Part shown: positions 1 through 64,000 of the stretch, in pieces
Numbering within the stretch: position 1 is the stretch's first letter
How the letters are laid out: each line of letters opens with the position of its first letter
Notes under the pieces: generated by a model
What the model saw: only the letters and a program-made list of their open reading frames with translations
The model's database searches: none
Told to the model about the DNA's origin: nothing
Position numbers and translations under genes: made by a program
NCBI GenBank assembly: GCA_945947575.1
Contig: CAMEYM010000012.1
Span: 1 to 64,000 of the forward strand
Reading direction: 5' to 3'
DNA: 64,000 nucleotides
Source: Rhizobium sp. Q54
GTDB lineage: Bacteria > Pseudomonadota > Alphaproteobacteria > UBA2966 > CAIVPW01

Positions 1-177
1 CAGCCGATCCCGGCGATCCCCGCCGAGACGCTGGTGCAGTTCAGCGACAAGTACATCCGCCTGTTCGAGACGGTGACGGGCCGCAAGTTCGAGCGCCCAC
101 CCCTCGACAAACCGGTGCGCGACCGAATCGAGAACGCGCTGCGCAAGGCATTCCCCGAGTACTTCAAGACAGCCTAA
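1..177 (+). CDS. purC: Phosphoribosylaminoimidazole-succinocarboxamide synthase, C-terminal part
   Basis: This is the last 58 codons of a gene that begins outside the window. The tail has the PurC C-terminal pattern: a P-x-I-P segment, then FSDKYIRLFETVTGRKF, matching the family's S-x-x-Y-I-x-L-[YF]-E-x-[VL]-T-G-x-x-F. PurC makes SAICAR from CAIR, aspartate and ATP in purine synthesis. It ends in TAA and converges on the minus-strand gene beyond it, whose stop overlaps its last codons. Only the end is visible, so the start, the active site and any paralogue question cannot be judged. Confidence 0.8.
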   Translation, partial: QPIPAIPAETLVQFSDKYIRLFETVTGRKFERPPLDKPVRDRIENALRKAFPEYFKTA

Positions 178-587
178 CGCAGCAGCGAGGCGTTCTGCAG
201 CCGGATAAGGCTGACGAAGCCGAGTTTCTCATCGAGCTTGGTGCCGATGTCCAAGGTGCCGATGACCCGCACCTTGGTGGCGATGTGTGCAGCTTCCTCG
301 CGGAGGTAGACGGCGACGATGTCGATCGGCCAGTCGGCTTCGGCCGCGCAGAAGGGGCACACGTCCACCGGGTAGCGCGTCAGCACCACGAAGTTCCCTT
401 CGGGCTTGAGGGGCGGCGCGAGGTAGCCCTCGATCTCGACGCGCTTGCCAGCGAGCGATTTCAGCTTTTCGGAGAACGTGACCGAGAAGTCGTCGACGTA
501 AAGGTCGGAAAACTTCAGGCTCGCCGTTTGTGCGAACGCCGGCGTTGCCAACAGCGTCGCGAAGGCTAGGAGCAGTACACGCAGCAT
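174..587 (-). CDS. Small secreted protein with a CPFC motif, DUF3299-like
   Basis: The 137-residue product starts with a clear signal peptide (MLRVLLLAFATLLATPAFAQ). The mature part reads as a small beta-rich domain with GKRVEIEGYLAPPL, then FVVLTRYPVDVCPFCAAE. The G-Y-x-x-P-L plus C-x-x-C arrangement resembles DUF3299-type periplasmic proteins, which are thought to have an OB-like fold. The CPFC pair could bind metal or form a disulfide. It lies 50 bases downstream of the metallo-beta-lactamase-fold gene on the same strand and is probably co-transcribed with it. The molecular function is unknown. Confidence 0.6.
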   Translation of the reverse strand: MLRVLLLAFATLLATPAFAQTASLKFSDLYVDDFSVTFSEKLKSLAGKRVEIEGYLAPPLKPEGNFVVLTRYPVDVCPFCAAEADWPIDIVAVYLREEAAHIATKVRVIGTLDIGTKLDEKLGFVSLIRLQNASLLR

Positions 588-637
588 TGGTGCTTCGCTC
601 CGGCGGCAGCAATGCCACCGCCGGAGCTCCCCCGTGT

Positions 638-1663
638 TCAGTTCGCCTTGGCGGCCATCTCGAGCTTCAGTTGCGCGACGCGCGCGCAGCCTTCCATGGT
701 CTTGAAGTAGCGGGTGACCGCGTCCTGGCCGACCTCGAACGGATGCGGCTGGCCGGCTTTGCGTCCGGGGACCATCTGGGCCTTGCCAACCGCGTTGTCG
801 TACGCGGAGTGGTTGGTCATGATCACGGTCGCTTTGGTGCGTTCCGCCATCTCGGCCATGCGCCGCTGCGACTCGATGTACGTCTGGAAATTGGCGATCG
901 TGTTGACGAAGTTGAACGCGGTGCCGCCCGAGTACGCCACCATGAGCGGCCGGCCCTGGTCCTTCACCTCGAACGACAGAGAGAACGCGCCCTGGGTATG
1001 GCCCGGCGTCGCGATCAGCGTCACCGACGTGTCGCCGAGCGTCACCTTCATGCCGTCGGTCGCGACGACATCGCGGCGCGGCTTGATGCTGTTGTCGGCG
1101 GTCCCGAAGCGCTCCTTCGATTGCTCGATGAAGTCCCAGTCGGCCGCCCCCATGACGATCTTCGCGCCGAAGCGGTCCTGCATCAGTTTGGCCCCGCCGA
1201 CATGATCGCCGTGGCCGTGAGTGATGATGACGTACTTCACCAGCTTCGGATCGAGGCCGAGCTTGGTCATGCCGCCGACGATCAACTCCTCGGAGTTGTA
1301 GGAGTAGACGGTGTCGATCAGGATGATGCCGTCGCTTGTGTTGAGCGCCCACGCCGAGTGGATGCTCCCACCGACGAAGTAGAGATTGTCGAACACCTTG
1401 GCCGGGTCGGCGTACCAGGTACTCCGCGCCGGCGCCGCCCCCGCCAGGTAGGCGGGCAGGGTGTCGGCGCCCGGACCGGTCGCCGGCAGCACGCACAGCG
1501 CCGCCAACGTGCCGGTGTGGTCGAGGCCAGCGAACGTCTTGGCCGCGCGCAGCGCCGTTTCGATCGGATCGGCGGGTGCCGCCGCCTGCTGCGCCAGCGC
1601 CGCGCCGCCGCCCACGGCGATCGCCAACGCCACCGCCGGAAGAATGCTCTGAGAGAGTCGCAT
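638..1663 (-). CDS. Secreted metallo-beta-lactamase-fold hydrolase, subclass B3-like
   Basis: This 341-residue protein has an N-terminal signal peptide (cleavage near residue 25, after ALAQQ). It has a metallo-beta-lactamase fold with the H-x-H-x-D-H motif at 149–154 (THGHGDH), a third ligand in TPGHTQG (H222) and a late His in TNHSAYDN (H285). That set gives two metal sites in the manner of subclass B3 enzymes, with no cysteine ligand. It could be a true B3 beta-lactamase or one of the many B3-like hydrolases with other substrates; the sequence alone does not decide this. It appears to be the first gene of a two-gene unit with the CPFC protein. It is divergent from the GyrI-like gene. Confidence 0.8.
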   Translation of the reverse strand: MRLSQSILPAVALAIAVGGGAALAQQAAAPADPIETALRAAKTFAGLDHTGTLAALCVLPATGPGADTLPAYLAGAAPARSTWYADPAKVFDNLYFVGGSIHSAWALNTSDGIILIDTVYSYNSEELIVGGMTKLGLDPKLVKYVIITHGHGDHVGGAKLMQDRFGAKIVMGAADWDFIEQSKERFGTADNSIKPRRDVVATDGMKVTLGDTSVTLIATPGHTQGAFSLSFEVKDQGRPLMVAYSGGTAFNFVNTIANFQTYIESQRRMAEMAERTKATVIMTNHSAYDNAVGKAQMVPGRKAGQPHPFEVGQDAVTRYFKTMEGCARVAQLKLEMAAKAN

Positions 1664-1809
1664 CGGTTTGCCCCTCGTTGCGGTCGCGCCGCGTCGGCCG
1701 ACCTCTTGCCCTAGTGCAGCAGGAAACGCACAAGGGCGCGGTGCGATTTCCCACGCGGCCGGGACTAGAGCGGTCGTCTATACTGTGCGCAGGCTGCGGG
1801 AGACTGCGC

Positions 1810-2520
1810 ATGGCTACCGACAGGAAGCGCGTTGCGAAGAAACTGACGTCGATCGACAAGCGGGTGACGAAGAAGCGCGGCACCAAGACGGCAAAGAAGG
1901 TCGTCACCAAGTCCATCGACCTCCGCAAGGAGCGCAAGGCGCTCTACACGGCGCGCGCAGGAAAGCCGACTATCGTCGACTCCGTGCCGACCCAGATCCT
2001 CGCCGTCGACGGCGTGGGTCATCCCAGCGTGGCCACGCCGCGCTTCGAGGACGCCATCGCCGGCCTGTTCTGCATCGCCTTCGGCATGAAGTTCGGCCGC
2101 AAGAAAGCGGGGAAGGGGCCCGACTTCGCCGTGCCCAACCTCGAAGCCATGTGGTGGGTGAAGGACAACCAGCCGATGACCGCCGCGACCGCTCCCGCCG
2201 ACTGGCGCTGGACCGCGTTCGTCGCCGTCCCCGACTTTCTTACCAAGGCCGACGTGACCGCCGCGGCGAAGGGGGCCGGCAAGGACGCGCCAGCCCTCGC
2301 CAAGAAGGTCGCCCTGCGCAAGTTGAAGGAAGGCAAGAGCGTGCAACTCCTGCACCTCGGCCCCTACGACCAGGAGGGCGGCACCGTCGCCCAGATGCAC
2401 GCGTTCGCCGCGTCCAATGGCCTCAAGGTGCGCGGCAAGCACCACGAGATCTACCTGAACAACCCGGCCAACACCGCCCCCGAGAAGCTCAAGACCATCC
2501 TGCGCCTCGCGGTGAAATAA
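1810..2520 (+). CDS. GyrI-like small-molecule-binding domain protein with lysine-rich N-terminus
   Basis: The 236-residue protein begins with a Lys/Arg-rich segment of about 40 residues (KKLTSIDKRVTKKRGTKTAKK), followed by a GyrI-like/SOUL-like domain. Typical pieces are LAVDGVGHPS near the domain start, FGMKFGRKKAG, the MWWV strand and the late LLHLGPYDQEGGTVAQMH segment seen in GyrI-like proteins that bind hydrophobic ligands. There is no DNA-binding helix-turn-helix, so it is a stand-alone ligand-binding domain. A TATACT -10 candidate lies at 1779–1784. The ATG at 1810 was preferred over upstream frame openings because the reading upstream overlaps the divergent promoter region. The ligand is unknown. 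Confidence 0.7.
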   Translation: MATDRKRVAKKLTSIDKRVTKKRGTKTAKKVVTKSIDLRKERKALYTARAGKPTIVDSVPTQILAVDGVGHPSVATPRFEDAIAGLFCIAFGMKFGRKKAGKGPDFAVPNLEAMWWVKDNQPMTAATAPADWRWTAFVAVPDFLTKADVTAAAKGAGKDAPALAKKVALRKLKEGKSVQLLHLGPYDQEGGTVAQMHAFAASNGLKVRGKHHEIYLNNPANTAPEKLKTILRLAVK

Positions 2521-2563
2521 GGTCGCCTTGTCCGGCGGGCGCGATCCCCGCTAGAACGGTCGG

Positions 2564-4285
2564 ATGACCAACCAATTCGACAAGACCAAGCTCCCCAGCC
2601 GCCACGTCTCGGTAGGCCCGGAGCGGGCGCCGCATCGCTCGTACTACTACGCCATGGGCCTTGGGCCCGCGGACATCGCCAAGCCGTTCGTCGGCGTGGC
2701 GACCGCGTGGAACGAGGCCGCCCCCTGCAACATCACCCTGCATCGCCAGGCGGAGGCGGTGAAGCGCGGCGTCAATGCCGCCGGCGGCATGCCGCGCGAG
2801 TTCACGACCATCACCGTCACCGACGGCATCGCCATGGGCCATGCCGGCATGAAGTCGTCCCTGGTCAGCCGCGACCTCATCGCCGACTCGGTCGAGCTGA
2901 CCATGCGCGGCCATTGCTACGACGCCCTGGTTGGCTTGGCGGGCTGCGACAAGTCGTTGCCCGGCCTGATGATGGCGATGATCCGCTTGAACGTGCCGTC
3001 CGTGTTCATCTACGGCGGCTCGATCATGCCGGGACGTTTTCAAGGCAAGGATGTGACGGTCGTCGATGTGTTCGAGGCGGTCGGCAAGTACTCTGCCGGC
3101 ACCATGGACCTCAAAACGCTGATCGATCTCGAATCGGTAGCGTGCCCCTCGGCCGGCTCGTGCGGCGGTCAGTTCACCGCCAACACCATGGCCTGCGTGT
3201 CCGAGGCGATCGGCTTGGCGCTGCCCGGCTCAGCCGGTGCGCCGGCGCCGTACGAGTCCCGCGACCAGTTCTGCGAGCTGTCCGGCAAGGTCGTCATGGA
3301 CCTTATCGCCAAGCAGCTGCGCCCGCGCGACATCGTCACCCGGAAGGCGCTCGAGAACGCCGCCGTCGTGGTCGCCGCGTCGGGCGGCTCGACCAACGCC
3401 GCTTTGCACTTGCCCGCCATGGCCCACGAGGCCGGCATCGATTTCGATCTCCACGAGGTCGCCAAGATCTTCAAGCGCACGCCGTACATCGCGTCGATGA
3501 AACCGGGCGGCAAGTACGTGGCGAAGGACATGTACGATGTCGGTGGCGTGCCGGTGCTGATGAAGGCGCTGCTGGACGGTGGCTTCCTGCACGGCGACTG
3601 CATCACGGTCACCGGCAAGACCATCGCCGAGAACCTCAAGGATGTGGTCGTGCCCGAAGGCCAGGACGTCATCGTGCCCACCTCGCGCGCCATCACTAAG
3701 ACCGGCGGCGTCGTCGGCTTGCGCGGCAACCTGGCCCCGCAGGGAGCCATCGTGAAGGTCGCCGGCCTCAAGCACACAAAGTTCGAGGGCGTGGCGCGGG
3801 TATTCGACTCCGAGGAGGAGTGCTTCGCCGCCGTTCAGGCGAAGAAGTACAAGGCCGGCGACGTGCTCGTCATCCGCTACGAGGGCCCGCGCGGCGGTCC
3901 CGGCATGCGCGAGATGCTGTCCACGACCGCGGCGATCTACGGCCAGGGTATGGGCGAGCAGGTCGCGCTCATCACCGACGGCCGTTTCTCGGGCGGGACG
4001 CGCGGCATCTGCATCGGCCATGTCGGCCCCGAGGCAGCTGTGGGCGGCCCTATCGCTCTCCTCAAGGATGGCGACCGCATCAAGATCGACGCGGATGAAG
4101 GCATCCTGACCTTCGACGTTCCAGAGGCCGAGCTCGCCAAGCGCAAGGCCGCGTGGAAGCCGCGTCAAACCGATTTCCGTTCGGGCGCCTTGTGGCGCTA
4201 TGTTCAGACCGTGGGAGACGCCGAGAAGGGTGCGGTGACGCACCCAGGGGCTCGCGCCGAAAGCCACGTGTACGGGGACATCTAG
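2564..4285 (+). CDS. ilvD: Dihydroxy-acid dehydratase
   Basis: This 573-residue enzyme of the IlvD/Edd family removes water from 2,3-dihydroxy-isovalerate and 2,3-dihydroxy-3-methylvalerate in valine, leucine and isoleucine synthesis. Three cysteines in the expected places (C55 in AAPCNIT, C128 in GCDKSLPG, C200 in SAGSCGGQF) fit an iron-sulfur cluster of the [2Fe-2S] type. The C-terminal signature GRFSGGTRG is intact. Length and motifs match dihydroxy-acid dehydratase; some IlvD/Edd relatives act on sugar acids, so a sugar-acid dehydratase is a less likely alternative. It stands alone without other ilv genes nearby. Confidence 0.9.
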   Translation: MTNQFDKTKLPSRHVSVGPERAPHRSYYYAMGLGPADIAKPFVGVATAWNEAAPCNITLHRQAEAVKRGVNAAGGMPREFTTITVTDGIAMGHAGMKSSLVSRDLIADSVELTMRGHCYDALVGLAGCDKSLPGLMMAMIRLNVPSVFIYGGSIMPGRFQGKDVTVVDVFEAVGKYSAGTMDLKTLIDLESVACPSAGSCGGQFTANTMACVSEAIGLALPGSAGAPAPYESRDQFCELSGKVVMDLIAKQLRPRDIVTRKALENAAVVVAASGGSTNAALHLPAMAHEAGIDFDLHEVAKIFKRTPYIASMKPGGKYVAKDMYDVGGVPVLMKALLDGGFLHGDCITVTGKTIAENLKDVVVPEGQDVIVPTSRAITKTGGVVGLRGNLAPQGAIVKVAGLKHTKFEGVARVFDSEEECFAAVQAKKYKAGDVLVIRYEGPRGGPGMREMLSTTAAIYGQGMGEQVALITDGRFSGGTRGICIGHVGPEAAVGGPIALLKDGDRIKIDADEGILTFDVPEAELAKRKAAWKPRQTDFRSGALWRYVQTVGDAEKGAVTHPGARAESHVYGDI

Positions 4286-4332
4286 TACCGCGTAGTCCGT
4301 ATCGTTTGTTGAGTTGACCCGGGGGCGGGGCT

Positions 4333-4908
4333 TTGACGTTTTCTTTGCGTACTTCTGACGCGCGTGCCGGTACCGGCGTCGGAGCGAAGTCGCGGTTTGC
4401 CGCGCTCCTCGCCAAGGTCCTAGGGCGCGTGCGCAAGCTCCTCGATCCGAACCGCGGCGTGCAAGTGCGCGCCCGGCTCACCTACGCCATCGGCAAGGCG
4501 ACCATCGCCATGGGTGACGACGCATCCGCCTTCCGCGGATTGCGCGCCCGTCCGCTGACGGCGCCCGGCCTGTGCATTGAGGTCACCAACCACGGCAAGG
4601 AAACGATCGTCGTTACCGAGGTTGGCCTGACCCGCGGCGCCGAAGGCCCGCAGATCGCGCTGCGCGACCCGCACTTGCATGACGCCGGTCCGTGGCCCCG
4701 CCACCTGCCTCCGGGCGCCTCGGTCGTCGCGCACTTCGGCTCCGGCCTTGCTGGACACAACGTGCTGCCGCAGGTGCGCCGTTCCTACGCTTTGTCCATG
4801 GACGGCAAGACCTACCTGGGCGCCGCGCTTGCCTTGCGCCACTACCTCAAGCGAACCGCCGAAGCCAAGGACGCCGAGCTGCGCAGCGCCACCTCCGGCG
4901 CCGAATAG
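4333..4908 (+). CDS. Hypothetical protein
   Basis: This 191-residue frame is not recognised. It opens at TTG after a G-rich tract (GGGGGCGGGG). No ATG occurs until about 4510, while the codon usage looks coding before that, so the TTG start is favoured. There is no signal peptide or membrane helix. The central part is beta-rich (GLCIEVTNHGKETIVVTEVG) and reads like a small immunoglobulin-like or DUF-type beta domain. The C-terminus is charged. It is convergent with the next, minus-strand pair and follows ilvD by 47 bases, perhaps in the same transcript. Confidence 0.55.
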   Translation: MTFSLRTSDARAGTGVGAKSRFAALLAKVLGRVRKLLDPNRGVQVRARLTYAIGKATIAMGDDASAFRGLRARPLTAPGLCIEVTNHGKETIVVTEVGLTRGAEGPQIALRDPHLHDAGPWPRHLPPGASVVAHFGSGLAGHNVLPQVRRSYALSMDGKTYLGAALALRHYLKRTAEAKDAELRSATSGAE

Positions 4909-4911
4909 CGA

Positions 4912-5478
4912 TCAGCGCGGCCGCTGGAACGAAACCGTCAGCAGGTCCTGTGTACCGACTTCGCCGCCCATCACTAGGGCGTGGCGGAAGGTGATCGTCG
5001 TGCTCGGGAAGTTCCACGCCAGCGCGCGCACGATCTCGCGTTGCGCGCCGTCGGTGCGATCCTCGTTGGCCTGGATGGCGGTCGGCTCGCCATAGGTGGC
5101 GCGCAGCGCCGCCTCGATGGCGGTGGCTTCGGCGTCGCGCACGCGATTGACGAAGTCGGTGCCGAGGCGCACCTCGGTCAGCCCGCGCCCGGGCGACAGC
5201 GTGAGCGGCACCGGCGCGAACCGCACGCCGCCGATCTCCGCCTCGGCGACCGCGAAGTTCATGATCCCGATCTGGTTGCGAGTCGCTACCAGGCGCGGCC
5301 CCAGCGCCGCGGCCAGCTGGTCGGCATTCATGCCCCAGCGCGTCATCTCCCAGCCCGGCAGATCATCGGCTGGGCCGGCCGGCAGGCCGAGGGCCTCGCG
5401 CACGGCCGGCGGCATCGCCGGTTGCGCGACGGCCCAGGGTGCCGCCAGGAGCAGCACCGCGAGCAGCGCCCGCATCAT
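4912..5478 (-). CDS. Secreted hypothetical protein
   Basis: The 188-residue product has a signal peptide (MMRALLAVLLLAAPWAVAQ) and no recognised domain. The segment GWEMTRWGMNADQLAAALG is a pattern often seen at the start of small periplasmic repeat-like domains where a protein reports on substrate matching. The start at 5478 forms an ATGA overlap with the stop of the upstream gene, so the two are translationally coupled. That overlap decides the start over the longer frame upstream. The two proteins probably act together in the periplasm; the role is unknown. Confidence 0.6.
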   Translation of the reverse strand: MMRALLAVLLLAAPWAVAQPAMPPAVREALGLPAGPADDLPGWEMTRWGMNADQLAAALGPRLVATRNQIGIMNFAVAEAEIGGVRFAPVPLTLSPGRGLTEVRLGTDFVNRVRDAEATAIEAALRATYGEPTAIQANEDRTDGAQREIVRALAWNFPSTTITFRHALVMGGEVGTQDLLTVSFQRPR

Positions 5479-5939
5479 GGCAGGGCGACGTCCTTGAGCC
5501 GGCCGGCAACCACCGTGACGATCTCGTCGGGGATCGTCTCGATCTCGTCTTCCTCGGGATAGAAGTTGCCCGACCAAAGAGTCGCGCCTGTGCCCGTATC
5601 GACGAGCTGCAACGCGATCTTGAAGATGTCCGGACCGCCGTCCATTACGCCGGCCAGTACGAAACGCACGCCCAATGCCGCGCCAATCTCGGCCGGTTGT
5701 GCAGCAGTCGGCGGCAGTGCCGCAACTGCGGCTTCGTCTGCGATCCGCCAGGCATCCTTGGCCAGCGCCTCCGCGACAGCAGCGCCGATGTGCGCAGCCT
5801 CCTCGGCGTGATCGCCCGCCGCGCGGAGGACGACCGCTAGCGAGCGGCCCGCGGCTGGCGGCGCCTGGGCCAGGCTGAGGTTCGTGGAAGAGCCGAGCAC
5901 GAGGAGAGTGAGGGAGAAGAGAAGGGTCACGGTGCGCAT
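5475..5939 (-). CDS. Secreted TolB-like/FlgO-like domain protein
   Basis: This 154-residue protein has a signal peptide (MRTVTLLFSLTLLVLGSS). Its second half, LGVRFVLAGVMDGGPDIF then IALQLVDTGTGATLWSGN, matches the strand-helix pattern of the periplasmic TolB N-terminal/FlgO-like domain. The same pattern is found in many alphaproteobacterial adenylate cyclase-type proteins (A-x-x-L-G-V-R-Y-V-L-E-G-S, later Q-L-I-D-A-x-T-G-A-H-L-W). Here the domain stands alone without a cyclase or beta-propeller. The ATG at 5939 is chosen because it begins the signal peptide; the longer frame upstream runs through non-coding sequence. It is coupled to the next gene by ATGA. Confidence 0.6.
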   Translation of the reverse strand: MRTVTLLFSLTLLVLGSSTNLSLAQAPPAAGRSLAVVLRAAGDHAEEAAHIGAAVAEALAKDAWRIADEAAVAALPPTAAQPAEIGAALGVRFVLAGVMDGGPDIFKIALQLVDTGTGATLWSGNFYPEEDEIETIPDEIVTVVAGRLKDVALP

Positions 5940-6345
5940 CGCCCTACCTTGCCATCGGCCCTGCCGCGAGGCGAGGCCCGTTGCGCGATCGCCCGCGCCG
6001 CACGGCGCGGCGAATCGAGGCGGATAGGGAGGGGCAGGGGCGAACATTCGCACCATGTACGAAATGATACCGTCAACTACTGGGCGTCTTGGGCACTGCT
6101 CTCTGGTGGTCAGCACCAAGAAGATAGTGCCGACTATCGCCGAGGGTCTGCGTCGAGTCGAGGGGTACGTCGTGCCGATCGAGGATCAGAATATGCAGTC
6201 GCTCTACAGGATGCGGACGCAGCTTTCGAAGATCCTCGTCACGCGGCAGGAACCTCGCATGCTCTGGCCGCAGGGTGACGTTCATGCTGGTCACCGCTGA
6301 CCTCGGATTCTAAGGTCACCGCTTCGACCTGCAGGAGAAGGTTCC
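5940..6345. other. 406-base stretch without a convincing gene; lower G+C
   Basis: Bases 6061–6300 count to about 59% G+C, clearly below the surroundings. Short frames exist on both strands. The minus-strand frame starting at 6294 opens with MTSMNVTLRPEHARFL, which resembles the first residues of ParD-type antitoxins, but the rest does not continue as that family. I read this as possible remnant of acquired DNA, not an active gene. The right edge carries the ribosome binding site of the following MFS gene. Confidence 0.3.
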
Positions 6346-8052
6346 TTGACGATCGACTCGCCCGCGACCGTTGCTCCGGCCAACCGCATGCTCGTGCTCG
6401 CGGGCGGCCTCACCGCCATGCTGCTGGCGATGCTGGCGTCGACCATCGTTTCGACTGCGATGCCGCGCATCGCCACCGAGCTCAACGACCTCGCGCACAT
6501 GTCATGGATCTTCACGGCATACATGCTGAGCTCGACGGTTACGGTGCCGATCATCGGCAAGCTGTCCGACCTTTTCGGCCGCCGCGTCATCTACCTGGCG
6601 GCGATCGCCGGGTTCGTCGTGTCGTCGGCGGCGGCGGGCTTCGCCGAATCGATGTTCCAGCTCATCCTGTGCCGCGCCGCCCAGGGCGTCGCCGCCGGCG
6701 CGCTGATGGTCAACACCGCCGCCATGATCGGCGACGTCTTCCCGCCGGCTGAACGTGGCAAGTGGCAGGGCGTCATCGGCGCCATCTTCGGTCTTGCTTC
6801 CATCGCCGGCCCGCTCGTTGGTGGCTGGATCACGGATTCGCTCAGTTGGCGCTGGGTGTTCTGGGTCAATGTGCCGTTCGGCGTCATGGCCTTCGCTGTC
6901 ATTCTCGTCACGCTGCCCAAGCTGCCGCCCCGCGCGACCAAGCCGGTCATCGACTATGCCGGCGCGGCGCTGCTGGCGCTCGGCTTGACGCCGCTGCTCC
7001 TGTCCCTGGTGTGGGGCGGTAGCACCTACGCTTGGACGTCGGCGCCGATCTGGTCGCTGTTCGGTGTCGGCGTCGTTGCGCTGGTGCTGTTCATCTGGAC
7101 CGAGGCGCGCGCCAGTGAGCCGGTGCTGCCGCTCGACCTGTTCAAGAGCGGCGTGTTCACCATCTCATCCGCGGTCGTCTTTGCCAGCGCCATGGGCATG
7201 TTCGGCGTGCTGTTGTTCATCCCGCTGTACGCCCAGGTCGTGGTCGGCTTCTCCGCCACCAACTCCGGCCTGATCCTGACGCCCATGGTGATGGGCGTCG
7301 TCGTCGCCAGCGCCATCGGCGGTCAGCTCGTCTCGCGCACCGGCCGCTATCGTGGCATTGCCGTCGTCGGCATGCTCGTGACGACGCTCGGCATGTGGCT
7401 GTTCACGCGCATCACCATCGACACCACGGCGATGCAGTTGATCATCGCCATGTTCGTCACCGGCCTTGGCATGGGCGCCACCATGCCGGTGTTCGGCGTG
7501 GTCGTGCAGAATGCATTCCCGCACTCGCGCCTCGGCGTGGTCACCGCCAGCAGCCAGCTGTTCCGCAGCATTGGCGGCACCGTTGGCGCTGCGCTGTTCG
7601 GCGGCTTGCTCAATGCCCGCATCGCTGATGGCTTGGCACCCCTCGCCACCGATCCGTTCCTGCAGCGCCTTGGCACGTTGATCCCCGGCGCGGGGCAGGG
7701 GCCGCTCAACGCCAACGCCATCCAGGGTGTGCTGGGTCCGCGCGGTCGCGAAGCGATCAACGCCGCTCTGGGGCGCATGCCGGCCGACGTGCAGGCGCAA
7801 GTCATGCCGCAGATGGAGCACTTCCTCACCGAGGTGCGTGTCGTCATCAACGACTCGGTCGGCGACGTCTTCGCCGGCGGCGCGCTGCTGATGGCGTTCG
7901 CCACCGTGCTGGCGTTCTTCCTGCCGCACGTTCCCATGCAGAAGTCCGAGACGTCGGCGACGCGCAGCGGCAAGGAGCTCGAGGCGGAGCTCGGTCAACT
8001 CGACGCCGGCGATGAGCCCGACCTAACGACGGGGACCGCGCCGGCGCGCTAG
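6346..8052 (+). CDS. MFS drug transporter, DHA2 (14-helix) family
   Basis: This 568-residue integral membrane protein reads as 14 hydrophobic helices. It has the MFS motif A in the loop after helix 2 (GKLSDLFGRR) and the DHA2-type motif C region GPLVGGWITDSLSWRW. Members exchange protons for drugs, dyes or other amphipathic compounds across the inner membrane; the substrate here is unknown. The start is TTG at 6346, supported by a strong Shine-Dalgarno (AGGAGAAGG) just upstream. A long periplasmic loop before the last helix is normal for DHA2. No regulator or membrane-fusion partner is adjacent. Confidence 0.85.
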   Translation: MTIDSPATVAPANRMLVLAGGLTAMLLAMLASTIVSTAMPRIATELNDLAHMSWIFTAYMLSSTVTVPIIGKLSDLFGRRVIYLAAIAGFVVSSAAAGFAESMFQLILCRAAQGVAAGALMVNTAAMIGDVFPPAERGKWQGVIGAIFGLASIAGPLVGGWITDSLSWRWVFWVNVPFGVMAFAVILVTLPKLPPRATKPVIDYAGAALLALGLTPLLLSLVWGGSTYAWTSAPIWSLFGVGVVALVLFIWTEARASEPVLPLDLFKSGVFTISSAVVFASAMGMFGVLLFIPLYAQVVVGFSATNSGLILTPMVMGVVVASAIGGQLVSRTGRYRGIAVVGMLVTTLGMWLFTRITIDTTAMQLIIAMFVTGLGMGATMPVFGVVVQNAFPHSRLGVVTASSQLFRSIGGTVGAALFGGLLNARIADGLAPLATDPFLQRLGTLIPGAGQGPLNANAIQGVLGPRGREAINAALGRMPADVQAQVMPQMEHFLTEVRVVINDSVGDVFAGGALLMAFATVLAFFLPHVPMQKSETSATRSGKELEAELGQLDAGDEPDLTTGTAPAR

Positions 8053-8053
8053 C

Positions 8054-8292
8054 TCAGTCCTCGCGACATCCGTACAGAGGCTGGTTACCGGTCGCGCCGT
8101 AGTATTTGTACGGCAGGAACTTGCCCGACAGGTTGATCTTCACCCGGTCGCCTTTCGGGTCGGGCTGGCACTCCATCTGAAAGTCGAAGTCGATGGCGAC
8201 ATGATGCCGTCGCCGAACTCCTCCTGGATCAGCTCCTTCCACGTGGTGCCGTACACCAGCACCAGCTCGTAGAATGCAGGGCGCTGCGCGTC
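8054..8292 (-). pseudogene. cynS: Cyanase (cyanate hydratase) C-terminal remnant, frameshifted
   Basis: Two minus-strand frames joined by a one-base deletion give the cyanase C-terminus. One frame reads [20 protein letters not shown] then GDGIMS; the next reads [19 protein letters not shown] then [12 protein letters not shown]. coli CynS has RFYEMLQVYGTT, FGDGIISAINF and a GKYLPTKPF end, so the match is collinear. The N-terminal two-thirds is absent (an in-frame TAA sits at 8293–8295), the catalytic Arg of R-F-Y-E is Ala here, and a non-homologous tail follows PYK. It cannot make active enzyme. Confidence 0.8.
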
Positions 8293-8343
8293 TTAGGCAT
8301 CGGCGCGGTTTTCGCCGCGCCCAATTCGCAGGCAGCGTGCGCG

Positions 8344-9138
8344 CTAGTAGGGCAACTCATTCGGCGCCGGGCCGAGCTCGATCCACACCGGGGTGTGGTC
8401 GGAGGCCTTCTCCTGGGCGCGCGGCTTCTTGTCGATATCGGCTGCGACCAGGCGGTCGGCGAGGGCGGGCGACAGCAGGAAGTGGTCGATGCGCATGCCT
8501 TCGCCCTTCCGGAACGATCCGGCGCGATAGTCCCAGTGGCTGTAGGCGCGCGCGTCGTCCGGGTGTAGCGCGCGGAACGCGTCGGTGAGGCCGAGGTACA
8601 CCAGCTCGCGCCACGCCGCGCGCGACTCGGGCCGGCACACCGCATCCATGGCATTGGCGACCGGGTTGTAGACGTCGAAGTCGGTCGGCGTGACGTTGAA
8701 GTCGCCGCCCAGTACGAACGGCTCCTCGCTCTCCAACAACTCGCGCGCGTGGATGGCGAGGCGCTTCATCCAGGCGAGCTTGTAGGAGAACTTCGGGGTG
8801 CCGATCGGATTGCCGTTCGGCAGATAAATAGACGCGACGCGGATGCCGTTGGTCTCCGCCTCGATGTAGCGCGCGTGCTCGTCCTCGTCGTCACCGGGCA
8901 GGTCGCGGCGAACATCCGCAATCGGGAACTTCGAGAGGATGGCGACGCCGTTGTAGGTCTTCTGTCCCAGCACAGCGGCGTTGTAGCCAAGGTCGCCGAT
9001 CTCGAGGTGCGGGAAGTCCTCGTCCGCCGCCTTCAGCTCCTGCAGCAGCACGACGTCGGGATTGTTCTCGCGCAGGTACTCGACGACGTTCGGCAGCCGC
9101 GCCTTGATCGAGTTGACGTTCCAGGTAGCAATCCTCAT
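8344..9138 (-). CDS. xthA: Exodeoxyribonuclease III
   Basis: The 264-residue protein belongs to the endonuclease/exonuclease/phosphatase superfamily and acts as an AP endonuclease and 3'-5' exonuclease in base excision repair. It shows the family hallmarks in order: [13 protein letters not shown] at the start, LLQELKA with the metal-binding Glu, the [13 protein letters not shown] loop, [13 protein letters not shown] near residue 210, the IDHFLLS segment and the final SDHTPVW with catalytic Asp-His. Its ATG overlaps the TGA of the upstream MFS gene as ATGA, so it is translated by coupling from that gene. Confidence 0.92.
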
Positions 9139-10328
9139 GCGGCCACGGCCGGCTTGCGCTGGGCCATCAGCCACAGCGTCGCGGCCGCCGTCAGCACCAC
9201 GAACGGCGCGACGATCAGGTTCAATCCGCCCCAGCCGACCGCGGCGAGCAGCGGTCCCGAGACATACGTGGCGGCGGTGACGGTGCCGAAGATGACGAAG
9301 TCGTTGGCCGCCTGCACTGTCGCCTTCTCGGCCGGCAGATACGTCGAGGTCAGGAGGGCGGTGCCGCCGACGTAAAGGAAGTTCCAGGCCAGCCCGAGCA
9401 GGAACAGGCCGGTCCAGAACTGCGAGACGTTGGTACCCGACAGGTTCGCCGCGATGCACCCGGCGAATAGCGCGGCACCCGCCAACAGGATGCGCGGCGC
9501 ACCGAAGCGCGCGATCAGGCTGCCGGTGAAGAACGACGGCGCGAACATCGCCAGGATGTGCCACTGGATCACGAACGCCGCCGACTCGAACGAATGGTTG
9601 TGTCCGGCCATCGCCAGCGGCGTCACCGTCATGACGAACGCCATGCCCGCGTAGCCGACCAATGCCGCGCCCAATGCGACACCGAACGCCGGATTGCGTG
9701 CGATGGTGCCGAGCGGCCGCACCGGCGCTGACCGATCCGCCGCCGTCGGCTTAGGGATGCGCACCAGCTGCAGGATCAGCAGGGCGAGCAGTGACACGCC
9801 GATCAGCGTCGCGAACGAACCCGCGAACTCCGCCTCCGGAATCAGGTTGCGCGTCCGCTTGGCGAGTTCAGGCCCGAGGATCGCGGCGATGACGCCGCCC
9901 GCCAGGGTGAACGAGATGGCGCGGCTCTTCCACGAGTCGATCGACCCGTCCACCGCTGCGAACCGGTAGAACTGCCCGAACCCGCCGTTGATGCCGCTCA
10001 GCATGGCGCCGGCGGTGAAGATCCAGAACGAGCCCTGCAGGATGCCCCAGGTGGCGACGGCCGCTCCGGCGACTCCGAACGCTGCGCCGAGGGTGAATCC
10101 CGCGCGCCGTCCGATCCGCGCCATCAGCAACGACGCCGGAAACAGCGTCAGCATGACCGCCAGCTGTTGCAGCGCCGTCGGCACGGTCGCCATGCCCGGA
10201 TCGCCGGCGAGCGCGCTGCCAATCAGCGCCGCCGAGGCGATCATGGTGGACATGACGATGGTGAACAGCCCTTGCGCCACCGCCAGCACAAAGACGTTGC
10301 GCTGCGAGGTGCGCAGGTCGAGCGTCAT
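9135..10328 (-). CDS. MFS transporter, 12-helix
   Basis: This 397-residue membrane protein has about 12 hydrophobic segments and the loop after helix 2 as LLMARIGRRAG, the MFS motif A in degenerate form. The substrate cannot be predicted. It is the first gene of a two-gene unit with xthA (four-base ATGA overlap), an odd partner for a repair enzyme, so the pairing may only reflect genome compaction. The gene begins shortly after the erpA stop, on the same strand. Confidence 0.8.
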   Translation of the reverse strand: MTLDLRTSQRNVFVLAVAQGLFTIVMSTMIASAALIGSALAGDPGMATVPTALQQLAVMLTLFPASLLMARIGRRAGFTLGAAFGVAGAAVATWGILQGSFWIFTAGAMLSGINGGFGQFYRFAAVDGSIDSWKSRAISFTLAGGVIAAILGPELAKRTRNLIPEAEFAGSFATLIGVSLLALLILQLVRIPKPTAADRSAPVRPLGTIARNPAFGVALGAALVGYAGMAFVMTVTPLAMAGHNHSFESAAFVIQWHILAMFAPSFFTGSLIARFGAPRILLAGAALFAGCIAANLSGTNVSQFWTGLFLLGLAWNFLYVGGTALLTSTYLPAEKATVQAANDFVIFGTVTAATYVSGPLLAAVGWGGLNLIVAPFVVLTAAATLWLMAQRKPAVAA

Positions 10329-10376
10329 GACGCGGTCATAGCCCCCGCAACCGCCGCGGGGAAGGGGCCGGAGAGC

Positions 10377-10718
10377 CTAGACCGCGAAACTCGATCCGCA
10401 GCTGCAGGACGAGGTCGCGTTCGGGTTGCCGATGGTGAACTGGCTGCCGATCATCTTCTCCTCGAAGTCGATGCGCGAGCCGGCCAGGTACATCAGCGAC
10501 ATCGGGTCGATGGCGACGCGGGCGCCGGCCAGCTCGATGATCTCGTCGTCCTTGGCGATCTTGTCGTCCAGGTTGAAGCTGTACTGGAACCCCGCACAGC
10601 CGCCGCCCTTCACCTGAACGCGCAGCGCCGACTTGGCGGCATCCTTGCTCATCAGGAAGGCGATGCGCCGGGCGGCGCTCTCGGTCATGCTGACGGGTGG
10701 TTCGCGGGTAGGACGCAT
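10377..10718 (-). CDS. erpA: Iron-sulfur cluster insertion protein ErpA
   Basis: This 113-residue A-type carrier of the HesB/IscA family delivers [2Fe-2S] or [4Fe-4S] clusters to target enzymes. The three conserved cysteines are present: C41 in GGGCAGFQY, and C105 and C107 in the SCSCGSSF C-terminus. The start at 10718 was chosen for length; ATG at residue 11 (MTESAARRI) is a plausible shorter start. It is divergent from dgt, the usual alphaproteobacterial arrangement, with the promoters in the 143-base gap between them. Confidence 0.88.
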   Translation of the reverse strand: MRPTREPPVSMTESAARRIAFLMSKDAAKSALRVQVKGGGCAGFQYSFNLDDKIAKDDEIIELAGARVAIDPMSLMYLAGSRIDFEEKMIGSQFTIGNPNATSSCSCGSSFAV

Positions 10719-10824
10719 CGGTACTCCGTTGGACCGCCGGCAGGGTAGGAGGCCGCGGTTAAGGCTTCTTGAATGTAAGGGCCACGGGCTCCCTGTCAAT
10801 CAGCCCCAAAAGTGTGGGCTTTCC

Positions 10825-10853
10825 TTGCCCTGTGGACAGGCGCGGACTAGGTT
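10825..10853 (+). promoter_or_regulatory. Putative sigma-70 promoter of dgt
   Basis: TTGCCC at 10825–10830 and TAGGTT at 10848–10853 are separated by 17 bases. The ATG of dgt starts at 10862, only eight bases after the -10 box, so the message would have almost no leader. This is inferred from sequence alone. Confidence 0.4.
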
Positions 10854-10861
10854 CCGCGCCA

Positions 10862-12064
10862 ATGTCCAGGCCCAGCGTAGAGCAGGTCGCGGCGGCTCCT
10901 TATGCGAGCCGGCCCGAGCAGAGTCGCGGCCGGCTCCATGCCGAGCCGCCCAGCTCGACCCGCACCGAGTTCCAGCGCGACCGCGACCGCATCATCCACG
11001 CGGCCGCATTCCGACGCCTGCAGCACAAGACTCAGGTCTTCATCTACAACGTCGGCGACCACTACCGGACGCGCCTGACACACTCCCTCGAGGTCGCCCA
11101 GATCGCTCGTTCGGCGGCGCGCGCCCTCGGCCTCGACGAGGATCTCGCCGAAGCGGTGGCGCTCGCCCACGACCTTGGACATCCGCCGTTTGGTCACGCC
11201 GGCGAGGACGCCCTCAATGCTGCCATGAAGGACTGGGGTGGCTTCGACCACAACGCCCAGGCCCTGCGCATCGTCACGCACCTCGAGCGTAAGTACGCCA
11301 CCTTCGACGGCCTCAATCTCAGTTGGGAAGCCCTCGAAGGCATGGTGAAGCACAATGGTCCCCTCGTCGGACCCAACAGCCGCAACAAGCCGCTGCCCGC
11401 GGCGCTCGCCGCGTACGCGGAGAGCCATGACTTGGAGCTCGCCACCTTCGCCGGGCCTGAGGCGCAGATTGCCGCACTCGCCGACGACACCGCCTATATC
11501 AACCACGACCTCGACGACGGCGTCCGCGCCGAGCTGTTTGGCCTCGGCGACCTTGGGGACGTGCCCCTGGTAGGCCCGCTCCTCGCTGAAGTTGCGCGCC
11601 TCTATCCGGGGCTCGACGCGGCCCGCGCCATGCACGAGGCGGTGCGCCGCCTGATCGACCGCATGATTGGCGACATCCTGACGGAGACGGCGGGGCGCGC
11701 TGCCGAGGCGAAGCCGCAATCGGCCGCCGACGTGCGCGCCATGGACCGCCCGCTGGTCGCGTTCTCGGCGCCAATGGCGGCCGAGGTGAAGACCCTGCGC
11801 GGCTTCCTGTACGAGAACATGTATCGCCACTCGCGCGTCAGCCGCGACGCGGCCGAAGGCGCGACCGTCGTGACCGAGTTGTTCCGCCGCTACATCACCG
11901 ACCCTGCGGCGCTGCCCGACGATTGGCGCCCCGACCCGAACCTGGTGATGCCCGAGCGGGCGCGGCGAGTTGCCGACTTCATCGCCGGCATGACCGACCG
12001 CTTCGCGCTCTATGAACACGAGCGGCTATTCCACTCGCGCGGCCGCCAATTCGCAGTCAGATAA
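10862..12064 (+). CDS. dgt: Deoxyguanosinetriphosphate triphosphohydrolase-like HD-domain protein
   Basis: This 400-residue HD-superfamily enzyme hydrolyses dNTPs to nucleosides and triphosphate. The metal-binding residues are in place: [10 protein letters not shown] near residue 75, then [18 protein letters not shown] (the H-D pair) and [13 protein letters not shown] later. The start at 10862 gives the conserved N-terminus [20 protein letters not shown]; the longer frame upstream overlaps the promoter. Argonine-tRNA synthetase follows within two bases, as in many alphaproteobacteria. Confidence 0.9.
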
Positions 12065-12065
12065 A

Positions 12066-13820
12066 ATGAACTACTTCAATCTGTTACTTACCCGCATTAA
12101 GACGGAGATGGAAGATCTCCAGGCCGCCGGAACGCTGCCCCTGGGCCTCGATTTCGGCCCGGTCGGCCTCGATCCGCCCAAGGACCCGAGGCATGGCGAC
12201 GTCTCCACCAACGCGGCCATGGTTCTCGCCAAGGCGGCCGGCAAGTCGCCGCGCGACATCGCCTCCGCTCTCGTCGCGCGCCTCAAGGCCTACCCCGACA
12301 CCGAGGCCGCCGAGGTCGCCGGTCCCGGCTTCATCAACCTGCGCCTCAAGGCGCCCTTCTGGTACGAGCGCCTCGGCGAGGCGCTACTGGCCGGCGATGC
12401 CTACGGCCGTTCCCAGTTCGGTGCGTCCAAAGGCGCGATCAACGTCGAGTTCGTCTCGGCCAACCCGACCGGTCCCATGCACGTCGGCCACGCCCGCGGC
12501 GCCGTGTTCGGCGACGCCCTCGCGACGCTCCTGGAATTCACCGGCCACGACGTGAAGCGCGAGTACTACATCAATGACGCCGGCGCCCAGGTCGAGGTGC
12601 TGGCCCGCTCCGCCTACCTGCGCTACCGCGAGGCGCTCGGCGACAAGATCGAGATTCCGTCCGGCCTCTATCCGGGCGAATACCTCAAGGACGTCGGCGA
12701 GGGCCTGGTCGAGCTCTACAAGAGCCGCTTCCACAATGCGCCCGAATCCGAGTGGCTGGAGCCGTTCCGCGAGTTCGCCGTCGCCGAGATGATGGGCGAG
12801 ATCCGTGACGACCTCGAACTGCTCGGCGTGAGGCACGACGTCTTCACCTCCGAGCGCGCCCTGGTGAAGCAGGGCAAGGTCGATGCCGCCCTCGGCGACC
12901 TCAAGGCCAAGGGCCTGATCTACGAAGGCGTGCTCGAGCCTCCCAAGGGCAAGGAGCCGGAGGACTGGGAGCCGCGCCAGCAGACGTTGTTCCGCTCGAC
13001 CCAGTTCGGCGACGACATCGACCGCCCGGTGCAGAAGTCGGACGGCTCGTGGACGTACTTCGCCACCGACATCGCCTATCACGCCGACAAGATCCGCCGC
13101 GGCTTCGGCACCCTCGTGGACGTGTGGGGCGCCGATCACGGCGGCTACGTGAAGCGCATGCAGGCCGCCGTGAAGGCGCAATCCGACGGCAAGGTCGCCC
13201 TCGACGTGAAGCTCTGCCAGCTGGTCAAGCTGATGGAGCGCGGCGAGCCGGTGAAGATGTCCAAGCGGGCAGGGACATTCGTCACCCTCAAGGACGTGGT
13301 GGACCGCGTCGGCCGCGACGTTGTGCGCTTCATCATGCTGACGCGCCGCAACGACGCGCAGCTCGACTTCGACTATGCGCTGGTCACCGAAGAGTCGCGC
13401 GAGAACCCGGTGTTCTACGTGCAGTACGCGCACGCGCGCTGCCACTCGGTGCTGCGCAACGCGGCGAAGGAGATGCCCGGCGTCGATCTTTCTGCAGCCG
13501 CACTGGCCAAGGTCGAGCTTCCTCGCTTGACCCACCCGGACGAACTCGCTTTGATAAAAGTGCTCGCCAGCTGGCCGCGTTCAGTAGAATCTGCGGCCGA
13601 GGCACACGAACCGCATCGTGTCGCCTTTTGGTTGCGCGATCTTGCGGCGACGTTCCACGCACTGTGGAACCGCGGCAAGGAGGAGGAAGCGCTGCGCTTT
13701 CTTGTCGATGGCGATCCGTCGTTGACCTTGGCCCGCATGGCACTCGTGCGCGGCTGCGCCCTTGGGCTTGCGGTTGGGCTACGCATCATGGGTGTCACCC
13801 CCGTCGAGGAGCTGCGCTGA
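12066..13820 (+). CDS. argS: Arginyl-tRNA synthetase
   Basis: The 584-residue class I synthetase charges tRNA-Arg. Seen in order are the Add1-type N-terminal domain, the HIGH-type motif as [12 protein letters not shown] near residue 140, the KMSK motif as [13 protein letters not shown] near residue 395, and the C-terminal anticodon-binding DALR domain ending in VTPVEELR. The ATG lies one base after the dgt stop, and the gene abuts the SPOR gene (TGA ATG), so these genes form one operon. Length and motifs are normal. Confidence 0.95.
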
Positions 13821-14744
13821 ATGACTCCGCTCGCGCCCGTCCCCGTGCACGCCGACTTCGATCCGCCGCCCGAGGCCAAGAGCGGCATCGGCCGCGTCAC
13901 CACGGCGCTGCTCGCGGTCGTCACCCTCAGCGCCTTTGCCGGCGGCGTCTGGTTCGCCTACGACTACGGCGTCCGCCGCGGCCAGGAACTGTCGCCGCCG
14001 CTGGTGCGCGCGGACACCTCGCCTACCAAGATGGTCCCGATCGAGCCGGGTGGCATGATCGTCGCCAACCAGGACAAGCGCGTCTTCGACACCATCGCCG
14101 CTTCCGCGCCACAAGCGCGCGTCGAGCAGTTGCTGCCGCCGCCCGAGACCCCGATGGCGCCGCCGATGCCGGAGCCACGCGTGGTCGCGCCGCTCAACGC
14201 CGTGCCACCGACCACGGTCGCGGCGACGCCGGCCCAGACCGTGACCGCCACGGCGATCGTGCCGCCGGTGACTCCGATCCCGGACGCGCCCCTCCGGCTG
14301 GCCACGCCCGCTCCGCTCGCCGAAGCGCCGAACGGCGTCCCGGTGCCGCCGCGCGCCGCCGTGCCCGAACCCACTCCTAACGATGGTCGCCCGCTCGCGT
14401 TGGTGCCGCCCGCCACCACCACCCCTGCCGCGACTCCACCTGCCGCCGCTCCGCGCCCCGCGACGCAGCAAGCCGCGGTGACTCCGCCCGCCGCGACCGG
14501 CGCGGTTTACCGCGTGCAGCTCGGCTCGTATGGCGATGCCAAAGCCGCCATGGACAACTGGACACTCCTGCAGCGCCGCAACGGTCCGGCGCTTGCCGGG
14601 CTGACGCCGACGGTGACCGCCGCGACCGTCAACGGCCGCACCTTCCACCGCCTCCAGGCCGGCCCGCTGTCGTCCACCGCCGCCAACGAGCTCTGCACCC
14701 GCATCAAAGCCAACGGCACCGACTGCCTCGTCGTCCGCCCGTAG
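13821..14744 (+). CDS. SPOR-domain membrane-anchored protein
   Basis: This 307-residue protein has one membrane helix near residues 27–48 (TALLAVVTLSAFAGGVWFAY), a long Pro/Ala-rich periplasmic linker and a C-terminal SPOR domain beginning about residue 230 (VYRVQLGSYGDAKAAMDNW). SPOR domains bind denuded glycan strands at the division septum, so the product is probably a cell-wall-associated division protein. It follows argS directly with no gap. In many alphaproteobacteria the next gene would be nagZ; here it is followed by hairpins and a lipoprotein hydrolase. Confidence 0.85.
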   Translation: MTPLAPVPVHADFDPPPEAKSGIGRVTTALLAVVTLSAFAGGVWFAYDYGVRRGQELSPPLVRADTSPTKMVPIEPGGMIVANQDKRVFDTIAASAPQARVEQLLPPPETPMAPPMPEPRVVAPLNAVPPTTVAATPAQTVTATAIVPPVTPIPDAPLRLATPAPLAEAPNGVPVPPRAAVPEPTPNDGRPLALVPPATTTPAATPPAAAPRPATQQAAVTPPAATGAVYRVQLGSYGDAKAAMDNWTLLQRRNGPALAGLTPTVTAATVNGRTFHRLQAGPLSSTAANELCTRIKANGTDCLVVRP

Positions 14745-14756
14745 CCTGACTCGGCA

Positions 14757-14818
14757 CCTCACCCTGAGCCTGTCGAAGGGTGAGGCCCCTGGGCCTCATG
14801 CTTCGCTCGGCATGAGGC
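14757..14818. repeat. Two adjacent hairpins, one over a start codon
   Basis: The first has arms CCTCACCCT (14757–14765) and AGGGTGAGG (14777–14785), a common dispersed repeat related to CACCCTGAGCCTGTCGAAGG. The second has arms GCCTCATGC (14793–14801) and GCATGAGGC (14810–14818) with an 8-base loop. The second arm contains the ATG of the following hydrolase gene, so the stem could hide its start site. There is no U-run, so a simple terminator is less likely. Confidence 0.6.
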
Positions 14819-15669
14819 TTCTGCTCGTGAGTCTCCTAACGACGCTGCTTGCGGCGTGCTCCGGCGCCAATCTCGTCGAGGCGCTCACTCCGCGCAGCGG
14901 CTACGAGCTCCTATCCGACATCGCGTACGGCGAAGGGCCTCGTCGCACCCTGGACATATACGTCCCGGCGCGCCCGCCGCCGGGCCCCGTCCCGGTCATC
15001 GTGTTCTTCTACGGCGGCCGCTGGGACTCCGGGTCGAAGGACATTTACCGGTTCGTGGGCCAGGCCTTCGCGTCGCGCGGCTATGCCGTCGTCATCCCGG
15101 ACTATCGTCTGTACCCCGAGGTGCGCTTCCCGGAGTTCATCGTGGACGCCGCCGCCGCCGTAACCTGGACCCGCGCCCACGCCGCCGAATACGTGCCGAA
15201 CGCCGGGCGGCTAGTGCTCGCCGGCCATTCCGCCGGCGCCCACATCGCTGCGCTGCTGCACCTGCACCCGACGTGGCTCTCGCCGGCCGTCCGCGACTCC
15301 GTTGCCGCGGCCATCGGCCTTTCCGGCCCCTACGACTTCCTGCCGATCACCGATCCGACCGCACTCGAAGTGTTCGGCCCCGGTCCGGCCGGCCCGGATA
15401 CGCAGCCGGTCACCTTCGCCGACGGCCGGGCCTCACCCATGCTGCTGATCCACAGCCGCAACGACACCACCGTCCGCCCGCGCAACACAGAAAGTCTGGC
15501 GGCGCGCATCCGCGAGGGTGGCGGCATCGCCGAAGAGCGGTACCATGAGCGCCTCGCCCACGTCGGCGTGCTTGCCGCGCTGGCGGTGCCGCTCCGGACC
15601 TTCATCCCCATATTGGACGAGATCGACCGCTTCCTGCGCCGCCACACGGCCACCGGCGCCCCGAGGTAA
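14812..15669 (+). CDS. Alpha/beta-hydrolase lipoprotein, carboxylesterase-like
   Basis: This 285-residue protein starts with a lipoprotein signal peptide (LLLVSLLTTLLAAC, lipobox Cys at 16), so it is probably anchored to a membrane. The catalytic domain has the oxyanion piece IVFFYGGRWDSGS, the nucleophile elbow GHSAG near residue 142, an acid in HSRNDTTV and a late His in ERLAHVGVL. The family (BD-FAE/COG0657 type) includes esterases and kynurenine formamidase-like enzymes. It sits where nagZ is often found, next to a site-2 protease gene, which may mark a local insertion. The substrate is not predicted. Confidence 0.75.
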   Translation: MRLLLVSLLTTLLAACSGANLVEALTPRSGYELLSDIAYGEGPRRTLDIYVPARPPPGPVPVIVFFYGGRWDSGSKDIYRFVGQAFASRGYAVVIPDYRLYPEVRFPEFIVDAAAAVTWTRAHAAEYVPNAGRLVLAGHSAGAHIAALLHLHPTWLSPAVRDSVAAAIGLSGPYDFLPITDPTALEVFGPGPAGPDTQPVTFADGRASPMLLIHSRNDTTVRPRNTESLAARIREGGGIAEERYHERLAHVGVLAALAVPLRTFIPILDEIDRFLRRHTATGAPR

Positions 15670-15675
15670 CGCCCC

Positions 15676-16356
15676 ATGGATTTCCTACAAGCGCTCTCCG
15701 TCTGGGCGCTGCCCGTCCTGTTTGCCATCACCTTGCATGAAGCCGCGCACGGATACGCCGCGTTGCGCTTCGGCGACGACACTGCCTTGCGGGCCGGCCG
15801 CATCTCGCTCAACCCGCTGCGCCACGTCGACCCGATCGGCACGGTGATCCTGCCCGGCATGCTGCTGCTGCTGTCCAACGGCGCCATCATGTTCGGCTTC
15901 GCCAAGCCGGTGCCGGTGGACTTCAGCCGCCTCCACAACCCGAAGCGCGACATGGTCTGGGTGGCGCTGGCCGGACCCGGCGCCAACTTGTTCATGGCCC
16001 TCGTCGCGGCCATCGGTCTGCACGTGTCTGGCCTGATCGGCGGCGACACCGCGTCCGAATGGGTCACCCGCAACCTGCAGAACGCCATCGTCATCAATGC
16101 ACTCCTGGCGGTCTTCAATATGATCCCGATCCCGCCCCTGGACGGGGGCCGGGTGGCGGTCGGCATCCTGCCCACCCCCGCGGCGATCGCGCTGTCCCGA
16201 ATCGAGCCGGTCGGCATCTTTATCGTGCTCGGCGGCCTCTTCCTGCTGCCCCAGATTGGGCTCGACCCCTTCGGCGCGATCATTTGGCCGGGTGCCGAAT
16301 CCCTGATAAGGTTCGTGGCACTCGTGACCGGCCACCGCTTGGCCGATCTGGTTTGA
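15676..16356 (+). CDS. Site-2 protease family membrane metalloprotease (M50)
   Basis: The 226-residue polytopic protein has the zinc motif HEAAH near residue 20 (LHEAAHGYAALRFGDD) and the second-site motif NMIPIPPLDGGRV near residue 145, both typical of the M50/S2P group. The core lacks a PDZ domain, so it is the short rhomboid-like S2P type, not RseP. Such proteases cleave substrates inside the membrane. The gene follows the lipoprotein hydrolase by 6 bases, and scpA begins 40 bases downstream. No anti-sigma factor is adjacent to suggest a substrate. Confidence 0.85.
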   Translation: MDFLQALSVWALPVLFAITLHEAAHGYAALRFGDDTALRAGRISLNPLRHVDPIGTVILPGMLLLLSNGAIMFGFAKPVPVDFSRLHNPKRDMVWVALAGPGANLFMALVAAIGLHVSGLIGGDTASEWVTRNLQNAIVINALLAVFNMIPIPPLDGGRVAVGILPTPAAIALSRIEPVGIFIVLGGLFLLPQIGLDPFGAIIWPGAESLIRFVALVTGHRLADLV

Positions 16357-16396
16357 CAAGAGTCGCTCGTAACCCCTTGGGGAACTGACAATTTCC

Positions 16397-17209
16397 GTGA
16401 GCGCTGATACTCCCGAGTCGGCTGCGAAGCTGACAGGCGTAGGGTCCGGGTATCCGAATCCCCTGGTCGTGGACCTCGAGGGCTATGAAGGCCCGCTCGA
16501 TGTTCTGCTGGCGCTCGCCCGCACCCAGAAGGTCGACCTCGCCAAGATCTCGATCTTGAAGCTCGCCGACCAGTACCTCGCGTTCATCAACGAGGCGCGC
16601 AAGCTGTCGCTGGAGATCGCCGCCGACTACCTGGTCATGGCGGCGTGGCTGGCGTACCTGAAGTCACGCCTTCTGCTCCCCGAGCCCGAGGAAGACGACG
16701 AGCTTTCGGGTCCCGAGCTCGCCGCGAACCTCGCCTGGAAGTTGCAGCGCCTCGAATCCATGCGCGAGGCCGCCGGCCGTCTGATGCAGCGCGACCGCCT
16801 CGGTCGCGACGTCTTCCTGCGTGGCATGCCCGAGGGTATCCGCTCCATCCGGCATCCCAAGTGGGAATGCACGATGTTCGAGTTGCTCGAGGCGTACGCC
16901 GCCGTCTCGCGCCCTGCGGCACCGCACCCGCTGGTAGTTGGCCGCTTCGACCCGTACACCATCCGCGACGCCATCGAGCGCATCGGTCGCCTGCTCGGCG
17001 TCTCCGCCAATTGGGAGCGCATCGAGTCGTTCTTGCCCGGCGGCATGGGCCCAGGGACCACCTCTGGGCTCGGCCAGAAGTCCGCGATGGCATCGACGTT
17101 CGCCGCCACCCTCGAGCTGTCCAAGCAGGGCCGCCTGCGCCTGCGCCAGGACCACGCTTTCGGCCCCATCCTCATCCGCGCACAAAGACCGGAATCCACG
17201 GAAACATGA
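16397..17209 (+). CDS. scpA: Segregation and condensation protein A
   Basis: This 270-residue kleisin partners with ScpB and SMC in chromosome condensation. The N-terminal signature VVDLEGYEGPLDVLLALAR followed by KVDLAKISILKLADQYL is characteristic. The start is GTG at 16397. Its last codons overlap the start of scpB by four bases (ATGA), so the two are translationally coupled, the usual pattern. Sequence after residue 240 is a normal C-terminal winged-helix region. Confidence 0.93.
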   Translation: MSADTPESAAKLTGVGSGYPNPLVVDLEGYEGPLDVLLALARTQKVDLAKISILKLADQYLAFINEARKLSLEIAADYLVMAAWLAYLKSRLLLPEPEEDDELSGPELAANLAWKLQRLESMREAAGRLMQRDRLGRDVFLRGMPEGIRSIRHPKWECTMFELLEAYAAVSRPAAPHPLVVGRFDPYTIRDAIERIGRLLGVSANWERIESFLPGGMGPGTTSGLGQKSAMASTFAATLELSKQGRLRLRQDHAFGPILIRAQRPESTET

Positions 17210-17922
17210 CACCGTCTCCCGAGCATTCTGCTCCCGCCGAGACTCCCGCGACGTCCGCCAACCCAGAGTTTGTCCGCATGGCCGAAGCGCTGCTCTTCGC
17301 CGCCTCCGAGCCGCTGGATGAGGAGAGCATCGCCGCGCGCCTGCCCGAAGGCGCCGACGTGCCGGCGCTGATCGCCGAGCTGGTGTCCACCTACGAGCCG
17401 CGCGGCGTCAATCTCGTCCAGGTCGCCGGCAAGTGGCAGTTCCGCACCGCCGCCGACCTGCGCCACCTGCTCGAGCGCCACATCACCCAGACCCGCCGCA
17501 TGTCGCGCGCGGCCGTGGAGACGCTGGCGATCATCGCCTACCACCAGCCGGTGACTCGCGCCGACATCGAAGACATCCGCGGTGTCTCGCTCAGCACCGG
17601 CTCCCTCGAAGTCCTGCTCGAAGCGGGCTGGGTGATCCCCAAGGGCCGCCGCAAGACGCCGGGTCGCCCGGTTCAATACGGGACCTCCGACACATTCCTC
17701 GAGCACTTCGGCCTAGAGTCCATGGGCGACCTGCCCGGCCTCGATGAGCTCAAGGCCGCCGGCATGCTCCAGCGCGAGCCGCCGATCCCGACCGCCGCCG
17801 AGACCGCCGCGGTCGAGGGCGACCAGGACGACGATGGCGAGGAGGAGGGCGACGATGACGTCGATTCCGCCGAGGACTCGCCCGAGCGCACCGACTCGGT
17901 CGTTCCCCTCAAGCCTCGCTGA
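17206..17922 (+). CDS. scpB: Segregation and condensation protein B
   Basis: The 238-residue protein has two winged-helix domains that bind the ScpA middle region. Recognisable segments are VRMAEALLFAASEPLDEESIA, MSRAAVETLAIIAYHQPVTR and YGTSDTFLEHFGL. The last 50 residues are strongly acidic (EGDQDDDGEEEGDDDV), a disordered tail longer than usual. The ATG was chosen for the ATGA overlap with scpA; the long frame upstream is not in the family. In most relatives tatA follows at once; here an iron transporter intervenes. Confidence 0.92.
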   Translation: MTPSPEHSAPAETPATSANPEFVRMAEALLFAASEPLDEESIAARLPEGADVPALIAELVSTYEPRGVNLVQVAGKWQFRTAADLRHLLERHITQTRRMSRAAVETLAIIAYHQPVTRADIEDIRGVSLSTGSLEVLLEAGWVIPKGRRKTPGRPVQYGTSDTFLEHFGLESMGDLPGLDELKAAGMLQREPPIPTAAETAAVEGDQDDDGEEEGDDDVDSAEDSPERTDSVVPLKPR

Positions 17923-17984
17923 TTCAGGCTATTAGCGGCTGATCTTGCGAAGGCGCCTGCGACGACGATGCCGCACGCCTGCTA

Positions 17985-18001
17985 TTGCAATTCATTCGCA
18001 A
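17985..18001. promoter_or_regulatory. Probable Fur box upstream of fbpA-like gene
   Basis: TTGCAATTCATTCGCAA is a near-perfect palindrome of the alphaproteobacterial Fur type (TTGCRAAT...ATTYGCAA), 51 bases before the ATG. A second weaker site with a Fur-like half, GAGTGATTCTCAT, lies at about 18023–18035. Ferric-loaded Fur would repress the transporter genes in iron-rich medium. Confidence 0.6.
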
Positions 18002-18051
18002 GTTCGGTAGAGACACTCCTGCGAGTGATTCTCATCCCAGGTCCTGTTCTC

Positions 18052-19080
18052 ATGCACCTCGTTTCCGTCCGCCTTCTCGCGGCCATTGCCTTCGTCGCAG
18101 GCTCCCTCGGCGGAGCGCCGGCCATTGCGCAGGGCGAGGTCAACGTCTACTCGGCGCGGCAGGAGGCCCTGATCCGCCCGCAACTCGATGCCTTCACCCG
18201 GACGACAGGCATCCGTGTCAACCTTGTTACGGCCAGCGAGGACGCCATCATCGAGCGCATGCGCGCGGAGGGACGCAACAGCCCTGCCGACGTTATGCTC
18301 ACGGTGGACGTCGCACGCCTCATTCGCGCCACCGACGCCGGTCTGTTCCGCCCCATCAAGTCTCCGGTGCTGGAGCAGGCGATCCCGTCGCAATACCGCG
18401 ACGAAGGTGGCCGTTGGTACGGTCTCGGCCTGCGCGCCCGAGTGATTTACTACAACCCGGACAAGGTCAACCCGGCCGAGCTATCGACCTACGAGGCGCT
18501 CGCCGACGCCAAGTGGCGCGGCCGCGTCTGCATCCGCTCGTCCAACAACACCTACAACCAGTCGCTGCTCGCCTCCCTCATTGCCCACAAGGGCGCGGCA
18601 GCCGCGGAGCAATGGGCGCGCGGCATCGTCGCCAACATGGCTCGGCCGCCGACGGGCGGCGACCGGGACCAGATCACCGGCGTGGCTTCGGGCGAGTGCG
18701 ATATCGGCGTCGCCAACACCTATTACTACGTGCTGATGCAGAGCGGCACCGATGCCGAGAAAGCCGCCGCTGCCAAGGTCAAGGCCTTCTTCCCGCAGCA
18801 ATCCGGCGGCGGCACCCACGTCAATATCTCGGGCGGTGGCGTCGCGACCAACGCGCCCAACCCGGACAACGCCCAGAAGCTTCTCGAGTTCCTCGCCAGC
18901 GCCGAGGCCCAGAAGATCTACGCCGAGGTCGTGTTCGAGTACCCGGTGCGGCCCGGTGTCGCTGTGGCACCGGCGCTGCTGGCGATCGGCCCGCTCAACC
19001 CCGACAAGCTGAAACTCTCACGGCTCGCCGCGCACCAGGCCGAAACGATCCGCATCTTCGATCGCGTCGGCTGGAAGTGA
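18052..19080 (+). CDS. fbpA: Ferric iron ABC transporter, periplasmic binding protein
   Basis: The 342-residue precursor has a signal peptide (LLAAIAFVAGSLGGAPAIAQ) and a family 1 (FbpA-type) binding fold: EVNVYSARQEALIRP at the mature start, ASEDAIIERMRAEG, and the Y224–Y225–Y226 run in NTYYYVLM that supplies iron-binding tyrosines. It carries Fe3+ across the periplasm to the permease. It opens a three-gene cassette (binding protein, permease, ATPase) under a Fur box. The start at 18052 begins the signal peptide; the longer frame upstream contains the Fur box and so is not used. Confidence 0.88.
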   Translation: MHLVSVRLLAAIAFVAGSLGGAPAIAQGEVNVYSARQEALIRPQLDAFTRTTGIRVNLVTASEDAIIERMRAEGRNSPADVMLTVDVARLIRATDAGLFRPIKSPVLEQAIPSQYRDEGGRWYGLGLRARVIYYNPDKVNPAELSTYEALADAKWRGRVCIRSSNNTYNQSLLASLIAHKGAAAAEQWARGIVANMARPPTGGDRDQITGVASGECDIGVANTYYYVLMQSGTDAEKAAAAKVKAFFPQQSGGGTHVNISGGGVATNAPNPDNAQKLLEFLASAEAQKIYAEVVFEYPVRPGVAVAPALLAIGPLNPDKLKLSRLAAHQAETIRIFDRVGWK

Positions 19081-19115
19081 CTACGGTCCCTGAAAACTCC
19101 CTCCCTCGAGGACCG

Positions 19116-19147
19116 ATCGGGGCTGGCACGCCATGGCCAGCCCCGAT
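19116..19147 (+). terminator. Intercistronic hairpin between fbpA and fbpB
   Basis: A perfect 12-base stem: ATCGGGGCTGGC (19116–19127), an 8-base loop, then GCCAGCCCCGAT (19136–19147), followed by GTTTGTCTG. It starts 36 bases after the fbpA stop and ends 14 bases before the fbpB start. Such structures often act as leaky terminators or mRNA stabilisers that keep the binding protein more abundant than the permease. Confidence 0.6.
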
Positions 19148-19160
19148 GTTTGTCTGAGAC

Positions 19161-20837
19161 ATGACCAGCCTTGCTGACAACGGACTGCGGATCGAACGGC
19201 GCCGCGCTCGCTTCGACGGCTGGACGATCGCCGCACTGCTGATCGCCGCGCTAGCGACTCTCCCGGTCGCCGTGGTGGCCGCATCGATCTTCGTGCCCAG
19301 CGGCGATGCCTGGTCGCATCTCGCCGCCACCGTGCTCTTCGACTACTTCGCCAACACATTGTGGTTGATGGCCGGCGTCGCGCTGCTGACCTTCGTCATC
19401 GGCGTCTCGACCGCCTGGCTGGTGACGATGTGCACGTTCCCCGGCCGGCGCATCTTGGAGTGGGCACTGGTGCTGCCCCTCGCCATGCCGGCCTACGCGG
19501 TGGCGTACACCTACGCCGAGATCCTCGACTACGCCGGCATCGTGCAGACCTGGCTGCGCGCCGCCTTCGGCTGGAGCCACGGCGACTACTGGTTCCCCGA
19601 GGTGCGCTCGATCCCGGGCGCCGTGCTCATGCTCGGCCTCGTGCTGTACCCCTACGTGTACATGCTCGCTCGTGCCGCGTTCCTGTCCCAGTCCGTATGC
19701 CTGTTGGAGATCAGCCGCACTTTGGGCTCCGGTCCGTGGCGCACCTTCCTGCGCGTCGGTTTGCCGATGGCGCGCCCGGCCATCGTCACCGGTATCGTGC
19801 TGGCGCTGATGGAGACGATCGGCGACTACGGCGTCGTCCAGCATTTCTCCGTCAGCACGTTCTCGACCGGCATCTTTCGCACCTGGTACGGCCTCGGCAA
19901 CCTGACCGCTGCCACCCAGCTCGCCGCGCTGCTGCTCGGAGTCATGTTCCTGCTGCTGGCCGTCGAGCGGCTGGGGCGGGGAGGGGCCGCGTATCACCAC
20001 ACCACCACCCGCTACCGGCCGCTGCCGGCCTTCGCGTTGCGCGGCGCCAAGGCGTGGGGCGCGATCGCGGCGTGTATTGTGCCGTTGCTGCTCGGCTTCG
20101 CGGTGCCCGCCGGCCTGTTGGCAACGTGGGCCGTGCAGACGGCGCCGCGCATCGTCGATGGGGGCTTCTGGCGCGCCTCCCTCAACAGCGTCACTGTCGC
20201 GGCGCTCGCGGCGGTATTGGCGGTCGCGGTCGCCCTGGTACTCGCCTTCGCCGCGCGGATGCGCCCGGGCGCCACGACGACCTGGGCGACACGCCTCGCC
20301 ACCCTCGGCTACGCGGTGCCGGGCGCTGTCGTCGCGGTCGGCGTGATGATCCCGTTTGGCTGGTTCGACAACACGGTCGACAGCTGGATGCGTGACCACG
20401 TCGGCGTCTCGACCGGCCTGCTGCTGTCGGGCACCTTGGCGGCGATGCTGTTCTGCTACGTCGTGCGCTTCCTGGCGATCTCGTTCAACGCCGTCGAGTC
20501 GGGCCTGAGCAGGATCACCCCTAACATGGATCGCGCGGCGCGCTCCCTCGGCGCCGGTCCGTGGGCGGCGTTGCGCCGCATCCACACGCCGCTCCTGCGC
20601 GGTAGCCTGCTCACTGCCGCGGTGCTGGTGTTCGTCGACACAATGAAAGAGTTGCCGGCGACCCTCATCCTGCGCCCGTTCAACTTCGACACGCTGGCGA
20701 TCCGCACCTACGAGCTGGCCGGCGACGAGCGCCTCGCCGACGCCTCCACGTACGCGCTATCGATCGTCCTGTTCGGGCTGCTGCCCGTCATTCTATTGTC
20801 GGCCGCCATTGCACGCTCCCGCCCAGGCCACCAGTAA
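19161..20837 (+). CDS. fbpB: Ferric iron ABC transporter permease, fused two-domain
   Basis: This 558-residue membrane protein contains two copies of the ABC-2-like binding-protein-dependent permease domain, about 12 helices. Each half has the EAA-type cytoplasmic loop (for example LEISRTLGSGPWRTFLRVGLPMA and RAARSLGAGPWAALRRIHTPLL), which contacts the ATPase. The fused form is characteristic of FbpB-type iron transporters. Its stop is directly followed by the ATPase gene. Together with the binding protein it moves Fe3+ into the cell. Confidence 0.88.
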   Translation: MTSLADNGLRIERRRARFDGWTIAALLIAALATLPVAVVAASIFVPSGDAWSHLAATVLFDYFANTLWLMAGVALLTFVIGVSTAWLVTMCTFPGRRILEWALVLPLAMPAYAVAYTYAEILDYAGIVQTWLRAAFGWSHGDYWFPEVRSIPGAVLMLGLVLYPYVYMLARAAFLSQSVCLLEISRTLGSGPWRTFLRVGLPMARPAIVTGIVLALMETIGDYGVVQHFSVSTFSTGIFRTWYGLGNLTAATQLAALLLGVMFLLLAVERLGRGGAAYHHTTTRYRPLPAFALRGAKAWGAIAACIVPLLLGFAVPAGLLATWAVQTAPRIVDGGFWRASLNSVTVAALAAVLAVAVALVLAFAARMRPGATTTWATRLATLGYAVPGAVVAVGVMIPFGWFDNTVDSWMRDHVGVSTGLLLSGTLAAMLFCYVVRFLAISFNAVESGLSRITPNMDRAARSLGAGPWAALRRIHTPLLRGSLLTAAVLVFVDTMKELPATLILRPFNFDTLAIRTYELAGDERLADASTYALSIVLFGLLPVILLSAAIARSRPGHQ

Positions 20838-20838
20838 A

Positions 20839-21912
<1,074 letters not shown>

Positions 21913-21942
21913 GGTCCCGACCCGGATCGTTGGCCTCGATGG

Positions 21943-21968
21943 TTGGCCGCCAAGCACGCGGTGGCCAA
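21943..21968 (+). terminator. Hairpin downstream of the iron transporter genes
   Basis: TTGGCCGCC (21943–21951) and GGTGGCCAA (21960–21968) can form a 9-base stem with one G-U pair and an 8-base loop. It begins 31 bases after the last stop. There is no T-run, so a Rho-independent terminator is possible but not proved. A smaller hairpin (TCCAGGC/GCCTGGA, 22053–22069) lies further on. The rest of the 205-base gap before tatA holds no gene that I can see. Confidence 0.35.
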
Positions 21969-22117
21969 GGCGGGGAGCCTGTCGTGACGCCTCATTGCGC
22001 TGCGACTAGGCATTCTGCGATGATGCGTGGAATTTCCATAGGTTTCGTAGGGTCCAGGCTGGGCCTGGAAGCCTCGGCGTTTAGAGAGGGGCCATCCAAG
22101 AGGGTGGAGTACGATTT

Positions 22118-22351
22118 ATGTTCGGACCAGGATCCTTCAGCATTTGGCACTGGCTCATCGTCCTCGCGGTCGTCGTCCTTCTGTTCGGCGGCGGCGGCAA
22201 GATCTCGCGCATCATGGGTGACTTCGGCAGCGGCCTGAAGGCCTTCAAGAAGAGCGTGAAGGATCCCGAGGAGCAGGAAGCCGAGAAGCGCAAGCTCGAG
22301 AGCGAGCGTCTGGCGAACGAAACCGCCAAGGAAGAGACCGTCAAGGGCTAG
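22118..22351 (+). CDS. tatA: Sec-independent protein translocase TatA
   Basis: The 77-residue protein has the Tat-A/E form: an N-terminal membrane helix ([20 protein letters not shown]), then the amphipathic helix with [15 protein letters not shown] and a charged tail. It oligomerises as the pore of the Tat system that exports folded proteins. The conserved F-G at the end of the first helix is present (LFGGGGK). tatB and tatC follow in order. Confidence 0.92.
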
Positions 22352-22408
22352 CGGTCGGGCCCGAACCGGGGTCGCGCGCGATCTGGCACCGGGCGGAGAT
22401 CAACAAAC

Positions 22409-22945
22409 ATGCTGGGAGTCGGCTGGCCTGAGCTGATGGTCGTCGCCGTGGTCACCGTGCTGGTGGTCGGGCCGAAGGAGTTGCCGCGCGTCCTGCGCAC
22501 CTTCACCATGTACGTGCGCAAGGCCCAGGGCCTCGCCCGCGAGTTCACCTCCGGCATGGAGGATCTGGCGCGCCAGGCCGACCTCGACGACCTCACCAAA
22601 GAGACGACGGCGCTCCAGAACCTCAGCCAGAAGCAGTTCGAGGGTCTCGATAGCGCCCTCGACCCGAACAACACCGTCGCCGGCATGTTCACCGGCACCG
22701 CCATTGGCGGCCCGCCGCCCGGCACCCAGCCGATCGGCACGCCGACCGCCGGCTCCAACCAGGTCACCGGCGGCGGCAGCGCGCCCGTTGTCAGCGCTGC
22801 AAACTCGACTCCCGTCGCGTCGCCCGCCAGCAACGTGAAGACTCTCGAAAAGCCGGCCGCGGCCCCGGAGGCCGAGCCTCGCATCGCGGGGGTACAGCCC
22901 GCTGCGGAGCCGATCCCGCTCGAAAAGCGCCGCGCCGGCGCTTAA
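22409..22945 (+). CDS. tatB: Sec-independent protein translocase TatB
   Basis: The 178-residue protein has the TatB pattern: MLGVGWPELMVVAVVTVLVV as the membrane helix with the conserved Glu-8 (PELM), then GPKELPRVLRTFTMYV and an amphipathic helix with KAQGLAREFTSGMEDLARQ. The last 80 residues are Pro/Ala/Gly/Ser-rich and disordered. TatB forms the receptor complex with TatC for twin-arginine signal peptides. Confidence 0.92.
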   Translation: MLGVGWPELMVVAVVTVLVVGPKELPRVLRTFTMYVRKAQGLAREFTSGMEDLARQADLDDLTKETTALQNLSQKQFEGLDSALDPNNTVAGMFTGTAIGGPPPGTQPIGTPTAGSNQVTGGGSAPVVSAANSTPVASPASNVKTLEKPAAAPEAEPRIAGVQPAAEPIPLEKRRAGA

Positions 22946-22960
22946 GCCCCACGACGATCG

Positions 22961-23788
22961 ATGGCGACGCGCACCCCGGATGACGCTCAGGTCGACCAGG
23001 CCAAGATGCCCTTGCTGGAGCATCTCGCCGAGCTGCGTCGCCGGCTGCTCTATTCGATGGTCGCGTTCCTGGTCTGCTTCTTCTTCTGCTTCTATTTCGC
23101 CAACGACCTGTTCAACTTCCTCGTCGCCCCGCTGGAGAAGGTCCTGCGGGCGCGCGGCGAAGCCGGCCAGCCCGGCGAATACAAGCTGATCTACACCGCT
23201 CTGACCGAGAAGTTCTTCGTCAACGTGAAGGTCGCCTTCTTCGCCGCCGCGATGGTGGCGTTCCCGGTCATCGCCTCGCAGATTTGGATGTTCGTGGCGC
23301 CGGGCCTCTATCGCAGTGAACGCAAGGCTTTCCTGCCGTTCCTGTACGCGACGCCAGTGCTGTTTATGCTCGGCTCGGCGCTCGTCTACTACTTCCTCAT
23401 GCCGGTGGCGTGGAAGTTCTTCGTCGATTTCCAGGATGCCGGCACCGACGGCGGCGCGCCCATCGAGCTGTTGCCGCGCGTCTCCGAGTACCTGAGCTTG
23501 TCGATGCGTCTCATCTTCGCCTTCGGCCTGGCCTTCGAGCTCCCCGTGGCGCTCACCCTGATGGTGCGCGCCGGCTTGACCAGCTCCGACGGTCTCGCCG
23601 CCAAGCGCCGTTACGCTATCGTCATCGCCTTCATCGCCGCGGCCGTGCTGACGCCGCCGGACCCGCTCAGCCAGATCAGCTTGGCGATCCCGATCATCGT
23701 CCTCTACGAGATCTCGATCTGGACCGGCCGCTTCATCGAGCGCCAACGCGCTCGCGAAACCGCCGCCGTCACCGGCGCCGCCGAGTAA
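22961..23788 (+). CDS. tatC: Sec-independent protein translocase TatC
   Basis: This 275-residue protein has six predicted helices. Signature stretches are MPLLEHLAELRRRLLYSMVA at the N-terminus, FFVNVKVAFFAAAMVAFPVI in helix 2–3 region and RRYAIVIAFIAAAVLTPPDP before helix 6. TatC recognises the twin-arginine motif and recruits TatA. Fifteen bases separate it from tatB; they form one transcript. A CCCTCCCCC hairpin follows the stop. Confidence 0.95.
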   Translation: MATRTPDDAQVDQAKMPLLEHLAELRRRLLYSMVAFLVCFFFCFYFANDLFNFLVAPLEKVLRARGEAGQPGEYKLIYTALTEKFFVNVKVAFFAAAMVAFPVIASQIWMFVAPGLYRSERKAFLPFLYATPVLFMLGSALVYYFLMPVAWKFFVDFQDAGTDGGAPIELLPRVSEYLSLSMRLIFAFGLAFELPVALTLMVRAGLTSSDGLAAKRRYAIVIAFIAAAVLTPPDPLSQISLAIPIIVLYEISIWTGRFIERQRARETAAVTGAAE

Positions 23789-23790
23789 GA

Positions 23791-23816
23791 ACCCTCCCCC
23801 TGTCCAGGGGGAGGGT
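23791..23816. repeat. CCCTCCCCC/GGGGGAGGG hairpin repeat after tatC
   Basis: ACCCTCCCCCT (23791–23801) and AGGGGGAGGGT (23806–23816) form an 11-base stem with a 4-base loop. It belongs to a dispersed family also seen at 46458, 60188 and 60663. It starts three bases after the tatC stop, so it may act as a transcription barrier. A tail with GAGCGCAGCGAGGCTAGGCG follows, and GAGCTGGGTGATGG nearby matches the ends of other copies. Confidence 0.65.
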
Positions 23817-23928
23817 TGCGCAGCCTTGCCCGAGCGCAGCGAGGCTAGGCGGAGCTGGGTGATGGTCGAACAGATCGCGCCAGCGCTGCACTAGCCAACT
23901 CCGCCAACTCCGGCTACCACACCGCCCC

Positions 23929-25383
23929 ATGCTGGATATCAAGTCGATCCGTGAGCAGCCGCAGGCGCTCGATACCGCGCTCGCCCGCCGCGGTCAGCCG
24001 CCGCGCGCCGGCGTCGTGCAGGAGATGGACAAGGCGCGCCGCGACCTGCAAACGCGCCTCCAGGAACTGCAGTCCGCGCGCAACCGCCTGTCCAAGGAGA
24101 TCGGCGCGGCCAAAGCGAAGAAGCTCGATGCCGCCGACCTGATGGCCAAGGTCGCCGCGCTCAAGGACGACACGGCGCGCCTCGAAGAGCAGGAGCGCGC
24201 CAAGGCCGCCGAGCTCGACTCGCTGCTCGCCGTTCTGCCGAACGTCCCCGACGCGTCCGTCCCTGACGGCAAGGACGAGACGGCGAACGTCGAGGTGCGC
24301 CGCCACGGCACGCCGAAGAAGTTTGCCTTCGCCCCCAAGGAGCACGCCCCGATCGGCACCGCCCTCGGCTTGATGGACTTCGACGCCGCCGCCCGCATGT
24401 CCGGCGCCCGCTTCGTTGTCTTGAAGGGCGCCCTCGCACGCCTCGAACGCGCCCTCGGCTCCTTCATGCTCGACCTGCAGACCGGCGAGCACGGCTACTC
24501 CGAGACCAACGTCCCGCACCTGGTGCGCGACGAGGCAGTGTTCGGCACCGGCCAGCTGCCCAAGTTCAAGGACGACCTTTTCCGGACGTCCTATTACGGG
24601 GCTGAAGAGCTGAGGCGCCTTACGGAACACCTGGAGCGCAAGCTGAACGAAGGTGGTTTTCCGGACATGATGATTGGTTCGGTGAATCGGGTGCCGGACG
24701 GCGTCCTTCGGGCGGAGAATGAGCGGCGCCTTCGGGAACTGGTACAGCGCGAACTCGAAGTCGGCGAATTCGCCGCTCATCGCTGGCTCATCCCGACCGC
24801 CGAGGTGTCGCTCACCAACCTCGTGCGCGAACAGATCGTCGATGACGCGGCGCTGCCGATGCGCCTCACGGCCTACACCCCGTGCTACCGCTCCGAGGCG
24901 GGCGCGGCGGGCAAGGACACGACGGGCATGATCCGCCAGCACCAGTTCACCAAGGTCGAGCTGGTCTCCATCACTCGGCCCGAGGACTCGAACGAAGAAC
25001 ACGAGCGCATGACCCGCTGCGCCGAGACCGTGCTGCAGCGCCTGGAGCTCCCGTACCGCACCATGCTGTTGTGCACCGGCGACATGGGCTTCTCCTCGCG
25101 CAAGACCTACGACATCGAGGTCTGGCTGCCGGGCCAGGACCGCTACCGCGAAATTTCCTCGTGCTCCAATTGCGGCGACTTCCAGGCTCGGCGCATGAAT
25201 GCTCGCTTCCGTCGTGGCGAAGGCAAGCCGGAGTTCGTGCACACCTTGAATGGATCGGGATTGGCCGTCGGCCGCACCCTCGTCGCGGTGCTGGAGAACT
25301 ACCAGAACGCCGACGGCTCGGTGACCGTGCCCGCGCCCCTGCGCCCGTACATGGGCGGCATGGAGAAGATCGTTCGTGGCTAA
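23929..25383 (+). CDS. serS: Seryl-tRNA synthetase with an unusual catalytic-domain insertion
   Basis: This class II enzyme charges tRNA-Ser. It has the N-terminal coiled-coil arm (residues 28–105), the motif 2 region [13 protein letters not shown] with HQFTKVELV, and motif 3 [19 protein letters not shown]. It is 484 residues, about 55–60 longer than most bacterial SerRS. The extra piece lies at about residues 221–284 (bases 24589–24780) between the usual FRT and RWLIPTAEV. It reads as mostly helical, with charged stretches ([33 protein letters not shown]). Its base composition is slightly lower in G+C (about 61%). See findings. Confidence 0.92.
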
Positions 25384-26185
25384 CAGCGCCGCCGGCATAC
25401 GTACCGCGGCTTTGGGTCCACGCATCCTGCTCGCCAACGACGACGGCATCTCCTCGCCCGGCCTCGCCGTGCTGGAAGAGATCGCCCGCGGCATCTCCGA
25501 CGACGTCTGGATCGTCGCCACCGACGACGAGCAATCCGGTGCCGCCCACTCGCTCACTATCAACGAGCCGCTGCGCCTGCGCACGGTCGGCGAGCGCCGC
25601 TACGCCGTGCGTGGCACGCCCACCGACTGCGTCATGCTCGCCGTGCACCACATCCTGCGCGGCCAGAAGCGCCCGGACCTGCTGCTGTCCGGCATCAACA
25701 TGGGCGCCAACCTCGGCGAGGACGTCACCTACTCGGGCACCGTCGCCGCCGCCATGGAAGGATGCCTGCTCGGTATCCGCTCCATTGCCTTCAGCCAGCT
25801 CATGCGCCTGTCGCACCCGGTGCACTGGGGCACGCCGCGCAAGTTCGCGCCCGGCATCATCCAGCGCCTGCTGGCGGCAAACTGGTCGCCCGGCGTGCTG
25901 ATGAACGTCAACTTTCCCGACCTGCCGCCCGAGGCGATCACCGGCGTCCAAGCCGTCTACCAGGGCGTGCGCGACCCGGCCGACCTCATCATCGACGAGC
26001 GCACCGACGTGCGCGGCGTACCGTACTTCTGGATCGGTTTCCGAAGAAACCCGTTCAAGCCTTTGGAAAACACGGATTTTGCGGTGATCGACCAGGGCGC
26101 GATCTCGGTCACGCCGCTGCGCATCAACCTGTCCGACGACGCGACCCTGGCCCAGATCAAGCCCCTGCTGGCCGGCCTCACGTGA
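25376..26185 (+). CDS. surE: 5'-nucleotidase SurE
   Basis: The 269-residue protein has the SurE N-terminal metal motif [10 protein letters not shown] (D-D), the mid motif [21 protein letters not shown] and late [17 protein letters not shown]. It dephosphorylates nucleoside monophosphates and also 3'-nucleotides and exopolyphosphate. The start is GTG at 25376, overlapping the end of serS by eight bases, and the stop overlaps pcm; this compact serS-surE-pcm order is normal in alphaproteobacteria. Confidence 0.92.
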
Positions 26186-26796
26186 CAGCAAGCTCCTCCG
26201 GTGGGGATCAGATCCGCCTAGTGATGGAGCTGCGGCGCGCCGGGATCGAAGACACCGCCGTCCTCTCCGCCATCGAGCGCCTGCCGCGCGCCGCCTTCGT
26301 CAGCGACGCCGAGCAGCCGCGCGCCTGGGACGACGTGGCGCTCGCCGGGCTGCCGCGCCCGCTGCACGCCGCCACCTACCTGCGCGCCCTGGCCCTCGGC
26401 GGCCGCGACCGCGTCCTGCAGGTGCCCACCGGCAGCGGCTATCTCGCCGCGCTCGTCGCCGGCTCCTGCCGCATGCTCTACACCGTCGATGAGCGCCGCC
26501 TGCGCCAGGCCGCCGAGGCGCGCATCCGCGCCCTCAAGGTGCGCAACGTGGTCGGCAAGGACGGCGACCCGCTCGCCGGCTGGCCCGATCAGGCGCCCTT
26601 CGATCGCATCCTGCTCGACGGAGTCGTTCCAACAATTCCAACGGCTTTGCTGTCGCAGCTGCGCGACGGCGGCAGCATGGTCCTCGCACTCGGCGACGAC
26701 CGCCTCGCCACCATCACGCGCATCGCGCGCACCGGCGACGAGTACGAATCCGAATCGATTCTGCGCACATCTTTCGCGTTGTCAGCGCGTCACTGA
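26182..26796 (+). CDS. pcm: Protein-L-isoaspartate O-methyltransferase-like, degenerate
   Basis: The 204-residue product follows surE with a GTGA overlap. It keeps the Pcm position and general fold: MELRRAGIEDTAVLSAIERLPRAAFV at the front and VPTGSGYLAALVAGSC in place of the SAM-binding motif I (usually ETGTGSGYQAAVLA). The substrate-binding pattern P-[YI]-[IT]-x-A-x-[MS]-T is replaced by LPRPLHAATYLRA. It is therefore likely a paralogue that has lost or altered isoaspartate activity, as seen in the second Pcm-like protein of many Rhodospirillales. The start is GTG. Confidence 0.7.
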   Translation: MTASSSGGDQIRLVMELRRAGIEDTAVLSAIERLPRAAFVSDAEQPRAWDDVALAGLPRPLHAATYLRALALGGRDRVLQVPTGSGYLAALVAGSCRMLYTVDERRLRQAAEARIRALKVRNVVGKDGDPLAGWPDQAPFDRILLDGVVPTIPTALLSQLRDGGSMVLALGDDRLATITRIARTGDEYESESILRTSFALSARH

Positions 26797-26871
26797 GAGC
26801 CGTCATTACACTCTGGCGCGCACACGCGCCGATTTGACAGCGCGACTCCTCCTGACTCATTGTCGTCCGCC

Positions 26872-27774
26872 ATGAGAGCAGGGGGAATACTCGCGCTCGC
26901 GGGATTGTTCACGCTGACTGCGTGCGCGATGGACGCTCCCGCTGCGTTCGTCATCGAGCGCGCCGCACAACCGCCGCCGCCCCGCGCGACCCTCGTCAAC
27001 GCCGGAACGGATTCACCGCGCGGCGGCACCTATGTCGTGCGCTACGGCGACACGCTCTCCGAGATCGCCGAGCGCACCCGCATCGACATGGGCCAGCTCG
27101 CCCGCCTCAACGGCATCATCGCGCCCTACAACATCCGCGCCGGCCAGACCCTCGTGCTGCCCGGCGCGCTGACCGCCAGCCTGGCGCCCACCGGCCAGCT
27201 ACCGCTCCTGCCGACCACCATCCAGGGCCAGATCGAGGTCCTCAGCCGCTCGCCCCAAGGCTTCGCTACGAGGACGGCGGCGCCGACCCCGGTCACGCAG
27301 GTCGCGACGCGCGCCGATACCGCGCCCACGCTTCGCAACGCCACGCCGCTGCCGTCGCCGCCCGCGCGCTCCGCCGGTGGCCTCACGTGGCCCCTCAAGG
27401 GCCAGGTAGTCTCGACGTTCGGCAGCAAGGGCGGTGGCGTTGCCAATGACGGCATCGACATCCGCGCGCCGCTCGGCACGCCGGTGGTTGCCATCGACAA
27501 CGGCGTCGTCGCCTACGCCAGCGACGAGCTGAAAGCGCTCGGCAACCTCGTGCTCATCCAGCACACCGGCGGCTGGGTCAGCGCCTATGCCAACGCCGGC
27601 AGTCTCAGCGTGAAGCGCGGCGACACTGTCAGCCGCGGTCAGCAGGTCGCCACCGCAGGCCAAACCGGCAACGCGAAAGCACCCGGTATCCACTTCGAGC
27701 TCCGCCGCGGCACCACCGCCGTGGACCCGATCCCGTACCTCAACGGCGGCGGCGTCGCGCTCGCCGCGCGCTGA
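26872..27774 (+). CDS. LysM and degenerate M23 peptidase-like lipoprotein
   Basis: This 300-residue protein has a lipoprotein signal (LAGLFTLTAC), one LysM repeat (YVVRYGDTLSEIAERTRIDM, residues about 52–95) that binds peptidoglycan, and a C-terminal LytM/M23 domain. The zinc ligands of active M23 enzymes are incomplete: HxGxxxD reads NDGIDIRAP and the final HxH reads GIHFELRR with one His. It is most like EnvC/NlpD, which activate amidases instead of cutting peptidoglycan. ATG at 26872 was chosen because it begins the signal peptide; TTG at 26860 is possible. Confidence 0.8.
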   Translation: MRAGGILALAGLFTLTACAMDAPAAFVIERAAQPPPPRATLVNAGTDSPRGGTYVVRYGDTLSEIAERTRIDMGQLARLNGIIAPYNIRAGQTLVLPGALTASLAPTGQLPLLPTTIQGQIEVLSRSPQGFATRTAAPTPVTQVATRADTAPTLRNATPLPSPPARSAGGLTWPLKGQVVSTFGSKGGGVANDGIDIRAPLGTPVVAIDNGVVAYASDELKALGNLVLIQHTGGWVSAYANAGSLSVKRGDTVSRGQQVATAGQTGNAKAPGIHFELRRGTTAVDPIPYLNGGGVALAAR

Positions 27775-28719
27775 CTAGCTCAGCTTGACGCCCAGCCGCC
27801 CGGCCAGGTCCTGAATGAACTGCCAGGCGACGCGTCCTGAGCGCGCGCCGCGGAGTTGCGACCACTCGATGGCCTGGGCGTGCAAGTCGTCCGCGCGCAG
27901 GGCGTAGCGCTGGGCGTAGCCGTCCACCATGGCGAGGAAATCGTCCTGGCTGGCGGGATGGAAGCCGAGCCACAGGCCGAAGCGATCGGACAGCGACACC
28001 TTCTCGTCCACGGCCTCGCCGGGGCGGATGGCGCCAAGGGATTTGTCGCGCGCCTCCGGCGCGACCGCCTCGTTCTCGATCATCTGGCGGGGGATCATGT
28101 GGCGGCGGTTCGACGTCGCGTAGAACAGCACGTTGTCCGGCCGCCCCTCGATGCCGCCTTCCAGGATCGCCTTGAGCGAGCGATAGCTTTCGCCGCCGTC
28201 GCGCGAAGAGCGCGCATCATCAACTCCTCCGAACGACAGGTCATCGCAGAACACCAACCACCGCCGCGCGCCGCTCGCCAGCGCTGCCAGCAGGGCGGGC
28301 AGGGTGCCGATGTCGTCGCGATGCAGCTCCACGAGCGCGAGTGCGCCGGCCCGGTCGACGTTCACCGCCGCATGCACCGCCTTTACCAACGAACTCTTGC
28401 CCATGCCCTTGGCGCCCCACAGCAGGGCGTTGTTCGCCGGCAGGCCGCCCGCGAAACGCTGGGTATTGGCGAGCAGGGTGTCGCGTTGATTGTCGATGCC
28501 CTTGAGCAACGCGAGCTCCGTGCGCGACATCCGCGTCGCCGCGCGCAGGTGCGTGCTTTCCCACACGAACGCATCGGCCGCGCTCAAGTCAGGCGCGGCG
28601 GGGGCAGGGGGCGCCAGGCGCTCCAGCGCCGCGGCGATGCGCCGCAGCGCGTCCGCCTGGTTCGCCTCGGCGGTGTCCACAGCCGCAGCCTGGGGCTTGA
28701 ATTCGGATGGGCGCGCCAT
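27775..28719 (-). CDS. DUF815 AAA+ ATPase with a VAPEAR insertion
   Basis: This 314-residue ATPase has Walker A GAKGMGKSSLVKAVH near residue 109 and Walker B RWLVFCDDLSF, followed by the family-typical SLKAILEGGIEGRPDNVLFYATSNRRH and DRFGLWLGFHP segments. DUF815 proteins are conserved AAA ATPases of unknown role. Between MIENE and the usual IxPGEAVxEK stretch it carries AVAPEARDKSLG (VAPEAR at residues 219–224), encoded by a copy of the GC-rich palindromic repeat (28045–28065). It is convergent with the LysM gene, with adjacent stops. Confidence 0.82.
   Translation of the reverse strand: MARPSEFKPQAAAVDTAEANQADALRRIAAALERLAPPAPAAPDLSAADAFVWESTHLRAATRMSRTELALLKGIDNQRDTLLANTQRFAGGLPANNALLWGAKGMGKSSLVKAVHAAVNVDRAGALALVELHRDDIGTLPALLAALASGARRWLVFCDDLSFGGVDDARSSRDGGESYRSLKAILEGGIEGRPDNVLFYATSNRRHMIPRQMIENEAVAPEARDKSLGAIRPGEAVDEKVSLSDRFGLWLGFHPASQDDFLAMVDGYAQRYALRADDLHAQAIEWSQLRGARSGRVAWQFIQDLAGRLGVKLS
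28045..28065. repeat. GC palindrome copy inside the DUF815 gene
   Basis: A 21-base near-palindrome with 7-base arms GTCGCGC (28045–28051) and GCGCGAC (28059–28065) around CGCCTCC-type core. Read on the minus strand it gives V-A-P-E-A-R. Family members recur at 32520, 35021, 48184, 50511, 56474, 57739, 59349 and 60200. Its position is in frame. Confidence 0.7.
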
Positions 28720-28848
28720 ACGTGGGGAACTACCTCCGACTGGCTGAATCACCCGGATTTCCGGCGCGAACGGCCTGGGTCGCCGTAGGCAAAGCAGGTG
28801 CCGGGGGTTATAGTCCCCCCCTCGTTTCCGTTCCATCCAGAGCACCGC

Positions 28849-29256
28849 ATGTTCGTCACACCCGCCTATGCCCAGGCACAAGGCGCGACCGGCATTGAGA
28901 CCCTGTGGTCCTTTCTGCCGATCATCCTGATCTTCTTCGTTCTCTACTTCCTGCTGTTCCGGCCCCAGCAGAAGAAGCAGCGCGAACATCAGGCCATGGT
29001 CGATGCCGTCAAGCGCGGCGACCAGGTCGTCACCGCTGGTGGCATCGTCGGCAAGGTCGTCAAAGTCGGCGAGGAGGGCCGCATCTCCGTCGAGATTGCC
29101 CCCAACGTGAAGGTCGAGGTGCTCAAGTCGACCCTCGCCGACGTGCTGTCCAAGCCGATTCCGGCCGACGCCGGTAAGGGTAAAGGCAAGGACAAGGCGC
29201 CGCCCAAAGCAGAGCCCGAGGCTGCGGCGGACGACACCCAGAAGGCGAACCCCTAG
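28849..29256 (+). CDS. yajC: Preprotein translocase subunit YajC
   Basis: The 135-residue protein has one membrane helix (LIIPIILIFFVLYFLLFRPQ type, here SFLPIILIFFVLYFLLFRPQ) and the conserved FRPQQKKQREHQ, then VVTAGGIVGKVVKV. It belongs to the accessory SecDF-YajC complex. The ATG at 28849 is used because it gives the standard short N-terminus MFVTPAYAQ. A lysine/alanine-rich tail (KGKGKDKAPPK) is typical in alphaproteobacteria. secD starts 11 bases downstream. Confidence 0.9.
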   Translation: MFVTPAYAQAQGATGIETLWSFLPIILIFFVLYFLLFRPQQKKQREHQAMVDAVKRGDQVVTAGGIVGKVVKVGEEGRISVEIAPNVKVEVLKSTLADVLSKPIPADAGKGKGKDKAPPKAEPEAAADDTQKANP

Positions 29257-29267
29257 GCCGCACGCTC

Positions 29268-30890
29268 ATGTTGTATTTTGCGCGCTGGAAGGTTCTCGCG
29301 ATCATTGCCACGCTGGTCGCCGGGTTTGTGTACCTGGCGCCGAACTTCCTGTCCGTCGAGACCCGGGCCGCGCTGCCCGAATGGTTCCCGCACAAAGCTA
29401 TCAATCTGGGCTTGGACTTACGGGGCGGGTCTCAGCTTTTGCTTGAAGTCGATACCCGTGCCGTCGTGCGCGAGCGTCTCACCGCTGTCGTCGACGACAC
29501 CCGCATGGCTCTCCGCGAGGTCGGTATCGGCTACGCGCCGGCGCCGGCAGTCGGGGCCGACAACGTCATCCGCTTCAGTCTTGTGAGGCCGGAGCAGATC
29601 GCCGAGGCGCGCACCAAGATCGAGGCGCTCGCCCTCGCCGTGCAGACCGGCGCGTTCGGCACAAACCAGCCCGACATCGCCGTCACGAATAACGGCGTCG
29701 ACTTCGAGGTCCGCTTGTCCGACGCGGCCGCCACCCAACGCGCCCTCAACGCGGTGCAGCAGTCGATCGAGGTCGTGCGCCGCCGCATCGACGAGACCGG
29801 CACCGCCGAGCCCTCGATCCAGCGCCAGGGCACCGGCCGCATCCTCGTCCAGCTGCCCGGCGTCGACGACCCGGACCGTATCAAGCGCCTGCTCGGCCGC
29901 ACCGCCAAGCTGACCTTCCAGATGGTGGACAACGACACCGTCCTCGCCGACGCCGTCGCCGGCCGTCTGCCGCCGGGCTCCGAGATCGTCCTGTCCGAGA
30001 ACGAGTTCAACCTCGATGGCACGCCCATGCGCTATGTCCTGCGCAGCCGCGCCATCATCACCGGCGAGATGCTGGTGGATGCCCACCCCACCACCGACGG
30101 CCGCACCGGCCAGCCGGTGGTGTCGATGCGCTTCGACCCGACCGGCTCGCGCCGCTTCGGCGATACCACCAGCGAGAACGTCGGCAAGCGCTTCGCCATT
30201 GTCCTCGACGGCAAGGTCATCAGCGCGCCCGTCATCCAGGAGCCGATTCTGGGCGGCGTCGGTCAGATCTCCGGCAACTTCACCATCGCCTCGGCCAACG
30301 AGTTGGCCGTGCTGCTGCGCGCCGGCGCTTTGCCTGCCCCCCTCGTCGTGCTGGAAGAGCGCACTGTCGGCCCGGGCCTCGGCGCCGACTCGGTGCGCGC
30401 CGGCCAGATCGCCTCGATCATCGGCCTGGTCGGAATGATCGCGTACATGTTCGCTACCTATGGCCCGTTCGGCTTCTTCGCCAACGCCGCGCTGGTGGTG
30501 AACATCGTACTCATCATGTCCGTTATGACGGCGCTGCAGCAGGCCCTGACGCTGCCCGGCATCGCCGGCATCGTGCTCACCATGGGCATGGCGGTGGACG
30601 CCAACGTGCTCATCAACGAACGCATCCGCGAAGAAATGGCAGCGGGGCGCACTGTGCTGTCGGCGCTCGAAGCCGGCTACAAGCGCGCCATGACGACGAT
30701 CATCGACTCCAACCTGACCGCGTTCATCACCGGCGTGATCCTGTATCTGCTCGGCACGGGCCTGGTGAAGGGCTTCGCCGTGACCCTGTGCATCGGCATC
30801 ATCACCTCGATGTTCACCGCGGTGACGTTCTCGCGCTGGCTCACCTCGATGTGGGTGAAGCGCGTGCGCCCCCGCACCATCGAGGTCTGA
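29268..30890 (+). CDS. secD: Protein translocase subunit SecD
   Basis: The 540-residue RND-family membrane protein uses the proton gradient to complete export. It has the N-terminal helix, the periplasmic SecDF domains with LGLDLRGGSQLLLEVD, and the C-terminal helices with GMAVDANVLINERIREEM, a hallmark of SecD. Length and motifs are normal. It is followed by secF with a three-base gap. Confidence 0.95.
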   Translation: MLYFARWKVLAIIATLVAGFVYLAPNFLSVETRAALPEWFPHKAINLGLDLRGGSQLLLEVDTRAVVRERLTAVVDDTRMALREVGIGYAPAPAVGADNVIRFSLVRPEQIAEARTKIEALALAVQTGAFGTNQPDIAVTNNGVDFEVRLSDAAATQRALNAVQQSIEVVRRRIDETGTAEPSIQRQGTGRILVQLPGVDDPDRIKRLLGRTAKLTFQMVDNDTVLADAVAGRLPPGSEIVLSENEFNLDGTPMRYVLRSRAIITGEMLVDAHPTTDGRTGQPVVSMRFDPTGSRRFGDTTSENVGKRFAIVLDGKVISAPVIQEPILGGVGQISGNFTIASANELAVLLRAGALPAPLVVLEERTVGPGLGADSVRAGQIASIIGLVGMIAYMFATYGPFGFFANAALVVNIVLIMSVMTALQQALTLPGIAGIVLTMGMAVDANVLINERIREEMAAGRTVLSALEAGYKRAMTTIIDSNLTAFITGVILYLLGTGLVKGFAVTLCIGIITSMFTAVTFSRWLTSMWVKRVRPRTIEV

Positions 30891-30893
30891 GCC

Positions 30894-31853
30894 ATGGCCT
30901 TCCGCCTCAAGCTCGTCCCTGACCGCTCCAACTTCAACTTCATGAAGTGGCGCGCGGTCGGCTTCCTGTTTTCGGCGCTGCTGACCTACATCTCGCTCGG
31001 TATTCTGTTCACCAGCGGCCTCAACCTCGGCATCGACCTCAAGGGCGGCCTCATGATCGAGGTGCGCACCCTGGAGACGCCCGACATCGGCGCCATGCGC
31101 GCCGCCGTCGACCGCCTCAACCTCGGCGAAGCCGGCATGCAGCAGCTCGGCGACGACAACGACGTTCTGCTGCGCCTGCCGCAGCAGCCCGGCGGCGAGC
31201 AGGCTAACCAGGAGCTCGCGACGCGCGTGAAGGTCGCGCTGGAGGAAGTCGTCGGCGCCGTCGAGTATCGCCGCGTCGAGTTCGTCGGCCCGCAGGTGTC
31301 GGGCGAGCTCATCGTCAACGGCGCGCTCGCCGTCGGCCTGGCGATTACCGCGATGCTCGCCTACATCTGGATTCGTTTCGAATGGCAGTTCGGCATCGGC
31401 ACGACCATGGCCTTGGTCTTCGACGCCGTGACGACGCTCGGACTCTTTTCCTTGCTGCAGCTCGAGTTCAACCTGCCGATCATCGCGGCCATCCTCACTA
31501 CCATCGGCTACTCGATGAACGATAAGGTCGTGATCTTCGACCGCGTCCGCGAGAACCTGCGCAAGTACCGCTCGATGCCGCTGATCGACCTGCTCAACCG
31601 CTCGATCAACGACACGCTGGCGCGCACCATCAACACCAGCTTCACCACGCTGATCGCGGTGCTGGCGCTGCTCTTCTTCGGCGGCGACGTGCTGCGCGAG
31701 TTCAACCTGGCCATGACCTGGGGCGTGTTCATCGGCACGTTCTCGTCGATGTACATCGCCGCTCCGGCGCTGCTGTACTTGAGCCTCAACCGAGGCGCGA
31801 TGGCGAAGAGCGAATCCACCGCCGCCACGCCGGCCGCTTCGCCGGCCGAGTAG
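30894..31853 (+). CDS. secF: Protein translocase subunit SecF
   Basis: The 319-residue partner of SecD shows NLGIDLKGGLMIEVRTLE in the first periplasmic part, and the RND-type stretch TIGYSMNDKVVIFDRVREN near residue 205. Six helices are expected. It sits directly after secD and before the Mth938-like gene, the standard order. Confidence 0.95.
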   Translation: MAFRLKLVPDRSNFNFMKWRAVGFLFSALLTYISLGILFTSGLNLGIDLKGGLMIEVRTLETPDIGAMRAAVDRLNLGEAGMQQLGDDNDVLLRLPQQPGGEQANQELATRVKVALEEVVGAVEYRRVEFVGPQVSGELIVNGALAVGLAITAMLAYIWIRFEWQFGIGTTMALVFDAVTTLGLFSLLQLEFNLPIIAAILTTIGYSMNDKVVIFDRVRENLRKYRSMPLIDLLNRSINDTLARTINTSFTTLIAVLALLFFGGDVLREFNLAMTWGVFIGTFSSMYIAAPALLYLSLNRGAMAKSESTAATPAASPAE

Positions 31854-31854
31854 G

Positions 31855-32235
31855 GTGGCCGTCGAGGCCATCCCGCTCGTTCCGCGCGGCCATCAGCAAG
31901 TCATCCAGAGCTACGGCGGTGGTGGCTTTACCGTCGCCGGCCAGCGCTATCGCGGCGATGTGCTGGTCTTTCCCGAACGCACCGTCGCCTGGTCCGGCAC
32001 GGCGGACCCTTCGCTCGAGTCGCTCGCCGATGTGGCCGCGGCCGGCGCCGATGTGGCGCTCCTCCTGCTCGGCTTGGGTATCAACGGCGGGCTCGCGGCG
32101 CCGGCGTTGCGCGCCGCGCTCAAGAAGTCGGGTATCGCGGTCGAGGCCATGACGACCGCCGCTGCCTGCCGTACCTTCAATGTGTTGCTGGCCGAAGAGC
32201 GCCGCGTCGCCGCCGCGCTCCTGGCCATCGAGTAG
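31855..32235 (+). CDS. Mth938/NDUFAF3-like domain protein
   Basis: The 126-residue protein belongs to the DUF498/Mth938 group. Features are IPLVPRGHQQVIQSYGGGGF near the front, RYRGDVLVFPERT and LLLGLGINGGLAAPALRAAL. In eukaryotes the relative NDUFAF3 helps complex I assembly; the bacterial role is inferred from that. The start is GTG, two bases after the secF stop. In many alphaproteobacteria a phytoene synthase-like/NDUFAF6 gene follows; here 8.7 kb of other genes separate them. Confidence 0.8.
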   Translation: MAVEAIPLVPRGHQQVIQSYGGGGFTVAGQRYRGDVLVFPERTVAWSGTADPSLESLADVAAAGADVALLLLGLGINGGLAAPALRAALKKSGIAVEAMTTAAACRTFNVLLAEERRVAAALLAIE

Positions 32236-32241
32236 GGACCG

Positions 32242-32379
32242 ATGAACAAATCCAAGCTCGCCGTGATCGTCGTCTTGGCCGCCGCCCTGGCGCTCGTCGT
32301 CGCCACGGTCGCCGTCACGAACTACCTCGCCAGCACGGTCGTGATGCCGGGCGAGGAGATCGACCCGCACGCGCCATAA
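32242..32379 (+). CDS. Small single-helix membrane protein (45 residues)
   Basis: An ATG at 32242 opens 45 codons ending in TAA at 32377–32379. It follows the Mth938-like stop by six bases. The product starts MNKSKLAVIVVLAAALALVV, a membrane helix, and ends with a short tail with MPGEEIDPHAP. Codon use fits a real gene, and the placement as the last cistron of the secDF operon gives modest support. The function is unknown. It is too short to be found by usual cut-offs. Confidence 0.5.
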   Translation: MNKSKLAVIVVLAAALALVVATVAVTNYLASTVVMPGEEIDPHAP

Positions 32380-32430
32380 GAGGCCGCATCACAACGTTCG
32401 GTTGCGGTTTTCCCACCGCCGCTTGTTGAA

Positions 32431-32439
32431 TGCTACACT
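32431..32439 (+). promoter_or_regulatory. Possible extended -10 promoter for the first PQQ dehydrogenase
   Basis: TGCTACACT is a TGN-plus-hexamer extended -10 element. The paralogue has TGCTATAAT next to its start codon. Here about 110 bases lie between the box and ATG 32552, filled partly by GC-rich repeat pieces. Confidence 0.35.
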
Positions 32440-32456
32440 TTGCTCCCTCGGGTTGT

Positions 32457-32540
32457 GCGCCTCCGGCGCGCTGGGAGACCTGGGTCGAGCGGCGCGCTCG
32501 CAAGGCGCGCGCAGGGAGTGTCGCGCCGCAAGGCGCGCGC
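32457..32540. repeat. Cluster of GC-palindrome pieces in the leader of the PQQ gene
   Basis: Three pieces resemble the dispersed GC repeat: GCGCCTCCGGCGCGCTGGG (32457–32475), a piece with GCGCGCTCGCAAGGCGCGCG (32492–32511) and GTCGCGCCGCAAGGCGCGCG (32520–32539). The last differs by a few bases from the QueA/PutA copy. They separate the promoter-like box from the ATG. Confidence 0.5.
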
Positions 32541-32551
32541 AGGAATTGGGT

Positions 32552-34357
32552 ATGAACAGCCGCGGCAGGACGTGGCGGCGCGGATTCGTCTGCGCGGCGG
32601 TGATGGCCGCCTGTGCCGTCCCACATTCCGCGTCTGCCCGGGACATCACCGACACGCGCCTCGTCAACGCCGATGCCGAGCCCGACAACTGGCTGCATCA
32701 TCACCAGAACTACGCCGGCCATCGCTTCGGCAACCTCACCCAGATCAACGCCGGCAACGTCCGCGGCCTCAAGCTCGCGGCGATGGTCCTGCTGGGCGGC
32801 CAGACGCGCGCTGAGGGTGGCCGCCAAGGCATGACGCGCTTGGAAGGCACGCCGCTCGCCGAAGACGGGTACGTCTACGTCACCGACGGCTGGGGCTCGC
32901 TCTACAAGCTCGACTTGCGCAGCGGCAACCGCGCCGACTTCGTCTGGAAGATGGACCCGCGCATCGACAAGGTCTGGGCGGGCGACGTCGCCTGCTGCGG
33001 CGTCAACAACCGCGGCGCCGCGCTGTGGAAGGACCAGGTCATCTCCATCGCCCTGGATGGCCGCCTGTTCGCCGTCCACAAGGAGTCCGGCCAGATCACT
33101 TGGGAGCGCAAGGTCGCCGATCCCGGCGTCGCCGAGACGCTGACCACCGCGCCGCTCGTCATCCGCGACATGGCGATCGTCGGCCCCGCCGGCGCCGAGT
33201 ACGGCATCCGCGGCTGGCTCGAGGCGACGGACCTCGTCAACGGCACCGCGCTGTGGCGCACCTACACGGTCCCGGCCAAGGGCGAGAAGTTCAACGACAC
33301 CTGGGCGGACAACTACAACGCCTGGGAAACCGGCGGCGGCTCGATCTGGGTGACCGGCACCTACGACCCGCAGCTCAATCTGATGTACTGGGGCACCGGC
33401 AATCCGGCGCCGCAGATCGACGCCGAGTACCGGCCGGGCGACAACCTCTACACCGACAGCCTGCTGGCGATGGATCCCAACACCGGCTCTATTAAGTGGT
33501 TCTTCCAGTACACGCCCAACGACCCGTTCGATTACGACGAGGTCGCCGAGCATCCGCTCATCGACCTCGAGATCGGCGGCGCCACGCGCCGGCTGGTGAC
33601 CCACGCGGGGCGCAACGGCTTCTTCTACGGCTTCGATCGCGTCTCCGGCGAGTTCCTCTACGGCCGCCAGTACCCAAACCTGGTGACGTGGACCAACGGC
33701 CTCGATCCCAAGACGGGGCGCCCGCTCGCCTACAATCCCAACACGGCCGTGCAGCAGTACAACCTCGGCACGGTGCCGCGCCGTGGCGTCGTCGGCGTGT
33801 TCTGCCCGGCGCTCGCCGGTGGCAAGAACTGGGAGCCGTCATCGTATAGCCGTACCCTGCGCATGGTGTTTACGCCCAGCACCGAGGGCTGCTCGGCCTA
33901 CGTCGCCGAGAACGACGGCCACTTCGAGGGCAAGCTCGGCGGCACCTTCCGCAAGCGCACCATGTGGGACGGCCGCGCCCCGGCGCCGCCCGACACGCCG
34001 CTGCCGCTGGCGCAAACCGCGTTCTCGCTCAACGCCATCGACCCGCGCAGCGGCGAGGTGCGCTTCAAGCTGATGCAGGACGCCAAGACCTGGGGCGTGC
34101 TCGCCACCGCTGGTGGCATCGTGTTCGGCGGCAACCAGCTCGGCGATGTCTTCGCGGTGGATGCGCGTACGCTCAACACTCTCTGGACCTTCAACGTCGG
34201 CACCGCTATCCAGGCGCCACCGATGACGTTCGCGGTCGGCGGCCGCCAGTACGTCGCCATCATGGCCGGCGGTGCCGCGGGTGCCGCCCAGCGTGTGCTG
34301 CGCAACTCCACGGCGCTCTTCACGCCGTCCAACTACGTGTTCTTCTTCGCCCTGTGA
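32552..34357 (+). CDS. Secreted PQQ-dependent alcohol dehydrogenase-like protein (1)
   Basis: The 601-residue protein has a signal peptide and an eight-bladed propeller of the methanol/ethanol dehydrogenase family. The vicinal disulfide C148–C149 (GDVACCGVNNRG) stacks on PQQ. Metal-side residues are in PAGAEYGIRG (Glu) and YWGTGNPAPQ (Asn). The catalytic Asp and a second Asp two residues on (D327, D329 in PNDPFDYDEV) fit the D-x-D pattern linked to lanthanide-dependent enzymes. Tryptophan-docking stretches are irregular. No cytochrome domain is fused. ATG 32552 follows AGGAATTGGG. Confidence 0.82.
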   Translation: MNSRGRTWRRGFVCAAVMAACAVPHSASARDITDTRLVNADAEPDNWLHHHQNYAGHRFGNLTQINAGNVRGLKLAAMVLLGGQTRAEGGRQGMTRLEGTPLAEDGYVYVTDGWGSLYKLDLRSGNRADFVWKMDPRIDKVWAGDVACCGVNNRGAALWKDQVISIALDGRLFAVHKESGQITWERKVADPGVAETLTTAPLVIRDMAIVGPAGAEYGIRGWLEATDLVNGTALWRTYTVPAKGEKFNDTWADNYNAWETGGGSIWVTGTYDPQLNLMYWGTGNPAPQIDAEYRPGDNLYTDSLLAMDPNTGSIKWFFQYTPNDPFDYDEVAEHPLIDLEIGGATRRLVTHAGRNGFFYGFDRVSGEFLYGRQYPNLVTWTNGLDPKTGRPLAYNPNTAVQQYNLGTVPRRGVVGVFCPALAGGKNWEPSSYSRTLRMVFTPSTEGCSAYVAENDGHFEGKLGGTFRKRTMWDGRAPAPPDTPLPLAQTAFSLNAIDPRSGEVRFKLMQDAKTWGVLATAGGIVFGGNQLGDVFAVDARTLNTLWTFNVGTAIQAPPMTFAVGGRQYVAIMAGGAAGAAQRVLRNSTALFTPSNYVFFFAL

Positions 34358-34364
34358 GGCAACC

Positions 34365-35012
34365 ATGAACGTCATTGCGCGCGTCGCGGTCGTGGCCTTG
34401 GCGCTGACCGCTCCCTGGTCCGCTGGCGCCCAGAACCTTGCTCTCGACGACTACGCCGAGCTCGTGCGTCTGTGCGGCACCCAGGCTTACGCGATGGTCG
34501 AGTCGATCATCACCTTTCGCGACGGCATCACCGTCGCGGTCGAGGCCACCGCCGCGCTGCCCGGACCTGCCGACCAGCGCTTGATGGCCACCGTCGCGCA
34601 AGCCACTGGCGCGGGTGCGGGGCGCATGTTCGACACGCTGAGCGACTGCCTGATCGAGTTGCGCGAAGGCCTGGAGCAGTCGGCGCTCGCCTTCCTCTAC
34701 GCGCAGGAGATCGGCCTCGAGGTCGACTTCGCCATCGACGAGGTCAACGGCGCCTTCGCCGTCATCGACGAGGCCGAGGCCGCTTTGCGCGCCAAGTGGG
34801 GTACCGCCGGCACCGCCCAAGCCGCGACCGCCCTGCAGCCGTTCCGCGACTTCGCCTTCGATCTCGAAGGCTACCTGGAGGAAGCCCGCGATTTCGTCGC
34901 CGTCCTCGTGGAGCGCACCGCGCCCGCGACTACGCCCGGCGCCGTTCCCCCCGCGATCACACCACCGGGCGCCGCGCAGCCTCCTGCGGCTCCGCGCCCC
35001 GCGCCGCTGTAG
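34365..35012 (+). CDS. Secreted hypothetical protein between the PQQ genes
   Basis: The 215-residue product has a signal peptide (ARVAVVALALTAPWSAGAQ). The rest is alpha-helical: LDDYAELVRLCGTQAYAMVE, then a cysteine-flanked repeat with C near residues 37 and 91, and a Pro/Ala-rich C-terminus. No family was recognised. It starts seven bases after the PQQ-dehydrogenase stop, so co-expression is likely. It may be an accessory or binding partner, but this is inference only. The C-terminus is rich in PAITPPGAAQPPAAP. Confidence 0.6.
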   Translation: MNVIARVAVVALALTAPWSAGAQNLALDDYAELVRLCGTQAYAMVESIITFRDGITVAVEATAALPGPADQRLMATVAQATGAGAGRMFDTLSDCLIELREGLEQSALAFLYAQEIGLEVDFAIDEVNGAFAVIDEAEAALRAKWGTAGTAQAATALQPFRDFAFDLEGYLEEARDFVAVLVERTAPATTPGAVPPAITPPGAAQPPAAPRPAPL

Positions 35013-35039
35013 CGCGCGACAGCGCGCTTACGGCGCGAC
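35009..35039. repeat. GC-palindrome copy at the end of the pentapeptide gene
   Basis: GCGCGC...TTACGGCGCGAC: on the minus strand GTCGCGCCGTAAGCGCGC, which equals the QueA/PutA copy except GAG is TAA-type at the third codon. The TAA is the stop of the pentapeptide gene, giving V-A-P-stop. Confidence 0.6.
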
Positions 35040-35822
35040 GCGCACCTCGCCATCCGGCATCACCGTATCCACCATCGTCGCGCCGTCGAACACCGTGTCG
35101 ATCGTCGTCGCTCCTTGCAGGCGCGCGTTGGTGAGATTGGTGCGCGCCAGGTTCGCCCCCGTCAGGTCCGCTCCGTAGAGGTCGGCGTCCTTCAGGTTGG
35201 CGCCCTCCAGGTTGGTCCCGCGCATCGTCGCGAACGGCAGGTCGGCGACCTCCAGGTTGGCGCCGCGCATGTCGAGCCTTCCCAGGTTCACCTGATCGAA
35301 CCGCGACCCGCCCAGGTATGCGTTGCGGAACACCGTGCCGCCCACCGACGCGTTGCGGAAGTCGCTGTCGATGAGCTTGGCGTCCTCGAACGTCGCACGC
35401 TGCAGCCGCGCGCGAATCAGAATCGTCTCGACTCCGTACGCCCCGCGGAAGTTCGCGCCGGTGCCGTCGGTGAGATACAGGTTGGCGCGAGTCAGCGTCG
35501 CCTCCGATAGGTCGGTGCCCCGCACATTGGCGCGCGACAGGTTGGCGCCTTCCAGGTCCGCGCCCTTCAGGTTGGCGCCCTCCAGATTGGCGAGATACAG
35601 ATTCGCCGCGCCCAGGATGGCGCGCTCCAGATTGGCGCCCTTCAGTTCGCGCCGCTGCAGGTCGGCGCCTTCCAACATGCAGCCGGCGCAATCGTTGACG
35701 CGCCCTGACAGGAACGCGGTCTCGCGCTCGCCAGGCGCCGGTGGGGCAGGGGTCTGCGCTTGCGCAAAGCCCGCGGCCATCACCGCCGCCAGTATCCCTG
35801 CCGCAATCCGACCCGCCACCAT
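35028..35822 (-). CDS. Secreted pentapeptide-repeat protein
   Basis: The 264-residue protein has a signal peptide (GRIAAGILAAVMAAGFAQAQ) and about 25–30 tandem A(D/N)LXX-type pentapeptides, for example LEGANLKGADLEGANL and ADLYGADLTGANLARTNL, which would fold as a right-handed quadrilateral beta-helix. A CAGC pair (DCAGCMLEG) precedes the repeats. Function is unknown. The protein ends R-V-A-P where the stop is supplied by a repeat copy. It is divergent from the second PQQ gene. Confidence 0.8.
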   Translation of the reverse strand: MVAGRIAAGILAAVMAAGFAQAQTPAPPAPGERETAFLSGRVNDCAGCMLEGADLQRRELKGANLERAILGAANLYLANLEGANLKGADLEGANLSRANVRGTDLSEATLTRANLYLTDGTGANFRGAYGVETILIRARLQRATFEDAKLIDSDFRNASVGGTVFRNAYLGGSRFDQVNLGRLDMRGANLEVADLPFATMRGTNLEGANLKDADLYGADLTGANLARTNLTNARLQGATTIDTVFDGATMVDTVMPDGEVRVAP

Positions 35823-35877
35823 CGCCCCATCCTACCCGCAAAGGCGGGCCACTGGCGTCTGGCGCCCTTGGGCCCAG

Positions 35878-35886
35878 TGCTATAAT
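35878..35886 (+). promoter_or_regulatory. Extended -10 promoter next to the second PQQ gene
   Basis: TGC-TATAAT (35878–35886) is a perfect -10 with the TGN extension. The ATG is at 35894, seven bases after the box, so transcription would begin at or near the start codon and give a leaderless message. No clear -35 hexamer was seen. Confidence 0.6.
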
Positions 35887-35893
35887 CGCAGCA

Positions 35894-37720
35894 ATGAACC
35901 GGGCGACTCTCACCTCCACCGTCGCGGCGCTGGCGCTCGCGGTTGCGTTCCCCGCCGCCGCGCGCGACATGACCCAGGCGCGCCTCGAGAACGCCCACAC
36001 CGAGCCCGACAACTGGCTGGTGGTCAACGGCACCTATGCCGCGCACCGCTACGCCAACCTCGGCCAGATCACCAAGGCCAACATCCAGGACCTCACGCCG
36101 CGCATGATGGTGCTGCTCGGCGGCCAGACGCCAGCGCAGGGTGGCCGCTATGCGGTGACCCGCCTCGAAGGCACGCCGCTCGCCGAAGACGGATTCCTGT
36201 TCGTCTCCGACGGCTGGGGCGCGATCTACAAGATCGACGTGCGTTCCGGCACGCGCGCCGACTTCGTCTGGAAGTACGAACCGCAGGTCGACAAGGTGTG
36301 GGCCGGCGACGTCGCCTGCTGCGGCATCAACAACCGCGGCGTCGGTCTCTGGAAAGACAGCGTCATCTCCGTCTCCCTCGACGGCCGCTTGCATCGCATC
36401 CACAAAGAGTCGGGGCAGGTGCTCTGGGAGCGCAAGATCTACGACCCCAGCATCGCCGAGACGCTCACCGTGGCGCCGCTCGTCATCCGCGATCTCGCCA
36501 TCGTCGGCTCAGCCGGCGGCGAGTACGGCATCCGCGGCTCCCTCGACGCCACCGATCTCAACACCGGCAAGCAGGTGTGGCGCACCCACACCGCCGGCGG
36601 CAACGATCGCGACCCGAATGAGAAGGCCAAGGCCACCTGGCTCGACACCTACAACGCGTGGGAAACCGGCGGCGGCTCGATCTGGCAGACCGGCACATTC
36701 GATCCGAAACTCAACCTCACGTACTGGGGCACCGGCAACGCAGGCCCCGACTACGATCAGGAGTACCGCCCCGGCGACAACCTCTACGTGGCCTCGCTGT
36801 TGGCGCTCAATCCGGACGACGGCTTCATCAAGTGGTTCTTCCAGTACACGCCCGGTGACCCGTTCGACTTCGACGAGATCGCCGAGCATCCCCTCATCGA
36901 CATCGACGGCCGCAGCCTCGTCGTGCACGCGGCGCGCAACGGTCACTTCTACGGCTTCGATCGCGCCACCGGCGCGTTCCAGTACGGCAAGCAGTACCCG
37001 ACCGTGGTGACGTGGTCGGGCGGCATCGATCCCAAGACCGGCCGCCCCATGACCTACGTGCCGGGCGCGCCGCTGCAGAAGTACGCGCCGGGCACGGTCG
37101 CCGACCGGGGCGGCGCCGTCGGCATGTTCTGTCCCGCCATCGCCGGCGGCAAGAACTGGGAGCCGACGTCCTACAACCCGCAGCGCCGCACCATCTTCGT
37201 CACCTCGAACGAGGGCTGCGCCGGCATGCGCACGGTGACGCGCCTCAACCACTTCGAGGGGAAGCTCGACGGCACCACCAAGAAGCGATCGATGTGGACC
37301 GGCGGCGCCACGCTGAACAACCAGCAGATGCTGGCGCGCGGCGTCACCGACACGCGCCCGATCACCATGGCCGGCAACTCGCTCAACGCCATCGACGTCA
37401 CCAACGGCGAGGTGAAGACCAAGATCAGCCTCAAGGCAAAGATATGGGGCACGGTCTCCACCGCCGGCGGCCTGACCTTCGGCTGCGACCAGTTCGGCGA
37501 CCTGTTGGCTTACGACAGCACCAACCTGGCGCCGCTGTGGTCGTTCAACCTGGGCAGTCCGTGCGGCGCGCCGCCCATGTCGTTCGCGTTCGCCGGCAAG
37601 CAGTACGTCGCCGTGCTCGTCGGCTACTCGCCGCCCAACACCCAGACCGCAACCCAAGCCGGCCGCCCCGGCGCCAACCTGATGACTCCATCCAACTTCT
37701 TGGTGGTGTTCGGGCTCTGA
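35894..37720 (+). CDS. Secreted PQQ-dependent alcohol dehydrogenase-like protein (2)
   Basis: The 608-residue paralogue of the gene at 32552 has the same layout: signal peptide (LALAVAFPAAARD), C142–C143 in GDVACCGINNRG, YGIRGSLD with its Glu ligand, YWGTGNAGPDYD, and D325–F–D327 in GDPFDFDEIAEH. It oxidises alcohols or aldehydes in the periplasm using PQQ, passing electrons to a cytochrome c. The D-x-D pattern again suggests lanthanide use. No PQQ synthesis genes or cytochrome partners occur in the window. The start is the ATG next to the -10 box. Confidence 0.82.
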   Translation: MNRATLTSTVAALALAVAFPAAARDMTQARLENAHTEPDNWLVVNGTYAAHRYANLGQITKANIQDLTPRMMVLLGGQTPAQGGRYAVTRLEGTPLAEDGFLFVSDGWGAIYKIDVRSGTRADFVWKYEPQVDKVWAGDVACCGINNRGVGLWKDSVISVSLDGRLHRIHKESGQVLWERKIYDPSIAETLTVAPLVIRDLAIVGSAGGEYGIRGSLDATDLNTGKQVWRTHTAGGNDRDPNEKAKATWLDTYNAWETGGGSIWQTGTFDPKLNLTYWGTGNAGPDYDQEYRPGDNLYVASLLALNPDDGFIKWFFQYTPGDPFDFDEIAEHPLIDIDGRSLVVHAARNGHFYGFDRATGAFQYGKQYPTVVTWSGGIDPKTGRPMTYVPGAPLQKYAPGTVADRGGAVGMFCPAIAGGKNWEPTSYNPQRRTIFVTSNEGCAGMRTVTRLNHFEGKLDGTTKKRSMWTGGATLNNQQMLARGVTDTRPITMAGNSLNAIDVTNGEVKTKISLKAKIWGTVSTAGGLTFGCDQFGDLLAYDSTNLAPLWSFNLGSPCGAPPMSFAFAGKQYVAVLVGYSPPNTQTATQAGRPGANLMTPSNFLVVFGL

Positions 37721-37746
37721 TAGGCAAGGACCGTCTCCCGCGCGCG

Positions 37747-37794
37747 GTCGCACGGGACGCGCGCAATGGGCGCGCAGCGCCCCTTCGGGGTGCC
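37747..37794. repeat. 48-base GC-rich repeat copy
   Basis: GTCGCACGGGACGCGCGC at the left end, GGGCGCGCAGCGCCCC inside and TTCGGGGTGCC at the right match the copies at 56474–56521 and 57739–57786. It is followed by AGGGTGAGGGTGC, a tail shared by other repeats. It cuts off the remnant to its right. Confidence 0.6.
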
Positions 37795-37835
37795 AGAGGG
37801 CAGGGTGAGGGTGCGCAGGTCGTGGTGCTCGCCGT

Positions 37836-38114
37836 CGGGCGAGCCACCGGGCCGGGTTCGGCCAGCGCGCCGCGATGATACCGTTCTGGTCGATGACCGC
37901 CGTGAAGGTGCCCGGAGGAAACGGCGGATCGTCGAGCGTCGCCGACAGAGTCTCGGCCAGGACCGGCAGGATCAGGACGGCCTCGACGTTGCCGCCGCAA
38001 CGAGCGCCGGATGGTCGAAGGCCACCGTGCCGGCGCCCGGGTCTCGTCCAATGACGTAGCCGCTGTCGACGGACATCCCGGTCTTGAGCGCTTGCAGCGC
38101 GGGGAAGAAGGCAC
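37836..38114 (-). pseudogene. Frameshifted sensor (dCACHE-like) domain remnant
   Basis: Two minus-strand frames read as consecutive parts of an extracytoplasmic cache domain: LQALKTGMSVDSGYVIGRDP near the right end, and after a frameshift VEAVLILPVLAETLSATLDD then PPFPPGTFTAVIDQNGIIAA. The latter matches the cache pattern L-P-P-G-W-V-A-A-x-V-D-R-D-G-x-I-V-A-R of sensor kinases and chemoreceptors. No kinase or receptor follows, so it is a decayed fragment bordered by a repeat. The 508-base gap from 37721 to 38228 otherwise holds only the repeat. Confidence 0.45.
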
Positions 38115-38228
38115 GCCTCACGCGTTGGCGCTAGCGCCACTCTCCCAAAGCCTCACCCCAGCCATAGACCGGCAGCTTCCCGCGGCAGAGGAACCTCCGT
38201 GGCGAAGGAGGACCGGGTAGGATGAACC

Positions 38229-39029
38229 ATGAAGATGAAGCCAGGTGTAATCGCCGCCGTGGCACTCGCCGCGGCGAGCGCGACATTCGCCCTTGCACCA
38301 GGCGCTCGTGCCCAAAATTCCGCCGCGCCTCCGCTGGTGCGTGGGCCCGATGCGGCGCGCCCCCTAGGCGACCTGCGTGAGCTCACCGTCGGCAAGCACG
38401 CGCGCGAGTTCCCGCTCGAAGGCTACTACGCCTTCGCGTGCGGCTCGAACGGCGGCACGCCCCTGGAGCAGATCGATGACTGGACCGGGTTCGGCGCCTG
38501 CGCGCGCGACCGCGCCACCGGCCTCCATGAGGTCTACGTCGAGTACGACGATGAGGGCGAGTACACCGCCCGCATGCTGCTCGAGTTGTTCGGTGAGCAG
38601 GAAGGGCGCCTCGGGCTGCGCAAGTACTACGGCACCAAGGTCGCCGGCCATCCTGTCGTGCTCTCGGTGCTGTTCGACGGACGCGGCATCGCCCAGGCGA
38701 TCCGGGCCGTCACCGACCAGCGTGCAGACCTCGAGTACCGCCGCAACGCCTACCTGCTGCGCGTGCCGCTGATGAATGCGTTCGGCGCCGAAGGCTGGGG
38801 ATGCGAGCATCCGCCGCTCGCCAGCGGCGAAACTGCCGTCGGCGCGTTCTCGGTGAAGATGCGTTGCGAGAAGATCGCGCCCACCGGCCGCCGCATGATC
38901 GTCGAGGCGCACCTCTATCGGAAGCCGGGACAGACCGGATACGACCGCGCCGGCGCCCCGCTCGAAGGCGACTTCTTCAGCCAGGGCCGCTGGGAGATTT
39001 GGAACCCGGACTACCGCCCCGCGCCTTAG
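38229..39029 (+). CDS. Secreted hypothetical protein
   Basis: The 266-residue protein has a signal peptide (IAAVALAAASATFALAPGARA). The body has ELTVGKHAREFPLEGYYAFA then CGSNGGTPLEQIDDWTGFGA and a C-x-R region, a beta-rich unit with four cysteines (near 71, 86, 182 and 202). No known domain was identified. It is convergent with the glutathione peroxidase, overlapping by four bases at the stops. It may be periplasmic. Confidence 0.6.
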   Translation: MKMKPGVIAAVALAAASATFALAPGARAQNSAAPPLVRGPDAARPLGDLRELTVGKHAREFPLEGYYAFACGSNGGTPLEQIDDWTGFGACARDRATGLHEVYVEYDDEGEYTARMLLELFGEQEGRLGLRKYYGTKVAGHPVVLSVLFDGRGIAQAIRAVTDQRADLEYRRNAYLLRVPLMNAFGAEGWGCEHPPLASGETAVGAFSVKMRCEKIAPTGRRMIVEAHLYRKPGQTGYDRAGAPLEGDFFSQGRWEIWNPDYRPAP

Positions 39030-39577
39030 GCGCGCGCGGCGAGGGCGTCTTCCAGCACCGCGATCAGGCGCGGATCATCGGGAGTGACATCGGGCTGGAA
39101 TCGCGCCACCACGGCACCATCGCGCCCGACTACGAACTTCTCGAAGTTCCACAGGACATCCGATGCCGATGCGGGCCCGCGTCCGTGCGCGCTCAGCTTC
39201 TCGCGCAGCTTGCTGCTGCCCTCGTGCTGCGGCCGCGCCGCGACCAACGCGCTGTACAGCGGGTGCCGTTCGGGCCCGACGACGGTGATCTTCTTGAACA
39301 TCGGAAACTCGACGCCGTAATTGGTGCTGCAGAAGGCAACGATTTCCGATTCGGTGCCCGGCTCCTGGCGGCCGAAATCATTCGCCGGAAAACCGAGGAT
39401 CTCGAGCCCGAGTCCGCGCTTCTCCGCGTACAGGCGCTGCAGCGCCTCGTATTGCGGCGTCAGTCCGCACTTCGAGGCGACGTTGACGACGAGCAGTACC
39501 TTGCCGCGGTACTCGCCGAGGGTCGCCGCCCGCCCGTCGATGCGGGCGACGGGGATGGAATAGAGGTTATCGGTCAT
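39026..39577 (-). CDS. Glutathione peroxidase family protein
   Basis: The 183-residue enzyme reduces peroxides, with thioredoxin or glutathione. The catalytic tetrad is intact: C37 in NVASKCGLT, Q71 in GFPANDFGRQEPG, and W143–N144 in VLWNFEKFVV. It is a cysteine, not selenocysteine, form, as is usual in bacteria. ATG at 39577 starts the standard MTDNLYSIPV. Homologues often use thioredoxin as reductant, so the electron donor is not certain. Confidence 0.88.
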   Translation of the reverse strand: MTDNLYSIPVARIDGRAATLGEYRGKVLLVVNVASKCGLTPQYEALQRLYAEKRGLGLEILGFPANDFGRQEPGTESEIVAFCSTNYGVEFPMFKKITVVGPERHPLYSALVAARPQHEGSSKLREKLSAHGRGPASASDVLWNFEKFVVGRDGAVVARFQPDVTPDDPRLIAVLEDALAARA

Positions 39578-39657
39578 CTTGATTGGCGATTGGCGAGGGC
39601 TTTCACCGCCACCACAAGGAGGTAAACGGGCGTAGGTGGAAGCCGCCCCGGCGCGCG

Positions 39658-40149
39658 CTAGCAGTTCTGGAAGTTGGCCTTCTTGCAGGCCGCCGCCAAG
39701 TCACGGGCCTTCTGCTGGTCCGGGCGCGTGAGCTTCGGCTCGAGTGCGACGCGGTCGATCTCGCGCTCCTCGTCCTTCTCGGCCGCCAGCGTGTACCACA
39801 TGAGTGCCTTGACGAGGTCCTCCGCGACGCCCGCGCCGCGCTCGTACATTACGCCGACCAGCGACATGGCCTGGACTTCGCCCCGCGCGGCGGCAAGTCC
39901 ATAGAGCCGCGCCGCCTCGGTGAGGTTGCGCTCGACGCCGCGCCCAAAGGCATACTGCAGGCCGAGCGCGATCTGGGCGCCCGGATGCCCTGCTTCGACG
40001 GCCACCTTGAACAGCCGCTCGGCGTTGGCGTAGTCGCCCTTGTCGTAGGCGTCGAGCCCGTCCTCGTACGGACCGGCGAGGGCCGGAGCGACCCAGGTCC
40101 CGACGAGAAGCAGACCGGCCGCCAGCAATGCACGCAGCCCGGCGCGCAT
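39658..40149 (-). CDS. Secreted SEL1/TPR repeat protein
   Basis: The 163-residue product has a signal peptide (LRALLAAGLLLVGTWVAPALA) and three SEL1-like repeats: GDYANAERLFKVAVEAGHPG, NLTEAARLYGLAAARGEVQA and DLVKALMWYTLAAE. Such repeats form protein-binding solenoids. The gene follows the PuuD-like membrane protein by one base, so they are co-translated. The C-terminus has two cysteines (CKKANFQNC) that could form a disulfide. Confidence 0.75.
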   Translation of the reverse strand: MRAGLRALLAAGLLLVGTWVAPALAGPYEDGLDAYDKGDYANAERLFKVAVEAGHPGAQIALGLQYAFGRGVERNLTEAARLYGLAAARGEVQAMSLVGVMYERGAGVAEDLVKALMWYTLAAEKDEEREIDRVALEPKLTRPDQQKARDLAAACKKANFQNC

Positions 40150-40150
40150 C

Positions 40151-40798
40151 TCAGGAGATGAATTCGGCGAAGTGGCGCATGCCGAGCATGGCGAACAGCA
40201 TCGGCAGCGAGAGCATCAAGTTGGTGCGCGAGGCGAGGAATGCCATGCGCGCCGCTTTCTTCTTCTCGTCGTCGGTGGCGGTGACAATGCCAAGCGCCTT
40301 CTTCTGGTTCGGCCAGATGATGAACCAGACGTTGAACGCCATAATCAGCGCGAACCAGATGCCGAAGCCGATGATCGACGTATCGGCGCCGCGGTCGGTC
40401 AGGCCGAGGGCGAATGCATCGACGATATAGCGGCCTGCGCCAGCCAGGATCACTCCGAACAGCACCGTCGACGCGGCCGCCCAGCGGAACCACCACAACG
40501 CGCGCGGCGCGATGAACTTGCTCACCGCCGGTTTCAGCTCGGCGGGGATCTCCGCCATGCTCGGCACCTGCACGAAGTTGAAGTACCAGAGCAGGCCGAT
40601 CCACATGATGCCCGACACCACGTGCGCCCACCGCGCCACGAAGATGGCGATGCTCATGCCGCCCCCGCCGCCTTCGCCTTCCGGCAAGGAGGCGCCGACG
40701 CCGTGGTCGGCGATACCCATGACGGCCAGCACCATCACGACGGTGAGCACCAGGCCGAGCACCACGGTGGTTTGCAGCGAATCGAATGGACTCTTCAT
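40151..40798 (-). CDS. PuuD/DUF989-like membrane protein
   Basis: The 215-residue membrane protein matches the membrane part of urate hydroxylase PuuD: MSIAIFVARWAHVVSGIMWI then GLLWYFNFVQVPSMAEIPAE and AVSKFIAPRALWWFRWAAAS. PuuD proper has a fused C-terminal cytochrome c domain that is absent here, so this is the short form. No other purine catabolic gene is close by, so urate oxidation is only a possibility. ATG at 40798 gives the helix-starting MKSPFDSLQ. Confidence 0.7.
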   Translation of the reverse strand: MKSPFDSLQTTVVLGLVLTVVMVLAVMGIADHGVGASLPEGEGGGGGMSIAIFVARWAHVVSGIMWIGLLWYFNFVQVPSMAEIPAELKPAVSKFIAPRALWWFRWAAASTVLFGVILAGAGRYIVDAFALGLTDRGADTSIIGFGIWFALIMAFNVWFIIWPNQKKALGIVTATDDEKKKAARMAFLASRTNLMLSLPMLFAMLGMRHFAEFIS

Positions 40799-40928
40799 GA
40801 TGGGACACCTCGTTGCGCGGGCGCGCGCGCGCCGCGATGGTCGCGGACGCGCGCAGGCCGCAATGGTAGTCACAAAATGTAGTGCCCCGCAAGGATAGGG
40901 CCGCCGCTATGTGGTATGCAGAGGCGTC

Positions 40929-41630
40929 ATGTCCGAGTTCGTCCGCGACGCCGATCGCGACCGCTTCTGGTGCGTACAGTTCGCGCCGCCCGCCGCCCGT
41001 CCCGCCATGCTGGCCGTACTCGCGTTCGCCCTCGAAGTGAACGCGGTGCAATCGCGCACCACGCGCGAGCCGCTGATGGGCGCCCTGCGCTTCGCCTGGT
41101 GGCGCGAGGGCCTCGACAAGATCTTCGCCCAGGGGCACCTGCCGACGCACCCCGTGCTGGAAGCGCTCGCCGCCGCCGTGCGCACCCACGGCCTGGCGCG
41201 CGAGCTTCTCGATCAGCTGATCGACTCCGCCGAGATGACCGCCGGCGGTGGCGCCCAGGATTTCGAAGGCTTGGTCGCTCGCTGCACCACCGAAGGCGCG
41301 GCGCCGCTCAGCCTGTGGCTGCGGATCCTCGACGCCGAAAGCCGCGCCACCCAAGCGGCCGTCACCGCCGCCGGTACCGCCTGGTCCCTGACGCGCCACG
41401 CCCACGGCCGCGCCGACCGCGACGCCGTCCTCGCACTCGCCGCCGAGACCATCGCCCGCGGCCGCGCCCAGCGCCCCGATGTCTTGGATGCCGCGATCCC
41501 GGCGCTGCTGCCGATGCCGCTCGCCGCGCGCTCCCTGCGCCTCCTGAAGAAGGGCAGGGACCCCGCGACCGACTTCCGCGTCCTGCGCCAGCTGTCGCTG
41601 CTCGGCTACGCGCTATTCAGCAGCTACTGA
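40929..41630 (+). CDS. Squalene/phytoene synthase-family protein, NDUFAF6-like
   Basis: The 233-residue protein belongs to the squalene/phytoene synthase superfamily: [20 protein letters not shown] then [16 protein letters not shown] and [14 protein letters not shown]. The DxxxD prenyl-binding motif is missing (EVNAV), as in NDUFAF6-type proteins that assist complex I assembly. It is normally next to the Mth938-like gene. Here it faces trmFO, with an 18-base overlap of the stops. ATG at 40929 is preferred over 40911. Confidence 0.8.
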
Positions 41631-42956
41631 GGTCTCGCCCGCCGCGAGCCACGCGCCGAAGTCCGCGCGCGCGCGCTTGACCATCGCGCTCTTGCGGTCG
41701 TCCTTGCGTCCTGCCCCCGGCACCTCCGGGAACAGCCCGAAGTTCGCGTTCATCGGCTGGAAATCGCCGATCGATCCGCCCGTGATGTGGTTGACCAGCG
41801 CGCCCATCGACGTCGTCGCCGGCGGCGCCAGCGGCGCCAAACCGCGCCGCTCGGCCGCCGCAAAGCGTCCGGTCAGCAATCCCATCGCCGCGCTCTCGAC
41901 GTAGCCCTCGACGCCCGTGATCTGCCCGGCAAAGCGAATGCTCGGCCGCGCCTTCAGCCGCAGCGTCCCGTCGAGCAGCTTGGGGCTGTTCAGGAACGTA
42001 TTGCGATGGATGCCGCCCAGCCGCGCGAAGTTCGCGTCCGCCAGTCCCGGAATCGTGCGGAACACCCGCACCTGGTCGCCATACTTCATCTTGGTCTGGA
42101 AGCCGACGATGTTGAACAGCGTTCCGAGCGCGTTGTCCTGGCGCAGCTGCACCACCGCCCACGGCCGCCGTCCGGTGCGCGGATCGTCGAGTCCGACCGG
42201 CTTCATCGGCCCGAAGCGCAGCGTCTCGCGCCCGCGCTCGGCCATCACCTCGATGGGCAGGCAGCCGTTGAAGTACGGCGTATCCTTCTCCCACTCCTTG
42301 AACTCGGTCTTCTCGGCGGCGAGTAGCGCGTCGATGAACGCCTCATACTCGTCCTTGTTCATCGGGCAGTTCAGGTAGTCCTTGCCGCCGCCCTTGTCGT
42401 AGCGCGACTGCATCCACGCGATGCTGCGATCGACGCTCTCGCCATGCACGATCGGCGCGATCGCGTCGAAGAACGCGAGTGAATCCTCGCCCGTCAGCGA
42501 GCGAATGCCGTACGCCAGGGCAGGGGAGGTGAGCGGGCCCGTCGCGATGATCACCGAGTCCCACTCCGCCGGCGGCAGCCCGGGGACTTCCGTGCGCTCG
42601 ACCGTGACACGCGGATGGTTCACCAGCGCACTCTCGACCGCCTCCGCGAACCCGACGCGATCCACCGCCAGCGCCGCACCCGCCGGCACCCGATGCGCGT
42701 CCGCCGCGCGCAGGATCAGCGACCCCGCCCGCCGCAGCTCCTCGTGCAGCAGCCCGACCGCATTGGTGTCCGCATCGTCCGAGCGGAACGAATTCGAGCA
42801 CACCAGCTCGGCCAGGCTCGATGTCACATGCGCCTCGGTCTTTTTCACCGGCCGCATCTCATGGATCACCACCGGCAGCCCCGCCTCGGCGATCTGCCAC
42901 GCGGCCTCCGAGCCGGCGAGTCCGCCGCCGACGATGTGCACCGGTTGGATGGTCAC
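41613..42956 (-). CDS. trmFO: tRNA (uracil-5-)-methyltransferase TrmFO
   Basis: The 447-residue FAD and folate-dependent enzyme makes T54 in the T-loop of tRNA. It has the FAD motif [14 protein letters not shown] at residues 7–20, [20 protein letters not shown] and [12 protein letters not shown]. Its ATG overlaps the uvrA stop by four bases, so it is the second gene of the uvrA-trmFO unit. Length is normal. Confidence 0.93.
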
Positions 42957-45838
42957 GACGCCTTCCGCCGCTTGCCCTGGATGTCGGTCTTCAGATGTGT
43001 GCGCGTGCCCGCGCCGCGTGCCAGCACCGGCGCCAGGTACTGCCCGGTGTAGCTGCCGCTCGTCGCCGCCACTTCCTCCGGCGTGCCGACCGCGACGATG
43101 TGGCCGCCCTTGTTGCCGCCCTCCGGCCCCAAGTCGATCAGCCAGTCGGCGATCTTGATGATGTCGAGGTTGTGCTCGATCACCACCACCGTGTTGCCGG
43201 TCTCGACCAGCGCCTGGATCACCTCGATCAGCTTGCGCACGTCCTCGAAGTGCAAACCCGTCGTCGGTTCATCCAGGATGTACAGCGTCTGTCCGGTGCT
43301 GCGTCGCGACAATTCGCGCGACAGCTTGATGCGCTGCGCCTCGCCGCCCGACAGCGTCGTCGCCTGCTGGCCGACGTGGATGTAGCCGAGCCCGACTTTC
43401 TGCAGCATCTCCATCTTGTCGCGGATGCTCGGCACCGCGGCGAAGAACTCCGTTGCCTCGTCGATGGTCATGTCGAGCACGTCGGCGATCGACTTGTCCT
43501 TGAAGGTGATCTCCAGCGTCTCGCGGTTGAAGCGCCGGCCCTTGCACACGTCGCACTGCACGTACACGTCGGGCAGGAAGTGCATCTCGATCTTGATGAG
43601 GCCGTCGCCCTGGCATGCTTCACAGCGCCCGCCCTGCACGTTGAACGAGAAGCGCCCCGCCTTGTAGCCGCGCGCCGTCGATTCGGGCAGCTGCGCGAAC
43701 CAATCGCGCATCGGCGTGAATGCGCCGGTGTAGGTGGCGGGATTGGAGCGCGGCGTGCGCCCGATCGGCGACTGGTCGATGTCCACGACCTTGTCGAGGA
43801 ACTCCATGCCCTCGATCGCCTGGTGCGCGCCCGGCGCGTCGCGCGTACCCATGAGGCGCCGCGCCACCGCCTTGTAGAGCGTCTCGATGACCAGCGTGCT
43901 CTTGCCGCTGCCCGATACTCCCGTGACGCACGTCAGCGTCCCCAGCGGAATCGCCGCCGTGACGTTGGCGAGGTTGTTCTCCTTCGCGCCGATCACCTTC
44001 AGGAATTGTCCCGGCTTGCCCGGCCGCCGGTGCGCCGGCAGCGGCACCTGGCGCACGCGGCTCAGGTACTGCCCGGTCAGCGACTCCGGCGATTTCAGGA
44101 TCTTGGCCGGCGGCCCTTCCGCGATGATGCGCCCGCCGTGGATTCCGGCGCCCGGTCCCATGTCGATGACATGATCCGCGGCCATGATCGCATCCTCGTC
44201 GTGCTCCACCACGATCACGGTGTTGCCGATGTCGCGCAGGCGTACCAGCGTCGTCAGCAGCCGCGCATTGTCGCGCTGGTGCAGTCCGATCGACGGCTCG
44301 TCCAGTACGTACAGCACGCCGGTCAGCCCGGAGCCGATCTGCGAGGCGAGCCGGATGCGCTGGCTCTCGCCGCCCGACAGCGTCCCGGACTGCCGCGCCA
44401 GGGTCAGGTAGCCCAAGCCAACATTCAGCAGGAATCCCAACCGCTCGTTGATCTCCTTCAGCACCCGCTCGGCGATCTCGTTGTGCTTGGCCGACAGCTT
44501 CTTGGGCATCTCCGCGAACCACTTCACCGCCGCCTCGATCGACATCGCCGACGCATCGGCGATGTTCATGTTGGCGATCTTCACCGCCAGCGCTTCCGCC
44601 TTCAGGCGGTCGCCGTGGCACGCCTCGCACGGTGCGGTGTTCTGGAAGCGCGACATATCCTCGCGCGCCCAGTTCGACTCGGTCGTGCGGAAGCGCCGTT
44701 CCATGTTGGGGATGATCCCCTCGAACGGCTTCTTCGAGCTGTACTTGTGGTTGCCCTCGTTGAAGCTGATGGTGATCGGGTCCTCGCCCGAGCCATGCAG
44801 GATCACGTGCTGCGCTTCCTCGGGCAGCTCGGCCCACGGCGTGCGCATGCTGATCTTCAAATGCCGCGCCAGGCTCTGCAGCGTCTGCAGATAGAAGTGC
44901 GAGCTCGAGCGCTGCCACGGCGCGATCGCGCCTTCCTCCAGGCTGAGGCGCGTATCCGGCACCACCATGTTCGGATCGAAGAAGATGCGCGTCCCCAACC
45001 CGTCGCACACCGGGCACGCGCCGAACGGATTGTTGAACGAGAACAGCCGCGGCTCGATTTCCTCGATGGTGAATCCCGACACTGGGCAGGCGAACTTCGC
45101 CGAGAACACGGTGCGCTCGCCGCTGTCCGCGTTTTCCGCAAAGATGATGCCGTCGCTCAGCCCCAGTGCCTGCTCGACCGAGTCCGCCAGCCGGTTGCCG
45201 AGGTCCGGTTTCACCACGACGCGGTCCACCACGACCTCGATGTCGTGCTTCACCTTCTTGTTGAGGGCGGGCACCTCGTCGATCTCATAGACCTTGCCGT
45301 CGACCTTCACGCGCTGGTATCCGCGCTTCTGCAGGATCGCCAGCTCTTTGCGGTACTCGCCCTTGCGTCCGCGCACCAGCGGCGCCAACAGCAACAGCTT
45401 CGTTCCCGCCGGCATCGCGTTGATGCGGTCCACCATCTGGCTCACCGTCTGGCTCTCGATGGGCAGGCCGGTGGCGGGCGAGTAGGGGATGCCGATGCGC
45501 GCGTACAAGAGGCGCAGGTAGTCGTGGATCTCGGTGACCGTGCCCACCGTCGAGCGCGGATTCTTCGACGTCGTCTTCTGCTCGATGGCGATGGCCGGCG
45601 ACAGTCCCTCAATCGACTCGACGTCCGGCTTCTGCATCAGCTCCAGGAACTGCCGCGCATACGCCGACAAGCTCTCGACGTAGCGCCGCTGCCCCTCGGC
45701 ATAGATCGTGTCGAACGCCAGGGTGGACTTCCCCGACCCCGACAGCCCGGTGATGACGACCAGCCGGTCGCGCGGAATCACCACGTCGATGTTCTTGAGG
45801 TTGTGCTCTTTGGCACCGCGGATGGTGATCGACTGCAT
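42953..45838 (-). CDS. uvrA: Excinuclease ABC subunit A
   Basis: The 961-residue repair ATPase has two ABC modules with [16 protein letters not shown] and [16 protein letters not shown] as Walker A motifs, two LSGGE-type signatures, and zinc-binding C-x-x-C pairs (CPVCDGLG and [15 protein letters not shown]). UvrA finds bulky lesions for nucleotide excision repair with UvrB. The start ATG at 45838 gives the standard [24 protein letters not shown]-type -10 candidate lies upstream (45890–45895, minus strand). Confidence 0.96.
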
Positions 45839-45968
45839 GGGGCCCCAAACGGACTTTTTCGACCGCGCTGAGCTAGGCCGAAACGGGCCATTGTAAAGGC
45901 TCGCGCCCGCGAATTGCGAATCTGGGAGCACCCCGCTAGGGTGACCAAAATTCAGCACTGGGGGTCAC

Positions 45969-46451
45969 ATGGCCGGCAGCGTCAACAAGGTCATTCTTGT
46001 GGGTAACTTGGGAAAGGATCCCGAGGTGCGCCGTACCCAGGAAGGCTCGCCCATCGTTCACCTGAGCGTCGCCACGTCCGAGTCCTGGCGCGACAAGAAC
46101 AGCGGCGAGCGCAAAGAGAAGACCGAGTGGCACCGCGTGGTGATCTTCAACGAGAACATCGCCAAAGTCGCCGAGCAGTACCTGAAGAAGGGCGCCAAGG
46201 TGTACATTGAGGGCCAGATCCAGACCCGCAAGTGGCAGGACCAGTCCGGCGTCGACAAGTACACGACCGAGGTCGTCGTCCCGCGCTTCAACGGAGTCCT
46301 CACCATGCTCGATAGCCGCGCCGGCGGCTCGGGCGGCGGCGGCGGCGGCCGTGACTTCGGCGGCCCACCCGACGACATGGGCGGCGGAGGTGGTGGCGGC
46401 AGCGGGCCCAAAGGCCAAGCCCCCGACCTCGACGACGAGATTCCGTTCTAA
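45969..46451 (+). CDS. ssb: Single-stranded DNA-binding protein
   Basis: The 160-residue protein has the OB-fold SSB start [40 protein letters not shown] and the partner-binding acidic tail DDEIPF, preceded by a Gly-rich linker. It coats ssDNA and recruits repair and replication proteins. Divergent placement opposite uvrA is typical. A CCCTCCCCC hairpin starts seven bases beyond the stop. Confidence 0.96.
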
Positions 46452-46457
46452 GAGCAT

Positions 46458-46526
46458 CCCTCCCCCATACCTTGGGGGAGGGCTACGCAGGCTTGGCGCG
46501 CAGCGCCCAGCCGAAGTTGGGTGAGG
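46458..46526. repeat. CCCTCCCCC hairpin plus tail after ssb
   Basis: CCCTCCCCCA (46458–46467) and TGGGGGAGGG (46473–46482) make a 10-base stem. A tail with GCAGGCTTGGCGCGCAGCG and GAAGTTGGGTGAGGGG follows. The same layout occurs after tatC, so it is a repeat with possible terminator effect. Confidence 0.65.
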
Positions 46527-46542
46527 GGAGAGCAACCGCCGC

Positions 46543-47085
46543 ATGGCCAAAGTCGGCAACATCGTCATCTACCGCCCGAAGGACGGTCGCGAGAACGACC
46601 TCCTCGAGCTGGTGAAGAAGCACTGGCCCGCCGCGCGCAAGGCCGGCCTCGCCACCGACGACCCGGCTCGCCTCTGGAAGGCGACCGACAAACGCACCGG
46701 CAAGGTCTCCATCCTCGAACGCTTCTTCTGGGCCGACGCGGATTCGTCGTCGCGCGCCCACCATACCCCCGCCGTGCAGGCCGTGTGGGGCCCGATGGAC
46801 GAAGTCCTCGAAGACATGACGATCCTCGTCATCGAAGAGGTCGCCAGCCACCCGCCCGCCAAGAAGGCGTCGCGCGGGACGAGCGCATCTATGCAACCGC
46901 GCACCAAAGCCGGCGCCAAGCCGAAGCGCGCCACGAAGCCGAAAAAGAAGGTGGCCCCGAAGCCCGCCAAACCCCGCCGCAAAGCGAAGCCCGCCAAGCC
47001 CCTCGCCAAACGCCGCGCCCCCTCCGCCCGCGGCCGCGGCCGCCGCGCAACGCGCACCGTGCGCAAAGGCACGCGTCGCCGCTAG
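46543..47085 (+). CDS. Small ABM-like domain protein with a basic, AKP-rich tail
   Basis: The 180-residue protein has a short N-terminal domain (MAKVGNIVIYRPKDGRENDL... to residue 100), with a ferredoxin-like strand order similar to antibiotic-biosynthesis-monooxygenase dimers. The C-terminal 70 residues are a lysine/arginine/alanine/proline-rich tail (PKRATKPKKKVAPKPAKPRR) like histone H1 or AlgP/PhaF tails that bind nucleic acid. The domain combination is unusual and the role is unknown. Confidence 0.55.
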   Translation: MAKVGNIVIYRPKDGRENDLLELVKKHWPAARKAGLATDDPARLWKATDKRTGKVSILERFFWADADSSSRAHHTPAVQAVWGPMDEVLEDMTILVIEEVASHPPAKKASRGTSASMQPRTKAGAKPKRATKPKKKVAPKPAKPRRKAKPAKPLAKRRAPSARGRGRRATRTVRKGTRRR

Positions 47086-47168
47086 GCTGCACCCGCCAGC
47101 GCTCGCACGTTTTCTAGGACGTCATGGCCGGGCCTGACCCGGCCATCCAGCTGGCGGCAGCTACGCAA

Positions 47169-47984
47169 TCAGCGCCCGTTGAGCCGCTGCTCCGCGCTCG
47201 TCTTCTGCACGGGCGTGAGCCGCGCTCCCACCAGCGCCTGCATCTGGCGAGCACCTTCGTGCCCCTGGGCGCTGGCGCGCGTCAGCCAGATGTAGGCTTC
47301 GACGTCGTCCGGAGGAATTCCGTTGCCGCCGCGCTCGTAAAGCGAGCCGAGATTGTATTGCGCGTCGGCGAGCCCCTGGCGCGCCGCTTCGCGGAACCAC
47401 CGCGCCGCCTCGTCGCCGGTCACCACCGGAATGCGTCCATCGGCGAACAGCACGCCGAGATTGTTTTGCGCGCGCGCATTGCCGGCCGCTGCCGCCGACT
47501 CGTACGCGCTGCGCGCCGCGGCGAAATCACCGGCGCGCTCGTGCAGCACGCCCGCCGCTGCGGTCGCGTCGGGAAACTTCTGCGCCGCAGCCGCGGTGTA
47601 CCAGCGCAGAGCCTCGCCGTTACGCCCCGCAAGCTCCAGCGCGCGCCCGTACCAGTACTGCCCTTCGGCGTGTCCGTGATCCGCAGGCTCGCGCAGAAAC
47701 GCGATTGCCTGCGCGGTCTGCGGCGCACCCGCCGCGCCACTCAGCAACAGCTCGGCAAGCAGGTACTGCAAGCGGTGCGGCGCCACCGCGGCGGCCGGCG
47801 CCCACGCTTTCGCAGCACCGGCCAGATCGCCACGCCGGTAGAACTCGTATCCATCGAGGATCGCTTGCAGAGCGGAGTTGGGAAGGCGGCGCGCCCGGTC
47901 GGCGTCTGCGTCGGCCCACGCGGTGCTCATCGGCACCACAGCCGTCCACAGCAGAAGCAGCGCCCCGCGCAAGGACGTACGCAT
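47169..47984 (-). CDS. Secreted SEL1-repeat protein
   Basis: The 271-residue product has a signal peptide (GALLLLWTAVVPMSTAWADA) and about five SEL1-like helical repeats, for example GHAEGQYWYGRALELAGRNG and GLADAQYNLGSLYERGGN. The ATG at 47984 begins the signal peptide. It is divergent from putA and lies in an accessory stretch between ssb and gyrA. Its partner is unknown. Confidence 0.72.
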   Translation of the reverse strand: MRTSLRGALLLLWTAVVPMSTAWADADADRARRLPNSALQAILDGYEFYRRGDLAGAAKAWAPAAAVAPHRLQYLLAELLLSGAAGAPQTAQAIAFLREPADHGHAEGQYWYGRALELAGRNGEALRWYTAAAAQKFPDATAAAGVLHERAGDFAAARSAYESAAAAGNARAQNNLGVLFADGRIPVVTGDEAARWFREAARQGLADAQYNLGSLYERGGNGIPPDDVEAYIWLTRASAQGHEGARQMQALVGARLTPVQKTSAEQRLNGR

Positions 47985-48122
47985 ACTAAATGCTGAGCCC
48001 CCGAAGCTCCGTAGCTCAGCCTGTAGCGTAGCCCCCGGCCCCTCGCAAGCGGTTTTGGGCACCGCTGTTCGCGGCGCGCACCCGATGGGGCGCGGCGGGC
48101 CAGGGGAGTAGGCTTCCCCGCA

Positions 48123-51100
48123 ATGCTCTTCCCCGTTCTCCCGCCCGACGACGAGGGCCTCGAAGGTGGCGCGATCTCTGCCCGTCACGCCGGAGGCGTG
48201 CTAACCGCACGACGCGCGCTGCGCTCCGCGTACCGCATGGACGAGGCCGCGTGCGTGCGCGATCGCGCCGCACGCGCCGCTCTCACCGCTGCCGAAAAAA
48301 GCGCCACCGCCCACCTGGCGCGCGAGCTCGTCACGGCGGTGCGTTCCCGCCGCACCTTCGGCATCGAGGCGTTCCTGCGCGAGTACGGTCTCGATACGCG
48401 CGAAGGCGTCGTAATGCTGTGCGTCGCCGAAGCGCTGCTGCGCATCCCCGACACTGCCACCGCCGACCGCCTGATCCGCGACAAGATCGGCGGCGCCGAA
48501 TGGGATCGCCACTTCGGCCAATCGCCGTCGCTGTTCGTCAACGCCTCGACCTGGGGCCTGATGCTTACCGGCCGCGTCGTTCGCTTCGAACCCGAGGATG
48601 GCGCCGTGCGCCGCGTCATCGGCCGCGCCGGCGAGCCCGTCGTGCGTGCCGCGCTGCTCCAGGCGATGAAGATTCTCGGCCACCAATTGGTGCTCGGCCG
48701 CACCATCGCCGAGGCGATGTCCCACGCCGCCGCCGACGAGAAGAAGGGCGTCCGCTTCTCCTACGACATGCTCGGCGAAGGCGCGCGCACCGACGACGAC
48801 GCCCGGCGCTATCTGCAGCGCTACGCCGAAGCGATCGCCGCGCTCGGCGCAACCAAACGCGGCACCACCATCGCCGACCGCCCCGGCATCTCCGTCAAAC
48901 TCTCCGCGCTGCACCCGCGCTGCGAGTTCGCCAAGCGCCGCCGTCTGCACAACGAGCTGTTGCCGCGCATCGTCGAACTCGCCGCCCTCGCGCGCACCCA
49001 CAACGTCGGCTTGTGCATCGATGCCGAGGAAGCCGACCGCCTCGAGCCGTCTCTCGACCTCATCGAACGCCTCGCCTGGGACCGGGCGCTCGCCGGTTGG
49101 GACGGCCTCGGCCTCGCCGTGCAGGCCTACCAGAAGCGCGGACTGCCGCTCATCGCCTGGCTCGACGATCTCGCCCGCGCTACCCGCCGCCGCCTCATGG
49201 TGCGCCTGGTGAAGGGCGCCTACTGGGACACCGAGATCAAGCGCGCCCAGGAGTCCGGCGTCGAAGGCTATCCCGTGTTCACTCGCAAGGGGGCGACCGA
49301 CGTTTCCTATCTCGGCTGCGCGCGAGCGTTGTTCGCCGCCGGCGAGCGCCTCTATCCGCAGTTTGCCACGCACAACGCGCACACCGTCGCCGCTGTTCTG
49401 GCAATCGCCGGAACCCGCACCGATTTCGAGTTCCAACGCCTGCACGGCATGGGCGAAGCGCTCTACGAGGAGCTGCGCGGCCGCCGCAACGTCTCTGTGC
49501 GCGTCTACGCGCCGGTGGGCGCCCACGAGGACCTGCTGCCGTACCTCGTGCGCCGCCTGCTGGAGAACGGCGCCAACACTTCGTTCGTGAATCGCATCCA
49601 CGACGAGTCGATCCCGATCGAGAAGCTGATCGCCGATCCCGTCGACCACGTCGCGCAGTTGAGATCGATTCCGCACCCGCGCATTCCGTTGCCGCGCGAC
49701 CTCTACGCCCCCGAGCGCGCCAACGCCCGCGGTCTCGACCTCACCGACCCCGAGCACATCGCCATGCTGCGCAAGCAACTCCCCGCGAAGCATGACTGGC
49801 GCTCTGCTCCCATCGTCGCCGGCAAGCGCGTGGACGGGCAGGGCAGACCGGTCAAGAACCCCGCCACCGGCGAAGCCATTGGCACCGCGGTCCCTGCGAC
49901 CGCCGCAACCGTCGACCGCGCCATCACCGTCGCCCACGGCGCCGCGCACGACTGGGATCGCACGCCCGCGTCCGAGCGCGCCGCCGCCCTGCGCCGCGCC
50001 GCCGACGCGATGGAAACGGCGATGCCGGAGCTGCTGACGCTGTGCGTGCTCGAAGGCGGCCGCATCTTCCCCGACGCCGTCGCCGAGGTACGCGAGGCCG
50101 TGGACTTCCTGCGCTACTACGCCGCGCGCGCCGAGGAGTTGTTTGCGCGCCCTCGATCGCTGCCCGGTCCCACTGGCGAGAAGAACGAACTCTGGCTGCA
50201 CGGCCGCGGCGTCTTCGCCTGCATCAGCCCGTGGAATTTCCCCCTGTCGATCTTCATCGGCCAGGTTGCCGCCGCACTTGCCGCCGGCAACGCCGTGCTC
50301 GCCAAGCCCGCCGAGCAGACGACTCTCGTCGCCTGCCGCGCCGTCGAGTTGCTGCACGCCGCCGGCATTCCGACCGACGTCCTGCACTTCGTCCCCGGCC
50401 CCGGCAGCGAGGTCGGCGCGCGCCTCGTCGCCGACCCGCGCGTCGCCGGCGTCAACCTGACTGGCTCCACCGAAACCGCCGCCAGCATCCACAAGGCGCT
50501 CGCGGCGCGTGTCGCGCCGGAGGCGCGCCCCAACCAAAGCGTCCCGATCGGCGTCCTGCTCGCTGAGACCGGCGGTCTCAACGCCATGATCGCCGACTCG
50601 TCCGCCCTCACCGAGCAGCTGGTGGACGACGCGGTCCTGTCGGCCTTCGACTCCGCCGGCCAGCGCTGCTCCGCGCTGCGGCTCCTGTTCATCCAGGACG
50701 AGGTCGCCGACAAGACCATCACGATGCTCGCTGGCGCCATGGCCGAGCTTGCCGTGGGCGACCCGCGCTGGCTCGCAACCGATGTCGGTCCCGTCATCGA
50801 CGCCCGCGCCCGCGACCAGCTCCTGCGGCACATCGAAGACATGCGCCGCACGCAGCGCGTCGTCTATCAAACACCCGTCGCCACCGAACGCGGCTCGTTC
50901 GTCCCACCGACGCTCGTGGAGCTCGACTCCGCGCGTGCCCTGACGAAAGAAGTCTTCGGCCCCATCCTCCACGTCGTGCGCTTCGCCGCCGGCCGCCTCG
51001 ACGAGGTATGCGCCGCCATCAATGCCAGCGGCTACGGCCTCACCCTCGGCGTCCACAGCCGCATCGACGACGTGGTGAACGAGGTCCGCTCGCGCACGAG

Positions 51101-51311
51101 GGTCGGCAACCTCTACGTCAACCGCTCCATCATCGGCGCGGTCGTCGGCGTACAGCCGTTCGGTGGCGAGGGCCTTTCCGGCACTGGGCCGAAGGCCGGC
51201 GGACCCTATACGCTGCTGCGCTACGCCACCGAGCGCGTCACCAGCACCGACACGACCGCAGCGGGCGGCAACGCCACCCTGTTCGCCGTCGCAGGAGAAG
51301 AACAAGAATGA
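48123..51311 (+). CDS. putA: Bifunctional proline dehydrogenase/pyrroline-5-carboxylate dehydrogenase
   Basis: The 1062-residue enzyme oxidises proline to P5C and then to glutamate. It has no N-terminal ribbon-helix-helix, so it is not an autorepressor. PRODH motifs: RLVKGAYWDTEIKRAQ and GANTSFVNRIHDE. P5CDH motifs: SPWNFPLSIFIGQVAAALAA then GNAVLAKPAEQT, LLAETGGLNAMI with catalytic E815, and C849 in FDSAGQRCSALR. Just before the catalytic Glu there is an extra V-A-P-E-A-R (797–802) from the GC repeat. A second repeat-like piece is at 48184–48201 in the N-terminal extension. Confidence 0.92.
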   Translation: MLFPVLPPDDEGLEGGAISARHAGGVLTARRALRSAYRMDEAACVRDRAARAALTAAEKSATAHLARELVTAVRSRRTFGIEAFLREYGLDTREGVVMLCVAEALLRIPDTATADRLIRDKIGGAEWDRHFGQSPSLFVNASTWGLMLTGRVVRFEPEDGAVRRVIGRAGEPVVRAALLQAMKILGHQLVLGRTIAEAMSHAAADEKKGVRFSYDMLGEGARTDDDARRYLQRYAEAIAALGATKRGTTIADRPGISVKLSALHPRCEFAKRRRLHNELLPRIVELAALARTHNVGLCIDAEEADRLEPSLDLIERLAWDRALAGWDGLGLAVQAYQKRGLPLIAWLDDLARATRRRLMVRLVKGAYWDTEIKRAQESGVEGYPVFTRKGATDVSYLGCARALFAAGERLYPQFATHNAHTVAAVLAIAGTRTDFEFQRLHGMGEALYEELRGRRNVSVRVYAPVGAHEDLLPYLVRRLLENGANTSFVNRIHDESIPIEKLIADPVDHVAQLRSIPHPRIPLPRDLYAPERANARGLDLTDPEHIAMLRKQLPAKHDWRSAPIVAGKRVDGQGRPVKNPATGEAIGTAVPATAATVDRAITVAHGAAHDWDRTPASERAAALRRAADAMETAMPELLTLCVLEGGRIFPDAVAEVREAVDFLRYYAARAEELFARPRSLPGPTGEKNELWLHGRGVFACISPWNFPLSIFIGQVAAALAAGNAVLAKPAEQTTLVACRAVELLHAAGIPTDVLHFVPGPGSEVGARLVADPRVAGVNLTGSTETAASIHKALAARVAPEARPNQSVPIGVLLAETGGLNAMIADSSALTEQLVDDAVLSAFDSAGQRCSALRLLFIQDEVADKTITMLAGAMAELAVGDPRWLATDVGPVIDARARDQLLRHIEDMRRTQRVVYQTPVATERGSFVPPTLVELDSARALTKEVFGPILHVVRFAAGRLDEVCAAINASGYGLTLGVHSRIDDVVNEVRSRTRVGNLYVNRSIIGAVVGVQPFGGEGLSGTGPKAGGPYTLLRYATERVTSTDTTAAGGNATLFAVAGEEQE
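48184..48201. repeat. GC-palindrome copy in the putA N-terminus
   Basis: GTCACGCCGGAGGCGTGC differs in two places from the QueA/PutA copy GTCGCGCCGGAGGCGCGC. Its frame is different, giving R-H-A-G-G-V. It lies in an N-terminal stretch that other PutA proteins lack. Confidence 0.4.
50511..50530. repeat. GC-palindrome copy inside putA
   Basis: GTCGCGCCGGAGGCGCGCCC, in frame as V-A-P-E-A-R-P. It is followed by CAACCAAAGC; the queA copy has CAACCAACGC in the same place, so the element may extend past the palindrome. Confidence 0.7.
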
Positions 51312-52243
51312 TCGACCCCCGCGACATCTCCCTCATTGGAGTGCCGACCGACGTCGGCGGCGCCCATCCCGGCTGCTCGATGGCGCCCGAAGCCCTGCGC
51401 GTCGCCGGCATCGACGTGGCGCTGCGCCGCCTCGGCCATCGCGTCACCGACATGGGTAACGTCGCCGGACCGCCCAATCCGAAGGCCGCGCCCGTCGACG
51501 GCTACCGCCATCTCGACGAGGTGCGCCAGTGGTGCCGCGCCACGCGCGACCTCGTCTACGAGAGTCTCGCCGCGGGCCGCCTGCCCATCACCATGGGGGG
51601 CGATCATTCCGTCACCATCGGCTCCATCGCCGGCATCGCGCGCTGGTGCGCCAAGCAGCAAAGACCGCTGTCGCTGCTCTGGCTCGACGCCCACGCCGAC
51701 TTCAACACGCCCGACACGAGCCCCAGCGGCAACATCCACGGCATGCCGGTCGCTATTGTAGCGGGGCAGGGGCCGCGCACGCTCGTCAGCCTCGCCGCGG
51801 TCGTGCCGATGGTGCAGCCGTCGCGCATCCTGCAGGTCGGCCTGCGCTCCATCGACCAGAGCGAGAAGCCCCTGGTGCAGGCCAGCGGCGTCCAGATCTT
51901 CGACATGCGCCAAGTCGACGAGAGCGGCATTCGCCACGTCATGGACACCGTGCTCGATCAGCTCTCCGGCCTCGGCGGCCACGTGCACGTCAGCCTCGAC
52001 GCCGACTTCCTCGATCCCGCCGTCGCGCCCGGCGTCGCCGTTGCGGTGCCCGGCGGCCCGACCTACCGCGAAGCGCAGCTGTGCATGGAGATGATCTACG
52101 ACTCCGGCCTGATGGGTTCCCTCGATCTCATGGAGGTGAACCCCGCCTACGACGACCGCAACCGCACCGCCACCGTCATGGTCGAATTGGTGGCGAGCCT
52201 GTTCGGCCAGCAAATCCTGTCGCGCCGCCAAGTCGTCTACTGA
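51308..52243 (+). CDS. rocF: Arginase
   Basis: The 311-residue ureohydrolase converts arginine to ornithine and urea. The manganese motifs are complete: [23 protein letters not shown] and SLDADFLDP. The GNIHGMPVA loop and the [13 protein letters not shown] motif point to arginase rather than agmatinase. The ATG overlaps the putA stop by four bases (ATGA) and the stop overlaps the rocD start, so putA-rocF-rocD are coupled. Confidence 0.92.
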
Positions 52244-53448
52244 TGCGCTCGGCCCAAGACCTGATCGACCTCGAATATCGCCTCGGCGCGCGCAACTACA
52301 AGCCGCTCGACGTGGTGCTGACGCGCGGCGAGGGCGTGTGGGTCTGGGACGTTGACGGCAAGCGCTACCTCGATTGCCTGTCGGCGTACTCCGCCGTCAA
52401 CCAGGGTCACTGCCATCCGAAGATTCGCGCGGCGCTCGTCGAGCAGGCCGGCAAGCTCGCGCTCACCAGCCGCGCCTTCCGCAACGACCAGCTGCCGCTA
52501 TTCTACGAAGAGATCTGCGCGCTCACCAACTCGCACAAAGTCCTGCCGATGAACTCCGGCGCCGAGGCGGTCGAGACCGCCATCAAAGCCGTGCGCAAGT
52601 GGGCCTACGAAGTGAAGGGCGTGCCCGAGGGCAAGGCCGACGTCATCGTCTGCGCCAACGCCTTCCACGGCCGCACCATCACCATCGTCGGCTTCTCCAC
52701 CGACCCGCTGGCGCGCACGTCCTTCGGCCCGTTCACGCCGGGCTTCACCGTCGTGCCATTCGGCGACGCCGCGGCTCTCGAGAAGGCGATCACCCCGCAT
52801 ACCGCCGCCTTCCTGGTCGAGCCCATCCAGGGCGAAGCCGGCGTCATCCTGCCGCCGCCCGGCTACTTCCGGCGCGTGCGCGAGCTGTGCACGCGCCACA
52901 ACGTCGTGCTCGTCCTCGACGAAATCCAAACCGGCTTGGGCCGCACGGGCAAGCTGCTCGCCGAGGAGCACGACGGCATCGAGGCCGACGTGACGCTGAT
53001 CGGCAAGGCCCTCGCCGGCGGCTTCTATCCGATGTCGGCGGTGCTCTCGAACCTCGAAGTCCTCGGCGTGCTCAAACCCGGCGAGCACGGCTCGACCTTC
53101 GGCGGCAACCCGCTCGCCTGCGCCATCGCCCGCACCGCGCTGCGCGTGCTCGTCGAAGAAGGAATGATTGAGAACGCGGCGGAGCAGGGCGCGTACTTCC
53201 TGTCCGAGTTGCGCAAGCTGCGCTCCCCTGTCATCCAGGAAGTGCGCGGCCGCGGCCTGATGATTGCGCTGCAGCTGGTCCCCGACGCCGGCGGCGCCCG
53301 CCGCTTCTCCGAGGCACTGAAAGACGCCGGCGTCCTGTGCAAGGAAACCCACACCGACACCCTGCGCCTCGCCCCGCCGCTGGTGATCCAGCGCGCCGAA
53401 GTCGACTACGCCATGGAGGCCATCTCCAGGGTCCTGAGAGCGGCCTGA
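52243..53448 (+). CDS. rocD: Ornithine aminotransferase
   Basis: This 401-residue PLP enzyme (class III) turns ornithine and 2-oxoglutarate into glutamate semialdehyde (in equilibrium with P5C) and glutamate. The PLP lysine is K255 in [27 protein letters not shown] holds the cofactor Asp. [20 protein letters not shown] is typical of RocD. The start overlaps the arginase stop by one base (TGATG). The product feeds PutA's second domain. Confidence 0.92.
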
Positions 53449-53592
53449 ATCGAGCCGAATCGGCCTTCGATTCCAACGGCTTGGTGGCGCTTGGGTGCTG
53501 GCCCTGAACCCCAAACTCTGGTAGTCTGGCGCCAGCAGATTCCCAACATCTGGCGCGTCCCGCGCGCCGCCTCTTCTTAGGCTCCGAACCGT

Positions 53593-56442
53593 TTGACCGA
53601 CACCCCGCCGCCCCCCGCCGCCCGCGACGTTTTCCCGATCAGCGTCGAGGAGGAGATGCGGCGCTCGTACCTCGATTACGCCATGAGCGTCATCGTGTCG
53701 CGCGCGCTCCCCGACGTCCGCGACGGCCTCAAGCCGGTGCACCGCCGCGTCCTCTACGGCATGCGCGAGGGCGGCTACACCTCGGACAAGCACTACCGCA
53801 AGTGCGCGCGCGTCGTCGGCGACATCATCGGTAAGTACCATCCGCACGGCGAGCAGTCGGTCTACGACGCCCTCGTGCGCATGACCCAGGACTTCTCGAT
53901 GCGCCTGCCGCTGCTCGACGGCCAGGGCAACTTCGGCTCCATGGACGGCGATCCGCCCGCGGCCATGCGCTACACCGAGGTGCGCCTGCACCAGGCCGGC
54001 GAGGCGCTGCTTGCCGACATCGACCTCGACACCGTCGACTTCCAGCCGAACTACGACGAGACCGAGCGCGAGCCGCTCGTGCTGCCGTCGCGCATTCCGA
54101 ATTTGCTCGTCAACGGCGCTGGCGGCATCGCCGTCGGCATGGCGACCAACATCCCAACGCACAACCTCGGCGAGGTGATCGACGCCATCTTCGCCTACAT
54201 GGAGAAGCCCGAGATCACCATCGAAGAATTGATGGTGCACATCCCGGGTCCGGACTTTCCGACCGGCGGCGTCATCCTCGGCAACGCCGGCGCGCGCAAC
54301 GCCTACCACACCGGACGCGGCTCCATCACCATCCGTGGCCGCGTCCACATGGAGGAGCTCGCCAAGGAACGCACTGCCATCGTCATCGATGACATTCCGT
54401 TCCAGGTGAACAAGGCCAAGATGATCGAGGCGATCGCGCTCGCCTCGCGCGAGAAGCGCATCGAGGGAATCTCCGAGATCCGCGACGAGTCCTCGCGCGA
54501 AGGCGTCCGCGTCGTCATCGAGGTGCGCAAGGATTCGACGCCCGAGATCGTGCTGAATCAGGTCTACCGCCTGTCCGATCTGCAGACGAACTTCAGCTTC
54601 AACATGGTGGCCCTCACCGAAGGCCGCCCGTCGATCCTCGACCTCAAGGCGTTCATCTCCGCCTTCGTCGCGTTCCGCGAAGTCGTCATCACGCGGCGCA
54701 CGCGGCATTTGCTCGACAAGGCGCGCGAACGCGCCCAGATCCTGGTCGGCCTCGCCATCGCCGTCGCCAACATCGACGAGGTCGTCAAGCTCATCCGCAA
54801 GTCGCCCGACCCGGCGGAAGCGCGCAAGCTGCTCATGGAGCGCGACTGGCCGGCCGCCGACGTCACCGGGCTGCTGGAGCTCATCGACGACCCGACCCAG
54901 CGCGTCAGTCCCAAGGGCACCTATCGACTGAACGACGGCCAGGCGCGCGCCATCCTCGATCTGCGCCTGCAGCGCCTTACCGGGCTCGAGCGCACCAAGA
55001 TCGACGAAGAGCTGAAAGAGCTCGCCGACAAGATCCGCGGCTACCTCGACATCCTCGCCAGCCGCGCGCGCCTGCGCACGGTGATGCGCGAGGAGCTGAT
55101 CGAGGTGAAGAAGAAGTTCGCGACCCCGCGCCGCACCGAGATCGGCCAGGCGGTCGGCGAGACGGTGGACGAAGACCTCATCGAGCGCGAGGACATGGTC
55201 ATCACGGTGACCCAGTCCGGTTACATCAAGCGCACGCCGCTCTCGGTCTACCGCGCCCAGCGCCGTGGCGGCAAAGGCCGCACCGGCATGGCGACGCGCG
55301 AGGAAGACGTCGTCACCGAGGTGTTCGTCGCCAACACCCACACCGAGGTGCTGTTCTTCTCGACCATCGGCAAGGTCTACAAGACCAAGGTCTACAAGCT
55401 GCCGCTCGCCAGCCCGCAGGCCAAGGGCAAGGCGATGATCAACCTGCTGCCGCTCACCGAGGGCGAGATGATCGCCGCGGTCATGCCGTGGCCGGGTGGC
55501 GCTGTCGCCGGCGGCGAAACCATCGCCGACCGCGTCGGCGGCATGGGCCTGTTCTTCGCCACCGCCAAGGGCAACGTGCGCCGCAACGCGCTCGCCGACT
55601 TCGCCAACATCCGCCCCTCGGGCGTCATCGCCATCGACACGCGCGAAGGCGACCGCCTCATCGGCGTGCGCCCGTGCAACTCGGACCAGGACATCCTGTT
55701 GGCGGCGCGCAACGGCAAGTGCGTGCGCTTCCCCGTGGCGAGCATGCGCGTCGCGCGCCGCGGCCGCTCGTTCGGCGTGCGCGGCATGCGCCTCGCCGAG
55801 GGCGACGAGGTCATCTCCGTGTCCGTGCTCAGCCACGTCAAGGCCGAGACCGAGCAGCGCGACGAGTACCTGAAGGCCGTCAGCGCGCGCCGCCGCCTCG
55901 CCGGCGGCGACTACACCGGCCGCGAGGACGACCGCGCCCGCGACCAGGAAGCCGCGGCCAAGCTCGACTCCCCCGAGATGCAGGCGATGGGCGAGAAGGA
56001 AGAGTTCGTCCTCTCCGTCACCCAGAACGGATTCGGCAAGCGCACGTCCGCCTACGAGTACCGCATCACCAGCCGCGGCGGCTCCGGCATCACCAACATC
56101 GACACCAGCGCGCGCAACGGCAAGGTCGCCGCGTCGTTCCCGGTGGAAGACGGCGACCACGTCGTCATGATGTCCGACGGCGGCCGCATCATCCGCATGT
56201 CGGTGGACGACATCCGCGTCGCCGGCCGCAACACCCAGGGCGTCACGTTGTTCACGACGGCCGAGGGCGAAAAGGTCGTCTCCGTCGCCCACCTGTCGCG
56301 CCCGGGCGAGGACGAAGCCGCCGCCACCGAGAAGCCGCCCGAGAGCGCCGCGCCCGAAGAAGGAGCGGTGGAAGAAGAGATCGTCGAAGAGGAGATCGAG
56401 GAAGACGTCCCCGACTCCGAGGTCGAGGAGGAAGACACGTAG
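53593..56442 (+). CDS. gyrA: DNA gyrase subunit A
   Basis: The 949-residue topoisomerase subunit has the catalytic Tyr in [10 protein letters not shown], the GyrA box QRRGGKGR and six C-terminal blades, with an alphaproteobacterial insertion before the last blades ([20 protein letters not shown]). The tail is highly acidic. The quinolone region reads [13 protein letters not shown]87 and Q88 sit where E. coli has D82 and S83. The start is TTG at 53593. coaD begins at the stop codon. Confidence 0.95.
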
Positions 56443-57068
56443 TGGCTGGCCCGAAGGTCGTCCGCGCCGAAACGTCGCGCGGAACGCGCGCTGGGCGCGC
56501 GGAGCGCGCCTTCGGTGCGACTCGCGCCGCCGGCTCCCGGCGCGGCAAGCGCGTCGCCGTCTATCCCGGCACCTTCGACCCGATCACCAACGGCCACATG
56601 GATATCATCAGCCGCGCCACCAAGGTCGCGGACCACCTGATCATCGGCCTCAGCGAACACTCGTCCAAGACGCCGCTGTTCAGCCGCGATGAACGCCTGG
56701 AGATGATCGCCGCCGAGATCGAGCCGTTGAACGGCCTCAACGGCACCACCATCGAAGTCCGCATCCTCGATCGTCTGTTGATGACGTTCGTACAGGACGT
56801 CGGCGCCAGCTTCGTCATTCGCGGCCTGCGCGCCGTCTCCGACTTCGACTACGAGCTGCAGATGGCCGGCATCAACGCCCGCCTCAACCCCGAAGCCGAA
56901 ACCATCTTCCTGATGGCGTCCGAACATAATCTGTTCATCGCCTCCAGCCTGGTGCGCGAGATCGCCGCCCTCGGCGGCGACGTCTCCAGCTTCGTCTCGC
57001 CGCGCGTCGCCAAGCGCCTGATCGCCCGCTTCACCGAGAACCGGAATCGCGCGCTGACGGCGCGATAG
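56442..57068 (+). CDS. coaD: Phosphopantetheine adenylyltransferase with an N-terminal extension from a repeat
   Basis: The core (from RVAVYPGTFDPITNGHMDII) is a normal nucleotidyltransferase of CoA synthesis; it has the T-x-G-H motif and the late LFIASSLVREIAALGGDVSSFV segment. It is 208 residues because about 35 extra residues precede the core (AETSRGTRAGRAERAFGATR). No in-frame ATG, GTG or TTG exists between the GTG at 56442 and the core, so the extension must be translated unless an unusual start is used. Bases 56474–56521 of it are a copy of the 48-base GC repeat. The start overlaps the gyrA stop (TAGTG). Confidence 0.9.
   Translation: MAGPKVVRAETSRGTRAGRAERAFGATRAAGSRRGKRVAVYPGTFDPITNGHMDIISRATKVADHLIIGLSEHSSKTPLFSRDERLEMIAAEIEPLNGLNGTTIEVRILDRLLMTFVQDVGASFVIRGLRAVSDFDYELQMAGINARLNPEAETIFLMASEHNLFIASSLVREIAALGGDVSSFVSPRVAKRLIARFTENRNRALTAR
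56474..56521. repeat. 48-base GC repeat in the coaD 5' end
   Basis: GTCGCGCGGAACGCGCGC at the left and GCGCGCCTTCGGTGCGAC at the right; it is about 80% identical by eye to 57739–57786 and related to 37747–37794 and 60200–60236. Here it encodes the N-terminal extension of CoaD. Confidence 0.75.
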
Positions 57069-57081
57069 GCTCTCGCCTCGT

Positions 57082-57110
57082 GTCATTGCGAGCGCAGCGA
57101 AGCAATCCAT
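57082..57110. repeat. GTCATTGCGAGCGCAGCGAA-type dispersed repeat
   Basis: This is the well-known repeat with GTCATTGCGAG and GAAGCAATCC; ATTGC (57085–57089) and GCAAT (57102–57106) are inverted. It follows coaD by 13 bases. The remainder of the 315-base gap to 57383 has no gene that I can see. Confidence 0.6.
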
Positions 57111-57383
57111 TGCTGCCGGTGCACCGCCCCTCACGCTGGGCGTAGTCACGACACTGCCCGCAGTGGATCGGGCGCACCGTCACCTGTGCCGCAGCGCGCT
57201 TCTCTAGGTCACGGCCATAACACGCCCGCGCACGCCGCACTGTCGGTACTGTGCCGCATCGAGGTTCGGCCGTCCGAGGGGGCCGCACCGCTTCCGACGA
57301 GTTTGAATGCGTGGCGTGGCCGCCATCGGTCGCGCGCAACCGTCGGTGCTGTTGTGCAACCAAAAGACCCAATAGGAGCCAGC

Positions 57384-57635
57384 ATGACCATCAACGCTGT
57401 ACCGCCCACCGCTCCCGAAATCATCAAGACCCCGCCCATCAACCCGAACGTCAACCGCAATCCGGGCGACGACCTGAAGCTGCCGTCCGACAAGCCGATG
57501 GGCGAAGTGCGCGGCGGCGAAGCCTCCCCGTCGCCGGACGACGACGAAGAGCCCGAGGACACGGACGCCGCGGACGATGACTCCGCCGGCAAGTCCGAAG
57601 ACGAGGCCGACGACGAGAGCCAACCGGCCCAATAA
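57384..57635 (+). CDS. Small acidic disordered protein
   Basis: An 83-residue product with a good Shine-Dalgarno (TAGGAGCC). It starts MTINAVPPTAPEIIKTPP and ends with a highly acidic tail (DDDEEPEDTDAADDDSAGK). No domain was recognised and it is probably unstructured. It stands alone, between repeats. Real expression is plausible from the RBS and codon bias. Confidence 0.5.
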   Translation: MTINAVPPTAPEIIKTPPINPNVNRNPGDDLKLPSDKPMGEVRGGEASPSPDDDEEPEDTDAADDDSAGKSEDEADDESQPAQ

Positions 57636-57651
57636 CGGCGTCGTTGACCCC

Positions 57652-57681
57652 GCATCCAGCCGCCGTCCAGCGGCTGGATGC
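57652..57681 (+). terminator. Hairpin after the acidic protein gene
   Basis: GCATCCAGCCG (57652–57662) and CGGCTGGATGC (57671–57681) form a perfect 11-base stem with an 8-base loop, 17 bases after the stop. There is no T-run, so a terminator is possible but not certain. Confidence 0.45.
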
Positions 57682-57738
57682 GTCGATGCGCCCACGGAGC
57701 TCTCAGAGAAATCCCGGCCCTGCCTAGATTTTCGATCC

Positions 57739-57786
57739 CTCGCCCGGAACGGGCGCTAGGCGCGCCCGGCGCGCCTCCGGCACGAC
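57739..57786. repeat. 48-base GC repeat, intergenic copy
   Basis: It carries GCCCGGAACGGGCGC, GGCGCGCCCGG and GCGCGCCTCCGGCACGAC. It is followed by GGCTGGGTGAGGGTGC, as in other copies. It is one of the longest intergenic copies. Confidence 0.6.
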
Positions 57787-57857
57787 GCTTGGCGCCTGAG
57801 CGCCTGGCGCAGGCTGGGTGAGGGTGCTGTTGTCTTGTTGTCTGGTCGGACCGCTGT

Positions 57858-58088
57858 CTAAGAGTCCGCTGCTCCCGCCCCCAGAGCACCCCGCACCTTC
57901 GCCGCGTTGACGACGCAATCCCCCAGCGCCCTCGCGCCCGCCGCCATCCCGGCCTCCGCGCACGCCGCCCGATCCGCCACGAATCTCTCCATGGCCACAG
58001 CATCCCGTGCGCCGAGGACGTTCGACCACGCGAATCCGATCACCGTTCCAACGAGCGACGTGACGAGCAGCAGGCGGGGTGGGGTCAT
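57858..58088 (-). CDS. Small SOS-regulated candidate membrane protein
   Basis: The 76-residue protein has one N-terminal helix (RLLLVTSLVGTVIGFAWSNV) and a periplasmic or cytoplasmic domain of about 50 residues with two cysteines (ACAEAG and GDCVVN). No family is recognised. It lies behind a promoter with a LexA-type SOS box (58118–58132), so damage-induced expression is predicted. ATG at 58088 has GGAG upstream. A longer start at 58115 would lie inside the promoter. The SOS-induced SidA of Caulobacter is a smaller inner-membrane division inhibitor; no sequence similarity is claimed. Confidence 0.55.
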   Translation of the reverse strand: MTPPRLLLVTSLVGTVIGFAWSNVLGARDAVAMERFVADRAACAEAGMAAGARALGDCVVNAAKVRGALGAGAADS

Positions 58089-58113
58089 GGGAGGCTCCGG
58101 CAAAGACACCGGC

Positions 58114-58142
58114 ATATGTTCACTATATGTTCACTCTGTCAA
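58114..58142 (-). promoter_or_regulatory. Sigma-70 promoter with LexA SOS box GTTCN7GTTC
   Basis: On the minus strand TTGACA (58142–58137) is followed after 17 bases by ACATAT (58119–58114). The plus-strand sequence GTTCACTATATGTTC (58118–58132), that is GTTC-N7-GTTC, lies in the spacer next to the -10. It is the alphaproteobacterial LexA operator, and it is also an 11-base tandem repeat. The plus gene on the right has its own candidate TTGACG at 58160–58165. Confidence 0.7.
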
Positions 58143-58222
58143 ATCCATCGCATAACGTATTGACGTAGATACGTGTCGTACCACATGCAGGCGTGAAACC
58201 AGCGCCTACGGAGCCAATCGCC

Positions 58223-59086
58223 ATGCTTACCGAACACGAAATGTCACGTGCCGGTGATCTGCATATTTCGCGCATATCCAATGCAAACGGCGCCCCGCCC
58301 AACCGCAATCCGCGCGGCAAACCCTTCGGCACCGACGGCCATAGGGGCGGCCGCCCGCCCGGTTCGCGCAACAAGGCGACGCTGCTCGGCGAGGCGCTGC
58401 TCGACGGCGAGCTGGACAATGTTATCCGTCGCACCATCGACCACGCCGTGGCCGGCCATCCCACCGCCATGCGCCTGGTGGTGGAGCGCCTCGTGCCACG
58501 CCGCGGTCGCCGTGCCCCGTTCGAGCTGCCGCCAATCGACACCATCGCCGACGCCCTCGCGGCCATGAAGCGCATTCCGGCCCTCGTCGCCGACGGCGAG
58601 CTCGATCCGCGCGAGGGCGCTGCCATGGTCGCGATGCTCGACCAGACGTATCGCACGCTGCAGGACGCGCAGAACAACGCCGAAGCCGCCGCGCTGGTCC
58701 GCGGCCTGAGGTTCGGACGCCCCGCACCGGCGCCGGCCGCCGAGCCGCCGCCGGTGCGCGACGCAGCCCGAGAGCCGGCCCCGGAAACCGCAGCGGAGGC
58801 CCCGACAGAGGCCGCAACGGAGCCGGCGACCGAGGCCGCGACAGAGGCCGCATGGGAGGAACCGCCGGCCGCCGCGCCGGACGAAGTCGTCACCAGCGTC
58901 GCCGATGCTGACGCCATCGAGCTCCCGAGCAGCTACATGGACGGTGATGGCCCCGAGCGCGCCGGCCGCGAGCTCGGCCTCGACCCCTGCGCCCACGGCA
59001 CGCTCGCCGTCTTCGAGAACCCCGACCTCGTCGCGCCCCGGCTCATTTCCTGGAAACGGAACCGGGGCGCCGCCGGCACCAGTTGA
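58223..59086 (+). CDS. DUF5681-domain protein with Ala/Glu/Pro-rich tail
   Basis: The 287-residue product has the DUF5681 signature GRPPGSRNKATLLGEALLDG near residue 45, which also occurs in phage-type and plasmid proteins. The middle is helical (IADALAAMKRIPALVADGEL); the C-terminal half has alternating A/E/T stretches (PTEAATEPATEAATEAAW). ATG at 58223 follows GGAG, preferred over GTG 58193. There are inverted repeats ACGTAT-N8-ATACGT at 58155–58174 in its leader. The function is unknown. Confidence 0.6.
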   Translation: MLTEHEMSRAGDLHISRISNANGAPPNRNPRGKPFGTDGHRGGRPPGSRNKATLLGEALLDGELDNVIRRTIDHAVAGHPTAMRLVVERLVPRRGRRAPFELPPIDTIADALAAMKRIPALVADGELDPREGAAMVAMLDQTYRTLQDAQNNAEAAALVRGLRFGRPAPAPAAEPPPVRDAAREPAPETAAEAPTEAATEPATEAATEAAWEEPPAAAPDEVVTSVADADAIELPSSYMDGDGPERAGRELGLDPCAHGTLAVFENPDLVAPRLISWKRNRGAAGTS

Positions 59087-59126
59087 TCGCCGCCCGCTGC
59101 CGCCTGTGTGCTAGAAGCGCCCGCCC

Positions 59127-60254
59127 ATGGACGTTTCGCAGTTCGACTTCGATCTGCCGCGCGAGCGCATCGCCCAGCGCCCGGCGCGGCCGCGTGATTC
59201 CGCGCGCCTGCTCGAAGTACGTGCCGACTCGCTCGCCGACCGCCGCATCCCCGACCTCGCGTCCTGCCTGCGCCCTGGCGACCTGCTCGTCTTTAACGAC
59301 ACCCGCGTCCTGCCCGCGCGCCTCACCGGCACCCGGACGTCGCCCAGCGTCGCGCCGGAGGCGCGCAACCAACGCACGACCGCCACCATCGAAGTGACCT
59401 TGAACCGCGCGCTGGGAGGAGGGCAGTGGAGCGTCCTCGCCCGCCCCGCCAAACGCCTGCGCCCGGGCGACACCATTCAATTTGAAGACCTTCGCGCCGA
59501 AGTCATCGATCGCCACGAAGGCGAAGTCATCCTCGCCTTCGCGGGCGGGGATACCGCCCTGTTCGCCGCCGTCGAGCGCATCGGCACCATGCCGCTGCCG
59601 CCCTACATGGGCCGCGACGCCGACGCCGCCGACCGCGACGACTACCAGACTATGTTCGCGCACGTGCGCGGGGCCGTCGCCGCGCCCACTGCCGCGCTGC
59701 ACTTCACGCCGCGCGTCATCGCGGCGCTGGACTCCGCCGGCATCGCTCGCACCTTCGTGACGCTCCACATCGGCGCCGGTACATTCCTGCCGGTGACCGC
59801 CCCCGACACCGACCAGCACCGCATGCACCCCGAGTGGGGTGAGGTGCCCGTCGCCTGCGTCGACGCCGTGCGCGCCACCCGCCAGCGCGGCGGCCGCGTC
59901 GTCGCCGTCGGCACAACTGCGTTGCGCCTCCTCGAAACCGCGGCCTTGGACGACCGCACCGTGCGCCCCTTCCAGGGCGACACCTCGATCTTCATCACGC
60001 CCGGCTACCGGTTCCGCGCCGTGGACTTGCTCCTGACGAACTTCCACCTGCCGCGCTCGACCCTGTTCATGCTGGTCTGCGCCTTCGCCGGCACCGCCCG
60101 CATGCAGTCCGCCTACGCCCACGCGATGAACAGTGACTACCGCTTCTACTCCTACGGCGACGCCACTCTGCTTCACCCGGCTCCGTCCCCTCCCCCTGCG
60201 TCGCGCGGGGCGCGCGGAGCGCACCTCCGGCACGACGGGGGAGGGCTAGGGTGA
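59127..60254 (+). CDS. queA: S-adenosylmethionine:tRNA ribosyltransferase-isomerase with repeat-derived insertion and tail
   Basis: QueA forms epoxyqueuosine in the queuosine pathway. Core motifs: FDLPRERIAQRPARPRDSAR, GDLLVFNDTRVLPARL, LHIGAGTFLPV and NFHLPRSTLFMLVCAF. It is 375 residues with an insertion about residues 71–86 between TGTR and ATIEVTL: it contains VAPEAR (75–80), from a GC repeat. The C-terminus after YGDATLL is a 26-residue tail (HPAPSPPPASRGARGAHLRH) encoded by another copy (60188–60245). The stop is in GGGTGAGGG. Confidence 0.92.
   Translation: MDVSQFDFDLPRERIAQRPARPRDSARLLEVRADSLADRRIPDLASCLRPGDLLVFNDTRVLPARLTGTRTSPSVAPEARNQRTTATIEVTLNRALGGGQWSVLARPAKRLRPGDTIQFEDLRAEVIDRHEGEVILAFAGGDTALFAAVERIGTMPLPPYMGRDADAADRDDYQTMFAHVRGAVAAPTAALHFTPRVIAALDSAGIARTFVTLHIGAGTFLPVTAPDTDQHRMHPEWGEVPVACVDAVRATRQRGGRVVAVGTTALRLLETAALDDRTVRPFQGDTSIFITPGYRFRAVDLLLTNFHLPRSTLFMLVCAFAGTARMQSAYAHAMNSDYRFYSYGDATLLHPAPSPPPASRGARGAHLRHDGGGLG
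59349..59366. repeat. GC-palindrome copy inside queA
   Basis: GTCGCGCCGGAGGCGCGC, in frame as V-A-P-E-A-R, then CAACCAACGC. Identical core to the putA copy. Confidence 0.75.
60188..60245. repeat. CCCTCCCCC hairpin with a GC palindrome nested in its loop
   Basis: CCCTCCCCC (60188–60196) and GGGGGAGGG (60237–60245) flank a 37-base GC repeat (60200–60236; GTCGCGCGGGGCGCGCGG ... CTCCGGCACGAC). The GC unit sits in the loop of the other repeat, as expected if it inserted there. It also encodes the QueA tail. Confidence 0.7.
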
Positions 60255-60265
60255 GGGTCAATAAG

Positions 60266-60598
60266 ATGCCTAACCTGACTCCGCTCGCCCGTCGCCTCCG
60301 CCGCGACTCAACCAACGCCGAGAGACTCCTCTGGTCCCGCCTCCGCGCCGGCCAACTCAACGGCCTCGTCTTCCGCCGTCAGGAACCGGTCGGCCCGTAC
60401 GTGGTGGATTTCATCTGCACTCGCGCGAACCTCGTGGTGGAACTCGACGGCGGCCAACACGCGGACAGTACTGCCGACATCGAACGCGACACCTACCTGC
60501 GCGAACACGGCTACCGTGTCCTCCGCATCTGGAACAACGACCTCATGAGCAACCTCGATGGCGTCCTGCAGCGCATCGCCGAGATCGCTTCCGAATGA
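60266..60598 (+). CDS. DUF559 endonuclease-like protein
   Basis: The 110-residue protein is DUF559 (Vsr-like restriction endonuclease fold): LARRLRRDSTNAERLLWSRL then RAGQLNGLVFRRQEPVGPYV, VDFICTRANLVVELDGGQHA and YRVLRIWNNDLMSN. The V-E-L-D-G-G-Q-H and the R-x-x-E-P-V-G-P region form the predicted nuclease core. It is bracketed by hairpin repeats. ATG at 60266 follows GAGGGT; GTG 60251 is an alternative. The role is unknown. Confidence 0.85.
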   Translation: MPNLTPLARRLRRDSTNAERLLWSRLRAGQLNGLVFRRQEPVGPYVVDFICTRANLVVELDGGQHADSTADIERDTYLREHGYRVLRIWNNDLMSNLDGVLQRIAEIASE

Positions 60599-60623
60599 TG
60601 CATTCTCTTGCCCCTCTCCCTAA

Positions 60624-60686
60624 CCCTCTCCCCATGCGGGGAGAGGGGACTCACGTCCAACTCCCTCCCCCTGCCAAGGGGGAGGG
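60624..60686. repeat. Two hairpin repeats between DUF559 and tgt
   Basis: CCCTCTCCCC (60624–60633) and GGGGAGAGGG (60638–60647); CCCTCCCCCT (60663–60672) and AGGGGGAGGG (60677–60686). The second is the same family as after tatC and ssb. GTGAGGGTCAAT follows, also found before the DUF559 start. Confidence 0.65.
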
Positions 60687-60725
60687 TGGGGTGAGGGTCA
60701 ATCAACTTCGCGCGCAGCGCGTCCT

Positions 60726-61844
60726 ATGACCGTCTTCCACTTCACCGTCCACAAGACCGACGGCGCCGCCCGCCTCGGCACGCTGCACACCGCCCACGGC
60801 GCCGTGCAGACGCCGACCTTCATGCCCGTCGGCACCGCCGCCACCGTGAAGGCGATGGCGCCCGACGACATCAGCGCCACCGGCGCCGAGATGATTCTCG
60901 CCAACACCTACCACCTCATGCTGCGCCCGACCGCTGAGCGCATCGATCGCCTCGGCGGTTTGCACACTTTCATGGGCTGGTCCGGGCCGATCCTCACCGA
61001 CTCCGGCGGCTATCAGGTGATGTCGCTCAGCGAACTGCGCACCCTGTCGGAGTCCGGCGTCACCTTCCGCTCCCACATCGACGGCAGCGAGCACCAGCTC
61101 ACGCCCGAGCGCGCCGTCGAGATCCAGCGCCTGCTCGATTCCGACGTCACCATGGTGCTCGACGAGTGCCCGCCCTTCGGCGTCTCCAAGGACGAGCACG
61201 CCGCTTCCATGCGCCGTTCCATGCGCTGGGCCGAGCGCTGTCGCACCACCTGGGTGCCGCGCGACGGCTACGGCCTGTTCGGCATCGTTCAGGGTGGCAC
61301 CTTCCCCGACCTGCGCGCGGAGTCGGCCGCTGCCCTCCATGCCATCGGCTTCGAGGGCTACGCCCTCGGCGGCCTCGCCGTGGGCGAGGACGCAGAGACC
61401 ATGATGGCCACTGTCGCGGCCACCACGCCCCACCTTCCGGCCGGCCGGCCGCGCTACCTTATGGGCGTGGGCAAGCCCGATCAGCTGGTAGGTGCGGTTT
61501 TGCGCGGCGTGGACATGTTCGACTGCGTACTGCCGACCCGGTCCGGACGCACCGGTCAGGCGTTCACGCGCAATGGCACCTTGAACCTGCGCAACGCCCG
61601 TCATGTGGACGACACGAGTCCGCTGGATGCTGACTGTCGGTGCGTCGCCTGCACGCAATTCACGCGCGCCTACCTCAGTCACCTGACACGCACAGGGGAG
61701 ATTCTTGGAGCGATGCTGCTAACCCGTCACAACATCACGTTCTATGAGGATGTGATGGCCGAACTTCGCACCGCCATCGCCGCGGGCGATGCTGCGCCGT
61801 GGTCGGAGAATTTCTTGGCGCGCTACCGTGAGACGCCTCGATGA
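60726..61844 (+). CDS. tgt: Queuine tRNA-ribosyltransferase
   Basis: The 372-residue enzyme exchanges guanine-34 for preQ1, giving QueA its substrate. It has [18 protein letters not shown], the nucleophile region [11 protein letters not shown] and a zinc site with C-x-C-x2-C and a distal His after DADCRCVAC. Standard length. Its stop overlaps the next gene by four bases (ATGA). Confidence 0.94.
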
Positions 61845-62731
61845 CGGATGCAGCAGAGTTCCGTCGGCATTCGCAGGACGCCTTGGCGCGCGGGAACCTC
61901 GATCTCGCCGTCGCGTACCTGCAGACCGCCCTGCGGCAGGATCCCGCCGATCGGGAGTCCTACCACACACTGGGGCGCCTACTGCGGTTGGCAGGACGCG
62001 GTGAAAGTGCGGCTGCTTGGTACAAGGCGTGCTTGCATCGCTACCCGGACGACTCGGTAGCGCGCATGGGTCTTGCTGCGTTGGGTCAGGGACCCGCCCC
62101 CGACCGTCTGCCCGATGATGTCGTCCTATACATCTTCGATCGCAACGCCAACGTGTACGAGTCCAACATGGAAGGGTTGGCGTATCGGATTCCCGAAACG
62201 CTCACCCCCATGTTGGCGGCGGAGAAGGGCACCGCGCGCGGCGAGCTCGACATCCTCGATTTGGGCTGCGGCAGCGGCTGGTGCGGACCGCTGCTGCGTC
62301 CGTTCGCGCGCCGCCTGGTCGGCCTCGATCTGTCGCCTGCCATGCTCGATCTCGCCCGCGCCAAGAACGTCTACGACGAGCTCGTCGAGGGTGAGATCCT
62401 CGGCGCGCTCGCCAGCGGCCGCCTCGGCATGTTCGACGCCATCGTCGCCGCCAACGTCGTCCTCTACTTCGGCAAGCTCGATCCCCTCGCCGAAGCCATC
62501 ACCCAGAGCCTGAAGCCTTCCGGCGTCTTCATCTTCGACGTCGAAAAGGGCGCCGCCGACCGCGCCGAGTTCCACTCCGCCGGCCGCTTCACCCATGGCC
62601 GCCAGCTGGTGGAACGGGTCTTCGCGCCGCCGCTCTACGCCCGCTCCCGCATCCAGGAAACCGTCATGCGCACCGAGGCCGGCCGCCCGGTGCACGCCCT
62701 CTGCTGCGTCGCAACCACGCCGGGCAGCTAG
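61841..62731 (+). CDS. TPR-SAM methyltransferase
   Basis: The 296-residue protein has two or three N-terminal TPR helices ([20 protein letters not shown] to about residue 80) and a class I methyltransferase with the SAM motif [15 protein letters not shown] near residue 140 and [15 protein letters not shown]. The domain order is common in alphaproteobacteria, often annotated as a tetratricopeptide methyltransferase. The substrate is unknown. ATGA overlap with tgt. Confidence 0.78.
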
Positions 62732-62808
62732 CGGAACTGCCTCAGGCCGAGCCCGTCGAAGTAGGGGGCCCGATACGCTAGAATGAGTCCCCAGTTTCTG
62801 GAGTTTTG

Positions 62809-63231
62809 ATGCGCACGACTATTGCTGACGTCCTGCGTCGCCGTACCGCCAAGGTGATCACGACGACGCCCGGCGTCCTCCTCGGTGACGCCGCCCGCGA
62901 GCTTGCCGCGCGCGACATCGGCTTCCTGCCGGTCTGCGACGCCAAGGGCACCCTGGTCGGCGTCCTGTCCGAGCGCGACATCGTCAAGGTGCTGGCCAAG
63001 GACGGCGCCAAGGTCGCCACCGTCAAAGTCGAAGAGGTCTTCACCCGCGAGGCCGTCACCTGCGGACCGGGCACCGACGTGCACGGCGCCATTGCCGTGA
63101 TGCACGAGAAGCGCATCCGCCACCTGCCGGTCATCGACGACGGCAAGCTGATGGGCGTCGTCAGCCTCAATGACCTCGTCATCCACCTGCTGCGCGAGGC
63201 GGAGCAGGTGGTCGAGCCGTTCGTATTGTAG
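62809..63231 (+). CDS. Tandem CBS-domain protein
   Basis: The 140-residue protein has two CBS domains (residues about 8–65 and 75–130), DIGFLPVCDAKGTLVGVLSE and KRIRHLPVIDDGKLMGVVSL. They bind adenosine nucleotides and sense energy. Alone they act in trans. GGAG lies six bases before ATG; TAGAAT at 62779–62784 is a -10 candidate. It is followed by the cNMP-binding gene. Confidence 0.8.
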   Translation: MRTTIADVLRRRTAKVITTTPGVLLGDAARELAARDIGFLPVCDAKGTLVGVLSERDIVKVLAKDGAKVATVKVEEVFTREAVTCGPGTDVHGAIAVMHEKRIRHLPVIDDGKLMGVVSLNDLVIHLLREAEQVVEPFVL

Positions 63232-63242
63232 TGGAGGAGGGA

Positions 63243-63737
63243 ATGCCAGGCATGAAGAGCAACGTCATGTCCGCCGATGTGGCGCGCCGCTGGTCCGATG
63301 ACCTGCAGCGCCGCGTCTTCGCCGGCACCCTGAACCGCCTGTCGGTCGAGGACTGGAACGAGCTGCTGTGGCGCGCGCGCGTGCGCGAGTACAAGTACAA
63401 CGACCAGCTCTTCAAGCAGGGCCAGGTGCCCGACGGCCTCTACATCGTCACCGACGGCGAGGTGCGCATCGAGCGCACCGACCACCAGCGCTCCGCCCAC
63501 CTGGCGCGGCTCGGTCCCGGCAGCGTGCTCGGCGAGATGTCGTTCCTCGACCAGTCCGGCGCCTCCGCCTCGGTCGCCGCCGACGGCAAGGTCGAGATCC
63601 TGTTCGTCGAGTCCAAGGACCTCACCTCGCTCCTGGAGGCCGACCAGGGCTTCGCCGCGCGCTTCTACCACTCGCTGGCCACCACCCTGTCGCGCCGCCT
63701 GCGCGCCACCAACGAGTTGATCCTGGGGCGGTTCTAG
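63243..63737 (+). CDS. Cyclic nucleotide-binding domain protein
   Basis: The 164-residue protein is a cNMP-binding domain without the HTH of Crp: YNDQLFKQGQVPDGLYIVTD then GEVRIE and LGPGSVLGEMSFLDQSGASA. Its phosphate-binding cassette (GEMSFL...ASASV) lacks the usual R, so the ligand is uncertain. ATG at 63243 has a very strong GGAGGAGGG. It could be a sensor coupled to the CBS protein. Confidence 0.78.
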   Translation: MPGMKSNVMSADVARRWSDDLQRRVFAGTLNRLSVEDWNELLWRARVREYKYNDQLFKQGQVPDGLYIVTDGEVRIERTDHQRSAHLARLGPGSVLGEMSFLDQSGASASVAADGKVEILFVESKDLTSLLEADQGFAARFYHSLATTLSRRLRATNELILGRF

Positions 63738-63754
63738 GGCTATCAGACACCAAC

Positions 63755-63829
63755 GGGCGCGTAGCTCAGTGGTAGAGCGGCAGACTTTTAATCTGTAGGT
63801 CCCGGGTTCGAACCCCGGCGCGCTCACCA
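63755..63829 (+). tRNA. tRNA-Lys (anticodon UUU)
   Basis: The cloverleaf starts GGGCGCG (63755–63761) and ends CGCGCTC followed by ACCA, encoded. D-arm TAGCTCAGTGGTAGAGC, anticodon loop CTTTTAA (anticodon TTT, Lys), and T-arm GGGTTCGAACCCC are normal. CCA is encoded. Confidence 0.97.
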
Positions 63830-63857
63830 AATTTCCAACGAAAACAATACGTTGCGG

Positions 63858-63877
63858 TGAGGCGTGCTGGCGCCTCA
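63858..63877 (+). terminator. Possible terminator downstream of tRNA-Lys
   Basis: TGAGGCG (63858–63864) and CGCCTCA (63871–63877) form a perfect 7-base stem, 29 bases past the tRNA. The only T-run (CTTTTCC) follows 12 bases later. Beyond it, to the end of the window, no gene is seen; CAGGTATCGC occurs twice in tandem (63894–63903, 63905–63914). Confidence 0.4.
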
Positions 63878-64000
63878 TGGTGGCAGCCTTTTCCAGGTAT
63901 CGCACAGGTATCGCGCGCCGCGCTTTGGAGCGTTTCACAGTCTGCGGCAAGCGCATAAGCTCAAGCTGTCCGCCCGGGGTCCGGGCTGCTTGATGGGGGA

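Follow-up and report, generated by a model that had tools for sequence, protein, structure and literature searches.

Short GC-rich palindromes recur along this stretch of DNA, several of them inside protein-coding genes, which raises the question of whether they form one dispersed family that enters proteins in frame and, if so, how its copies arrive and persist there. An earlier note on this DNA had proposed such a family, tolerated in proteins like the Rickettsia palindromic elements (RPEs), and our analysis bears this out. The GC-rich, hairpin-forming repeat is real and inserted, and copies of it are scattered across genomes that belong to a single genus of uncultured alphaproteobacteria. 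Within genes it often contributes exactly nine codons, which leaves the protein unbroken and with a short additional loop.

We defined the family by two related 18-mers, A (GTCGCGCCGGAGGCGCGC) and B (GTCGCGCGGGACGCGCGC), and accepted matches with up to two mismatches in the window, that is, the whole stretch of 64,000 nucleotides that was analysed. The window contains eight matches to the A core compared with a mean of 0.18 expected from shuffled windows, none of which (0 of 100) reached eight. In the whole genome (68% GC), A matched 73 times at the same threshold against 6 matches for a reversed-pattern control, and B matched 54 times against 14, so that the excess over chance on which the proposal depended is present at both scales. 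The source genome (G000) was compared with four genomes of the same genus (G001-G004), of which G002 is the sister species. At one mismatch, the A copies number 33 in G000, 7 in G001, 26 in G002, and 17 in G003, and from zero to two per genome in 56 genomes outside the genus. The B type is enriched only about twofold in G003 (24 versus 11 in the control) and shows no excess over the control in G004. Overall, copy number is high in G000 and G002 and close to background in G004. Among the genomes searched, the family is plentiful in one genus only, the other searched genera being at background.

The repeat unit consists of a 6-bp GC stem, a 3-nt loop, and a GTC end. The two types differ by a compensatory exchange at the top of the stem and fold alike. 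A hairpin may stand alone or face a partner head to head, the GTC ends then pointing outward; such pairs are 48 nt long, or 30 nt where the hairpins overlap. The element length ranges from 27 to 48 nt. Pairs are a minority, with two hairpins (both within two mismatches) at 13 of 74 sites, a lower bound since degenerate partners exist; 11 of these are head to head with the tags outside, one is overlapping, and one is head to tail. Under a strict rule, the far GTC/GAC end was not recognised for 35 of 47 copies, and degenerate partners lead to an undercount of pairs here as well. A cytosine precedes GTC in 32 of the 47 copies with at most one mismatch, a modest excess over this DNA at large, where 47-48% of GTC triplets follow a C, while the tails vary and no CCA consensus was seen by eye. 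The commonest same-strand spacing is 27 nt (11 of 50 pairs within 80 nt, from six loci). None of the five tested canonical forms has a stop codon in any frame, although some copies do, for example the one at 35022 and the dimers with CTAGGC. A few dimers are nested inside other palindromes or their loops. Flank palindromy was rejected as a general rule, as arms of at least 6 bp were found at only 3 of 11 full elements, and nesting thus describes a subset.

In the window, the A-type matches start at 28048 (-), 35022 (-), 48184 (+), 50511 (+), 56504 (-), 57769 (-), 59349 (+), and 60219 (-), and the B-type matches at 37747, 56474, and 60200. They make up the following features:

28048-28065, minus strand: A-type hairpin with an exact core in a DUF815 ATPase gene (called at 27775-28719, minus strand), reading VAPEAR
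32457-32543, no strand assigned: weak, degenerate relatives 5' of the gene at 32603, with parts missing in G002
35009-35039 (core 35022-35039), minus strand: A-type copy with two mismatches at the 3' end of a pentapeptide-repeat gene (35028-35678, minus strand)
37747-37794, plus strand: B-type copy with one mismatch and a degenerate partner, intergenic, 27 nt past a gene
48184-48213, plus strand: 30-nt head-to-head form (GTC..GAC) near the N-terminus of PutA (gene 48123-51311, plus strand), a 27-nt insertion
50511-50537, plus strand: A-type copy in the aldehyde dehydrogenase half of PutA, reading VAPEARPNQ, a 27-nt insertion
56474-56521, plus strand: 48-nt dimer (B, spacer, inverted A) in the N-terminal extension of CoaD (56442-57068, plus strand)
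57739-57786, minus strand: 48-nt intergenic dimer with one end degenerate and no equivalent in G002
59349-59380, plus strand: copy in QueA (59127-60254, plus strand), reading VAPEAR
60200-60236, plus strand: shortened dimer in the C-terminal tail of QueA, nested in a CCCTCCCCC..GGGGGAGGG palindrome; G002 has the 48-nt form

Nine of the ten places listed in the earlier note hold A or B within two mismatches; the tenth, 32457-32540, has only degenerate pieces (best match, 3 mismatches). VAPEAR occurs in QueA, PutA, and the DUF815 protein as had been described, and the copy at 35022 does overlap the end of the pentapeptide-repeat gene, whose product matches Pfam PF00805, and provides its stop codon.

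Comparison with relatives identifies several of these copies as insertions. The DUF815 copy is a 27-nt insertion missing from G001-G004. The N-terminal PutA insertion (48184) lies between conserved flanks and is missing from G002 and G003, and the second PutA copy (50511) is missing from G002, the sole relative having that stretch. The alignment to the solved PutA structure 3haz has a 9-residue gap beside the latter insert, and alignments to 3haz, 2iop, 3ndn, and 1yy3 all have gaps at or beside inserts. The QueA copy at 59349 is present in G000 and G002, while G001, G003, and G004 are 27 nt shorter. Its VAPEAR residues were found in one of 80 other orthologues, that of the sister species, and the claim of insertion survives this check; in a structure model, the insert lies in an unstructured, low-confidence link between two strands. 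At the CoaD site, G002 has a 30-nt form, G003 has two copies 27 nt apart, and G001 and G004 have none. The orthologous stretches for 35009-35039 and 37747-37794 are too diverged to read.

Altogether, 16 internal insertions in coding genes were established from orthologous stretches in the four same-genus genomes. The test of G000 took in 27 of 36 sites inside genes and contributed 13 of them; C1:100402, C1:140155, C1:173394, C2:7229, C5:68712, C22:28276, C24:4752, C24:20684, C40:4349, CoaD (56474), and the QueA tail (60200) were terminal or unresolved and stand outside the 16, and no orthologue was found for C33:6343. Nine sites, several of them probably chance matches, were outside this test (C2:108304, C3:65425, C3:114915, C4:21804, C5:5732, C8:75345, C9:75257, C17:48775, and C37:5286). 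A second round, using 12 of 20 fetched stretches, gave three further internal insertions (L272, L284, and L287) and one chance match (L276), the others being intergenic, terminal, or unclear. The loci compared with relatives also included a ChaN-like gene and MetZ.

Exactly 27 nt were gained relative to at least one relative at nine of the 16 sites (DUF815, PutA twice, QueA, HtpG, HflX, and others), whereas the other seven involve different multiples of three and the intergenic insertion C6:82383 gains 43-47 nt when compared with three relatives. The net gain of 27 or 45 nt falls short of the palindrome itself, which measures 30 or 48 nt. Given that tandem copies, too, are most often spaced 27 nt apart, part of the frame neutrality may be intrinsic to the repeat. 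The host proteins are unrelated to each other. Ten of the 12 G000 insertions that could be compared with G002 are empty there, and non-sister species share four of the 16 internal sites, including that in HtpG, where G000 and G001 are occupied at the same codon.

We consider it highly probable that this GC-rich palindromic family is mobile but non-autonomous, belongs to the REP/RPE type, and multiplied within one genus, partly after the split of its two closest species. Its copies would be moved by an enzyme acting in trans, and a new copy in a gene would most often add 27 nt, sometimes 45 nt or other lengths. A copy landing in a tolerant loop would add a hydrophilic peptide such as VAPEAR and could be kept because gains of 27 or 45 nt preserve the reading frame and the canonical forms lack stops. 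Insertions of this kind would be neutral to the host protein; harmful copies would be purged, leaving those in intergenic DNA or in variable loops. The occupancy of four internal sites in non-sister species, which random insertion does not predict, speaks against this explanation, as do the departures from 27 nt (the seven internal sites and C6:82383), the stop codons in some copies, the small or absent B excess in G003 and G004, and the lack of a detected mover or target-site duplication. No match to the Y1 transposase family (PF01797, the only family searched for) was found in the five genus genomes, which are 91-96% complete, and a Y1/RAYT transposase was not supported as the mover. Target-site duplications were not seen by eye in alignments to relatives too diverged to exclude short ones. 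A GTC/GAC target triplet, considered by analogy with IS200/IS605, was not supported, as the triplets at empty sites vary.

In-frame insertion of palindromes is known chiefly from Rickettsia, intracellular bacteria in which reductive evolution offered a possible explanation. The RPEs and the new repeat are both palindromic, in frame in unrelated proteins (16 internal sites here), missing from relatives, and tolerated; however, the RPE hosts are AT-rich intracellular bacteria, while the host of the new repeat has 68% GC and is presumably free-living. RPEs as first reported are also longer, about 150 bp (PMC10969869). A free-living analogue is not new, contrary to the suggestion of the earlier note: Di Nocera et al. 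(2013; PMC3733652) reported that genes of several free-living species contain GTAG or CGTC REPs, and they equated R. conorii RPE-4 and RPE-6 with CGTC REPs. What is new is a GC-rich variant differing in stem, loop, and tail. CGTC REPs (CGTC-1 to -4) resemble the new repeat as short hairpins forming head-to-head homo- or heterodimers with the tags outside, found in alphaproteobacteria with some copies in genes. They carry a CGTC end, to which the GTC end of the new repeat, with its modest excess of a preceding C, may correspond, and no associated transposase is known for them, just as no Y1 match was found here. In contrast, they have stems of 8-9 bp that begin with two A/T pairs, loops of 4-5 nt, and 3-nt tails, mostly CCA, and are predominantly dimers (PMC3733652); the new repeat further differs in its frequent 27-nt net gain and its abundance in one genus among those searched. 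GTAG REPs with RAYT share the hairpin, short end tag, paired units, and mostly intergenic placement (PMC3733652), but have a GTAG end and a Y1 transposase. MITEs and intragenic repeat units are likewise small and non-autonomous and can add residues in frame (PMC10969869, PMC2759123), although the new repeat is much shorter than either and has no visible target-site duplication. Presence and absence measured in five related genomes, the frequent nine-codon gain, and the reoccupied loops make two questions testable: by what means repeats of the CGTC type move when no transposase is known for them, and whether they supply loop variation to conserved proteins.

The genomic placement of the copies bears on a second reading, in which they are ordinary REPs acting at the DNA or RNA level between genes, as terminators or in mRNA stability, with in-gene copies as accidental by-products. 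Intergenic sites account for 34 of 74, though 88.3% of the DNA is called coding (11.7% non-coding), and the few dimers inside other palindromes also fit this reading. However, a hand count of the genes flanking the 34 sites gave 22 pairs in the same direction, 5 convergent, and 7 divergent, proportions fairly close to those for all gaps of at least 30 nt (166, 21, and 55), indicating no clear terminator bias, and internal insertions are frequent. We consider this reading possible but less likely than not.

The lack of PF01797 matches and of visible duplications would also suit transposase-free spread, in which stalled sites, hairpin loops for instance, receive a copy of an existing repeat through template switching or hairpin-primed repair. 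The palindrome exceeds the net gain as if about three target nucleotides were replaced, and some copies are nested in the loops of other palindromes. On the other hand, the hairpins come in two constant types that share one end and, when paired, mostly face each other head to head, which looks like a recognised substrate, and such spread seems rather unlikely. None of these readings explains the constant nine-codon gain or why non-sister species carry copies at the same places in their proteins. A doubtful but possible reading is an intrinsic 27-nt unit of nine stop-free codons that enters preferred sites, or disappears precisely from them, by an undescribed single-strand hairpin-loop mechanism; if true, the same loops would be lengthened and shortened repeatedly across lineages by a frame-neutral loop mutator.

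The VAPEAR phase is used by 16 of 23 same-strand A copies (chance matches included) and by 9 of 13 verified insertions, and the Arg-rich phase by none of the 23. The claim that all coding copies share one frame thus holds as a preference but not as a rule, since the PutA copy at 48184 encodes RHAGGVL, and another phase is used by the CoaD copy and by the one at the C-terminus of QueA. This preference, together with the shared HtpG codon, could suggest that coding copies are selected peptide modules whose VAPEAR-like loops are useful to proteins; yet avoidance of the Arg-rich phase could suffice to produce it, unrelated proteins are targeted, and close relatives manage without the insert, which makes selection of this kind very improbable. 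Chance, whereby composition makes GC-rich palindromes and orthologues hold similar residues anyway, is already refuted for the family as a whole by the window and genome counts, the background levels in other searched genera, and the exact gaps in orthologues, and accounts only for individual coding matches such as 46869, C18:32300, and G002:C1:145563, which align with relatives without insertion of the element.

Two related 18-mers carry the repeat family, core A (GTCGCGCCGGAGGCGCGC) and core B (GTCGCGCGGGACGCGCGC), which differ by exchange of a C:G for a G:C pair at the stem top and share the same fold, a 6-bp stem with a 3-nt loop. The window contains eight matches to A with up to two mismatches; 100 shuffled versions of it averaged 0.18. 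In the whole source genome, G000 (2.49 Mb, 40 contigs), A has 73 matches and the reversed pattern 6, and B has 54 against 14 for its control (up to two mismatches); the A and B counts overlap, since some copies match both. The excess over chance that the earlier note had set as a test is thus present both genome-wide and in the window. Nine of the ten places it had listed contain an A or B copy, while the tenth is degenerate only.

The copies are single hairpins or pairs. Among 74 sites identified in 400 kb of G000, 13 have two hairpins (up to two mismatches), 11 of them arranged head to head so that their GTC ends point outward, and at further sites the partner hairpin is present but more degenerate. 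Most full pairs measure 48 nt, with B and an inverted A on either side of a spacer, or 30 nt, where the two hairpins overlap. The commonest tandem spacing was 27 nt (11 of the 50 successive same-strand pairs lying no more than 80 nt apart in the 666 kb examined), although these 11 pairs are not independent, as they come from six loci, of which two are orthologous and two were counted on both strands. Spacings of 9, 11 and 18 nt mostly reflect register shifts inside pairs. Three-copy tandem arrays with a 27-nt period occur in two stretches of the sister genome G002, L130 (about 581-640) and L282 (about 749-820). Stop codons are absent in every frame of the five typed canonical forms, and some other copies carry them (e.g. 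at 35022).

The 400 kb were picked around A matches, and B-only sites elsewhere are therefore missing from the 74 sites, of which 36 are inside called genes (including some chance matches), 34 are intergenic, and 4 overlap a gene end. With 88.3% of this sequence called coding by a simple purpose-made gene caller, the intergenic excess has a binomial P of about 1e-16. In a hand tally, 16 of 23 same-strand A copies (P 0.0004), and 9 of 13 verified ones (P 0.009), are read in the phase that gives VAPEAR in QueA, PutA and DUF815, and none of the 23 in the Arg-rich phase. The proposal that coding copies use one frame therefore holds as a preference, with other copies in other phases.

Insertions were read by aligning the copies with orthologous stretches of four genomes of the same genus (G001 to G004). 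Sixteen internal coding insertions, 13 from G000 and 3 from G002, have at least one empty orthologue; protein names are from Pfam, with 'RecF-like' inferred from SMC_N and 'DinG-like' from Helicase_C_2.

Internal coding insertions and their net lengths
DUF815: 27 nt vs 4/4 relatives
PutA at 48184: 27 nt vs 2/2 relatives
PutA at 50511: 27 nt vs 1/1 relative
QueA: 27 nt vs G001, G003, G004; insert common to G000 and G002
IalB-like protein: 27 nt vs 2/2 relatives
HtpG: 27 nt vs G002, G003, G004; insert common to G000 and G001
ChaN-like protein: 27 nt, 2/2 measured relatives
HflX: 27 nt vs G001, G003, G004; insert common to G000 and G002
PAS histidine kinase: 27 nt vs G001, 36 vs G004
Cys/Met PLP enzyme: 45 nt vs 4/4 relatives
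RecF-like protein: 33-45 nt; insert common to G000 and G001, difference 3
Creatininase: 21-24 nt; G003 with a separate insert of its own
Cytochrome c-like protein: 33 nt, one relative measured
MarR regulator in G002: 30 nt vs 3/3 relatives
Alanine racemase in G002: 24 nt vs 1/1 relative
DinG-like helicase in G002: 90 nt, two relatives; G003 with an array of its own

Net lengths that are all multiples of three are expected between functional genes; it is the recurrence of 27 nt, not frame-keeping itself, that needs explaining. Lengths of 27 or 45 nt also appear in the tandem spacing and in some copies nested in the loops of other palindromes; the nested copies were compared with empty members of the same repeat at other loci, which makes their net lengths approximate. 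The G002 copy orthologous to 60200 has 67 nt between the arms versus 22 when empty, the G003 copy L155 has 77 versus 32, and the G000 copy C26:8439 has 48 versus 21-22; C5:75044 of G000 is an exception (55 versus 26). As the palindromes measure 30 or 48 nt and the net gains 27 or 45 nt, insertion would seem to replace roughly three nucleotides of the target, judging from few, diverged sites. For one intergenic insertion, comparison with three relatives gave net gains of 43, 46 and 47 nt.

Other palindromes were also observed. The CCCTCTCCCC/GGGGAGAGGG palindromes at 60612-60690 are a further dispersed repeat, and repeats related to it host some GC-rich elements in their loops. Two repeats, at 47120-47150 (GTCATGGCCGGG..CCCGGCCATCCA) and 57082-57109 (TCATTGCGAG..GAAGCAATCC), resemble classical CGTC-type REPs; both are present alongside the GC-rich family and turn up again in the related genomes. 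At C5:75044 and in L155 (about 1223, minus strand) a GC-rich element lies inside a TCATTGCGAG..GAAGCAATCC loop, a REP within a REP.

Within proteins, the repeat residues of QueA were found only in G000 and its sister among 81 sequences; several others have unrelated extra residues at the same place. In the QueA model (mean pLDDT 76; QueA crystal structures ranked first by Foldseek), the insert sits within an unstructured segment that links strand 65-70 to strand 87-97 and has a pLDDT of about 58 over residues 71-80. The C-terminal copy falls in a tail with pLDDT below 50. In alignments to PutA (3haz), HtpG (2iop), O-succinylhomoserine sulfhydrylase (3ndn) and QueA (1yy3), gaps fall where the inserts are or next to them, so these solved proteins are without all or most of the inserted residues.

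Ten of the 12 G000 insertions comparable with G002 are empty there, and much of the spread is therefore younger than the split of these genomes, which share 88-94% DNA identity (eight loci). A tree from 9,542 aligned bases, ((G000,G002),G003,(G001,G004)), had full support, and 4 of the 16 internal sites carry inserts in species that are not sisters: those of HtpG and the RecF-like protein in G000 and G001, and, with inserts unlike in sequence, DinG-like in G002 and G003 and creatininase in G000 and G003. This recurrence reflects either an insertion site preference, or few tolerant sites, or precise loss. Local gene transfer at htpG is disfavoured by the identities of the G000 gene (90.7% to G002, 77.0% to G001).

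A search for A with up to one mismatch in 61 genomes (5 of the genus and 56 others) gave 33, 7, 26 and 17 copies in G000 to G003, respectively, and one in G004 (control 1). The 56 others had 0 to 2 each, with any match in only six. Core B (up to two mismatches) gave 54, 24, 47 and 24 in G000 to G003 (controls 14, 6, 16, 11), was not above control in G004 (5 versus 7), and gave 5, 1 and 1 in three other genera of the family (controls 1, 0, 2).

The suggested likeness to Rickettsia palindromic elements (RPEs) is upheld: with 16 internal coding insertions opposite empty orthologues, the family works like an RPE. The novelty of a free-living analogue within genes did not stand, as PMC3733652 already describes intragenic CGTC REPs in free-living species as well as in R. 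conorii (RPE-4, RPE-6). CGTC-tagged REPs are described there as head-to-head dimers without a dedicated transposase. The GC-rich family departs from them in its stem, its loop and its tail, and dimers do not predominate in it; it is therefore not classed as a CGTC REP. PMC10969869 singles out RPEs for their unusually high frequency and regards it as conceivable that a similar mechanism acts elsewhere; in the accessible text of PMC12306157 the terms 'in-frame' and 'intragenic' are both absent. No earlier report of the GC-rich family was found in a literature search with most subscription papers outside its scope. The repeats are a new, GC-rich form of the REP/RPE type that is abundant in a single genus.

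Two further observations concern the window. The region 49704-53474, which takes in the latter half of putA and the genes as far as 53474, has no match at the syntenic position in G003 (C35:13831-13962). The genes at 32603-34357 and 35894-37720, about 3.3 kb apart, are paralogous (pieces 71-82% identical in DNA); they enclose the pentapeptide-repeat gene and have partial matches elsewhere in the genus.

Follow-up and report, generated by a model that had tools for sequence, protein, structure and literature searches.

The window, i.e., the whole stretch of 64,000 nucleotides analysed here, from an uncultured alphaproteobacterium, contains a minus-strand open reading frame of 76 codons, with its ATG at 58088 and its stop codon at 57858-57860, preceded by a ribosome-binding region, a LexA-type box and a -35 element, and flanked by a divergent gene (Table 1). 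The first-pass annotation had delimited this locus correctly, with the stop codon and the -35 element as its limits, leaving the strand (minus) unstated. An alternative in-frame ATG located upstream, at 58115, would give a product of 85 amino acids. This start was rejected, as it is not conserved across the four species that carry the gene; the ATG at 58088 and the GGAG are invariant among them, and 76 amino acids is therefore the right length.

Table 1. Coordinates of the features at the locus, as positions of the window.
Feature	Position	Strand	Remarks
Gene for a 76-aa small envelope protein (putative)	57858..58088 (stop codon included)	minus	Three other species of the genus have homologues
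Ribosome-binding region	58093..58100	minus	GGAG kept in all four species
LexA box GTTC-ACTATAT-GTTC	58118..58132		8/8 specified columns invariant in four species
-35 element TTGACA	58137..58142	minus	Conserved in all four species
ACATAT, previously proposed as -10	58114..58119	minus	Weak match, not conserved
Inserted segment between coaD and queA, holding the gene	57069..59126		Absent from G004 and the other family members checked
Divergent neighbour, weak DUF5681 match	58223..59086	plus	Intact in G000 and G002; G003 copy degenerate; none found in G001

The small protein begins with a hydrophobic helix, at about residues 4-26. The one hydrophobic helix previously claimed for it is borne out by hydropathy, which delineates a single hydrophobic stretch of 19 residues (7-25), its mean being 1.7-1.9 in three species. 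After this stretch comes a helical tail, in which D39-R-A-A-C43, G47, G51 and C58 are invariant. The AlphaFold model, based on three sequences and low in confidence (pLDDT 66), consists of two helices spanning residues 4-50 and 52-73. Neither Pfam nor NCBIfam gave any match to the 76-residue protein, a LysM domain of the YneA/ChiZ type being absent by the Pfam search, and the search against PHROGs returned nothing usable (E 0.18 or worse). Furthermore, tblastn in phages and plasmids yielded zero relatives, and none was found in a scan of viral contigs or in a profile search of the PDB. A prophage or plasmid origin of the gene is accordingly without support.

At 58118-58132 the sequence reads GTTCACTATATGTTC, which corresponds to the alphaproteobacterial form of the LexA box, GTTC-N7-GTTC, published for Caulobacter LexA as GTTCN7GTTC (PMC12700426). 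It lies 30 bp upstream of the ATG and is the sole GTTCN7GTTC or GAACN7GAAC in the window; moreover, its exact 15-mer occurs only once in the whole genome. On the gene strand, where the box reads GAACATATAGTGAAC, the order of the elements is TTGACA, GAGT, the box, ATATG..., GGAG and ATG. The box had been described as lying in the spacer of a TTGACA/ACATAT promoter. Indeed, TTGACA-N17-ACATAT is present to the letter (58142-58114, minus strand) and its -35 holds; the -10 does not, as ACATAT matches TATAAT at 2/6 letters and no promoter was reported at this site by a sigma-70 scan, so that the -35 half alone is convincing.

A box alone in one genome means little. From the base composition, 1.1 matches to GTTCN7GTTC are expected in the window, in line with the former estimate of about one box per 64 kb, and pattern counts over the entire genome (2.49 Mb, 40 contigs) gave 57 matches vs 55 for the reversed control pattern. 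The expectation falls to 0.006 per window when the spacer is required to be as A/T-rich as the one observed (6/7). Boxes of this A/T-rich class, with at least 5 A/T of 7, number 10 vs 0 in the control, a difference (Fisher p = 7.6e-4) that is indicative only, because the A/T threshold was chosen after inspection of the list. Among the boxes whose neighbouring genes were read, the class includes those of imuA, dinB and lexA. The first of these genes (L035) was recognised by the ImuA model at 3.4e-18, under the curated cut-off, the second (L038) by its IMS domain, and the third (L043:2586-3281) as the single LexA gene over the TIGR00498 cut-off (175 bits vs 111). A further box, at L041, stands beside a nuclease-like gene with a weak SNase match. 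RecA is also encoded in the genome, and recA is preceded by a LexA-type box with one mismatch.

The gene is present in four species of one genus (G000, G001, G002 and G003), where the box occupies the same position as GTTCACTATATGTTC, GTTCATGCTATGTTC, GTTCATGAAATGTTC and GTTCATGAAAGGTTC, respectively. In the alignment of the intergenic regions, the invariance of the box columns (8/8) contrasts with that of the other columns (36/126; Fisher p = 8.5e-5), and the best-conserved 15-base site of GTTCN7GTTC shape is the LexA box itself. The gap between TTGACA and the box is 4-6 bp in all four species. The membership of the A/T-rich spacer class, the presence of a LexA gene and the conservation in three related species thus place the box above chance. 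The view that it is a fortuitous match, which the genome-wide counts and the window expectation would by themselves allow, is hardly credible against its conservation in four species, its A/T-rich spacer and the conserved -35 adjoining it. The SOS (LexA) control put forward in the first-pass annotation is therefore strengthened by the box and the -35 conserved in four species, by the matching boxes at imuA, dinB and lexA, and by a LexA gene that scores over its cut-off; on these sequence grounds, the small gene would very probably be under LexA control.

The protein shares 79% and 49% identity with its two intact relatives. Relative to the nearest one, dN is 0.138 and dS 0.591 (dN/dS 0.23), a signal that rests on this pair, more distant pairs being near saturation. 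The changes by codon position amount to 10, 9 and 28, i.e., 28/47 fall at third positions, and this mostly synonymous change is as would be expected for a translated gene. An early break interrupts the reading frame in G003, where the remaining protein can be read in another frame; this would reflect either a real disruption or an assembly error. A fifth species of the same genus, G004, does not carry the gene, which is thus dispensable.

As judged from gene order, the small gene is inserted between coaD and queA within the genus. In G004 and the other family members checked, queA comes directly or nearly directly after coaD, and in G000-G003 the two are separated by a segment of about 0.8 to 2.1 kb (three measured). 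At the edge of this segment, directly after coaD, lies a repeat-like sequence, TGTCATTGCGAGCGCAGCGAAGCAATCCATTG (57081-57113). The segment also holds an 83-aa, strongly acidic plus-strand frame (57384-57635), which has no Pfam match and was not seen in G001 or G002 by a simple motif search.

The box could be thought to serve mainly the divergent DUF5681-like gene, since both genes diverge from one intergenic region, with about 90 bp between the box and the start on the plus strand. However, the box keeps its short distance from the minus-strand -35 in all four species, the plus-strand gene has a TTGAC element of its own 27 bp beyond the box, and two species in which the box persists have a degenerate copy of this gene or have lost it, making such an assignment improbable. 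From the comparison of the four genomes, the small gene is independent of this neighbour and it is the small gene that the LexA box tracks. A toxin-antitoxin pairing of the two genes was likewise rejected, because the small gene persists in two species whose putative partner is degenerate or not found. Two other elements were observed on the plus-strand side of the region. An inverted repeat, ATACG-TGT-CGTAC (58169-58181), lies in the plus-strand promoter region, has the form ATACRNNNYGTA(Y/G) across four species and is possibly a candidate operator for a repressor. The other, TCACG-N4-(C/G)GTGATCTG (58244-58257), close to where the plus-strand gene starts, is preserved as DNA in almost this form throughout the four species, including those in which the gene that follows is gone.

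Apart from the gene itself, a profile built from the genus scores highest against small lipoproteins, whose motif is C-x3-GF-x2-(G/T)T-x2-(F/Y)-x2-C. In turn, a profile built separately from the lipoproteins retrieves the protein of G001 at 2.4e-10 and that of the window at 2.6e-4, and the reverse search, of the genus profile against the lipoproteins, reaches down to 3e-8. The cysteine motif and its spacing are present in the small protein, and the lipobox cysteine after the N-terminal helix is absent from the proteins of the genus. As identity is 19-30%, the similarity being mostly that of the C-x3-G-x(10)-C motif, a common ancestry of the small protein and the two-cysteine lipoproteins is graded only as probable.

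These lipoproteins are present in all five members of the genus, where no LexA box was found at their genes within the stretches read, and, at a threshold of E 1e-4, in 38/385 genomes from across the class, where a nearby LexA box is mostly absent. Distant matches in the class obtained with profile A1 above about 1e-4 were treated as noise. In the three genomes of family f11 (L053-L055), a tandem pair of them is located between imuA, identified by the ImuA model, and imuB, identified by its IMS domain, and is divergent from the latter. In the intergenic region shared by the pair and imuB there is a box, GAACAAAAAGAGAAC or GAACAAAATAAGAAC; it lies near the probable start of imuB, and about 80-115 bp separate it from the first lipoprotein gene. 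For the lipoprotein pairs of family f122, no LexA box was found within the 3-kb stretches read, and SOS control is therefore not general to the group.

The gene, the box, the -35 element, their conservation and the presence of LexA and RecA are read directly from the genomes. Upon them we propose, as the explanation that on balance fits best and with some reserve, that the locus encodes a LexA-repressed envelope protein of 76 residues which would act on the envelope during repair. LexA binding, induction, topology, disulphide and target are predicted as follows. LexA would sit just downstream of the TTGACA -35, blocking RNA polymerase, and RecA filaments on single-stranded DNA would trigger the self-cleavage of LexA and thereby turn the gene on, so that it would very likely be made only upon DNA damage. 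The product would be held in the inner membrane by its one N-terminal helix, exposing to the periplasm the two-cysteine helical tail, probably a hairpin that a disulphide between Cys43 and Cys58 would close. We infer this placement, with the cysteine tail outside, from the hydrophobic helix together with the lipoprotein relatives, and an envelope location of the product can be regarded as probable. Taken together, the features of the locus make a protein of the envelope induced by the SOS response the likely product.

As to how this protein would act on the envelope, the most likely specific role would be a delay of septal wall synthesis, as for SidA, YneA and SosA. This analogy makes division inhibition by the small protein a tentative proposal, and a role in the envelope other than division would be about equally likely. 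The reading as a dedicated division inhibitor is weighed against by the widespread lipoprotein relatives, mostly without a nearby LexA box; no sequence link to a known division inhibitor was found, the only relatives found being small two-cysteine lipoproteins. The alternative that survives best, conceivable to a similarly limited degree, is that of an envelope-maintenance protein under SOS control, i.e., a former lipoprotein that lost its lipid anchor, came under LexA and would shield the envelope during filamentation. The reciprocal matches of the two profiles, the presence in each member of the genus of such a lipoprotein with no LexA box, and the f11 tandem pair adjoining a LexA box speak for it, but the similarity is mostly that of the cysteine motif, at low identity, and the f11 box is much nearer to imuB than to the lipoprotein pair. 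More speculative, and rather unlikely, is the idea of a new SOS checkpoint protein, unrelated in sequence, derived from a recruited two-cysteine lipoprotein whose lipid anchor would have given way to a membrane helix and whose promoter to a LexA-controlled one, the same kind of protein having been independently drawn into the imuA-imuB locus of another alphaproteobacterial family. If true, such a recruitment would suggest that the SOS response of Alphaproteobacteria has a general envelope arm that has gone unrecognised. Finally, a membrane-depolarising SOS toxin like TisB would equally be a small protein with one hydrophobic helix and an SOS box, but 76 residues and a conserved two-cysteine tail would be needless for a simple pore peptide, which makes this very improbable.

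SOS-controlled small membrane proteins are a known kind, to which the protein of 76 residues would add a member. SOS division inhibitors are fast-evolving and unrelated between lineages, and therefore each must be found anew; to our knowledge, none is known in most Alphaproteobacteria outside Caulobacter. The use of small integral membrane proteins to block division at a late step has been described as a recurrent SOS device (PMC13396833), and SidA, with 29 aa, binds FtsW (PMC4211646). The Caulobacter SidA, a division inhibitor induced by SOS, is, like the proposed protein, alphaproteobacterial, LexA-controlled, very small and endowed with an inner-membrane helix, a likeness drawn by description; it differs in its length, 29 residues vs 76, and in the two-cysteine tail, found here. 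YneA of Bacillus, ChiZ of Mycobacterium and SosA of Staphylococcus are SOS-induced and combine one membrane helix with an outer part, and a similar way of working is proposed here; YneA and ChiZ carry a LysM domain, whereas the small protein is without a Pfam domain. DidA of Caulobacter (71 aa) is comparable in size and also in its layout, a single helix flanked by short segments, but is driven by DriD instead of LexA. The alphaproteobacterial two-cysteine lipoproteins (C-x3-GF-x2-GT-x2-F-x2-C), for which no Pfam name was found, have the cysteine motif and its spacing in common with the small protein and differ in their lipobox cysteine and in that most of their genes have no nearby LexA box. 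In this context, the small gene constitutes a concrete candidate with a conserved switch, and the connection, in two lineages, between the DNA-damage response and a widespread group of unnamed lipoproteins would be the less expected part for specialists.

Other LexA-type boxes were observed elsewhere in the genome. One of them, GTTCTCTTTCCGTTC, in the stretch L042:2501-5014, is just upstream of a gene for a B12-type ribonucleotide reductase, inside which lies an intein with a LAGLIDADG domain. Another, GTTCCCTCTATGTTC (L038:2501-2515), lies about 250 bp upstream of mraZ, the gene with which the division and cell-wall cluster usually begins. A third, GTTCTTGTTATGTTC, in the stretch L037:2501-2782, precedes by about 30 bp the gene of a 79-aa protein with two CxxC pairs and weak DUF and zinc-ribbon matches, which may represent another candidate small SOS gene.
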